Virus record (IMG/VR): IMGVR_UViG_3300030390_001841 | Coordinates: 1-32,295 of that record | From: a virus | Reading direction: 5' to 3' (one strand) | Length of the DNA: 32,295 bases | In this document: piece after piece, positions 1-32,295 of the stretch | Layout: every line of letters starts with the position of its first letter | Numbering within the stretch: the stretch's first letter is position 1 | The notes under the pieces: generated by a model | The model's database searches: none | The model's input: only the letters and a program-made list of their open reading frames with translations | What the model was told of the DNA's origin: nothing | Position numbers and translations under genes: made by a program

Positions 1-1
1 T

Positions 2-115
2 GTTATTGGAACATTTTGTCTATGTTTTTGGTTTGCAATAATTTGTACTTTCTTGTGGGTAAGATATGAAGATAAAAAACGATACCCTGAAAAATATTTG
101 AATTGGTTAAAATAA
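2..115 (+). CDS. C-terminal end of a small membrane protein (5' truncated by window edge)
   Basis: An open frame enters from the left edge and ends at TAA 113-115, giving 37 visible residues. They start with a hydrophobic, Trp/Phe/Cys-rich stretch (about 20 residues, ending in ...FLWV), then a short charged tail (RYEDKKRYPEKYLNWLK). This looks like one transmembrane helix followed by a basic cytoplasmic tail. The stop overlaps the next start (TAATG), so the two are probably translationally coupled. The N-terminus lies outside the window. I do not recognise a family. Confidence 0.6.
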   Translation, partial: VIGTFCLCFWFAIICTFLWVRYEDKKRYPEKYLNWLK

Positions 116-315
116 TGAGTAAAGAAATAAAAGATGTGGCACAACAACAAGCTGAAGAATCATTTGATGGATTTATGTATTGGATGAAAAAAGGCACCCT
201 TGTCTCTTGCCTAATTTTAGCGATAGTAGTAGTCGGCTGTAATTCTGGAGTTGAAGATGATCAATATCCAGCATATAATGGTGAACAATATGATCCTCAA
301 GGAATGAGCAAATAA
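115..315 (+). CDS. Small single-pass membrane or lipoprotein-like protein, 66 aa
   Basis: I chose ATG 115 over the upstream in-frame TTG 103 because it overlaps the stop of the previous gene (TAATG). Residues 1-27 are polar and charged. Residues 28-42 are hydrophobic (LVSCLILAIVVVGC) and end in a lipobox-like VVGC. The tail after it is acidic and Tyr/Gly-rich. Either a lipoprotein with an unusually long n-region or a simple transmembrane peptide would fit. The stop overlaps the start of the next gene. Function is not recognisable; the small tandem membrane genes fit a non-virion accessory block. Confidence 0.6.
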   Translation: MSKEIKDVAQQQAEESFDGFMYWMKKGTLVSCLILAIVVVGCNSGVEDDQYPAYNGEQYDPQGMSK

Positions 316-689
316 TGGATTTATTTCAAAAACAAAAATTTACTTCGCATGCCGGTATTCCTATGGAATGGAAAATAGAAATGGATGCTGTATCTGATAA
401 AGAATGGGATTGTTTAGCATCAATGATTATGGACTACCAAAAGGAACCATTTTCAAAGGTTGTTGGTATTCCTAGAGGTGGCGTTAAATTACAAAATGCT
501 CTTCAAAAATATTCTGAGTGGGAACCAAAACATCCATGGCTAGTAGTTGATGATGTATATACAACGGGAACATCTTTCAGAGAATTCTGTACCACAAGAG
601 AAACGATGTTTGCATATAAATGGGTTGTGTTTGCTAGACAACCTACAGATAAAGATAGCGGTGTAAGAGCTTTATTTACAATGCCATGA
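315..689 (+). CDS. Phosphoribosyltransferase-domain protein, 124 aa
   Basis: The PRPP-binding signature of type I phosphoribosyltransferases is visible as LVVDDVYTTGTS at residues 76-87: hydrophobic residues, two Asp, then TTGTS. It is preceded by VVGIPRGGV (49-57), which fits the PPi-loop region. Such enzymes move a ribose-5-phosphate from PRPP onto a base or orotate. At 124 aa the protein is shorter than most full-length enzymes (about 170-210 aa), so the hood that sets substrate choice is minimal and the substrate cannot be read. It sits two genes upstream of GMP reductase, which makes purine salvage attractive but unproven. ATG 315 overlaps the previous stop. Confidence 0.75.
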   Translation: MDLFQKQKFTSHAGIPMEWKIEMDAVSDKEWDCLASMIMDYQKEPFSKVVGIPRGGVKLQNALQKYSEWEPKHPWLVVDDVYTTGTSFREFCTTRETMFAYKWVVFARQPTDKDSGVRALFTMP

Positions 690-714
690 AATACTATGAA
701 TTAGAGGAAATTGA

Positions 715-996
715 ATGAAAAACAATATTGATTATAAATTTAATGAAAACAAATATATTGAAGAGTTTCAAAAATATATTGATAGTACATATGGAGCTCA
801 TTATTCCACTAATAAATTTCAATCAACTGAAGTAATTATTGACCGAGGACATGGTACAGGATTCTGTATGGGTAATGTCGATAAGTATGCTAATAGATAC
901 GGTAATAAAGGAACACGTGCAGATGCTCGTAAGGATTTAATGAAAATTCTTCATTATGCCCTTATTCAATTGCACATTCATGACGAGGAACTATAA
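715..996 (+). CDS. DUF3310-like small protein, 93 aa
   Basis: The central and C-terminal part (residues about 45-85: GHGTGFCMGNVDKYANRYGNKG, then a D..KDLMKILHYAL helix) resembles the DUF3310 family. That family is common in tailed phages and is often labelled nucleotide kinase-like without biochemical proof. Its hallmark is a Cys-x-Gly-Asn-x-x-Lys-Tyr helix, here CMGNVDKY. The N-terminus is Asn/Lys/Tyr-rich and phage-specific. A GAGGAA Shine-Dalgarno sits just upstream. The stop overlaps the guaC start by one base, so the two are probably co-translated. Function is unknown. Confidence 0.6.
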   Translation: MKNNIDYKFNENKYIEEFQKYIDSTYGAHYSTNKFQSTEVIIDRGHGTGFCMGNVDKYANRYGNKGTRADARKDLMKILHYALIQLHIHDEEL

Positions 997-2111
997 TGCG
1001 TATTGATGATGACGTGAAGCTTGACTATAAAGATGTTCTTATTCGACCTAAAAGAAGTACTCTTGAATCAAGAAAAGAGGTTGATTTAGAACGTAAATTT
1101 ACTTTTTTAAATTATAGTCCAAATTATCCAAATAGTACTGAACCATATAATTATGAGGGCATTCCTATTATGGCAGCTAATATGGATGGCGTTGGTACAT
1201 TTGAAATGGCAGATAAATTATCACTTGAATATGCTTTTACATGTTTAGTAAAAACTTATAGCGTCAATGATCTTGTAGATTATTTTGATAGTGATAATAG
1301 TTTGCGTACTGAATATACTGCAATGAGTATTGGTATTAGTGATCAAGATCATGAAAAATTTAGAACAGTTTACGAACAAGTTGATAACCAATTAAAATAT
1401 GTATGTATTGATGTTGCTAATGGATATACTGTAAGATTTAGTAATTTTATAAAAGAATTTAGAAGTCTTTATCCCAGAATTGTAATCATTGCTGGAAACG
1501 TAGTTACAGCAGATCAGACACAGGAGCTAATTTTAAATGGAGCCGATATTGTTAAAGTGGGCATTGGTCCTGGGAGCGTTTGCACTACTCGGATTCAAAC
1601 GGGTGTTGGCTATCCTCAGTTGTCTTCTGTTATTGAGTGTGCTGATGCCGCGCATGGTCTTGGAGGCCATATCATTGCTGATGGCGGATGTACATGTCCT
1701 GGAGATGTGGCTAAGGCATTCGCTGCAGGAGCCGACTTCGTTATGCTTGGTGGGATGTTAGCTGGACACGACGAAGGCGGCGGAGAAGTAATCGAAAAGT
1801 TTTACGAAACTAATCAGTTAGAGGATTTGCACGGTGAACGTGTAATAGAAAGAAAACAGTTTGTACAGTTCTATGGAATGAGCTCAGATACAGCAAACGA
1901 TAAACACTTTGGAGGTCTTAAAAATTACAGATCTAGTGAAGGTAGAACTGTTTTAATACCATATCGTGGCGCAATTAAAAATACTATTCAAGATACTCTA
2001 GGTGGGCTGCGAAGTACTTGTACATATGCCGGCGCTTCTAATCTTAAGCAATTAAGTAAATGTACAACTTTTATTCGATGTACTCAACAATTTAATTCTG
2101 TTTATTCCTAA
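996..2111 (+). CDS. guaC: GMP reductase (NADPH-dependent), 371 aa
   Basis: The enzyme converts GMP to IMP plus ammonia with NADPH, feeding guanine nucleotides back to the IMP branch point. The N-terminus (MRIDDDVKLDYKDVLIRPKR) is nearly that of E. coli GuaC. The catalytic loop GPGSVCTTRIQTG is intact with the nucleophilic Cys at residue 196, followed by GVGYPQLSSVIECADAAHGL and the phosphate-binding DGGC and GGMLAGH motifs. These segments match GMP reductase rather than IMP dehydrogenase, and there is no CBS domain. At 371 aa it is longer than the roughly 346 of E. coli. The extra residues lie in two surface insertions, near residues 40-54 and 268-285. All key motifs are kept, so it should be active. 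It appears to have been acquired from a bacterium. Confidence 0.93.
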   Translation: MRIDDDVKLDYKDVLIRPKRSTLESRKEVDLERKFTFLNYSPNYPNSTEPYNYEGIPIMAANMDGVGTFEMADKLSLEYAFTCLVKTYSVNDLVDYFDSDNSLRTEYTAMSIGISDQDHEKFRTVYEQVDNQLKYVCIDVANGYTVRFSNFIKEFRSLYPRIVIIAGNVVTADQTQELILNGADIVKVGIGPGSVCTTRIQTGVGYPQLSSVIECADAAHGLGGHIIADGGCTCPGDVAKAFAAGADFVMLGGMLAGHDEGGGEVIEKFYETNQLEDLHGERVIERKQFVQFYGMSSDTANDKHFGGLKNYRSSEGRTVLIPYRGAIKNTIQDTLGGLRSTCTYAGASNLKQLSKCTTFIRCTQQFNSVYS

Positions 2112-2200
2112 ACACTTTAAAGAAAACTCTCTTTTTATTTTTATAAGTATATGAAAGACGTTAAAAGTATTTTAGTTATGTATTGTAATAGGAGAAAAAA

Positions 2201-2533
2201 ATGAAATATGTAATTGATATTGATGGAACTATTTGCAATGAAGTCTTAAAAGAAAATGGCAAAAAAGATTATGCTTTGCATAAACCAATACCAAGCCGCA
2301 TTGCTAAAGTGAATGCTTTATATGATGCAGGACATACTATTAAATACATGACCGCCCGCGGATGTGTAAGTGGTGTTGATTATTATCATTTAACAAAAGA
2401 TCAACTAACAGACTGGGGGGCTAAATTCCATGAACTGAGTGTTGGTAAAAAAGAACATTACGACATTTGGATCGATGATAAAGCCTTTTGGTCTGAGAAC
2501 TTTTTTCGAGAAACCGGTGAGACATATGAATGA
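2201..2533 (+). CDS. HAD-superfamily phosphatase-like protein, 110 aa
   Basis: HAD motif I is at the N-terminus (YVIDIDGTICNE, residues 3-14), with the nucleophile Asp and the second Asp of DxDGT. A motif II-like Thr lies in IKYMTARGC (48-56), and an acidic motif IV-like pair is in YDIWIDDKAF (87-96). The compact size, without a large cap, fits small phage HAD phosphatases and the phosphatase half of polynucleotide kinases. No P-loop kinase is present. The substrate cannot be deduced. GGAG precedes the ATG. The next gene starts inside its stop (ATGA), so the two are coupled. Confidence 0.75.
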   Translation: MKYVIDIDGTICNEVLKENGKKDYALHKPIPSRIAKVNALYDAGHTIKYMTARGCVSGVDYYHLTKDQLTDWGAKFHELSVGKKEHYDIWIDDKAFWSENFFRETGETYE

Positions 2534-2772
2534 TAAATTATCAAGCTTCTTCAGAAAAAATGACTTCTGAAGAAATTAAAGAAGCGAATCGACTTATGTG
2601 GGCAGTTAAAGGTATGCTAATACCTTTAGGCTATTCAAGAGATGACGTCAATTCAACTCTAAAAGGCTACTTTAAAAGACTTTGGTGCAATTGTCATGAT
2701 TATCAATTTGAAGGATTTGAAGAAGCTTGGGAACTCGGTAAAGAAGAGAGACTTAAAAAATGGGAGAAGTGA
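2530..2772 (+). CDS. Hypothetical protein, 80 aa
   Basis: This short, mostly helical, charged protein overlaps the upstream HAD gene by 4 bases (ATGA) and ends one base before the aldolase ATG. It carries a Trp/Cys/His cluster near the middle (RLWCNCHDYQFEGFEEAWEL, residues 50-69) whose C-x-C-H pattern could bind metal but is not a standard zinc finger. No family is recognised. The tight coupling suggests expression together with the HAD phosphatase and the aldolase. Confidence 0.6.
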   Translation: MINYQASSEKMTSEEIKEANRLMWAVKGMLIPLGYSRDDVNSTLKGYFKRLWCNCHDYQFEGFEEAWELGKEERLKKWEK

Positions 2773-2773
2773 A

Positions 2774-3598
2774 ATGAAGTTTATTGCAGCGATGGATCAC
2801 AGTGGCGGAAGTACCGGTGGGGTATTAGAACGCTATGGTCAAGAATACACTGAAGATAATAAAATGGATTTAGTACATTCTATGAGATTAAGGATGGTGA
2901 GTTCTCCAGATTTTACGTCAGATAAAATATGGGCAGCTATTTTGTATAAAGACACTATTGATAAAGGTATGAATCCAATTCTAAAAGAAAAAGGAATTAA
3001 ATCATATTTAAAAATTGACAGTGGTCTTGAAGAGGATGGTACTTTAAAAGATTTTAACGATACCGCGATGTGCGCATATGCGTTTTCAAAAGAATGTTCC
3101 GGTACAAAAATGAGAAGTGTTGTACACGACATATATTCTATTGAAAAGGTTTTAGAACAGCAATTTGAGATAGCGCTAAGAATTAATATGAACTTTAATT
3201 TAATGCCAATTATTGAGCCTGAAATTTCAATTAATAATCCTAACAAGACATCTATTGAAAAAGACTTGAGCCGGTACCTTGCAACATATTTAAAAAATTA
3301 TAAAGGACGCTGTATTCTAAAACTTACTATTCCAGATGATCATACTACGTACGACTCATTACACTCATACAATAACGTAGAAAAAATTGTAGGATTAAGT
3401 GGTGGTTATACTACAAAAGAAGCTTGTGCTAAACTTTCAATTTGTAAAGATATGACGGCTAGTTTTAGTCGAGCTCTGAGTGAGGGGTTATATGCTTCTC
3501 AAACCGACCGACAATTTAATAAATCGATATCACATAATATTCATAGGATTTTTGACGCAGGAAAAACTAGATATCCTAAGCCGCCTATTGCAGAATAA
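2774..3598 (+). CDS. Class I fructose-1,6-bisphosphate aldolase, 274 aa
   Basis: Class I aldolases reversibly cleave fructose-1,6-bisphosphate to DHAP and glyceraldehyde-3-phosphate through a lysine Schiff base. The sequence aligns by eye along its length with bacterial class I aldolases of the Staphylococcus type: FIAAMDHSGGSTGGVL (3-18), MRLRMVSSPDFTSDKI (37-52), KMRSVVHDI (112-120), EQQFEIA (128-134), LMPIIEPEISIN (143-154), CILKLTIP with the Schiff-base Lys at 183, and VGLSGGYT (206-213) with the phosphate-binding Gly pair. SFSRALSEGL (230-239) is also typical. The start is ATG 2774, two codons after an AAGTGA junction with the upstream gene; an earlier in-frame extension overlaps that gene and lacks the family's N-terminus. 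It is slightly shorter than the usual 295 or so residues, but no key motif is missing. It is not a transaldolase, the aldolase-fold enzyme usually seen in cyanophages. Confidence 0.9.
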   Translation: MKFIAAMDHSGGSTGGVLERYGQEYTEDNKMDLVHSMRLRMVSSPDFTSDKIWAAILYKDTIDKGMNPILKEKGIKSYLKIDSGLEEDGTLKDFNDTAMCAYAFSKECSGTKMRSVVHDIYSIEKVLEQQFEIALRINMNFNLMPIIEPEISINNPNKTSIEKDLSRYLATYLKNYKGRCILKLTIPDDHTTYDSLHSYNNVEKIVGLSGGYTTKEACAKLSICKDMTASFSRALSEGLYASQTDRQFNKSISHNIHRIFDAGKTRYPKPPIAE

Positions 3599-3627
3599 CT
3601 GTAACATTTATGTCACACTCTAAATTA

Positions 3628-3650
3628 ATGCGCTTTTCGGCGCATTTTTT
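3628..3650 (+). terminator. Rho-independent terminator after the aldolase gene
   Basis: A perfect 6-bp stem (ATGCGC / GCGCAT) encloses a TTTTCG loop and is followed by TTTTTT. It lies 30 bases past the aldolase stop and just before the promoter at 3652, separating two transcription units. Confidence 0.8.
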
Positions 3651-3651
3651 G

Positions 3652-3681
3652 TTGTACAACAGTCTCCGCTTATGGTATAAA
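3652..3681 (+). promoter_or_regulatory. Promoter, TTGTAC-N18-TATAAA type
   Basis: TTGTAC (3652-3657) lies 18 bp from TATAAA (3676-3681), which has an extended -10 TGG just before it. The -35 box is the core of a perfect 10-bp palindrome, GTTGTACAAC (3651-3660). The sequence TGGTATAAAGGTAT recurs at 4284-4297, and TGTAC at the same distance recurs at 4264 and 23201. It would drive the gene at 3708. Confidence 0.65.
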
Positions 3682-3707
3682 GGTATCAAGAGATAAAGGA
3701 GATTAAA

Positions 3708-4055
3708 ATGCGTAGAGATAATAGAACAAATACTTACACCGGCTACACTCAAGAAGATGTAGTTGCTAAGTTTCAAGATGCGTACTCAGCCGGACACATT
3801 GTCCGCTGGCTTTCAAATGATCGGGTTCCTAACCCAGACATGATTGCCGACTGGTATGAAAATGATCTTATCTCTCAAGAAGAGCAAGTTTATTCTTTAG
3901 AAATCAGAGATGAAGAGCAGTCAGATTTTCTACAAGAATACTTTACTGCTCAAGCTAATCGCTCTCCTGAGCAAATCGCTGAAGAGCAAATGATGGCACG
4001 TGCTGCTTTCGGTAATCAACCAATTGTAAATGCCATCACCGGAGAAATCTTCTGA
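3708..4055 (+). CDS. Hypothetical acidic protein, 115 aa
   Basis: This is the first gene after a terminator and a good promoter. AAGGAG sits 7 bases before the ATG. The protein is soluble, acidic (many Glu/Asp and Gln), and predicted mostly helical. It has Tyr-rich N-terminal residues (TNTYTGYTQEDVV) and a C-terminal stretch that ends in NAITGEIF. There is no signal peptide, membrane segment or catalytic motif. I do not recognise a family. The stop overlaps a following 27-codon membrane ORF (TGATG). Confidence 0.65.
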   Translation: MRRDNRTNTYTGYTQEDVVAKFQDAYSAGHIVRWLSNDRVPNPDMIADWYENDLISQEEQVYSLEIRDEEQSDFLQEYFTAQANRSPEQIAEEQMMARAAFGNQPIVNAITGEIF

Positions 4056-4138
4056 TGAAATCTTTTTTCGTAAATTTTACATCAACCATATTGAATATGG
4101 TTTTTGTACTTACAATCTTAACCTTAATTCTTGGATAA
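4055..4138 (+). CDS. Membrane micro-protein, 27 aa
   Basis: ATG 4055 overlaps the upstream stop (TGATG). The peptide starts MKSFFVNFTS and continues as an almost unbroken hydrophobic helix (ILNMVFVLTILTLILG). It would be a single-pass inner-membrane peptide. Coding support is only the stop-start overlap and the hydrophobic composition. A terminator-like hairpin lies inside the ORF (4084-4105). Confidence 0.4.
   Translation: MKSFFVNFTSTILNMVFVLTILTLILG
4084..4105 (+). terminator. AT-rich hairpin with T-run inside the 27-aa ORF
   Basis: AACCATATT (4084-4092) pairs perfectly with AATATGGTT (4094-4102). The effective loop is about 3-5 bases, and the arm runs into TTTTT (4101-4105). The stem is AT-rich and so weaker than the other terminators here. 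It could attenuate read-through from the 3708 gene. Confidence 0.4.
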
Positions 4139-4142
4139 AAAA

Positions 4143-4247
4143 ATGACAGACTATCTCAATACGTTAACAGGTTCTGCTGGCTTTGAGCTAGGATTAATTG
4201 CAGCGTTTGGAATATGGATGATACTTAATATGCTTAGGAGCAACTAA
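4143..4247 (+). CDS. Membrane micro-protein, 34 aa
   Basis: It starts four bases after the previous micro-ORF. The first 13 residues are polar, followed by one transmembrane helix (ELGLIAAFGIWMILNML) and a short basic RSN end. Its neighbours are other tiny membrane peptides. No family is recognised, and the RBS is weak, so it is probably translated by coupling. Confidence 0.45.
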   Translation: MTDYLNTLTGSAGFELGLIAAFGIWMILNMLRSN

Positions 4248-4262
4248 TATATGAAATTAGCT

Positions 4263-4292
4263 ATGTACATCCCTTTAAAACTGTGGTATAAA
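4263..4292 (+). promoter_or_regulatory. Promoter, ATGTAC-N18-TATAAA type
   Basis: ATGTAC (4263-4268), inside the palindrome ATGTACAT, is 18 bp from TATAAA (4287-4292). It shares the block TGGTATAAAGGTAT with the promoter at 3652-3681. It precedes the gene at 4316, which has its own AAAGGAG ribosome site. Confidence 0.6.
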
Positions 4293-4315
4293 GGTATTAA
4301 CAAAAGGAGAATACT

Positions 4316-4549
4316 ATGACTAATCAAGACAACATCACCTTTGAAATGGATCTCGCTTATGAAAATAGCATTTCTGAAATTCATACATATTTCCCTAAGT
4401 CAGTAACTGTAAAGGTTTTGATTGAAAATGGTCCAGGTGGCGGTTGGCCTGTTTGTGAAATTTCAGGTGACAAAAATGTTATCAATAAAACATTATCTGA
4501 TATAGGTTTTGGCGACAATGAAATTCAATTTATGATATATGGAGAATAA
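4316..4549 (+). CDS. Hypothetical protein, 77 aa
   Basis: A strong AAGGAG site sits upstream of ATG 4316, and the gene follows its own promoter. The protein is small and soluble, with alternating strand-like and polar segments. A Gly/Pro turn, ENGPGGGWPVCEISG (residues 37-51), is followed by an acidic C-terminus. It resembles compact phage early or host-takeover proteins in size only. No family is recognised. Confidence 0.65.
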   Translation: MTNQDNITFEMDLAYENSISEIHTYFPKSVTVKVLIENGPGGGWPVCEISGDKNVINKTLSDIGFGDNEIQFMIYGE

Positions 4550-4550
4550 A

Positions 4551-4748
4551 ATGAGAAATCTTGGAACCGCAACACTTCGTTACACTCGCAATATTGATGG
4601 TTTTTTTGAGACTGTCGAAGAAACTCGGCATGGTTTAACCGAAGCATGGGCTCTTAAAGATATTTACAATGCTCTTGCATTGTTGATTGAAAATAATAAA
4701 ATCACAATGGATAACGTATTATGGATCAAAACTGAGGGTTTTAAGTAA
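4551..4748 (+). CDS. Hypothetical protein, 65 aa
   Basis: I chose ATG 4551 over the in-frame ATG 4539. The GGAG at 4541-4544 is ideally spaced for 4551, and the upstream ATG overlaps the previous gene. The protein is soluble with a mixed strand-helix pattern (TATLRYTRNIDGFFETVEE, then a helix WALKDIYNALALLIEN). There is no catalytic motif. Its stop overlaps the next start (TAATG). Function is unknown. Confidence 0.6.
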   Translation: MRNLGTATLRYTRNIDGFFETVEETRHGLTEAWALKDIYNALALLIENNKITMDNVLWIKTEGFK

Positions 4749-4900
4749 TGCCAGTGATGTTCATATATTCAGCAATCGTTGCTCTTGTTGGATTGGTTTT
4801 AATTACTACCGGCGCGCCAGTAGTGGGCTTGGGATTTATTATTATTGGTGTCGGCTGGAGTGTCGCAGCAATGATAAATGATATAAGGAATGACAAATGA
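4748..4900 (+). CDS. Two-helix membrane protein, 50 aa
   Basis: The start overlaps the upstream stop by one base, and the stop overlaps the next gene by four (ATGA at 4897). The sequence is a hairpin of two hydrophobic helices (MFIYSAIVALVGLVLITTG and VVGLGFIIIGVGWSVAAMI) with a very short GAP turn and a charged tail NDIRNDK. The coupling on both sides is good evidence that it is real. The topology is like small holins or superinfection-exclusion peptides, but nothing specific identifies it. Confidence 0.6.
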   Translation: MPVMFIYSAIVALVGLVLITTGAPVVGLGFIIIGVGWSVAAMINDIRNDK

Positions 4901-5196
4901 ACCGGACAGACGCATATATTGGAACATTTACTAATGATTCAAAAGATTCTGCACGAATCAAAGATCTTCGTAAATTTGTAAAATACATGAATAAGATGCT
5001 TAAACAAGAAGGTCTTAATCATCAATATTATATTAAGCTTCAGGGACGTCTTGGTAAAAATAATCCAAACTCCTGGAAATATGAAGCTGGTGAAAATAGC
5101 ATATATGGCGGAAACTACTGTGGTCATTGGCGATGTATTCGCTTAGAAGATGCTGCGCATGCAGATGCATACATTTATAAAAGAAATCCATATTAA
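4897..5196 (+). CDS. Hypothetical protein, 99 aa
   Basis: This is the last gene of the first block, overlapping the membrane gene by ATGA and ending just before the 5221 terminator. It is basic and Asn/Tyr-rich. A helix near residues 20-38 (RIKDLRKFVKYMNKMLKQEG) is followed by YYIKLQGRLGKNNPNSW and a CGHWRCIRLEDAAHADAY segment, a C-x-H-x-x-C arrangement that is not a standard zinc site. The fold is unrecognised. Confidence 0.6.
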   Translation: MNRTDAYIGTFTNDSKDSARIKDLRKFVKYMNKMLKQEGLNHQYYIKLQGRLGKNNPNSWKYEAGENSIYGGNYCGHWRCIRLEDAAHADAYIYKRNPY

Positions 5197-5197
5197 T

Positions 5198-5217
5198 ATC
5201 CGATTATATCCGATTAA
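5198..5217 (+). repeat. Short tandem direct repeat
   Basis: The 10-base unit TATCCGATTA occurs twice back to back, immediately after the stop of the 99-aa gene and just before the terminator. It could be a protein-binding site or replication slippage. The role is unknown. Confidence 0.5.
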
Positions 5218-5220
5218 TAA

Positions 5221-5256
5221 AAATAAGGGCCAGCGAAAGTTTGCCCTTATTTTTTT
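5221..5256 (+). terminator. Strong rho-independent terminator closing the first gene block
   Basis: AAATAAGGGC (5221-5230) pairs perfectly with GCCCTTATTT (5243-5252) around a 12-base loop containing GCGAAAG, and runs into a long T tract. The late promoter begins at the end of the T tract, so it insulates the early block from the late block. Confidence 0.9.
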
Positions 5257-5264
5257 TATAAATA
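5257..5264 (+). promoter_or_regulatory. T4-type late promoter TATAAATA
   Basis: There is a perfect match to the T4 late -10 element recognised by the gp55-type sigma factor. It lies directly after a terminator and 26 bases before the first leader-bearing gene at 5290. It probably drives the late block that follows. Confidence 0.8.
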
Positions 5265-5289
5265 GCATAAACTACTGTAGGAAAAGTTT

Positions 5290-6060
5290 ATGCTAACATT
5301 TAAGAGTTATATATCTGAAAGTAAAGCAGCTGATCAATATGAAAAAAACGTTGCTGATTATATGACTAGTTTAGGTATTCCAGCATCTAGGCCAAAGGTC
5401 AGTGCTAAATATGCAGATATTGCTATTGATACTCAATACCGCGGAAAAAAACGAGTATGGTTAGAAGTAAAAATGAATCACACAGATAATCTTGGTAATG
5501 AGAGAGTTTTCTATAATGGCAAAAAGTGGGATGGTGGTAGAGATAAAAAAAGCGGTAAACTTTCACCTTTAAAAACCTACATTGTTAATTTTTTAAATAA
5601 ATCTGATGAGGCTAAATCCTTTATATCAGATCTAGAGAAATTTTCAGGAATCAAAGATTGCAAGGTGCCGACTACAAAGGGTGGATTAAAGGATCCAAAA
5701 GCAGTTCCACTTGATGTAATGAAAGATTTCTTCAAAACACGTAATCGTTATATAATGAATAAAAGTAATGTAGATTTAGGTAAAATTGTAAGAAAACATT
5801 ATTTAGAAGGTAAAGCAGAATCTGCATATTATTTACAAGCTGGCGATGATTTCTATATATTCGATAAAAAACAAAATCCATGTAATGTTCCAAACGACGT
5901 TCCAGTATTTAAAGGAACAGGTGAATTTAAAATGAGAGTTGGTACACGATCTCAATTTTATGAAGTACAACCTGAAGTAAAGGTTAAAAATATGGCAGAT
6001 AGTAAATATTCTGTTAAGCCAGGAACTAGTAAAAAAAATCCTTTCGAATCTATGAAATAA
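5290..6060 (+). CDS. Leader-bearing PD-(D/E)XK-like nuclease, 256 aa
   Basis: The N-terminus MLTFKSYISES matches the pattern of the T4 capsid-targeting sequence (MKTYQEFIAE): M-x-[TS]-[FY]-x-x-[YF]-[IL]-x-E. This suggests a protein loaded into the prohead, with the tag cut after Glu-10 by a gp21-type protease. Behind the leader, residues 36-61 read KVSAKYADIAIDTQYR... RVWLEVKM. Asp-43 and the E59-V-K61 triplet on successive strands fit the PD-(D/E)XK nuclease core. The C-terminal half (FYIFDKKQNP ... FEVQPEVKVK) looks beta-rich. AGGAAA precedes the ATG. The nuclease call is from motif spacing only. If correct, the enzyme could cut host or competitor DNA after ejection, or act in packaging. 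Confidence 0.6.
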   Translation: MLTFKSYISESKAADQYEKNVADYMTSLGIPASRPKVSAKYADIAIDTQYRGKKRVWLEVKMNHTDNLGNERVFYNGKKWDGGRDKKSGKLSPLKTYIVNFLNKSDEAKSFISDLEKFSGIKDCKVPTTKGGLKDPKAVPLDVMKDFFKTRNRYIMNKSNVDLGKIVRKHYLEGKAESAYYLQAGDDFYIFDKKQNPCNVPNDVPVFKGTGEFKMRVGTRSQFYEVQPEVKVKNMADSKYSVKPGTSKKNPFESMK

Positions 6061-6071
6061 TAGGAAATACA

Positions 6072-6845
6072 ATGCTTAATTTTAAATCACATATAAACCA
6101 GCCTCTTAATGAAAGTGCTTTAACAGCTCTTCGTGTTGCAACAAAAGCTCATAAAGGTCAGTTTAGAAAAAGTGGTGGAGAATATATTGCTCATCCAAAA
6201 GAAGTTGCTCGATTCGTAAAACAATTTAAAAAGTCTAATAATCTAACAGCTATGATTCAAGCTGCATATTTACACGATACTCTTGAAGATACTGATACGA
6301 CTTATCAGGATTTAGTTAAACAGTTTGGTGCTCTTGTAGCTGATATGGTTCAAGAATTAACTACTGATAAAGCAGCATCTGATGCAATCGGTAAAGGTGA
6401 ATATATTGCAAACAAAATGGCTAAGATGTCGAGTTGGGCATTGGTTGTAAAGTTAGCAGATAGACTAGCAAACGTTCAAGATATCGATACTCGACCAGCA
6501 GACTTTCAAAAGAAATATGCAGCTCAGACTGTATTAGCTATTAATAGATTAAGAAAAGATCGTTATTTGAGCCAGACTCATAACAAAATTATTTCAGCAA
6601 TTGAAAAGAAAATTAAAGAATACATTCCGAAAAATGTTAAAGAAGATACTACTGAATTACATAAAAAATATCAAAATCACATTGATGCTGAAGAAAAACT
6701 CAGTGATCATAATTATGGTCCTAACAAAGCTAGAGCAACACGGACTGCTAATACATTAAGTAAAGCAATCAATAAACATCTTGGTCCTAATGCAACTATG
6801 CAAGATAAAATTAACCTTAGAACCCGATTACAGAACGAAAAATAG
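6072..6845 (+). CDS. Leader-bearing MESH1/SpoT-type HD hydrolase, 257 aa
   Basis: Residues 1-14 (MLNFKSHINQPLNE) are a CTS-like leader. From residue 15 the protein aligns with the HD hydrolase domain of SpoT and the stand-alone (p)ppGpp hydrolase MESH1: AHKGQFRKSGGEYIAHP with metal ligand His-41, AAYLHDTLEDTDTT with His-68/Asp-69 and the catalytic Glu-72/Asp-73 pair of HDxxED, FGALVADMVQELTTD, and VVKLADRLANVQD with metal ligand Asp-130. All four metal ligands are kept. The family hydrolyses the 3'-pyrophosphate of (p)ppGpp, though some relatives act on NADPH or related nucleotides. No synthetase domain follows. The C-terminal 80 residues are basic, helical and unrelated to SpoT. AGGAAA is 6 bases before the ATG. 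Confidence 0.85.
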   Translation: MLNFKSHINQPLNESALTALRVATKAHKGQFRKSGGEYIAHPKEVARFVKQFKKSNNLTAMIQAAYLHDTLEDTDTTYQDLVKQFGALVADMVQELTTDKAASDAIGKGEYIANKMAKMSSWALVVKLADRLANVQDIDTRPADFQKKYAAQTVLAINRLRKDRYLSQTHNKIISAIEKKIKEYIPKNVKEDTTELHKKYQNHIDAEEKLSDHNYGPNKARATRTANTLSKAINKHLGPNATMQDKINLRTRLQNEK

Positions 6846-6854
6846 GAAACTATT

Positions 6855-8081
6855 ATGCTTAGATTTGGAAATTATTTAACAGAACAAAAGAACACTCACA
6901 TGACCCATATTGAGGATCGTGTTCTTTATGGTGGTGTGAATGGAACTCGACAGGCAATATTCGCTTTAAGAGATTTAAGGGATATGTTAGGCGGTAAAAA
7001 AGACGGTAAAGTAAGTGTTAAATGGGATGGAGCTCCTGCCGTTTTTGCCGGTATTGATCCAAATGATGGAAAGTTTTTTGTAGCTAAAAAGGGTATTTTT
7101 AATAAAAACCCAATGGTGTATAAAACTGATGTTGAGATTGATGCTGATACTAAAGGTGATCTAAATGCTAAATTAAAAGAAGCTTTAAAGTATTTACCCA
7201 ACCTTGGAATTAAGGGCGTAATTCAAGGAGATTTTTTGTTTTCTAAATCTGACATTTATAATCAAACAATCAAGGGGCAAAAATACGTAATGTTCCATCC
7301 AAATACTATAGCATATGCCGTTCCTGCCGGCACTACAGCCGCAGCAGCAGTCAAAAGAGCTAAAATGGGCATTGTGTGGCATACTACATATACAGGCGAG
7401 TCTTTTGAGACGATGCGAGCTTCTTACGGAGTAGATGTTTCAAAATTGAGAAAAAGTCCCGATGTATGGTCACAAGATGCTATGCTAAGAGATTTGACAA
7501 GAGTTACTATGTCAGCTAAAGAAACCGAAGATGTAAATGAAAAATTATCTGAAATAGGATTTTTATTTAATCAAATTGGTGCATCTACATTAAAAACTCT
7601 TGAAGATAATAGAGATTTAGCTCAAACAATTGAGACATTTAATAATACATTTGTTCGTAAAGGTGAACAAGTAAAAGATACAGCTAAACATGTAAATGCA
7701 TTAATCAAATGGGTCAATGCCCGCTATCAAAAAGAAATTGATAAGCGTAAGACCGAAAAGGGTAAAAACGCCCAAATAATAAAACGCGATGAATTTTTAA
7801 AATTCTTTTCACCAAATAATAAACAAAATCTTAAAAAGATATTTGATCTTCAAAAGTTAATAATTGTTGTAAAATTAAAACTTATAAATATACTTAATAA
7901 GCTAAAGAGCATTGACACTTTCGTTAAGACGCCTAATGGATTTAAGGTTACTGGCGAAGAAGGATATGTTGCTATAGACAAATTAGGTGGTGATGCGGTA
8001 AAGATTGTTGACAGATTAGAATTCTCGTACAACAACTTTTCGCCAGATATTTTAAAAGGATGGGATAAACCAGGAAGATGA
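6855..8081 (+). CDS. Leader-bearing ligase-like nucleotidyltransferase, 408 aa
   Basis: A CTS-like leader (MLRFGNYLTEQK) precedes a covalent nucleotidyltransferase core. Motif I is KWDGA with the candidate adenylated Lys-56 and Asp-58/Gly-59. It is followed by a strand (AVFAGIDP), a motif III-like QGDFLFS (124-130), a middle region IVWHTTYTG, and near the C-terminus EEGYVAI (368-374; motif IV-like EG) and DAVKIVDR (380-387; motif V-like). The order and spacing resemble ATP-dependent RNA/DNA ligases and related phage proteins of unknown substrate. A long helical insert (about residues 230-330) separates the halves, so this is not a minimal ligase. There is no OB-fold that I can recognise. RNA or DNA ligation is the leading idea. 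Confidence 0.7.
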   Translation: MLRFGNYLTEQKNTHMTHIEDRVLYGGVNGTRQAIFALRDLRDMLGGKKDGKVSVKWDGAPAVFAGIDPNDGKFFVAKKGIFNKNPMVYKTDVEIDADTKGDLNAKLKEALKYLPNLGIKGVIQGDFLFSKSDIYNQTIKGQKYVMFHPNTIAYAVPAGTTAAAAVKRAKMGIVWHTTYTGESFETMRASYGVDVSKLRKSPDVWSQDAMLRDLTRVTMSAKETEDVNEKLSEIGFLFNQIGASTLKTLEDNRDLAQTIETFNNTFVRKGEQVKDTAKHVNALIKWVNARYQKEIDKRKTEKGKNAQIIKRDEFLKFFSPNNKQNLKKIFDLQKLIIVVKLKLINILNKLKSIDTFVKTPNGFKVTGEEGYVAIDKLGGDAVKIVDRLEFSYNNFSPDILKGWDKPGR

Positions 8082-8084
8082 AAA

Positions 8085-9863
8085 ATGGATAAAACATATA
8101 CAGAACTATTGCGCACACTTAATGAAAACTTTATTGCATTTGATTTAGAACACGAGGTTTTAACTCACTTTCAGACAAGGGCTGATGGAACGAAATGGAA
8201 AAATCATAAAAATGCGCCAGATTCTTACTATCTAGTAAAAACAAAACACCGGCTCCTTAAAGGTGACAGGGCATCTGAAGGATCTGATAGTTTGGCAAAA
8301 CATTTAGATAGTCAGCCATTTCCACACAAGGATGGACCACATTATTCTGTACATAAAGAATCTATTGACATAGGAAACGTGGCAAGAGGACTGGGTGTTA
8401 ATCCTGATGATGTGGCAAGAGGAATGGGTTTTAAAGAATCTGTTGATGAAACGTATCGAGGTTATAGCCAAGCAATTACTCAACCTCTGGCGCCACAAGA
8501 AGATCTTGACCGGTCTGAGGAAGTTAGAAACCATCACCTTGCTAAGCGGCATCATGAAAGACAGATGTCTAGAGATCCAGAAAATAAAAAATATCATCTA
8601 CAACAAGCATCTTTGCATTCTGCTGCCGAAGATGCCGGCGCTGAAGTCAGTCGTATTGCTCCTGGAAAGCTGCGAGATGCAGCAAATAGAGATTTTAAAG
8701 AAAAAAGTAAAAAAGCTCATGCTGGGACAGTTCAACACTTGGGTGCGTCTGTTAAAGTTAATGAAAAAGCACCAAAGATAGACGATGAAAAATATGAAAA
8801 GCATATGAATAGAAATAAGAAACCAGAAAAACCAATAAGTTCTACTAAAAAAGCATTATCAAATATTAGCAAACGGGCAGATAAAATGTCAAGAGAATCT
8901 GTTGAACTTGATGAAGATCATTGCTTGGTATGTAAAGATTGTGGTGACGAACTAAACAAACCAACAACTGATTGTAAAAATGATTGCAGTGATCCAAATG
9001 GTAGTCATTGGGTTAAAGAATACAATGAAGCAATGTCTTTCAAGGAGTACGCAGCACTTACTGAAAAAGAAGATGAAGTAAAAGATGGTGATGGTGTTAA
9101 TATTGTAAAAGATAGGGAATTTAAAGGCCCATCTATGAAGAAAGAGCCTGATAGCGGCAAAGGTATTACCTTTGCAAATATGAAAAAATCTAAGATAGCC
9201 AAAGAAGAAATGTCAGATGAAGTAAAAGCACGAGTCGCTTCATTACGTAATACTCCAAGTCAAATAGCGGCACGTAAAGCTGCAGCTAAAAATAAGATGG
9301 TGAGACCTGGAACTGAGGCTGATTTACCTAAAGATCATGATTGGAATGACAGAGATGCATATCCTAAGGAATCAACTGAAGTTGACGAATTAGCTCAAAT
9401 GGTTCCTAATAAATCTCAACTTAATAAAGATCAAGCTACAAAAATGAATAAACTTGACGACGAACTTAAAGCAATGAGAGCTCGTATGGCTGAAGAAACT
9501 CAAAATGAAGATTACGAATTGACTGAAGATGACTTACCAGAAGAATGGACTCCTATTATGCGTAGAGCTGCTGCAAGACGTATGAAAATCCTTGCTCCTC
9601 GTATTAAAATGGGTATTAAAAGATCTAAAAATAAAACAGCTACAAAAGAAAAATTGATGAGCCGTGCTGTTAAACAAGTTAAAGCAGCTCTAATTAAGAA
9701 ATTAACAAAGGGACAGGCTAAAACTGATTTGTCACCAGGACGTAGATTAGAAATGGAAAGACGAATTGCTAAGCTAGGACCGCGTATTAAACAGTTAGCA
9801 CAGAAAAAACTTCCGGGCGTTCGGAAAATGGAAGTCGACCGCCGAAGAAATAAGAATAAGTGA
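8085..9863 (+). CDS. Long internal-head-type protein with internal leader and basic tail, 592 aa
   Basis: The N-terminus MDKTYTELLRTLNE is CTS-like. The middle is low-complexity, His/Lys/Glu-rich and punctuated by ESVxxDE-type segments (KESVDET, RESVELDED, KESTEVDEL). Around residues 280-300 is a Cys cluster, CLVCKDCGDEL ... DCKNDC, which could bind zinc. A second CTS-like segment, MSFKEYAALTEKE, lies near residue 317, and the flanking sequence suggests that two leader proteins were fused. The C-terminal 110 residues are strongly basic and helical (EEWTPIMRRAAARRMKILAP onwards), suited to DNA contact. I recognise no enzyme domain. It is probably a processed head-interior protein, with several possible prohead protease sites. 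Confidence 0.6.
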   Translation: MDKTYTELLRTLNENFIAFDLEHEVLTHFQTRADGTKWKNHKNAPDSYYLVKTKHRLLKGDRASEGSDSLAKHLDSQPFPHKDGPHYSVHKESIDIGNVARGLGVNPDDVARGMGFKESVDETYRGYSQAITQPLAPQEDLDRSEEVRNHHLAKRHHERQMSRDPENKKYHLQQASLHSAAEDAGAEVSRIAPGKLRDAANRDFKEKSKKAHAGTVQHLGASVKVNEKAPKIDDEKYEKHMNRNKKPEKPISSTKKALSNISKRADKMSRESVELDEDHCLVCKDCGDELNKPTTDCKNDCSDPNGSHWVKEYNEAMSFKEYAALTEKEDEVKDGDGVNIVKDREFKGPSMKKEPDSGKGITFANMKKSKIAKEEMSDEVKARVASLRNTPSQIAARKAAAKNKMVRPGTEADLPKDHDWNDRDAYPKESTEVDELAQMVPNKSQLNKDQATKMNKLDDELKAMRARMAEETQNEDYELTEDDLPEEWTPIMRRAAARRMKILAPRIKMGIKRSKNKTATKEKLMSRAVKQVKAALIKKLTKGQAKTDLSPGRRLEMERRIAKLGPRIKQLAQKKLPGVRKMEVDRRRNKNK

Positions 9864-9870
9864 GTTATTA

Positions 9871-11574
9871 ATGATGATTAATTCTTTTAAGCAGTATATT
9901 GTTGAAGAGGCAAAGACACTTTATTTTACATTTGGTAGAATGAATCCTCCAACTATTGGTCATGAAAAACTGCTAGAGGTGCTTTCTTCTAAGTCAGGTA
10001 ATAATCCATATCGAATTTATCTTTCTCAAACAAATGATAAAAAGAAAAACCCATTACTATATAATGATAAAGTTAAATATGCTCGGAAAATGATGCCTAA
10101 GCATGCTCGTTATATTATGTTAAACAAAGATGTTAAAACAGTATTTGATGCAGCTAATGCTATTTACAATGAAGGATTTGTAAATGTAGTAATGGTAGTT
10201 GGATCAGATAGAATCACTGAGTTCAAATCTTTATTAACAAAGTATAATGGTAAAACAGGACAACGGTATGGTTTCTATAACTTTAGAACAATTGATGTAA
10301 TATCAGCCGGTGAAAGAGATCCTGACTCAGAAGGCGTCGATGGTATGTCTGCATCTAAAATGAGAGCTGCAGCAGGCGATAATGATTTTAATCAATTCAC
10401 AAAAGGCCTTCCAAAGAATTTTAGTAATAAAGATTCAAAGGACTTATTTAATGGCGTAAGATCTGGCATGGGTTTGAAAGAAGAAACTGAATTCTATAAG
10501 CATGTGCAATTAGAATCTGTAGGTGATATTCGAGAAAAATATATTCAAGGCGAGATTTATAATCTTGGTGAACGTTTACGCATTAAAGATACCGATGAAT
10601 TAGCAGAAGTCACATTTCGTGGGCCTAATTATTTAATTCTTGAGAAAGAAGATGGATCTATTGTAAGAAAGTGGATCGAGGCAGTTGAATCACTTGATGA
10701 AGCAGTTAAAAAGGTTGCTACGCCAAAGTGGAAAAAATCTGGTCCTAATGGAGAAAAAGAAATTACATTCTCTACTGGACGCCGATTCCAAATTGAGAAA
10801 CAATATGATCAAGATGATCGCCATAAAGGTGAATGGAAAGTTATGGAATGGAATACCCGCTCACGTGATTGGGATTGGCATGAGACATATAGCCCACAAT
10901 GGCATGCGAAAGCAAAAGTAATTGAACTAGGTAAATATGATTCTAAAGGCAAAAAAGTTACTGAATCTATCGAGTCGGTTAACGAAGATCCTACTCAGTT
11001 AGCACACGATGCTGTTACTTCAGCAGAAATGCTGAAAGGTCTTGGTATTTTAGGGACAGGAGCTGTAATAAAATACGGCATCACAGACCCTCTTACTAAA
11101 GTAATACATAAAAAAATTACCAACACCGTAGATAAATTTAAAGCAGACCGTAAAAGAAAAAGACCAGTAATTACTAAACCAATTCCTCGTGACATGAAGA
11201 CAGAAGATAGTAAGCTAGATAATTATAATAAGACTGGATGGGGAACTAAAGAAAGCACTAAAAAATGGGTAGATGCTACTCCGGGTCAAGTTATGCCAGA
11301 CGTTAAACCAACTCCAAAGTCTAAAACTAAAACAAGAAAACATCCAGGTAGTGATGTATCAGACGCCGGTGGTATGGGTGAGGGTGCTATGAAACGGTCA
11401 GGTCCAGATATGGACGGTTACGCACCAGGAGGTAATAAAGCCACTATTAGTTATGATAAAATTGACAAGGGTTTAAAGACATACAGAAAAAAACCAGATG
11501 ATTTAGTTACTAAAATTAAAATTGCTCGAAAGGGTGCCAAGCTAATTTTAGGAGATAAACGAGATGGAAAATAG
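9871..11574 (+). CDS. Leader-bearing HxGH nucleotidylyltransferase fused to internal-head region, 567 aa
   Basis: MINSFKQYIVEEA forms a CTS-like leader. Residues 16-170 are a Rossmann-type nucleotidylyltransferase: FTFGRMNPPTIGHEKLL carries the TIGH form of the (H/T)xGH motif (28-31), VVMVVGSDR is the central strand, and GMSASKMR (158-165) matches the ISSTxxR-like second nucleotide motif. This layout is typical of NMN adenylyltransferase (NadR/NadM), CoaD and cytidylyltransferases; NAD synthesis is the most likely but not certain role. From about residue 200 the chain becomes a mosaic with ESV/ESL-type spacers (LESVGDI, VESLDEA, IESVNED), an SH3-like WKVMEWNTRSRDWDW stretch, a short hydrophobic helix, and a Lys/Pro/Gly-rich tail. 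ATG 9874 is an alternative start. It overlaps the next gene by 11 bases. Confidence 0.72.
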   Translation: MMINSFKQYIVEEAKTLYFTFGRMNPPTIGHEKLLEVLSSKSGNNPYRIYLSQTNDKKKNPLLYNDKVKYARKMMPKHARYIMLNKDVKTVFDAANAIYNEGFVNVVMVVGSDRITEFKSLLTKYNGKTGQRYGFYNFRTIDVISAGERDPDSEGVDGMSASKMRAAAGDNDFNQFTKGLPKNFSNKDSKDLFNGVRSGMGLKEETEFYKHVQLESVGDIREKYIQGEIYNLGERLRIKDTDELAEVTFRGPNYLILEKEDGSIVRKWIEAVESLDEAVKKVATPKWKKSGPNGEKEITFSTGRRFQIEKQYDQDDRHKGEWKVMEWNTRSRDWDWHETYSPQWHAKAKVIELGKYDSKGKKVTESIESVNEDPTQLAHDAVTSAEMLKGLGILGTGAVIKYGITDPLTKVIHKKITNTVDKFKADRKRKRPVITKPIPRDMKTEDSKLDNYNKTGWGTKESTKKWVDATPGQVMPDVKPTPKSKTKTRKHPGSDVSDAGGMGEGAMKRSGPDMDGYAPGGNKATISYDKIDKGLKTYRKKPDDLVTKIKIARKGAKLILGDKRDGK

Positions 11575-13729
11575 TCCAAAGCCAAATGCGCCGTTAGCAC
11601 CTAAAACCTCAGAAATTGCTGCTCAGCCTTCCCCTGGTAATCCGGAAGTAGAAGCTCGTAAAAGAGCTGTACAGCAAGAAAAAGAAAAAAGATTACGCGA
11701 ACGTGAACAGCGTAAGCGGCAAAGAGAACAAGAGAAAAAACAACGGGCTCAAGCAAGAGAAAATGCAAAAGCTATGAGACAAGATCGGCGGGCGGCATCT
11801 CAACAAAGAGGCATCGATCGTTCTGCTGGAGCTGAACAAAAAAGAGCGGAGAGAAGTATGGCTGTAACCACTAGAGACGCTATACGAAGAAATAAATCTA
11901 AAACTGCTGCTGGGAAACAATTCTTTGGCAATAGATCTTCTTCTAATTTAGCTGTTAACTCATCAACGGAAATTAACTGTACTGATGATATGGTTGGTTT
12001 AAATGAGGATATGTATTTTAAAGTAAAAATTGAAGGCTTGCCTACGATGTATGTCAATTCCGCAAACCGTGAAGAATTAAGAAAAGATCTAGTTGGGCTT
12101 CTTCGAAATCCATCAAAAGCTGTTGGCAATATTAAAAGAGTTACGCCGGCCGAAGTTAAGAAAAGATTGCGGCTGCGATCACAGGGTAAAGAAGAGGAAG
12201 AAGAGATGGATGAATCTTATATAAAGTTTGATCACCCTAAAGTGGAAAAAATCAGTAAAGGTTTTGAGGGTCGTAAAGAAGCTGAGCGTCATAATGATCA
12301 CCTAGTGGGAAAGAAAAAAGCGTCAGGCAAAAGCTATGTTCTCAAACATAAAGACAATAAATTTTATGTTGTTGACATAAAAGAATCTGTAGAAATGAAT
12401 GAAGCTAGCAAAATTAGACCAAGCTTCTCAAGAGCGTATATTAGTAGAAAAAGAAAAGAACATGCGGAATTAAAGCGGCAACATGATCAAAATATTAGAA
12501 ATGAACTTGGTGTCAAGGAACAGGCTAACGAAAATTATTTAGACGAAGACATTCGTTCTATGTTAATTAACGAGGGTTATTCTGAAGAAGATATTCAATA
12601 TATTATTGACGAAGGTCTATGGGATAACATTAAAACTGGCGTCAAATCTGCAGCAGATAAAATTAAGAAAACTACTTCAAATATTCGTAGAAAAGTAATG
12701 AATCCTAACAAAGATAGTTTATTATCAAAAGCAAGAACTAAATTAGGTCTTAATGCAAAACCAAAACCAGTTGTAGCAAAACCAAAACCAGTTGTAGCAA
12801 AACCAAAACCTGCTACGACTGTGGTATCTTCAAAACCAGCGCCACGAAAACCCACATATCACAATAATAATAGAAAAGATAAAATTGCTAAAGGATCTAA
12901 TACTGGTGGAGTAGTTAACCGGAGTAGCAAAAATAAATCTGCTCATGTACCTCTTTCTACTGTAAATAAGCCAAAGCCTGCTGCTCCGGCACCAGTCGCT
13001 ACTAATAAACCAACTGCTACTTCTAATATAAGCCCCGCCGCTTTATCAATTGCTAAAAAATATGCTAAAACTGAAGATGTTATGACTTCTACTTCAGCTG
13101 ATAGTCAAGTTAAATTAAATCCAGAAACTGGAAAGTATGAAAAGAAAAGAATGAAACGTGGACAAATTAATGCTCAAACTGCAACTGAAGGCGTAATGTC
13201 AAAACTAAAAAATCATTATATGAATGAATCTAAAGCATATTATGCTCCTGATGCAGATGGTAAGAAGATGTCAAAATCTACAAAAGAGAAACGCGCTGCA
13301 CACTTTGCAAAAGGTTCTTATAAGCCAGCTCCTGGAGATGCTACGGCCAAGACAAAGCCGTCAAAGCATACTAAAAATGCTGATGAAATGGGCATGGGCC
13401 CAACTGATGAGGCCTGCTGGGATAGCCATAAGCAAGTTGGAATGAAGAAAAAAGGTAAGAAAATGGTTCCTAATTGTGTTCCAAAAAATGAATCATACAA
13501 TATAAATGAAAATAAAAAAGGTTTAGAAAATAAAGCTGAAAAGTCTGGTATGCCACTTGGTGTTTTAAAGCAAGTATATAACCGTGGTATGGCTGCTTGG
13601 AAAACTGGTCACAGACCAGGAACGACTCCAGAACAATGGGGTATGGCTCGTGTAAATTCATTTATTACTAAGTCTTCTGGTACTTGGGGTAAAGCCGATA
13701 AAGATTTGGCTGCAAAAGTCAAAAAATAA
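11564..13729 (+). CDS. Long basic modular virion protein (polyprotein-like), 721 aa
   Basis: Residues 1-105 are an extremely basic coiled-coil (EARKRAVQQEKEKRLRERE and following). A small alpha/beta module follows (YFKVKIEGLPTMYVN), then acidic spacers (MDESYIKFD, KESVEMNEA, NENYLDEDI). A UBA-like helix pair is at IRSMLINEGYSEEDIQYIIDEG. A triple KPKPVVA repeat, Pro/Ala-rich linkers and a CWDSHKQVGMKKKGKKMVPN module follow. The last 65 residues (LENKAEKSGMPLGVLKQVYN ... AWKTGHRPGTTPEQWGMARV ... TWGKADKDLA) form a module I recall from virion proteins of marine T4-like phages (probably DUF5824). There is no CTS-like N-terminus. Overall it looks like a beads-on-a-string internal or core protein that may be cut during head maturation. 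Confidence 0.6.
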   Translation: MENSPKPNAPLAPKTSEIAAQPSPGNPEVEARKRAVQQEKEKRLREREQRKRQREQEKKQRAQARENAKAMRQDRRAASQQRGIDRSAGAEQKRAERSMAVTTRDAIRRNKSKTAAGKQFFGNRSSSNLAVNSSTEINCTDDMVGLNEDMYFKVKIEGLPTMYVNSANREELRKDLVGLLRNPSKAVGNIKRVTPAEVKKRLRLRSQGKEEEEEMDESYIKFDHPKVEKISKGFEGRKEAERHNDHLVGKKKASGKSYVLKHKDNKFYVVDIKESVEMNEASKIRPSFSRAYISRKRKEHAELKRQHDQNIRNELGVKEQANENYLDEDIRSMLINEGYSEEDIQYIIDEGLWDNIKTGVKSAADKIKKTTSNIRRKVMNPNKDSLLSKARTKLGLNAKPKPVVAKPKPVVAKPKPATTVVSSKPAPRKPTYHNNNRKDKIAKGSNTGGVVNRSSKNKSAHVPLSTVNKPKPAAPAPVATNKPTATSNISPAALSIAKKYAKTEDVMTSTSADSQVKLNPETGKYEKKRMKRGQINAQTATEGVMSKLKNHYMNESKAYYAPDADGKKMSKSTKEKRAAHFAKGSYKPAPGDATAKTKPSKHTKNADEMGMGPTDEACWDSHKQVGMKKKGKKMVPNCVPKNESYNINENKKGLENKAEKSGMPLGVLKQVYNRGMAAWKTGHRPGTTPEQWGMARVNSFITKSSGTWGKADKDLAAKVKK
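12755..12814 (+). repeat. 21-bp in-frame tandem repeat encoding AKPKPVV
   Basis: The 21-base unit beginning GCAAAACCAAAACC is present twice perfectly (12755-12775, 12776-12796) and then partially from 12797. It encodes a Lys/Pro linker in the 721-aa protein. Units are contiguous with no spacers. Confidence 0.9.
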
Positions 13730-13798
13730 AACATAAGGAAAATTAAAATGTTTGCAAACGATGATAACGAAAAAAATATTCAAACTTACGCCGCTCTT
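13729..13798 (+). repeat. 70-bp leader cassette, copy 1
   Basis: This stretch is identical over 70 bases to 15024-15093. It covers the ribosome site (ATAAGGAAAATTAAA), the ATG, and the first 16-17 codons of two His-rich proteins. Similarity continues beyond, with a 9-base length difference. Confidence 0.9.
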
Positions 13799-14299
13799 TT
13801 GCAGGACATAAGAGAAGGTAAAGAAGGTATCGATGAAGCTACTTCTATCCACCTCCAGGAGGCAAAGAATGCAAAGAATTCTGTCCACGCGAGGGCGATG
13901 ATCCACCATGGTATCATCAGCGATATAAACGGCCGTTACGATGGGCATGAAGATGAAAATCGCGAAGGAAGTCATCTTCATAAAACTAGTAGTGAATTAG
14001 AACAATTAGCACACAATCATAAGAAACTGTCTGACATACATCATGCTCATGCAACTCTTCACTACATTGCTGGAAATCACGAAGCGGCTTCGGATCATGA
14101 GGAGATAGCGAACCAACATCGTAACGCTGCGCATGTTTCAAATCATCATCACATGCGCAATACGCCGGTCGCAAATCGTGAAACCCATGAAGGGTTTAGC
14201 CATTTTTCTGATCATATCAATGCTGACAGCGAAGATGCTTTAGAAGAACATCCAATTACGACTAAAATGTTAACTAAAATTCCAGCAGTTAAAAGATAA
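13748..14299 (+). CDS. His-rich internal-head-type protein, 183 aa (paralogue A)
   Basis: The N-terminus MFANDDNEKNIQTYAALLQD continues IREGKEGIDEA. It holds a CTS-like core (QTYAALLQDIRE) ten residues in. The rest is helical and extraordinarily His-rich (about 24 of 183 residues), with HHAHATLHYIAGNHEAASDH and a HHHM run. There is no enzyme motif. It is a paralogue of the protein at 15043: the leader is nearly identical, the central His helix is alike, and both end (E/K)HP[IL]T[TS]KM. The leader also recurs at 19502. The His-rich helix could bind metal, DNA phosphates at low pH, or simply pack in the head. It immediately precedes the ART-like gene. Confidence 0.65.
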   Translation: MFANDDNEKNIQTYAALLQDIREGKEGIDEATSIHLQEAKNAKNSVHARAMIHHGIISDINGRYDGHEDENREGSHLHKTSSELEQLAHNHKKLSDIHHAHATLHYIAGNHEAASDHEEIANQHRNAAHVSNHHHMRNTPVANRETHEGFSHFSDHINADSEDALEEHPITTKMLTKIPAVKR

Positions 14300-14304
14300 G
14301 GAAA

Positions 14305-15024
14305 ATGAAATCATTTAGAAAATTCATAACTGAAGAAAAACATGGCAAACTTAATGTTAAGCCTGAGCAAAAAGTTATGAATTACCTTAAAAAATATAAT
14401 ATTCCTGATGATACTGGTGTGGCTAATTATGGAATAGATTTTGGTCCAAATGGTGGCAAGGTACAGTCGACTGATAGTTATGTTAAAATTCCTATAGCTA
14501 GAAAAACTCAACGGGAGGCAATTCCAGAAAAAAATCATCCTTCAGTTGATAAATTATTAGCTGATATTGAGAAGGGTGCTTTTAAACATCCTCGTTTAAT
14601 TAGCTATAATGTTGGAGATACTTATCGAGAAGGTAAAACTGCTCTTGTTATATATTTTGCTAATAGAGTGGCAGTTGGAAAACCAGATGCACTTTATCAC
14701 TGGACAAAGACTGCCAATGTTGATAGTATATTAAAAAATGGATTAAAACCTTCTTCAGGAGATTGGGTAATTAGTGGTTCAAAGGTTGCATATGTTGCAA
14801 CGTTCCTTACTGAAAAACCAAAGCGTTTAGCTAGAGTTCGAGGATTTACGCATTTTAAAGAGCCGACATGGACATTATTAAAAGTAGATCCTGGTAATTC
14901 TAAACTTTACGTTGATGAACATAGATTTGATCCTGATCCAATTAACTGGATGGTGTATGATGTTATTTCAAAAGATAATATAGAAGTAGTAAAAGATATT
15001 AAAGCAAATAGGCAAATAAAATGA
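14305..15024 (+). CDS. Leader-bearing ADP-ribosyltransferase/KptA-like protein, 239 aa
   Basis: MKSFRKFITEEKHG matches the capsid-targeting pattern closely. The C-terminal 110 residues contain LYHWTKTANVDSILKNGLKP (about residues 131-150). This is the H-x-T strand, helix and GLKP turn found in RNA 2'-phosphotransferase (KptA/Tpt1), DarT and other ART-fold enzymes that use NAD+. Downstream, KVAYVATFLTE and a late VYDVISKDNIEVV fit the remaining strands. A catalytic Glu cannot be assigned with confidence. T4 carries ADP-ribosyltransferase Alt in the capsid by the same kind of leader, so a packaged ART is plausible. An alternative is tRNA-repair 2'-phosphotransferase. The first 120 residues are unassigned. 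The gene is sandwiched between two duplicated His-rich genes. Confidence 0.6.
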   Translation: MKSFRKFITEEKHGKLNVKPEQKVMNYLKKYNIPDDTGVANYGIDFGPNGGKVQSTDSYVKIPIARKTQREAIPEKNHPSVDKLLADIEKGAFKHPRLISYNVGDTYREGKTALVIYFANRVAVGKPDALYHWTKTANVDSILKNGLKPSSGDWVISGSKVAYVATFLTEKPKRLARVRGFTHFKEPTWTLLKVDPGNSKLYVDEHRFDPDPINWMVYDVISKDNIEVVKDIKANRQIK

Positions 15025-15093
15025 AACATAAGGAAAATTAAAATGTTTGCAAACGATGATAACGAAAAAAATATTCAAACTTATGCTACTCTT
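15024..15093 (+). repeat. 70-bp leader cassette, copy 2
   Basis: It is identical to 13729-13798, with offset 1295 bases. It includes the ribosome site and the first codons of the second His-rich paralogue. Confidence 0.9.
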
Positions 15094-15546
15094 TTGCAAG
15101 ACATAAGAGAAGGTATCGATGAAGCTACTCACATGGGAAAGAAGCCAAAGAATCTTGTGCATGCTGCTGCATTAGATCATTCTAATATAATTAAAAACGT
15201 AACTGACGGTTATGAAGATGATCCATATAAAACTTATGATGCAAGTCATTTGAAGGATAAATCTCGTCATGAAGTGGATCAATTAAATCGAAGTCATACA
15301 AAGTTAGTCGACATACATCGTGCGCATGCAACTATTCACTCGGCGCATGGAAATCACGAGGCAGTTGTTGCACATACAAAAGCTGCTAAACTGCATAAGC
15401 ATTGTGCAGATGTTTCAGATTGGGATTACGGCATGCCAACGAGCCATGAAGAGTTTTCAGATGCAGCATCCACTGCATCTCATAGAGGATCCGAAGCGTT
15501 AAAAAATCACCCGCTTACTTCTAAAATGTTTAGCAGCAAAAAATGA
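15043..15546 (+). CDS. His-rich internal-head-type protein, 167 aa (paralogue B)
   Basis: The leader MFANDDNEKNIQTYATLLQD continues IREGIDEATH and is the same as paralogue A apart from loss of KEG. The middle (VDIHRAHATIHSAHGNHEAV) aligns with the His helix of A, and the end (LKNHPLTSKMF) matches too. So this is a diverged tandem duplicate with one gene, the ART-like gene, caught between the copies. Conservation is strongest in the leader and much weaker in the body, suggesting that the leader function is selected. The stop overlaps the next start (ATGA). Confidence 0.65.
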   Translation: MFANDDNEKNIQTYATLLQDIREGIDEATHMGKKPKNLVHAAALDHSNIIKNVTDGYEDDPYKTYDASHLKDKSRHEVDQLNRSHTKLVDIHRAHATIHSAHGNHEAVVAHTKAAKLHKHCADVSDWDYGMPTSHEEFSDAASTASHRGSEALKNHPLTSKMFSSKK

Positions 15547-15983
15547 AAACATTTAGAGAGCTATTAGAAAATAAAGAAAATGAATATAACAATGAGGGCG
15601 GCATGTCTAAAGGTCAACTTAAGACCATGATTGATGCCGCTCAAGAGTTACATGATATGCTAAGTGATAACGATAATATGCCCGAATGGGTTCAATCAAA
15701 AATTACAAAAGCCACCGATTATGTTGATACAGCTCGTGACTATATGAAGAATGAAATAAAAACAGAATCAGTTAATGAAAAAAAATCTGAAACTTGGGAA
15801 GCTGGTTATAAAAGACGTGTTGTAAAAACTACAAAGCCTGAACATAAAGAAAAAGGCCATAACTGGAGAATCAAAGGTAAGGAAAGACCTGGAATTTCTA
15901 TTAAACTATATGATAAAAAGCCTTCACAGGAACAATTTAATAAAGAAATGAAAAGAGTTGCTGGCCATGAGTTTGGAGGATAA
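15543..15983 (+). CDS. Leader-bearing small virion-type protein, 146 aa
   Basis: MKTFRELLENKENE is one of the closest matches here to the T4 leader. Residues 20-77 (MSKGQLKTMIDAAQELHDML ... WVQSKITKATDYVDTARDYM) form a helical hairpin module that I have seen repeatedly in head proteins of T4-like marine phages. A TESVNEKK spacer follows, then a basic C-terminal module (WEAGYKRRVVKTTKPEHKEK onward). It contains no catalytic motif. It overlaps the upstream paralogue by 4 bases and is followed 2 bases later by another leader gene. Confidence 0.6.
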   Translation: MKTFRELLENKENEYNNEGGMSKGQLKTMIDAAQELHDMLSDNDNMPEWVQSKITKATDYVDTARDYMKNEIKTESVNEKKSETWEAGYKRRVVKTTKPEHKEKGHNWRIKGKERPGISIKLYDKKPSQEQFNKEMKRVAGHEFGG

Positions 15984-15985
15984 CA

Positions 15986-16273
15986 ATGGATACTTTTAAA
16001 CAGTACATATCAGAACGTGGCAACGATTCTAAAGGGCACTATATCCCAACCGAAAAAGGTGCGGGGATGACTCAAAAGGGTGTAGACGCAGTTAACAGAA
16101 AGACCGGCGGCAATTTGAAAACTGCAGTGACCGGTAAAGTAAAAGCCGGAAGTAAAGATGCAAAAAGACGTAAATCATTCTGCGCTCGTATGAGCGGAAT
16201 GAAAGGCCCTATGAAAGACGAAAAGGGTAGACCAACAAGAAAAGCGATGTCGTTAAAGCGGTGGAAGTGTTAA
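15986..16273 (+). CDS. Leader-bearing basic Cys-containing protein, 95 aa
   Basis: MDTFKQYISERG is a CTS-like leader. The body carries GAGMTQKGVDAVNRKTGG, LKTAVTGKVKAGSKDAKRRK, SFCARMSGMKGPM and a final LKRWKC. This is a small basic domain seen in many T4-like and other phage genomes, usually as a protein of unknown function (I believe DUF6321). Two conserved Cys, one in SFCARM and one at the C-terminus, may bind metal or form a disulfide. Its high Lys/Arg content suits DNA binding inside the head. A GGAGG ribosome site precedes the ATG. Confidence 0.65.
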   Translation: MDTFKQYISERGNDSKGHYIPTEKGAGMTQKGVDAVNRKTGGNLKTAVTGKVKAGSKDAKRRKSFCARMSGMKGPMKDEKGRPTRKAMSLKRWKC

Positions 16274-16304
16274 TAAGTAGTTATTAAAGAACAGGATTTC
16301 TAAT

Positions 16305-16592
16305 ATGGTAACAGATGATAGATCGGAAAAGCGGTTGGATAGAATCGAAGAAAAGATTGATAAACTAACAGACGCACTAGTAAATATAGCTAGATTTGAA
16401 GAAAAAATGGATGCTTATAATAAGTACCGAGATGATTCTTGGGCTCGTATGAATAAATTTTCGGAGAAGCTTGATTGTATTGAAAGAAAAGTAAATGAAA
16501 ACGCTAATACCGTTCATGTAATTAATAAGTTATTCTGGGGTATGATTATTGCAGCTATTGGATCTGCAATAGCTCATTTTGGAATGATGTAA
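16305..16592 (+). CDS. Coiled-coil protein with C-terminal membrane helix, 95 aa
   Basis: Residues 1-70 are a long charged coiled coil (EKRLDRIEEKIDKLTDALVN and following). The last 23 are one hydrophobic helix (LFWGMIIAAIGSAIAHFGMM). The architecture is that of XhlA-type and similar phage tail-anchored membrane proteins, which are often placed near lysis or membrane functions. There is no CTS-like leader, so it is probably not packaged. Whether it is lysis-related cannot be said. Confidence 0.6.
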   Translation: MVTDDRSEKRLDRIEEKIDKLTDALVNIARFEEKMDAYNKYRDDSWARMNKFSEKLDCIERKVNENANTVHVINKLFWGMIIAAIGSAIAHFGMM

Positions 16593-16609
16593 ATTCAATA
16601 AAAAAATTG

Positions 16610-16617
16610 TATAAATA
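16610..16617 (+). promoter_or_regulatory. T4-type late promoter TATAAATA
   Basis: A perfect TATAAATA lies in the gap before the 948-aa protein, 39 bases upstream of its start. A second, imperfect copy (TATAAATG) follows at 16639-16646, overlapping the leader region. Confidence 0.75.
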
Positions 16618-16655
16618 GAACTATAATATCCAAGCTTGTATAAATGGAGACAAAA

Positions 16656-19502
16656 ATGGAAACCAAAGACTTAAACAGTATAGGCTTGGCATATCTTGAG
16701 ATGGTCGAGAAAAGAAATATTGAGGCTAAAAAGAATCATGCTGCGGTCCTTGCAGCAGCAGCACTAGACGAAAAGATGGATCCCACAGATCATGTAAAAC
16801 AAAACGATAATGGCATGTGGTGTGTATATAGTAAAGATAATAAAAAATTAAAAGAATTCAAAAAAGAATCTGACGCTAATGCGTGGGCAGTAGACAACCA
16901 TGATACGCTTATGTCAGAAGCTAAAAAGAAATTACATCCTAATCAAAAAGCATTAGACGCAGACGGTGATGGAGATATCGAAGCTGATGATCTCGCTGAT
17001 TTGCGCAAAGATGCTGATAAAGATGATAAGAAATTTGATAAAAAGAAAAAGTCATCTAAAAAAGATGATGATGATGAACAAGAAAAGTTTAAAGCTTATA
17101 CTGGTGATGATAAAAATGATCAAGAAGGTACAAGCGTTAGAGAAGATAAGTTTGAGCCACATATGATGTATGATCCGAAAACTGGTAAAGGTTATAAGGC
17201 CGAAAAAGAAGAAGATCATTTGCGTATGAAAAAGATGGGATACACTCACGATAAACCAGAAGAGATTGATGAAGCAAAGAATATAACTACTGATAATAAC
17301 GCTCTAGTGAGTTTTTATCAAAAACATTCTAATAAGTATAGATTGGTCGGCCATATGAATGCTGGTGTCATTGGTAGTCAACATCAAATGTTACCTGCAG
17401 ATACTAAGAACATTTCTAATCAAGCTGTAAAAGCTGGAGTTGGAAAAATGGTGAAGGTTCCTAATTCTATGTTAAAAAAACATATTGCTGATTATAAAAA
17501 TGAAAATAAACCAGCTCCACCAGAAATTGCAGTTGCATTAAGTCAACACCACGCAAAATCTGTAGTTGAATCATCAATGCAGTTCGAAGGTGTTAAAGCT
17601 ACTGGTGCACAAGCGAAAGCTCTGCATAAACTTATGCTGAGTGCATTAGGCAAAAAACAAATGCCAAATGCTCGCAATGGACATACTAGCTCTATCGCAA
17701 CAAATGGAGATTTTGTAGTACATGGTTCTATGGGTCAAGTTGCAGGTAGAATCAAAAAAGGCGATTTCGTTGATCCGATGAAAGAATCAACAGATTTACA
17801 AGAAGGTGCAGCACGTCAAGCCGCCTTCCATAAAGGTCTTATGAATTATTGTAAAGAAATCGGCAAAGATCATATGGATCATAAAGATTTTATGGATCAT
17901 GCAAAGCATGTTAAAGCCGGTGACTGGGATAAAGCCAGAACTCATGCTGATGGTATGGACACTGAAGTAAGAGAAAAAATTCACACTTTAGCAATTGACC
18001 ATTTAGGTCAAGGTGCTGCAAGCGAATTATATGGCGGTGATCGAGTAAGCTTATCAAAAAAAGAAGGAGATGGTAAATTGCATGCATCTTATAACGAATC
18101 AGTAAATGTGGACGAGGCTACTATTCCTGACGGTCAAACTGCCATGACGAAAAAGCCTGAGCTTACTAAAAAGGATAAAAAGACTATGGGTAAGATTGCA
18201 GATCTTATGAAGACAGCAAACGAATCAGTAAATGTAGACGATGTATTAGCACTTATTGATCAAGGCTATACATTAGATCAAGCTGAAGCAATGGTTGCAG
18301 AAGCAGCGTGTGGTACAGTAAATGCTTCTCGGCAAGGCAAAGCTGGAGAGCTTGAGAGAAATGTAGCAAATGATCAAAGGTCAATTCCTGTAAAATCAGT
18401 AGGTGCTGCACCTGTTAGACCTGGTACAAAGCAACAGCAACGTGATTTTGATCAAGGCGCAAAATTGGCTAAGCCGCCCAAAGAAGTATCTTTGAAGCCT
18501 ATGCCTGCTGCATTATCAAAGAAAATGGAAACAGACGAAGAACTCCATGGCGATCAACATAAATTAGATCATAATAAAGATGGCAAAATTACTGCACCTG
18601 ATCTTGCAAAAGTCCGGACACATGGCGCCGTTAAGAAAGCTAACCGTCAAGAATCTGTTATGAATCGTGTTAGTAATATGGTTGAAAATATTCGGGCTGA
18701 TATACAAGAAAAAAACGAAATCAATGAAGTGAGCAAGGGAACTCTTAGAGATTATGCCAAGAAAGCCGTTCATGACATAGATAAACAAAAAGCCGACGCA
18801 GATAAATTTGAATTCCGTGGAATGGCGTCTCAAAGCCGTAAAGTGCAGCACAAGAATTTTGCAAAAGCAACCGATGCGGATAGAAAGGCGGGTAACCGTA
18901 AAAAAGGTATTGGCATAGCTGTTGATAAACTGGCTAGAGAATCTGTTAAAGAAGGTGTTCCAACAACTAGGAAAGAGCTGCAGAAGTATCGCTTCGCCGG
19001 CGAATATGAAAAGAGTGGAATGAAATATCCATATAGCACAGCCGACACGTCGAAGGCCGACGAAGCGGAAGCCCGGGCTATGATTGCGCAGACCCGCACA
19101 AGTGTGAACAAAAATAAAGCAAAAAAAGAGTCTGTGCAAGAAGCTGCTAAGCCAACAGGAATTCATCACTCAACACCAGTAACTGCAGCTCAAGCCAATG
19201 ATGAGCAGGCAAGAGGTCGTTGGACTGATAAAGCTGGCCGTAATACGATGACTGAAAAAGAATTTGTTGATATGCATACTATCCATCCAGATGTTCTGCC
19301 AGAATTTGACGGTAACGTTGCGGCTAAAAAGACAGCTGAAGCTATTAAAAAGGCTCCAAAAGTATCACCAACACCTAATCCAAATCCAAATGCTGGTGAT
19401 AAAAATAAAGTAAAATCTACAGAAGCTCCTGCAGCTAATGCTGGTGTAGTAGGCGAAAGCTATATGGATAAATATGCTAAATACATTAGAGGAGAAATAT
19501 AA
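16656..19502 (+). CDS. Giant modular capsid-interior candidate with EF-hand-like loops, 948 aa
   Basis: I chose ATG 16656 (METKDLNSIGLAYLEMVEKR) because GGAG at 16646-16649 is well placed for it; ATG 16644 overlaps that site. The protein is a string of modules joined by ESVxxDE-like spacers (NESVNVDEA, NESVNVDDV, RQESVMN, RESVKEG, KESVQEA). Modules include a WCVYSKDNKKLKEF domain, an EF-hand-like loop DADGDGDIEADD (101-112), acidic Lys/Asp low-complexity, a His-rich helix (HMDHKDFMDHAKH), a UBA-like pair (LALIDQGYTLDQAEAMV), a second EF-hand/dockerin-like loop DHNKDGKITAPD (638-649), and an INEVSKGTLRDYAKKAV module known to me from other phage proteins. It ends YMDKYAKYIRGEI. The likely role is a scaffold/core or internal protein cut during maturation. 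It is not an enzyme as far as I can see. Confidence 0.6.
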   Translation: METKDLNSIGLAYLEMVEKRNIEAKKNHAAVLAAAALDEKMDPTDHVKQNDNGMWCVYSKDNKKLKEFKKESDANAWAVDNHDTLMSEAKKKLHPNQKALDADGDGDIEADDLADLRKDADKDDKKFDKKKKSSKKDDDDEQEKFKAYTGDDKNDQEGTSVREDKFEPHMMYDPKTGKGYKAEKEEDHLRMKKMGYTHDKPEEIDEAKNITTDNNALVSFYQKHSNKYRLVGHMNAGVIGSQHQMLPADTKNISNQAVKAGVGKMVKVPNSMLKKHIADYKNENKPAPPEIAVALSQHHAKSVVESSMQFEGVKATGAQAKALHKLMLSALGKKQMPNARNGHTSSIATNGDFVVHGSMGQVAGRIKKGDFVDPMKESTDLQEGAARQAAFHKGLMNYCKEIGKDHMDHKDFMDHAKHVKAGDWDKARTHADGMDTEVREKIHTLAIDHLGQGAASELYGGDRVSLSKKEGDGKLHASYNESVNVDEATIPDGQTAMTKKPELTKKDKKTMGKIADLMKTANESVNVDDVLALIDQGYTLDQAEAMVAEAACGTVNASRQGKAGELERNVANDQRSIPVKSVGAAPVRPGTKQQQRDFDQGAKLAKPPKEVSLKPMPAALSKKMETDEELHGDQHKLDHNKDGKITAPDLAKVRTHGAVKKANRQESVMNRVSNMVENIRADIQEKNEINEVSKGTLRDYAKKAVHDIDKQKADADKFEFRGMASQSRKVQHKNFAKATDADRKAGNRKKGIGIAVDKLARESVKEGVPTTRKELQKYRFAGEYEKSGMKYPYSTADTSKADEAEARAMIAQTRTSVNKNKAKKESVQEAAKPTGIHHSTPVTAAQANDEQARGRWTDKAGRNTMTEKEFVDMHTIHPDVLPEFDGNVAAKKTAEAIKKAPKVSPTPNPNPNAGDKNKVKSTEAPAANAGVVGESYMDKYAKYIRGEI

Positions 19503-19789
19503 TGTTTGCAAATAACGATAACGAAAAAACTATTAAAACTTATGCGGCGCTTTTGCAGGGTATAAGAGAAGGTAAAACTCATATGGTCGATATTGATCAT
19601 ACAGGTGGACCGGATGATAATGCCAAGATGCATAATATTACTATTAAGAAAAGCCAAATGGACGATGGCACTCACACTGCTAATTCACACGACGCTACTG
19701 GATCGAAAAAAGATCTTCAAAAGTATTTAGCTAAACATTATGACGACGCGGCTACAGCAAAAGAGCTACATCCAGAAATTTATAAATAG
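19502..19789 (+). CDS. Third member of the MFAN-leader family, 95 aa
   Basis: MFANNDNEKTIKTYAALLQG followed by IREGKTH is clearly homologous to the leaders at 13748 and 15043. It is even closer to the CTS consensus (KTYAALLQGIRE). The remaining 65 residues are unrelated to those His-rich bodies: polar, with a TGSKKDLQKYLAKHYDDAAT helix that resembles small alpha/beta domains. It overlaps the giant protein by one base (TAATG). Its last codons (YK-stop) coincide with a late promoter, TATAAATAG. Confidence 0.6.
   Translation: MFANNDNEKTIKTYAALLQGIREGKTHMVDIDHTGGPDDNAKMHNITIKKSQMDDGTHTANSHDATGSKKDLQKYLAKHYDDAATAKELHPEIYK
19781..19788 (+). promoter_or_regulatory. T4-type late promoter TATAAATA inside the end of the upstream gene
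   Basis: A perfect match overlaps the Tyr-Lys-stop codons of the 19502 gene and lies 26 bases before ATG 19814. The distance is similar to that of the promoter at 5257. Confidence 0.65.
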
Positions 19790-19813
19790 GCTACGAATTA
19801 GAAAATAAACATA

Positions 19814-20182
19814 ATGCAATTATTTGATGAAATAAATGATGACAATTTACTAATATTTGCTTCTCGGCATTATTACAATCCAAAATGTATTGATGTCGAG
19901 GAGTTTTATGAAGATCTAAATAGATTTAAGTATGTAAAAAGATTAGTAAATAGATATATTGAATCTGAAAGATTAGCAGATAGATTGATACTAAATCATC
20001 TTATTATTATTTTTAATGTTTTTGGAGTTGAAGCGAGCATAAAGATTTTAAAGTATAAATTAAATAATGATCATTGGAAAGTAATAAAACCATTTTTGAT
20101 ATTTTTAAAGCATATTAAGCCAACTGATTTTATTGAGATTGAGATGGATGACAAGATTGTACAAATATTAAGAAAGATATAA
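19814..20182 (+). CDS. Conserved-looking T4-like phage protein, 122 aa
   Basis: This is a soluble, all-helical protein with the pattern LFDEINDDNLLIFASRHYYN, DVEEFYEDLNRFKYVKRLVN and RLILNHLIIIFNVFGVEASI. I recall near-identical block order in T4-like marine and cyanophage genomes, where it is annotated as hypothetical. There is no CTS-like leader or catalytic motif. It follows a late promoter and is 3 bases from the next gene. It is likely a structural or assembly factor, with unknown function. Confidence 0.65.
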   Translation: MQLFDEINDDNLLIFASRHYYNPKCIDVEEFYEDLNRFKYVKRLVNRYIESERLADRLILNHLIIIFNVFGVEASIKILKYKLNNDHWKVIKPFLIFLKHIKPTDFIEIEMDDKIVQILRKI

Positions 20183-20185
20183 AGA

Positions 20186-20776
20186 ATGGGATTTATTAAA
20201 AAGGCTGGTGATTTAGTATATACCTTTAGGTTTTTGGCCTTACTGGTGACACCGTTCGAAAAAACAAAGGCCTTTGAGTTAGGTCTTATTGACAAAGATG
20301 GTAAGCGTACTCGGACTGATGGTGATTTGGATTACCCAGAACAAAGAGATGCGTATACACCATTTATTCGTTTAGTATTTAATATTAAAAGATTAATGGC
20401 CAAAGCGCCTGGAGGTCAATCTGTTGTTGCTCGATATGCTGCAGCGCTGTATCTCATTAAAGAAAATTTAGATCTGACTGATAAGTCAATAAAACAAATT
20501 ACTGAAAAATGTGGACTTGATCCACTTGATTTTTTGTCAGAACAAAGTGGTTGGTTTTTATTAGAAAGCGGTGCATTAGCTCCAGGATCATATAGAGTTA
20601 AAAATAATAAAATAGTAAATAGCACATTTGAAGAGGTTGTAAGACCAAGAGATTGGATTCGAGTTGGAAACGATTGTTATCCTGTAGGTGAAATGTTTGG
20701 ATTAAATGTATATGAAGCTACGCATGTAAATACTAGACAAAAAGTATATATCACTATAGGGGAAATAATGTCGTGA
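20186..20776 (+). CDS. Conserved-looking phage protein of unknown function, 196 aa
   Basis: The N-terminal half is helical (KAGDLVYTFRFLALLVTPFE onward). The C-terminal half (from about residue 130) is beta-rich, with GWFLLESGALAPGSYRVKNN, DWIRVGNDCYPVGEMFGLNV and an ending that reads like a small beta-barrel domain. I recall similar proteins in T4-like marine phages next to the 122-aa protein, with no known role. The stop overlaps the next start (TGATG). There is no leader, so it is probably an assembly or virion component outside the cargo set. Confidence 0.6.
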   Translation: MGFIKKAGDLVYTFRFLALLVTPFEKTKAFELGLIDKDGKRTRTDGDLDYPEQRDAYTPFIRLVFNIKRLMAKAPGGQSVVARYAAALYLIKENLDLTDKSIKQITEKCGLDPLDFLSEQSGWFLLESGALAPGSYRVKNNKIVNSTFEEVVRPRDWIRVGNDCYPVGEMFGLNVYEATHVNTRQKVYITIGEIMS

Positions 20777-21576
20777 TGCGGCTGAAAAAATATATCAAAG
20801 AAATGGCGTCAGTGGCAGTTTCAGAGTTAGATGCTGAATTCTTAGCAAATGCTCAAAAATTAACATCGTTTAATTTAAAAGGATCTGATTTCACTTCTTT
20901 AAAATATAAAAAAGAAATTCAGCACTTGTTTCATATGAAATATTTTCCGACATTTAATATGGATAATACTATAAAGGGTCAACCAACTGTAGGTAAAGTT
21001 AATTCAGTTTTAAAACAACTGAAAAAGGCTGACGCAACTGCATTTGGAAAATTACATAAGTATGATATTAAAGGTGTTGGTCCTGGTGAAGCAATGTTAT
21101 TCTTTATTTTAGATGACGCTCATTTAGGTGGTGGTTCTTCTGCCGGCGTTGATTTAGTAGTTGATGGTAAAAATTATGAAATCAAAGCTGGCAATTTTAC
21201 TAAAGATGGATATATGGTTAACTATAAATTAGGTGCCACTATGGATATGACAAAAATAGTCGGTCCGGCCCTAGAACTTAAGAATATGGCTGATCCCAAA
21301 GGAGCCCTAGGTAGAGAAAAATCTGGCGTGAATGGAAAACAAATGACGGCTATTAAAAGAATACCAGCGCTTGCTGCTAGATGGAAAAAAGAAGTTGAAG
21401 ATCCTTATATTGATGCAGCTCATGCATATCTTTCCGCAAATCCAATTATCTTTATGGTCAACACATCGCCTAAGAATTTAATTGGAATGTGTAAAGCTAT
21501 TAAAGTACCTAAGAAGTCTGATATTGGATTAGATATGGTAACTCAAGGAATAATCAAACCAAAGGTAAAGGTATGA
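20776..21576 (+). CDS. Leader-bearing PD-(D/E)XK-like nuclease, 266 aa
   Basis: I chose ATG 20776 over the in-frame GTG 20773 because it overlaps the upstream stop. The N-terminus MRLKKYIKEMASVAVSE is a weaker CTS-like leader. The core shows GVGPGEAMLFFILDDA with Glu-105, then SAGVDLVVDGKNYEIKAG with Asp-126 and E135-I-K137. This is the classic E...D-x8-E-x-K layout of PD-(D/E)XK nucleases, and clearer than that of the protein at 5290. The remaining 120 residues (AALARWKKEVEDPYIDAA and after) are helical. It resembles restriction-type or resolvase-type nuclease cores, but no exact family is assigned. The target may be host DNA, competitor phage DNA or branched DNA. Confidence 0.65.
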   Translation: MRLKKYIKEMASVAVSELDAEFLANAQKLTSFNLKGSDFTSLKYKKEIQHLFHMKYFPTFNMDNTIKGQPTVGKVNSVLKQLKKADATAFGKLHKYDIKGVGPGEAMLFFILDDAHLGGGSSAGVDLVVDGKNYEIKAGNFTKDGYMVNYKLGATMDMTKIVGPALELKNMADPKGALGREKSGVNGKQMTAIKRIPALAARWKKEVEDPYIDAAHAYLSANPIIFMVNTSPKNLIGMCKAIKVPKKSDIGLDMVTQGIIKPKVKV

Positions 21577-21944
21577 AAAACAAATTAGCACAGATAAGAT
21601 CTTTAAATACAGCTTTTCAAAATACTCGTAAAGATAAAGATGAAGACCGGAAAAAGAGAAAAGAAATTAATCCGACATATGATGGAAGACATCATCATGG
21701 CACCTTTAAAAAAGTAGAAGACGTGCAGGAAGATGCACCAGCTAATTCAATCAGTACTGGCGGACCAGTTGCTGGCCACGATAATATTCCGCTTGGTCAT
21801 AAAATGATGCGTAGAGTAAAAGAAGTTCCAGTAACTGATCGTAGATATAAACTCAATAGTTCAAAAGCTAATACTTTAAAGAAAAAATATAGAGGTAAAG
21901 AACTATTGTTAACTACATTTAAGAAACACGCATACGGCAAGTAA
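21573..21944 (+). CDS. Small basic virion-type protein, 123 aa
   Basis: Residues 1-45 are a basic helix (LAQIRSLNTAFQNTRKDKDE). A spacer follows, EDAPANSISTGGPVAGHDNI, a Gly/Ala/Pro-rich motif I recall from virion proteins of T4-like marine phages. The C-terminus, VPVTDRRYKLNSSKANTLKK and beyond, is basic. It overlaps the upstream nuclease by 4 bases (ATGA) and ends directly before the spanin gene. No catalytic feature is seen; it is likely structural. Confidence 0.6.
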   Translation: MKNKLAQIRSLNTAFQNTRKDKDEDRKKRKEINPTYDGRHHHGTFKKVEDVQEDAPANSISTGGPVAGHDNIPLGHKMMRRVKEVPVTDRRYKLNSSKANTLKKKYRGKELLLTTFKKHAYGK

Positions 21945-22454
21945 ATGCTTAAAATTTATATGATGATATTTGTAATCGGTTTAATAGGCTCTATAGGTTA
22001 TGGAGCCTATGCTACATGGAACCATATGCAAGCGAAAGTAGAAATATTAACAGCAAACAATGCTAAGCTTGAGGGTGCTGTACAGACTCAAAAAGATACT
22101 ATTGGCGCACTTGAGTCTGATATTCAAGCAGTTAACAATGAATTAAAAAGCGTTAATAAACAAATGACCCGTACACGCACGCGGAATAAAATACTTGCAA
22201 AGAAATTAGAAAGTCTAGATCTTGGGTTGCTTGGCGCTGAGAAGCCAGATGTAGTTGAAAGATTAATTAATAGGGGAACTGCTAATGCATTAAGATGTTT
22301 TGAATTAATGTCTGGCGCTCCATTAAGTGAAAAAGAAAGAGAAGCAGAAAATGGAAAAGCGTTTAATCGTGAATGCCCTTGGTTGTTTGATACTCTTGTT
22401 GACCCTGAACGGTTGCAGCAGCTTGAAAAGGCTTCCCGAAACAGTAGAGATTAA
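21945..22454 (+). CDS. Inner-membrane spanin (i-spanin, Rz-like), 169 aa
   Basis: One N-terminal signal-anchor helix (MLKIYMMIFVIGLIGSIGYG) is followed by a periplasmic coiled coil (about residues 30-95, KVEILTANNAKLEGAVQTQK onward) and a tail rich in LMSGAPLSEKERE and a Cys-Pro-Trp. This is the topology of Rz-type spanins, which with the outer-membrane partner fuse the two membranes in the last step of lysis. The partner gene begins inside this one in another frame (22351), the classic overlapped arrangement. Family detection is by topology and gene arrangement, not by sequence identity. Confidence 0.8.
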   Translation: MLKIYMMIFVIGLIGSIGYGAYATWNHMQAKVEILTANNAKLEGAVQTQKDTIGALESDIQAVNNELKSVNKQMTRTRTRNKILAKKLESLDLGLLGAEKPDVVERLINRGTANALRCFELMSGAPLSEKEREAENGKAFNRECPWLFDTLVDPERLQQLEKASRNSRD

Positions 22455-22755
22455 AACTAAACCAGTCGAAAGACCTGAACTTGTTTTACCGGAAGCAGAT
22501 CAAATTGATCAACGTGATATAACATGGGTTGCAATAACACCAAATAATCATGAAGAAGTTTTTGATGATCTAAAAAAGACAGGAGATGATCTAGTTTTAT
22601 TTGGATTAACTGGAGATGATTATGGAAAATTGGGTTTAAATATATCTGATATTCGAATGTATATAGGTCAACAACAAGCAATCATTCAGGCATATAAAAA
22701 TTATTATATTGAAAGCGAAAAAACCATGGATAAAGCAGTTACTATAGAGGAATAA
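22351..22755 (+). CDS. Outer-membrane spanin lipoprotein (o-spanin, Rz1-like), 134 aa
   Basis: The start ATG 22351 lies inside the i-spanin gene in the +1 frame; an in-frame GTG at 22327 is an alternative. The N-terminus MEKRLIVNALGCLILLLTLN is a lipoprotein signal with lipobox TLNGC followed by SS, so lipidation is expected at the Cys near residue 21. The mature protein is hydrophilic, with PERPELVLPEADQ, and rather long for an Rz1 (usually 40-100 aa). Together with the i-spanin it should form the periplasm-spanning complex. It ends 3 bases before the next gene. Confidence 0.78.
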   Translation: MEKRLIVNALGCLILLLTLNGCSSLKRLPETVEIKTKPVERPELVLPEADQIDQRDITWVAITPNNHEEVFDDLKKTGDDLVLFGLTGDDYGKLGLNISDIRMYIGQQQAIIQAYKNYYIESEKTMDKAVTIEE

Positions 22756-22758
22756 CGA

Positions 22759-23085
22759 ATGGAATACTTATGGATTTATACTAGTATCGCTGGAGCCCTT
22801 CTTGGCGCAGCATGTTTAGCTTATATAAGAGATACCAGAATAGGTTTATGGGGATATTCAAAATTTGATCAAGCATGTGACTATTTGCGTGATAGATATG
22901 GATGGACGTGGTTTGATCAAGATCCAGAAGCATGGAAAAAAGTAAATCCAAAAATTGCTGCTAAGATTCAAGAATTAGAAAATAGAATAAATGAGATGTC
23001 AAGAATTTCAGGTGATAATAGAAATATTAGCGGTAGAAAGAATTCCACAGTGTCGATACAACCTAAAGACTATTCTGACGCATAG
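22759..23085 (+). CDS. Membrane-anchored protein of unknown function, 108 aa
   Basis: An N-terminal hydrophobic helix (LWIYTSIAGALLGAACLAYI) is followed by a soluble region rich in Trp and acidic residues (WGYSKFDQACDYLRDRYGWT) and a coiled-coil segment (KIAAKIQELENRINEMSRIS). I recall this type beside spanins in marine T4-like phages, and its position suggests a role near lysis, for example as a holin-like or antiholin-like membrane protein. That role is inference; a single helix at the N-terminus is not diagnostic. It is the last gene before the regulatory gap at 23086-23324. Confidence 0.6.
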   Translation: MEYLWIYTSIAGALLGAACLAYIRDTRIGLWGYSKFDQACDYLRDRYGWTWFDQDPEAWKKVNPKIAAKIQELENRINEMSRISGDNRNISGRKNSTVSIQPKDYSDA

Positions 23086-23102
23086 CATACTATCCCCCCT
23101 GT

Positions 23103-23119
23103 TAAGAGATACTCTCTTA
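23103..23119 (+). other. AT-rich hairpin in the gap upstream of nrdB
   Basis: TAAGAGA, loop TAC, TCTCTTA: a perfect 7-bp stem with a tight loop, 17 bases past the preceding stop. It lacks a T-run, so it is only a possible weak terminator or RNA-stabilising element. Confidence 0.35.
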
Positions 23120-23199
23120 TTATATCAAGATATGGTATACTTGTACATATGTATATACTAAATATATTAATTTTTTTAAAAAGATATGCGCATTTTTCA

Positions 23200-23229
23200 T
23201 TGTACAAAATTTTAATACTGATATATAAT
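23200..23229 (+). promoter_or_regulatory. Promoter upstream of nrdB, TTGTAC-N18-TATAAT
   Basis: TTGTAC (23200-23205), within the palindrome TTGTACAA, lies 18 bp from a perfect TATAAT (23224-23229). A second TTGTAC (23141-23146) is 18 bp from TATTAA (23165-23170). Both sit in the 239-base gap before nrdB. The gap is otherwise AT-rich with no ORF. Confidence 0.7.
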
Positions 23230-23324
23230 AGTACCAATTAAAAAAGAAACTCACTCTCAATATAAACATTCGTAGCAAATAATATGTATTTGCTAGGGAA
23301 CTAAAGTACGCTTAGGAAAATAAT

Positions 23325-24296
23325 ATGTTATTTCAAGAACAAATCTCAAGAAAACCAGACTTATATCCATGGACAAAAGACTTTATTGAAGCTATATGGA
23401 AAGGATTTTGGACACCAGAAGAATTTAATTTTCGTTCGGATTATTCACAATTTAAAACAGATTTGAGTCCAGAAGAACGTGAGATTGTTGTTAAAACTAT
23501 GTCAGCGATCGGTCAAATTGAAATTGCAGTTAAATCATTTTGGGCTGATGTAGGTAATCACTTACCTCATCCATCGATTAAAGACTTAGGTTATGCTATG
23601 GCCAATTCAGAAGTCATTCATAATATGGCATATGAGAAAATTCTTGATGTTTTGCATCTGACTCATGTATTTGAAGAAAATCTAAATGAAAAAGTAATTA
23701 GAGGCCGTGTAGATTATTTACGCAAATATAATAATAAAGTCTATGCTGATGATAAAAAGCAATATATCTACTCAATTATGCTGTTTACGTTGTTTGTAGA
23801 GAATGTAAGTTTGTTTAGTCAGTTCTATATCATTATGCATATGAATCGTAATAAAGCAGTAATGAAAGATTGTGCGCAACAAGTACAATATACTCGAAAT
23901 GAAGAAATGCTACATGCTCAAGTTGGCATTAAGCTAATTAATACATTGCGTGAAGAGTATCCTGATTTGTTTGATGATGAATTAGAAGCCCGTGTAAGAG
24001 AAGAATGCATCGATGCTCTTAAAGCAGAAAGCAAAGTCATTGATTGGATTATGGGTGGATACCAAACTGATGGATTGTCAGCATCAATTCTCAAATCTTT
24101 TATTGCTAAAAGAATGGCTGATTCTTTAGATCAGATTGGATTTGACAATTCAGAGATTATATATAATCAAGACGAGATTGATCAAACATTTTGGTTTGAC
24201 GAAGAACTGCTAGGTGCTAATATGACAGATTTCTTTCAAAAGCGCCCGGTCGAATATGCAAAGGGACAAGGTATTACTGCTGATGATTTATTTTAA
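23325..24296 (+). CDS. nrdB: Class I ribonucleotide reductase beta subunit, 323 aa
   Basis: It provides the diiron-tyrosyl radical for ribonucleotide reduction to dNTPs and is paired with nrdA downstream. The ferritin-like ligand set is visible: Glu-66 (GQIEIAV) in the position that is Asp-84 in E. coli, Glu-96 and His-99 (SEVIHNMAY), Glu-159 (FVENVSLF), and Glu-194 and His-197 (RNEEMLHAQ). Tyr-103, seven residues after Glu-96, is in the radical position, so a tyrosyl-radical enzyme is expected. The C-terminal YAKGQGITADDLF tail fits the alpha-subunit docking peptide. TTAGGAAAATA precedes the start. Expression is probably from the promoters at 23141-23229. Confidence 0.92.
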   Translation: MLFQEQISRKPDLYPWTKDFIEAIWKGFWTPEEFNFRSDYSQFKTDLSPEEREIVVKTMSAIGQIEIAVKSFWADVGNHLPHPSIKDLGYAMANSEVIHNMAYEKILDVLHLTHVFEENLNEKVIRGRVDYLRKYNNKVYADDKKQYIYSIMLFTLFVENVSLFSQFYIIMHMNRNKAVMKDCAQQVQYTRNEEMLHAQVGIKLINTLREEYPDLFDDELEARVREECIDALKAESKVIDWIMGGYQTDGLSASILKSFIAKRMADSLDQIGFDNSEIIYNQDEIDQTFWFDEELLGANMTDFFQKRPVEYAKGQGITADDLF

Positions 24297-24307
24297 AGGA
24301 TTATATA

Positions 24308-25951
24308 ATGGGATTTGAATGGGCAAACGATGATTCACGGCTTTTCTTAAGCCGTGGATACATCGATGGAAATATGACAGTAGAAGAGCGTGTTCGCATG
24401 ATCGCTCAGACTGCAGAGACTATCCTCGATAAAGACGGCTTTGCTGATAAATTTTATGATTATATGAGTAGAGGATTTTATTCTCTCTCATCACCAGTTT
24501 GGTCTAATTTTGGTACAAAGAAAGGACTTCCTATTTCGTGCAACGGCGTATTCGTTAATGATAATATGGAATCGATTCTTATGAAGACCGCTGAGATTGG
24601 TATGCAAACTAAAATGGGTGCCGGTACTTCTGCATATTTTGGAGCTCTGCGCCAACGCGGAGAAGAAATTAAATCAGGCGGAACAGCCGACGGTCCAGTT
24701 CATTTTATGAATCTTGCTGAAACAACAGTTGATGTAGTTGCCCAAGGTAATGTCCGTAGAGGATCGTGTGCAGCATATCTTCCTATTGAGTCACCAGATA
24801 TTATGGAGTTTCTAGAATGCCGTGAAGAAGGTTCTTCAATTATTAATCTTTCACTTGGTGTTTGCATTTCAGACGAATGGATGGAATCTATGATTGCTGG
24901 TGATACAGAAAAGCGTACCGTGTGGGCACGGGTGCTTCGTAAGAGAAGAGAATCTGGTTATCCATATTTGTTTTTTAGCGATACTGTAAATAACAATAAG
25001 CCTCAAGTGTTAAAAGATCAAGATATTTCTATTTGGGCATCAAATCTTTGTTCTGAAATATGTTTGCCATCAAGCGAAGATTGGTCGTTTGTTTGTAATT
25101 TAGCGTCAATGAATTGTGCCACATTTGATGAATGGCAAGATACAGACGCAGTAGAAACTATGACTTGGTTCCTTGATGCGGTAATGGAAGAGTATATTGA
25201 AAAGACTGCTGATATTCCGTTTATGAAATCAGCACATGATTTCGCAGCGCATTGGAGAGCGTTAGGTCTTGGTCAATTAGGATGGCATACATATTTACAA
25301 TCTAAGAATATAGCATTTGAATCATTTGAAGCACATATGCTCACTATGAAAATTAGTAAGTTTATTGATGATAGGTCTCTTGAAGCATCAAAGGAGTTGG
25401 CTATTGAATATGGTGAACCTGCCGGTATGCTTGGTGTTGGTGAGCGTAATTTAACAAGAACTGCAATTGCCCCAACGACTTCTTCATCTTTTATTCTAGG
25501 TCAGGTATCACCGTCTATCGAACCGCTTGCTTCTAATTATTTCACTAAAGATTTAGCCAAGGGAAAGTTTACATACCGCAATCCACATCTTAAAGCAGTA
25601 TTGCATGATCACGGTAAAAACAATGAAGAGGTATGGGTGGATATTCTTAAGCATGGGGGATCAGTTCAACATTTAGATTTTCTTACTCAAAATGAAAAAG
25701 ATGTATTTAAAACTTTCAGTGAGATTACTCCGCTTTCTATCGTACAGCAAGCCGGCGGAAGACAGAAATATATCGATCAATCTCAATCATTAAATATTTT
25801 AATTCATCCAGATGTTTCGGCAAAGGATGTTAATGCGCTAATTATTGAAGGATGGAAGTTAGGCGTTAAGACATTTTACTATCAAAGGTCATCAAATCCA
25901 GCGCAAGAACTAGTTCGTGATATTATGAACTGTGCTAGTTGCGAAGCATAA
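24308..25951 (+). CDS. nrdA: Class I ribonucleotide reductase alpha subunit, short form, 547 aa
   Basis: This is the catalytic subunit. Active-site residues can all be read: Cys-78 (LPISCNG) and Cys-270 (LASMNC) as the redox pair, NLCSEICLP with Asn-246, the thiyl-radical Cys-248 and Glu-250, the double Tyr in TFYYQRSSN, and the C-terminal redox pair CASCEA. It lacks the N-terminal ATP-cone, so allosteric overall-activity control by dATP is probably absent, as is common in phage enzymes. At 547 aa it is much shorter than the E. coli protein (about 760). It starts 11 bases after nrdB. Confidence 0.92.
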   Translation: MGFEWANDDSRLFLSRGYIDGNMTVEERVRMIAQTAETILDKDGFADKFYDYMSRGFYSLSSPVWSNFGTKKGLPISCNGVFVNDNMESILMKTAEIGMQTKMGAGTSAYFGALRQRGEEIKSGGTADGPVHFMNLAETTVDVVAQGNVRRGSCAAYLPIESPDIMEFLECREEGSSIINLSLGVCISDEWMESMIAGDTEKRTVWARVLRKRRESGYPYLFFSDTVNNNKPQVLKDQDISIWASNLCSEICLPSSEDWSFVCNLASMNCATFDEWQDTDAVETMTWFLDAVMEEYIEKTADIPFMKSAHDFAAHWRALGLGQLGWHTYLQSKNIAFESFEAHMLTMKISKFIDDRSLEASKELAIEYGEPAGMLGVGERNLTRTAIAPTTSSSFILGQVSPSIEPLASNYFTKDLAKGKFTYRNPHLKAVLHDHGKNNEEVWVDILKHGGSVQHLDFLTQNEKDVFKTFSEITPLSIVQQAGGRQKYIDQSQSLNILIHPDVSAKDVNALIIEGWKLGVKTFYYQRSSNPAQELVRDIMNCASCEA

Positions 25952-25961
25952 GGAAGACTAT

Positions 25962-26099
25962 ATGCAACATTACTATATTGAATGTAACTATTGTGATGCA
26001 GAATCGCAAGTATCAACAGAAGATAAAGAGCCAGAATATTGCCCATGCTGTGGACACGAAGTAAATGCTCAATTACTAGATGCAGAGGATGACGATTAA
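25962..26099 (+). CDS. Zinc-ribbon micro-protein, 45 aa
   Basis: This 45-codon ORF starts 10 bases after nrdA with an AAGGAAG ribosome site. It has two CxxC pairs, IECNYCDAE and YCPCCGHE, the zinc-ribbon pattern, and an acidic tail (DAEDDD). Similar tiny ribbon proteins are common in phage early regions, and a role with the reductase is only suggested by position. The function is unknown. Confidence 0.6.
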   Translation: MQHYYIECNYCDAESQVSTEDKEPEYCPCCGHEVNAQLLDAEDDD

Positions 26100-26103
26100 T
26101 TTA

Positions 26104-26111
26104 TATAAATA
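26104..26111 (+). promoter_or_regulatory. T4-type late promoter TATAAATA
   Basis: A perfect match lies 27 bases before the TTG start at 26138, the same spacing as at 5257 and 19781. It would give late expression of the SegE-like and thermonuclease genes. Confidence 0.7.
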
Positions 26112-26137
26112 GTATTTTGTAATTAAGGAATACTATA

Positions 26138-26554
26138 TTGTGGTTATTTGAAAATAAAGAGTTTGATCCAGCTGATTCTCGTATTAATGACTTAGCTGGA
26201 TTTGTTTACTGTATAACTGACTTAACAAATAATAAAAAATATATTGGTAAAAAAACTTTATGGTCTATAAGAAGACTTAAACCTTTAAAGGGTAAAACTA
26301 GACGAAGAGTAAAAAAAGCTCAATCTGATTGGATGAGTTACTATGGCTCAAATGAAGAAGTTAAGTTGCTTGTAGAAAATGATGGAGAAAATAGATTTAA
26401 AAGAGAAATACTAAAGCTATGTAAGACAAAGGGTCTTATGAGCTATTATGAGGCAAAAGAACAATTTGATCGTGAAGTCCTTTTTAATGATGAATATTAC
26501 AATGAATTTATTGGATGCAAAATTCATTCAAAACATGTAAAAGGAAAAGAATAA
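26138..26554 (+). CDS. SegE-like GIY-YIG domain protein, 138 aa, TTG start
   Basis: GFVYCITDLTNNKKYIGKK holds a GIY-YIG-type core (VYCIT ... YIGKK). It is followed by GKTRRRVKKAQSDWMSYYGS, FKREILKLCKTKG, YYEAKEQFDREVLF and YYNEFIGCKIHSKHVKG. The same order occurs in the SegE-type proteins I know from T4-like cyanophages. The start TTG is preferred: AAGGA sits 8 bases upstream, and MWLF fits the usual N-terminus of homologues. The family is labelled a homing endonuclease-like nuclease, but it is widespread as an ordinary phage gene. It overlaps the next gene by one base (TAATG). Confidence 0.78.
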   Translation: MWLFENKEFDPADSRINDLAGFVYCITDLTNNKKYIGKKTLWSIRRLKPLKGKTRRRVKKAQSDWMSYYGSNEEVKLLVENDGENRFKREILKLCKTKGLMSYYEAKEQFDREVLFNDEYYNEFIGCKIHSKHVKGKE

Positions 26555-27006
26555 TGTACGAATATAAATGTACTATTAATAGAGTAGTTGACGGTGATAC
26601 CGTTGATGTAGACATCGATCTTGGATTTGGCATTGTATTAACTGATGAAAGAGTTCGTGTAATGGGTATTGATACACCTGAATCTCGTACCAGCGATAAA
26701 GTCGAAAAGGTTTTTGGTAAAGCAGCCAAAGCAAGACTTCAAGAACTTCTTGGAACTAAAGGCGTGTTAAAGACTGAAATCAATAAAGATGGTGAAGATA
26801 TGAAAGGTAAGTTTGGTAGAGTCCTTGGTGATTTTGTTGCGCCGGACGGACGTATGTGCACCGAGATCCTTATTGATGAAGGCCATGCTGTTCCATATCA
26901 CGGACAATCTAAAGCTGATGTTGAAGTTGGACATCTTGCTAATCGTCAAAGATTAATGCAAGAGGGCAAAGTTGACGTAAAATTAATTCAAGAATTATCT
27001 GAATAA
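26554..27006 (+). CDS. Staphylococcal nuclease-like (thermonuclease) protein, 150 aa
   Basis: I chose ATG 26554 because it overlaps the previous stop; the longer frame to 26515 runs into that gene. The OB-fold nuclease core is plain: NRVVDGDTVDVDID (9-22), RVRVMGIDTPESR (33-45) with catalytic Arg-35 and Glu-43, and KFGRVLGDFV with Arg-89. This is the Arg-Glu-Arg trio of staphylococcal nuclease at near-identical spacing. No signal peptide is present, so it acts in the cell, probably on host or leftover DNA/RNA. It is followed by a separate promoter for rnh. Confidence 0.88.
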   Translation: MYEYKCTINRVVDGDTVDVDIDLGFGIVLTDERVRVMGIDTPESRTSDKVEKVFGKAAKARLQELLGTKGVLKTEINKDGEDMKGKFGRVLGDFVAPDGRMCTEILIDEGHAVPYHGQSKADVEVGHLANRQRLMQEGKVDVKLIQELSE

Positions 27007-27010
27007 AGGG

Positions 27011-27039
27011 TTTACAATTGATTAATAGTATGTTATAAT
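27011..27039 (+). promoter_or_regulatory. Sigma-70-type promoter for rnh
   Basis: TTTACA (27011-27016) and TATAAT (27034-27039) are 17 bp apart, with TG one base before the -10 (extended). This is close to consensus and lies 26 bases before the RNase H start. Confidence 0.8.
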
Positions 27040-27064
27040 ACTTACATAATGAAAGGAATCCCAG

Positions 27065-27916
27065 ATGATTTTAATTGACTTCTCAGGTATCTCGATTGCT
27101 CCGGTAGCGATGGGTTTAGCTAATGCTGACGAAAATTTAATTCGACATATGATACTAAATAGCATTCGTATGTATCGTCAGAAGTTTAAAGATAAATACG
27201 GTGAAGTAGTAATTGTAGCAGATGCCGGCGGTAATTGGCGAAAAGACGTGTTTCCTGAATATAAAGGTAAACGTAAAGAGTCTAGAGAAAAGTCTAAAAT
27301 TGATTGGGATGAAGCATTTCGCTGTATTAGTTTAATTCGTGAAGAATTAAAAGAACATTTTCCATATAAGGTTATTCATCAGTGGGGATGTGAAGCTGAT
27401 GATGCTATTGCTGAAATTGTTAAGCACACTCAAGAGTTTGGTAATCATGAAGAAGTTATGATTGTGTCATCTGATAAAGATTTTAGACAATTACAAAAAT
27501 ACGGCAATGTTCGCCAGTATTCCACAGCTACAAAAAAGTTTATGGATGAGCCTAATCCTAGGCTTTATCTTGAAGAGCATATTCTTACTGGATGCGGTAC
27601 TGATGGTGTACCAAATGTTTTATCTGACGATAAAGTTTTTGTAGAAGGCAGACGTCAAGGTACTTTATCAGCAAAGAAAAAAGCTGCACTCCTAGAAGAT
27701 CCAAAATCATTAGGTGATGATGTTTATCGTAATTATCTTCGTAATAAAAAAATGATAGATCTAACAGAAAAATCAGAATGTCCTCAAAGTATTAAAGAAG
27801 AAATTATAAATACGTATATAGAACAAGATCAATGGGCAAACAAGTCTAAAGTATTCCCATATTTAGTATCTAAAAGATGTAGAATGTTAGTTGAAAACGT
27901 ACAGGAGTTTATATAA
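27065..27916 (+). CDS. rnh: T4-type RNase H (FEN-family 5' nuclease), 283 aa
   Basis: The enzyme removes RNA primers and short flaps from lagging-strand DNA. FEN-family acidic residues appear in order: Asp-5 (LIDFSG), Asp-53 (VADAGG), Glu-110/Asp-112/Asp-113 (WGCEADDAIAE), Asp-137 and Asp-139 (SSDKDFRQLQ), and Asp-180 (GTDGVPNVL). The arch (PEYKGKRKESREK) is basic. Length (283) is close to T4 RNase H (about 305). AAAGGAA precedes the ATG and the promoter is just upstream. The next gene starts 2 bases later. Confidence 0.9.
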   Translation: MILIDFSGISIAPVAMGLANADENLIRHMILNSIRMYRQKFKDKYGEVVIVADAGGNWRKDVFPEYKGKRKESREKSKIDWDEAFRCISLIREELKEHFPYKVIHQWGCEADDAIAEIVKHTQEFGNHEEVMIVSSDKDFRQLQKYGNVRQYSTATKKFMDEPNPRLYLEEHILTGCGTDGVPNVLSDDKVFVEGRRQGTLSAKKKAALLEDPKSLGDDVYRNYLRNKKMIDLTEKSECPQSIKEEIINTYIEQDQWANKSKVFPYLVSKRCRMLVENVQEFI

Positions 27917-27918
27917 TA

Positions 27919-28326
27919 ATGATAAGTGATGTAATTAATGATGCCTCAAAGGCAAGATCAAAAAAACAAAAGATTGAAATATTACGGAAGAACGAAACAT
28001 GGGCTCTAAAAGATATTCTTAGAGGAACTTATGACGAAAATGTTAAATGGAATATTCCTAATGGCCGGCCGCCATATAAAGAAAATCAGGGATATAACGC
28101 ACCATCTAATTTACTTAAAAAGCATAAAGAATTTGTTACTTTTGTTCAAGGACAATCAGGTGATTCTATGCGAAAAATTAGAAGAGAACAACTTTTTATT
28201 ACTTTGATTGAGTCGGTTCCACCGCCAGAATCAGAGTTAGTTATCGACATGATTAATAAAATACCAATTAAAGGAGTTACTAAAGCAGTAGTAAAAGAAG
28301 CCTTTCCAAATTTGATACAGAAATAA
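27919..28326 (+). CDS. Conserved-looking small phage protein, 135 aa
   Basis: This soluble, basic, helical protein lies 2 bases after rnh. Blocks such as KQKIEILRKNETWALKDILR, YDENVKWNIPNGRPPYKENQ and FITLIESVPPPESELVIDMI occur in my recollection of T4-like marine phage proteins of unknown function (possibly DUF6433), typically near rnh or other replication genes. There is no catalytic motif. A replication-associated role is inferred from position only. Confidence 0.6.
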   Translation: MISDVINDASKARSKKQKIEILRKNETWALKDILRGTYDENVKWNIPNGRPPYKENQGYNAPSNLLKKHKEFVTFVQGQSGDSMRKIRREQLFITLIESVPPPESELVIDMINKIPIKGVTKAVVKEAFPNLIQK

Positions 28327-28365
28327 ATATATAATGATTGGAAAATATACTTATAATTAGATTTA

Positions 28366-28402
28366 TAGACAGGCCTTCTTCGGAAGAGTCTGTCTTTTTT
28401 TT
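28366..28402 (+). terminator. Rho-independent terminator with UUCG loop
   Basis: AGACAG ... CTTC-TTCG-GAAG ... CTGTCT followed by eight T. It is a long stem with a stable cUUCGg tetraloop and a slightly imperfect centre. It closes the rnh unit, and the next small ORF starts just after. Confidence 0.88.
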
Positions 28403-28414
28403 AGGAGAACTAAA

Positions 28415-28585
28415 ATGGTTTTACATAACAATCAAATAGCAAAATTACAAAAAGATTCTACTGAGCTTAAAGCTTACGTAGAGGAAATAAAACAAAAGGG
28501 TGACCATTCTTTAGCTAAGAAACTAGAATCAAAAAAAGTATATTTAGATCAGAAGATATATGAATTAGAGGACATGGTAGCATAA
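28415..28585 (+). CDS. Coiled-coil micro-protein, 56 aa
   Basis: TTAGGAG is 8 bases upstream of the ATG and overlaps the end of the terminator T-run. The peptide is a charged helix (LQKDSTELKAYVEEIKQKGD onwards) with a heptad-like Leu/Ile pattern and an acidic end (YELEDMVA). There is no membrane segment or leader. It is flanked by two terminators and so may depend on read-through. The function is unknown. Confidence 0.55.
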   Translation: MVLHNNQIAKLQKDSTELKAYVEEIKQKGDHSLAKKLESKKVYLDQKIYELEDMVA

Positions 28586-28607
28586 TTCCTTACAAGAAAT
28601 AGTATAG

Positions 28608-28639
28608 AAAAAGGAGCAATTAGTTTTGTTCCTTTTTTT
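28608..28639 (+). terminator. Rho-independent terminator
   Basis: AAAAAGGAGCAA (28608-28619) pairs with TTGTTCCTTTTT (28626-28637) with one G-T wobble and a short loop, running into a T tract. The late promoter TATAAATA starts 5 bases later. Confidence 0.82.
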
Positions 28640-28644
28640 ATTTG

Positions 28645-28652
28645 TATAAATA
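28645..28652 (+). promoter_or_regulatory. T4-type late promoter TATAAATA
   Basis: A perfect match sits directly after a terminator and 39 bases before the ATG at 28691. It repeats the terminator-then-late-promoter arrangement seen at 5221-5264. Confidence 0.78.
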
Positions 28653-28690
28653 TAGTAAAATGGTTTAGCAAATTATCGAATGGGGTAGAT

Positions 28691-29866
28691 ATGAAAACTT
28701 TTAAACAGATGAACGAAGATATTCAGCATCAGAAGCAGCTCAACGAAAAAGGTTTGCTTACGAGAATTGGCAATGCAAGACGGGCTGCAGTAGCGTCATT
28801 TAAAAGTGATCCTGAAAAACATGCGGAAAAAATGAAGAATATAGGTAATAGAGCCAAAGCCCAAGATGCTGAGGTTGCATCTGCAAAAGCAAAGCTTGGT
28901 AAAGATAAAGAAAAGGCCGCTCAACAATTATCAAAGTTAAAAGGTACTTCAACAGGTTATAATATTACCAAAAAAGGTAGTACTGATGATCCAAACTCAA
29001 TGCGACCTAAGGATAAAGACGGCAATCCTAAACACGGATCATTCTATAGTGCTGAAAAGAAAGATAAAGTAGATGCTGCTGGAAATACCAGAGAGCATAC
29101 TAGGCTGGCAATGACGCATGGTAGCGACTTAGCGGCGAGTCGAATCTCTGCTAGAGAAAATAGTCTTGATAAAGAAGACAAAGATCGCAGGAGTATTCAC
29201 GGTGATGGCCCGGCTTTTGAACGCGTGAAAACTATTGAAAAGCATGTAGGAAGACTTAAAGCACATGCCAAAGAAGCAAAAGAGAGAATAGCTCATGCTG
29301 AACATACTTTAAAACTCCATCATGATGCTCACAAAGCCGCCACCGCTCATCTAGAAACTCATAAAGAACATGAGTTTACATCTTCAAATTATAGCGATTA
29401 TCATGATCATCACTATGGTAGCGGAGAGCAAGATCACCATTATGAAGAAATGCAAAAGCATAAAGACGCTGAACAAAAGAATCCTGCTGAAACACATATA
29501 GATAATAAAAGACTAGGATATGATCATACACATTACGATCATCCACATTATGAAGAACCAAGAAAAGCTGATTATGCCGATGAGAAGCATGGTGCGACCA
29601 TGAAGGATCTGGGGAAAAAAGCTACCGCGGCTCATGAAGCTTATAATAAAATGGTTGATAGTCAGAAAAAAGCTGAAGATGGCCTTCCGAAAGGTGAAAA
29701 AAGTAAAACTAAATTTCATAAGAAAGCTGCTTATGAAAAAGTTGATGTTGCCACCCATGCAGCATATTATAAAAAAGCATTAAGAGTAAATCCAGAAAAT
29801 AACGAAATAGTTAAAAATTTAAAACATATCAATAAAGATCACAGGCAAAAAGAAATGGACATTTAA
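28691..29866 (+). CDS. Leader-bearing His-rich internal-head-type protein, 391 aa
   Basis: MKTFKQMNEDIQHQKQLNE has a CTS-like beginning (MKTF) with a slightly shifted Glu. The body is basic and helical, then becomes strikingly His/Tyr-rich (DYHDHHYGSGEQDHHYEEMQ, YDHTHYDHPHYEEP). There are several Lys/Ala-rich helices (HAKEAKERIAHAEHTLKLHH) and a basic C-terminus. No enzyme motif is visible. Its composition parallels the MFAN-leader proteins, so it is probably another head-interior protein, though without sequence homology that I can show. It lies between a late promoter and the adhesin gene. Confidence 0.6.
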   Translation: MKTFKQMNEDIQHQKQLNEKGLLTRIGNARRAAVASFKSDPEKHAEKMKNIGNRAKAQDAEVASAKAKLGKDKEKAAQQLSKLKGTSTGYNITKKGSTDDPNSMRPKDKDGNPKHGSFYSAEKKDKVDAAGNTREHTRLAMTHGSDLAASRISARENSLDKEDKDRRSIHGDGPAFERVKTIEKHVGRLKAHAKEAKERIAHAEHTLKLHHDAHKAATAHLETHKEHEFTSSNYSDYHDHHYGSGEQDHHYEEMQKHKDAEQKNPAETHIDNKRLGYDHTHYDHPHYEEPRKADYADEKHGATMKDLGKKATAAHEAYNKMVDSQKKAEDGLPKGEKSKTKFHKKAAYEKVDVATHAAYYKKALRVNPENNEIVKNLKHINKDHRQKEMDI

Positions 29867-29880
29867 TAAAGGCTTTTTAA

Positions 29881-32295
29881 ATGGGAAGTTATTCGAGAAA
29901 AAGATACGCAACTGAATCAGCTAGCTTTCCAAAAAGTGCTAGTTCAGCACCAGGATCGTATTCATATGCAACCTTTGCTGATTTACCGGCTTCTGGTTCT
30001 ACACCTGGAAATACAGCTTTTGTTGTAGCAACAAATAGATTATATATTTGGAGCGGTGTAGGATGGTACTTAATTGCTACTGTTACAAATGCATCGCCAA
30101 CTGCAATTACTGGAGTTGATGGATCGTATTCATTAGCAATTGATGGTACTGCAACAACTATCACAGCCGTTTCAACAGACCCAGAAGGATTTACTTTAAC
30201 GTGGTCCTATGTAGTATCAACCGGATCATTAGGATCAAAAGCAACAGTGGCTCAGGCTGATAATGTATTTACCATTACGCCTTCAACAGATGCTGCAAAT
30301 GAGGGAACTTTTAGTTTAACCTTTAGTGTAACTGATGGTTTAAACGGAGTTGTAAGTGCAGTTAGTGCATTTACATTATCATTTTCTGTAACAAATTCAA
30401 AACATACTGCGATGCTGGCGCAAGCAACTGCAACTGGTTCTAATCAAACCTTTGATGATGCATCTACATCAAATCATACAATTACTGTTGCTAATGATGC
30501 ATCTGCATCAACATCTAGCCCGTATCGTCATGGTGGATATTCGACATACTTTGATGGATCTGGAGATAAGCTTAATTTAAATGGCGATGCAGAATTTGCA
30601 TTTGGTACTAACGATTTTACAGTAGAATTTTGGGTATATTTAACATCTCAAAATGGATCATTAACTATGTTTTGTGATTTTCGTGGGTCTAGTGGAAACG
30701 GAAGATATCCAGCTCTTTTTCTTAATGGAGATAACACTCTGACCTATTGGTATGATAGTGGTACTAGAATAACAAGTAATGCTATAGATCTGAAAGCATG
30801 GAATCATATTGCCCTCACAAGATCAGGCACTGATGTAAAATTATTTATAAACGGGCAACAAGAAGGTTCTACTTTTACAGACTCTTCAACTCAATTAATC
30901 GGTACGAATGCACCAATCTTTGGGAATGACACTTCTGCTAGTTTTGGCGTTATTGGATATATGTCTGATATTAGAATATTAAATGGAACAGCAGCATACA
31001 CATCAAACTTCACACCACCGACTCAACCTTTGACTGCAATTACAAACACGAAATTCTTACTAGGCCGACTACCTTATTTTAAAGATCAATCTGCATCAAA
31101 TCATACAATCACCCTTGGTGGTGATGCATCTCTAAAACCATTCTCATCATTTGATAATGCTGCATATTCAGAAGCCTCTCATGGTGCGTCTGTTCATTTT
31201 GGCACTTCAAACGGCAATGCAATTATTATTCCAGACGCTGCGGCAACTACTAGTGGCGATTATACTATAGAATTTTGGATAAGGTATAATACTAATAAAT
31301 CTGGAAGCCAAACATTAACAGGTGTAAATGGCCAACATAGAATTGTATACAACGGAGGTAGATTTATTGATTGGACAAGTGGAGGCACACAAACTTATTG
31401 GCAGACTGGTGCTGGCACACTTTATCAAAAGGAAGAGCCTGGGATATGGACACATTTTGCTCAAACTAGAACTTCTGGCGTAATAAAGGCTTGGATCAAT
31501 GGAGAAGGTAGTGCAAATACTGTAACAGATAACACCTCTTGGACAACATCTAGGTTCGGTAGCGAACATAACTCCTCATCTGAAAACTTTGAAGGAGATA
31601 TGGCAGATATTAGAATAACACATTCTGCAATTTATAGTTCTAATTTCACACCACCAACTGCACCATTAACAACTTCTCCAACGTATCCAGCCATGGCTAT
31701 AGGTGTATCAAATGCATTTTCAAATGCATATACATTAAGCGGTGCTGTTACTGGTAGTAACGCAACTGTAAATATGGTAATTGGTCAAACTGTAAACTTT
31801 ACTGTAAATGCTTCAGGTCATCCTTTTTATATTAGAGTGTCCAGCGGTGGAGCAAATGTCAGTACTCCGGCCGCAACAGGACAAGGAGCAACAAGCGGTG
31901 TTGTTAGTTGGACTCCTAATACTGCTGGTACATATTACTATCAATGTGGAAATCATGCGGGTATGATTGGAACAATAGTTGTAACTGATAGTGCTAATAA
32001 CGTCAAATTCTTACTCAATCCAGAAACATCTATTTCAGATTTGAGTCAGTCATCTGCAATAAAATGTTTTGGCGATACTGCAACGTCTACAAGTCAAGTA
32101 AAATTTGCTGGAACAAAATCGATATATGGCGATGGTTCTGGCGATTATGTTAAAATGCCAATTGAACCTATTGGTACAGATGATTTTACAGTAGAGGCTT
32201 GGATATATCCAACTTCTTTGGGTTCGTATGCTACTGCTATTAGTGGGGCTACAATAGGAGGTGGTCTGGGTGTAGTCATGCGTATTGACCGATGG
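29881..32295 (+). CDS. LamG/concanavalin-type adhesin or tail fibre with cupredoxin-like module (3' truncated by window edge)
   Basis: The frame is open from ATG 29881 to the window end (805 codons visible, no stop). AAAGG precedes the start. Residues about 19-62 (SYATFADLPASG ... FVVATNRLYIWSGVGWYLI) are an N-terminal module I recall from tail-fibre proteins of marine phages. An Ig-like beta region follows (about 62-160). Then come LamG/ConA-like domains around residues 218-380 and 425-600, with DDFTVEFWVYLTS and DYTIEFWIRYNT and a repeated SNFTPPT closing phrase, and a third starting near 705 (DDFTVEAWIYPTS). Between the last two, residues 601-703 look like a cupredoxin: GHPFYIR (His-647) and YYYQCGNHAGMIGTI (Cys-689, His-692, Met-695). 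It is likely an external receptor-binding protein. Confidence 0.8.
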   Translation, partial: MGSYSRKRYATESASFPKSASSAPGSYSYATFADLPASGSTPGNTAFVVATNRLYIWSGVGWYLIATVTNASPTAITGVDGSYSLAIDGTATTITAVSTDPEGFTLTWSYVVSTGSLGSKATVAQADNVFTITPSTDAANEGTFSLTFSVTDGLNGVVSAVSAFTLSFSVTNSKHTAMLAQATATGSNQTFDDASTSNHTITVANDASASTSSPYRHGGYSTYFDGSGDKLNLNGDAEFAFGTNDFTVEFWVYLTSQNGSLTMFCDFRGSSGNGRYPALFLNGDNTLTYWYDSGTRITSNAIDLKAWNHIALTRSGTDVKLFINGQQEGSTFTDSSTQLIGTNAPIFGNDTSASFGVIGYMSDIRILNGTAAYTSNFTPPTQPLTAITNTKFLLGRLPYFKDQSASNHTITLGGDASLKPFSSFDNAAYSEASHGASVHFGTSNGNAIIIPDAAATTSGDYTIEFWIRYNTNKSGSQTLTGVNGQHRIVYNGGRFIDWTSGGTQTYWQTGAGTLYQKEEPGIWTHFAQTRTSGVIKAWINGEGSANTVTDNTSWTTSRFGSEHNSSSENFEGDMADIRITHSAIYSSNFTPPTAPLTTSPTYPAMAIGVSNAFSNAYTLSGAVTGSNATVNMVIGQTVNFTVNASGHPFYIRVSSGGANVSTPAATGQGATSGVVSWTPNTAGTYYYQCGNHAGMIGTIVVTDSANNVKFLLNPETSISDLSQSSAIKCFGDTATSTSQVKFAGTKSIYGDGSGDYVKMPIEPIGTDDFTVEAWIYPTSLGSYATAISGATIGGGLGVVMRIDRW

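Follow-up and report, generated by a model that had tools for sequence, protein, structure and literature searches.

The internal proteins of T-even phages were discovered through their capsid-targeting signal, and Ip1 to Ip3 of these phages inhibit GmrSD restriction enzymes (PMC12373910). Suppressor genetics of the IPIII leader of phage T4 assigned residues 4 and 7 to targeting and residues 8 and 10 to processing (PMC9026906). The capsid-targeting signal (CTS) is already known from this group. Mass spectrometry (MS) of S-CREM2 virions identified 52 proteins (PMC10665884). The available portions of the papers on the virion enzymes of S-CREM2, S-SZBM1, and S-SCSM1 mention neither a leader nor a loading mechanism and allow for contamination (PMC10665884, PMC9602691). 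No paper applying the CTS to marine T4-like phages or to cyanophage virion enzymes was found in the open-access literature.

The window analyzed here, a 32,295-base virus fragment from IMG/VR, encodes a cohort of proteins with a common N-terminal leader, which is very probably a T4-type CTS that is cut by gp21 and loads diverse cargo into the head. The initial annotation had proposed a T4-like capsid-targeting leader on many cargos; this proposal is strongly supported, although some of its cargo labels could not be confirmed. We infer the cleavage by gp21, the loading in the phage of the window, the injection, and the functions of the cargo.

All nine gene starts named as leader bearing are present at their positions, seven of them clear by profile and two weak. 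The profile is a weight matrix built from 20 leaders of MESH1 homologues alone, taken from viral contigs; the window gene at 6072 is a member of this training family. Scores of 10 or more are reached by 7 of the 46 called genes in the window (5290, 6072, 6855, 9874, 14305, 15986, and 20776), and the clear starts have the form M-x-x-F-x-x-[YF]-[IL]-x-E. The start at 28691 scores 6.0 and the one at 15543 less than 5, so both leaders are weak when taken singly; homologues of the 15543 protein have clear leaders (MKNFKSFLES). Position 10 departs from Glu in the MESH1 protein (Gln, versus Glu in most of its homologues), in 15543 (Asn), and in 28691 (Asp). The residue following Glu10 in the window leaders is seldom Ala.

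All features of the window given here lie on the plus strand, and arrows mark predicted cuts. A T4-type late promoter box, TATAAATA (5257..5264), is located 25 nt upstream of the first cohort gene (5290..6060), which combines the leader MLTFKSYISE↓S (score 22.0) with a PD-(D/E)xK nuclease-like protein. A second PD-(D/E)xK-like protein, with the leader MRLKKYIKE↓M (score 11.0), is encoded at 20776..21576. Both had been annotated as nuclease-like and do contain such motifs, but the assignment is by motif only. In the family of the latter, residues D126, E135, and K137 are invariant and homologues start with the leader MQRFKNFFTE↓MA; a Pfam search with this family gave no match. The gene at 6072..6845 encodes MLNFKSHINQ-PLNE↓S (score 16.2) and the MESH1-type HD hydrolase recognized earlier: its HD_4 domain is above the cut-off, the HDxxED motif is present as HDTLEDT, and MESH1 in the PDB is matched with an E value of 6e-16. 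Likewise, the nucleotidylyltransferase at 9874..11574 (MINSFKQYIVEE↓A, score 19.1), with its cytidylyltransferase/NMNAT-like domain, is identified as a cytidylyltransferase by a PHROG match (E=1e-68). The protein at 15986..16273 (MDTFKQYISE↓R, score 21.0) is, by its sequence, a secure member of DUF6321.

Two other labels remain unconfirmed. The protein at 6855..8081 (MLRFGNYLTE↓Q, score 10.8) belongs to DUF6267; the ligase-like label finds an invariant KWDG motif and no fold match, the medium-confidence model of DUF6267 having a best E value of 0.25 against the PDB. The putative ART/KptA-like protein at 14305..15024 (MKSFRKFITE↓E, score 19.9) matches KptA below the cut-off (E=0.02) and the PDB with an E value of 0.59; an ART-like fold was sought in a structural model that proved unusable (pLDDT 31). 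The weak leaders MKTFRELLEN and MKTFKQMNED precede a small protein (15543..15983) and a His-rich protein (28691..29866), respectively.

A different N-terminus, [KR]-x-Y-x-x-L-L, is found in a large low-complexity protein at 8085..9863 (MDKTYTELLRTLNE↓N), a candidate member of the cohort, and in three MFAN proteins at 13748..14299 (QTYAALLQDIREG), 15043..15546 (QTYATLLQDIREG), and 19502..19789 (KTYAALLQGIREG). This N-terminus, noted previously in the MFAN proteins as (K/Q)TYAALLQ, differs from the leader, and the profile does not pick it up in any of these proteins. A homologue of the 13748 protein in the related contig G012 is placed between a gp67-like gene and gp21. The large protein at 11564..13729 has no leader; a domain search places DUF5824 at its C terminus, and it displays short similarity to S-SZBM1_139, a protein found in virions.

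Boxes of the TATAAATA type are located 25 to 26 nt upstream of 5290, 16644, 19814, and 26138 and 38 nt upstream of 28691, and a GATAAATA box lies 27 nt upstream of 19502. In the relatives, late promoter boxes are not enriched directly upstream of leader genes. The leader genes of the relatives sit mostly within operons.

Enrichment of the leader at gene starts was borne out. The profile was run on seven related genomes or fragments: the window, the IMG/VR contigs G001 (151 kb), G002 (183 kb), G011, and G012, phage C48C1, and the methylophage Melnitz. It scored 10 or higher at 34 of 1,052 N-termini, which include a few MESH1 genes, versus none of 1,845 internal pseudo-starts. Clustering of the leader genes was found in three of the genomes, G002 (P = 0.00005), G012 (P = 0.00005), and C48C1 (P = 0.0009). 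An exact DNA encoding of M-K-[TSR]-F-K-x-[YF]-I-x-E, scanned over IMG/VR, matched at least 120 stretches, while the reversed pattern matched none; 257 Gb of cellular genomes gave seven matches, at least three of which appear to be phage contigs binned into MAGs. The pseudo-start, reversed-pattern, and cellular-genome controls rule out a chance origin of the leader. A separate candidate for a general cleavage motif, ESVxxDE, occurs 7 times in the window versus 0.41 expected; since its enrichment in the relatives is unclear, it was left out of the evidence.

In 117 of the 128 matches listed, the nearest stop upstream is no more than 25 codons away, and at least 63 cargo clusters without detectable similarity follow the leader. 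Recognized cargos among them include adenylate kinase (E=4e-39), an ART-PolyVal domain (protein L236, E=2e-23), glucosaminidase, cytidylyltransferase, DPBB lytic transglycosylase, GP88, DUF6267, and MESH1. The leader-encoding 30-mers are distinct in 63 of 72 cases among the matches listed and resemble the cargo in codon use, which indicates that the protein, not the DNA, is conserved. DNA-level conservation and gene duplication are ruled out as causes by the dissimilar cargo clusters and the synonymous codon variation.

Within single families, the leader behaves independently of what follows it. In the MESH1 homologues it is constant, the linker behind it varies in length (MKSFKKYIAEDTLNES, MESFKQYISEETETLNES, and VISFKQYISEDLSSNLNES), and a nearly invariant NE[SN]AL then precedes the domain; the PDB alignment of the 6072 protein with human MESH1 begins at residue 17. 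In a set of 16 DUF6267 proteins, selected on the body of the protein and not on the leader, Met1 and Glu10 are invariant and Phe4 is 94% conserved, with positions 2, 3, 5, and 6 conserved at 31 to 44% only. Both DUF6267 proteins and cytidylyltransferases have the leader in some phages and lack it in others. Judged from these sequences, the leader is a module separate from the cargo body. In a set of 42 marine and cyanophage leaders, positions 4, 10, 7, and 8 are the most informative after Met1; these leaders were partly picked by score, so the DUF6267 set provides the cleaner conservation result.

The conserved positions 4, 7, 8, and 10 coincide with the targeting (4 and 7) and processing (8 and 10) positions of T4. 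Hydrophobic or aromatic residues at 4 and 7, Ile or Leu at 8, Glu at 10, and the placement of a short N-terminal leader on unrelated proteins are all as expected of a CTS. When the MESH1-trained matrix was applied unchanged to T4, the top scores in the 60- to 110-kb region were those of IPIII (13.7), IPII (13.7), and IPI (12.9), with the next at 3.7, and the top score in the 1- to 50-kb region was that of gp61.1 (MKTFKEFIKED, 16.6), which the leader predicts to be an uncharacterized internal protein of T4. The leader MKTYQEFIAE, previously attributed to the T4 internal proteins and Alt, holds for IPII and IPIII, but IPI has MKTFKEFTST. Alt was wrongly included, as it begins with MELITELFDE, and it was missed by the profile.

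The T4 cleavage sites IAE↓A and LTE↓A have Ala behind the cut Glu. Among the cargo clusters of the matches listed, Ala directly follows Glu10 in 19 cases versus 4.9 expected (p = 2e-7). Read by analogy with T4, the gp23 propeptides of the relatives end in FLTE↓T, FLSE↓A, LSE↓A, LTE↓A, and LLQE↓A, and on this analogy they share their form with the leader ends. Both gp21 (PF03420) and gp23 (PF07068) are encoded in five relatives, G001, G002, G012, C48C1, and Melnitz; gp21 was not found within the 32,295 bases of the window, a fragment without that genome region. Counted among leader contigs alone, those above 100 kb encode gp23 in 8 of 8 cases and gp21 in 7 of 8. In G001, C48C1, and G012, a short weak-leader gene lies between a gp67-like gene and gp21, adjoining an MFAN-type protein in G012. 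The G002 contig encodes a leader protein of 559 residues (MKTFKNLIAE) one short gene away from gp21.

This adjacency to gp21 in several relatives, the low complexity of some cohort members, and the example of T4 gp22, gp67, and gp68, core proteins cut by gp21, would also suit cargo that docks to the prohead core by its leader and serves as scaffold or core assembly factors, to be degraded or expelled at maturation and not delivered. Such a role is improbable, given that MESH1, adenylate kinase, SAM hydrolase, and ART-PolyVal are enzymes without an expected part in assembly and that leader enzymes have been detected in the mature virions of three cyanophages, S-CREM2, S-SZBM1, and S-SCSM1.

In S-CREM2, a strict leader pattern, M-x(1,3)-F-x-x-[YF]-[ILMFTV]-x-E, which was fixed after the N-termini of this phage were known, is found in 4 of 219 ORFs: a SAM hydrolase (MKDFDSFLEE), an APH/ChoK kinase (VKRFDAFLTE), ORF136 (MQTFSMFFSE), and a cytidylyltransferase (MKNFSSFLTE). 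All four belong to the published virion proteome (P = 0.003). With the a priori matrix, three of the four proteins scoring above 3 (P = 0.04) and both of those scoring above 5 (P = 0.06) are in the virion. The exact pattern of the initial annotation has one match in S-CREM2 and is too narrow for cyanophages. The virion cytidylyltransferase/NMNAT proteins of S-SZBM1 and S-SCSM1 also carry the leader (MRFRQFIIEA and MKSFLQFLKEA). One of three leader proteins of S-SZBM1 is in its 30-protein MS list, and the products of genes 191 and 192 are absent from that list. The DUF6267 homologues without a leader (S-CREM2 gene 87, S-SZBM1 gene 141) do not appear in the virion lists of these two phages. Packaging, as initially suggested, is supported by virion MS of cyanophage relatives; the support extends to them and not to the phage of the window.

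It is very unlikely that the leader is unrelated to heads and is an N-terminus kept for translation initiation, as a DNA recombination site, or by descent from a single gene: leader genes do cluster in the genome, T4-like phages shuffle cassettes, and the MS authors consider co-purification of highly expressed proteins possible, but against this stand the dissimilarity of the cargo clusters, the conservation of protein and not DNA, the identity of the conserved positions with the proven T4 CTS positions, the unprompted recovery of T4 IPI to IPIII, and the presence of gp23 in every leader contig above 100 kb.

Under the preferred reading of the leader as a CTS, hydrophobic positions 4 and 7 would dock each new protein onto the prohead core late in infection. 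A gp21-type prohead protease would cut behind Glu10, leaving the mature protein free within the head; the same cut is predicted for the major capsid protein of such phages, at [LI]-[STQ]-E↓A. The virion would contain a MESH1-type alarmone or NADPH hydrolase, a nucleotidyltransferase, two nuclease-like proteins, DUF6267 and DUF6321 proteins, and others, and this cargo would most likely enter the next host along with the DNA. If an alarmone hydrolase or an NAD-related enzyme is packaged, the phage would reset host starvation or defense signaling before its own transcription begins.

It is reasonably likely that the ten-residue leader serves throughout the T4 superfamily as a general code for loading the head, marking an open-ended cargo (alarmone, SAM, and cell-wall hydrolases, adenylate kinase, nucleotidyltransferases, nucleases, and an ART) for delivery at infection. 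If so, marine phages would bring ready-made metabolic and counter-defense enzymes. Because the leader matches the T4 head-loading signal, the cargo carried is predictable from sequence and testable; provided that the leader does signal loading, the genome of each such phage would yield a list of the proteins that it injects.

Compared with described systems, the leader is closest to the CTS of T4 IPI to IPIII, with which it shares a length of about 10 N-terminal residues, aromatic residues at positions 4 and 7, Ile or Leu at 8, Glu at 10, occurrence on unrelated proteins, recognition by the same profile, and, in the relatives, gp21 in the genome (PMC9026906, PMC12373910). Unlike the T4 cargo of small restriction-enzyme inhibitors, the cargo here includes recognized enzymes, and seven to nine leader genes are found per phage, in marine Kyanoviridae-like phages for which we infer cleavage and injection. 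The ADP-ribosyltransferase Alt of T4 is likewise a head-packaged enzyme that is cut by gp21 and injected (PMC9026906), but its leader is of another form. The virion enzymes of S-CREM2, S-SZBM1, and S-SCSM1 have the leader, and their NMNAT/cytidylyltransferase is homologous to the 9874 protein. Polyvalent proteins (Iyer et al. 2017, PMC5512222) resemble this cohort in their predicted head carriage and injection, and the leader cargo L236 has an ART-PolyVal domain; however, they are multidomain proteins defined by architecture, with two or more effector domains per polypeptide, whereas the window cargos are short single-cargo proteins with a common leader and at most one recognized domain each. 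The ejection proteins of the giant Salmonella phage SPN3US and phiKZ-like phages are likewise reported to have propeptides cut by a prohead protease before injection (PMC5694885), but they belong to another phage group and are likened here by description, not by sequence. Against this background, the extent of the leader in marine T4-like phages and its enzyme cargo appear to be new.

The MFAN-type proteins (window 13748, 15043, and 19502) and the protein starting at 8085 have in common an N-terminal pattern of another type than the leader, [KR]-x-Y-x-x-L-L. This pattern may represent a second head-targeting signal, since one MFAN homologue, encoded by the related IMG/VR contig G012 (30294 to 30764), is located between a gp67-like gene and the gene for the prohead protease gp21. 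ESVxxxDE-like sites, possibly cleaved by a protease, recur in large low-complexity proteins of the window (8085 to 9863, 11564 to 13729, and 16644 to 19502), with 7 sites versus 0.41 expected from shuffling; such sites were not clearly found in relatives.

Upstream of the cohort of leader-containing genes, the window encodes proteins that, judged by eye only, resemble a phosphoribosyltransferase (315 to 689), an IMP dehydrogenase/GMP reductase-type enzyme (996 to 2111), and a class I fructose-bisphosphate aldolase (2696 to 3598).

In cyanophage S-SCSM1, genes 89 to 97 (8357 to 15306), a block of nine of which 7 are annotated as virion proteins, lie between primase/helicase and nrdA, the same position as the window cohort. 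ORF12 of cyanophage S-CREM2 (complement of 7704 to 10313), a Cas9-like nuclease reported from S-CREM2 virions, has a leader-like LRFASFMAEA sequence that is internal (residues 17 to 26), not N-terminal.

In T4 (NC_000866), the 54-residue gp61.1 (18966 to 19130, minus strand) is a candidate fourth internal protein: it starts with the leader MKTFKEFIKED, scores 16.6 with the weight matrix derived from 20 marine MESH1 leaders, above the internal proteins IPI to IPIII, and its gene adjoins 61.2 (adfA), close to 61.4 (tifA), in the T4 anti-toxin-antitoxin region.

Follow-up and report, generated by a model that had tools for sequence, protein, structure and literature searches.

A RelA/SpoT-MESH1-type HD hydrolase with a putative capsid-targeting leader and flanking prohead-protease motifs in a phage fragment related to marine T4-like phages

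We analysed a 32-kb fragment from IMG/VR (32,295 nucleotides, referred to here as the window), in which the gene for a small HD hydrolase starts 11 nt after ORF 5290-6060, the first gene of its transcription unit. The features of this unit, and the other genes of the window whose products begin with a similar leader, are as follows.

5215-5258, plus strand: terminator-like hairpin with U tract (dG -18.4 kcal/mol, z -6.05), ending the upstream unit
5257-5264, plus strand: T4-type late promoter TATAAATA, 33 nt upstream of the ATG of ORF 5290
5290-6060, plus strand: leader gene (MLTFKSYISE), co-directional with the HD gene
6072-6845, plus strand: HD-hydrolase gene, ATG start, 257 aa (from the ORF call and family profiles)
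6072-6113, plus strand: capsid-targeting-like leader, residues 1-14, MLNFKSHINQPLNE; residues 1-10 of low model confidence
6105-6113, plus strand: predicted gp21 site L12-N13-E14/S15 (slash, predicted cut; L/I-x-E motif from PMC9026906)
6114-6620, plus strand: predicted mature hydrolase, residues 15-183, an RSH/MESH1-type HD domain (profiles, residues and model)
6612-6620, plus strand: second L/I-x-E motif, I181-K182-E183, at the C-terminal edge of the HD core
6651-6836, plus strand: C-terminal helical extension, residues 194-255
6855-8081, plus strand: leader gene (MLRFGNYLTE), DUF6267 (E 3e-101)
9871-11574, plus strand: leader gene (MMINSFKQYIVE), cytidylyltransferase family
14305-15024, plus strand: leader gene (MKSFRKFITE)
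15986-16273, plus strand: leader gene (MDTFKQYISE), DUF6321
20773-21576, plus strand: leader gene (MMRLKKYIKE)

The product of ORF 6072-6845 exceeded the Pfam cut-offs of both HD_4 (E 9.4e-16) and HD (E 4.5e-6), and matched phrog_990 (E 4e-30) and, over residues 19-154, the NCBIfam model spoT_relA (TIGR00691; E 5.9e-27), the latter with a score under the full-length cut-off of that model because the hydrolase domain alone is present. Human MESH1 (3nr1; E 6e-16) was the top match in a PDB sequence search, with Rel enzymes close behind. Pfam returned HD families only and spoT_relA was matched in its hydrolase part only; no synthetase, TGS or ACT domain was found in the ORF. The catalytic and metal residues H41, H68, D69, E72, D73 and D130 are all present at the positions given by the first-pass annotation, R32, K127 and N134 are kept too, and these residues are invariant in 19 relatives with identities down to 33-34%. 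An AlphaFold2 model (mean pLDDT 83, mostly >90 in the HD core and <50 in residues 1-10) matched human MESH1 3nr1 (TM 0.85 by target length, rmsd 2.1) and the small alarmone hydrolase (SAH) of P. aeruginosa (TM 0.84) in a fold search, in which MESH1 structures with NADPH and PAPS were also among the top matches to the model. Profiles, fold and residues thus confirm that the ORF encodes a RelA/SpoT-MESH1-type HD hydrolase of the small form; the first-pass annotation had proposed an enzyme of this kind, without a synthetase domain, and a comparison with MESH1. The protein shares the HD fold and the metal and catalytic residues with MESH1, bacterial SAH and the hydrolase domain of Rel/SpoT, and it lacks a synthetase domain, as do MESH1 and the bacterial small alarmone hydrolases. 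Unlike all of these, it possesses an N-terminal capsid-type leader and a predicted protease site, and its gene lies in a phage late unit and appears as a polyprotein module in relatives. The C-terminal extension is confined to the closest relatives, which were the only matches in a search made with it, and other orthologs end at about residue 185-191 without it.

In T4, the first ten residues of the internal protein IPIII are enough for packaging; positions 4 and 7 matter for targeting, positions 8 and 10 for processing, and the prohead protease gp21 cleaves after L/I-x-E (PMC9026906). Most orthologs of the HD protein, found on approximately 70 contigs, start with M-x-x-F-K-x-[YFH]-[ITM]-x-E or near variants, mostly keeping the T4-type pattern of F4, Y/F/H7, I/T/M8 and usually E10. 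The IPIII rule fits 19 of 35 distinct first-10-residue strings without a shift, and several more after a one-residue offset or a correction of the start. Between the leader and the first HD helix lie a spacer, whose length varies from a few to ~80 residues, and then [LMF]-N-E, with the N-E invariant in 23 orthologs; L-D-E and L-R-E occupy the start of the HD domain in more distant orthologs, and a 57%-identical relative reads MRSFKTFVDDLRE up to the cut at the equivalent place. I181 and E183 of the second motif are likewise invariant in 23 orthologs, and the L/I-x-E motifs at E14 and E183, which bracket the folded HD core, are the only two in the whole protein of the window. Where close relatives have HMNE, the window protein has HINQ, with Q at the first E; the relevant site is therefore L12-N13-E14. 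Two details count against packaging. With HINQ in place of x-E at its first site, the window protein would depend for targeting on F4, which is kept, and on H7, a residue that lacks the hydrophobic aromatic character of the Y or F of most orthologs; and the F-N-E or M-N-E of some orthologs departs from the L/I-x-E consensus.

The T4 internal proteins provide a control for this pattern. IPI, taken from the T4 genome, starts MKTFKEFTSTTTPVSTITE/ATLTSE, and a cut at the slash leaves 76 residues, which is the published size of mature IPI. The HD ortholog in L045, which starts MKRFKEFTSHDLNE/SAL, has almost the same leader as IPI. With IPI, IPII, IPIII and Alt of T4 the HD protein has in common a leader with F4 and Y/F/H7 and the L/I-x-E motif; the T4 proteins are processed by gp21 and injected, and late expression would be expected for the HD protein as for them. 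The cargoes differ, being a restriction inhibitor, basic proteins and an ADP-ribosyltransferase in T4 and an alarmone-type hydrolase here.

The protease itself was found in four of the longer ortholog-encoding contigs (G001, G002, G010 and G012; Peptidase_S77, E 4e-43 to 3e-34), the window being a 32-kb fragment. The major capsid protein propeptides of two of them show SLTE/AAPTN (G002) and LLQE/APTN (G001), similar to FLTE/AEIGG of T4 gp23, from which the specificity of a gp21-type protease appears to be conserved in these phages. Between the portal and gp21 genes, G001 also encodes a 559-aa leader protein (163779-165458, minus strand; MKTFKNLIAE) with repeated LDEA motifs, at the position of gp67 and gp68 in T4.

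The late promoter TATAAATA at 5257-5264 directly follows the strong terminator hairpin. On the plus strand, 5 of the 7 TATAAATA sites lie 20-60 nt upstream of ORF starts (P 6e-6), and the placement of these sites is therefore that of promoters; the significance is in placement only, as their number in the window shows no over-representation (8 found, 5.4 expected). Further TATAAATA late promoters were noted at 16610, 19781, 26104 and 28645 (plus strand), 33-46 nt before ORF starts. L063 and L064 each have one TATAAATA, 37 nt directly upstream of the start of the HD gene. A sigma-70 promoter scan and a generic terminator scan performed no better than on shuffled sequences. The promoter needed for expression at the time of head assembly is thus present, as far as the DNA can tell.

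The HD gene is not alone in having such a leader: six more ORFs of the window carry one, against 0.9 expected with shuffled N-termini. A loose leader regex applied genome-wide was not discriminating alone, with 11 matches in G001 and 9 in G002 against ~6 expected by shuffling, and clear leaders are a minority of these matches. No useful match to the cytidylyltransferase, DUF6267 or ORF 5290 proteins turned up among PDB sequences. The DUF6267 protein (6855-8081, plus strand) contains V-K-W-D-G-A-P-A, which recalls the K-x-D-G motif of nucleotidyltransferases (ligases). ORFs at 13748, 15043 and 19502 (plus strand) have a second type of N-terminus, similar to MFANDDNEKNIQTYAALLQDIREG and with I-x-E, which is possibly another leader class. 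Elsewhere in the window, an IMPDH/GMP-reductase-like gene (996-2111, plus strand; E 4e-68) places purine metabolism beside an alarmone hydrolase, and 2696-3598 (plus strand) has a weak match to class-I fructose-bisphosphate aldolase.

The DUF6267 and cytidylyltransferase genes and their order match those of T4-like marine Kyanoviridae (C48C1, Melnitz, HTVC008M and cyanophages), with 67% identity of the DUF6267 protein to that of C48C1, and also those of Stenotrophomonas phage DLP_6. Positions 20773-32295 of the window had no near DNA match in the phage collection. A scan of genome contigs yielded only two ortholog contigs, in a Rhodobacteraceae bin and a Bacteroidetes MAG, and both look like phage contigs and not like pointers to a host.

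For the Kyanoviridae cyanophage S-CREM2, a virion proteome of 52 proteins has been published (PMC10665884). Among its 219 CDS, the strict IPIII rule (aromatic at 4 and 7; I, L, V, M, T or F at 8; E at 10) selects gp6 (SAM hydrolase), gp14 (kinase), gp136 and gp154 (cytidylyltransferase). All four were detected in the virion by mass spectrometry (P 0.003), few positives as these are; it should be noted that F was admitted at position 8 only once gp136 (FFSE) had been seen. A looser rule placed five of its six matches among the reported virion proteins (P 0.003), and the first regex, fixed before S-CREM2 was looked at, four of six (P 0.029; P 0.004 with non-structural proteins only). A leader profile was also tried and placed six reported virion proteins in its top 10 (P 0.013), together with unrelated proteins, and the position-anchored IPIII rule was therefore relied on. 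Leader-like sequences of T4 type were seen at or near the start of gp6, gp12, gp13, gp14, gp15, gp136 and gp154 of S-CREM2 (OR473000; L100-L102), a set with virion-detected SAM hydrolase, Cas9-annotated nuclease, kinase and cytidylyltransferase. Thus gp6, gp14 and gp154 share the leader pattern of the HD protein and were detected in virions (PMC10665884); S-CREM2, unlike the phages with the HD gene, has no annotated HD alarmone hydrolase. In the sections consulted, the authors do not call the leader a capsid targeting sequence, and they consider that the enzymes detected in virions might be co-purified (PMC10665884). Virions of S-SM1 also hold a cytidylyltransferase (PMC3037559). Beyond one T4 review, we found no description of cyanophage capsid targeting sequences in the open-access literature searched.

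In two distant relatives the HD domain is part of a longer ORF. In the 1197 aa encoded by L168:808-4398 it is accompanied by a cytidylyltransferase (phrog_3041), DUF5824 and other parts, and L170:2227-3951 encodes 575 aa with the HD domain inside. L/I-x-E motifs stand at both edges of the HD domain (734 and 903 in L168; 264 and 433 in L170), with none inside it. Both ORFs contain other modules of the leader family and many L/I-x-E motifs, and by their sequences they look like polyproteins for cutting in the prohead. Through the fusion in L168, the hydrolase is linked to a family with members found in virions. In a different phage type, an HD hydrolase of ~48% identity lies within a 1786-aa protein (L174:112-5469).

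Other phages encode the HD domain without a leader, which would agree with an ordinary auxiliary enzyme that is not packaged, the likeness of the N-terminus to a capsid leader being incidental or serving another purpose. Such homologs are found in many phages: those of Vibrio phage pv27 and Burkholderia phage BcepSaruman (phrog_990; 44-50% identity over the aligned HD region) start at the first HD helix and, unlike the window protein, have no leader. The HD domains of L175-L178, of two large-phage records (L184 and L185) and of Ochrobactrum phage ORM_20 (L186) show no clear leader. We consider a non-packaged enzyme improbable: the orthologs retain the leader, with differing lengths, ahead of a gp21 motif that stays constant, leader genes are clustered and the unit has a late promoter, and a related phage has leader proteins in its virions. 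The capsid leader suggested by the first-pass annotation has become much stronger, supported by the capsid targeting pattern of the orthologs with a gp21 site at the domain edge, by gp21 in orthologous genomes together with the T4-type late promoter, and by virion-detected leader proteins in a related phage and the fusion of the hydrolase to a virion-detected family.

The family, catalytic residues, leader, two flanking motifs and late promoter of the window, and gp21 in orthologous genomes, are read directly from the DNA; from them we infer packaging, ejection in an active form, (p)ppGpp as substrate and a benefit to the phage. The best explanation, which we hold to be probable, is an alarmone hydrolase that is expressed late, packaged in the head, trimmed by gp21 and injected. 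The HD gene would be transcribed late from the T4-type promoter, and the N-terminal capsid targeting sequence would bring the protein into the prohead core, where gp21 would cut after L-N-E14, and probably after I-K-E183 too, to free the compact HD domain. Once ejected alongside the DNA into a new host cell, the hydrolase would most likely strip the 3'-pyrophosphate from (p)ppGpp, and in a starved marine host this would open transcription, translation and GTP synthesis ahead of all phage gene expression.

Sequence and fold make (p)ppGpp the likeliest substrate. Enzymes of this fold are also reported to act on (p)ppApp, NADPH, CoA and PAPS; homology therefore does not fix the substrate, and a role against toxic small alarmone synthetases (toxSAS) or in cofactor metabolism is possible. 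In the former case, to which we give a rather low probability, the packaged enzyme would counter CapRel/FaRel-type defences, either taking pyrophosphate off the 3'-CCA ends of tRNA or breaking down (p)ppApp, comparable to packaged T4 IPI against a restriction enzyme. The evidence for delivery is identical to that for the injected (p)ppGpp hydrolase, and IPI is an injected anti-restriction factor (PMC3012670, PMC9026906). toxSAS enzymes are reported to be antiphage effectors, acting via tRNA pyrophosphorylation or (pp)pApp synthesis, and accompanied by small alarmone hydrolases as self-resistance. Against this, the best sequence and fold matches are the ppGpp-hydrolysing MESH1 and Rel enzymes, with the (p)ppApp hydrolase 7smg far lower in both rankings. 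A packaged 3'-phosphatase acting on NADPH, CoA or PAPS, linked through the packaged nucleotidyltransferase-like protein to NAD or cofactor metabolism, seems very improbable to us. It would agree with the NADPH and PAPS structures of MESH1 among the top fold matches, with MESH1 being reported as a CoA phosphatase, and with the HD and cytidylyltransferase domains sharing one ORF in L168; by sequence, however, Rel (p)ppGpp hydrolases score as high as MESH1, and the R-K-S-G motif of the HD protein is as in Rel.

Among the precedents cited in the first-pass annotation is MazG, a marine T4-like phage enzyme of a different family for which lowering of ppGpp was once proposed; it is a weak one, because purified cyanophage MazG neither binds nor hydrolyses (p)ppGpp (PMC6850273). 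We found no description of a packaged alarmone hydrolase in the open-access literature searched, and, if the proposal is true, this would be, to our knowledge, the first one carried in a phage head. It would also revive, with a different enzyme, the idea of marine T4-like phages lowering ppGpp, which failed for MazG (PMC6850273). More widely, and only tentatively, marine T4-like (Kyanoviridae-related) phages may load a variable set of enzymes into their heads by T4-type capsid targeting, in some lineages as polyproteins cut by the prohead protease, with one cargo being an alarmone hydrolase that ends the stringent response before the first phage transcript. The heads of T4-like marine phages carry many unexplained proteins, and a ten-residue leader with L/I-x-E would be a simple rule for predicting injected enzymes in these phages. 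Such a cargo could allow a phage to reopen a starved marine cell ahead of its own protein synthesis.
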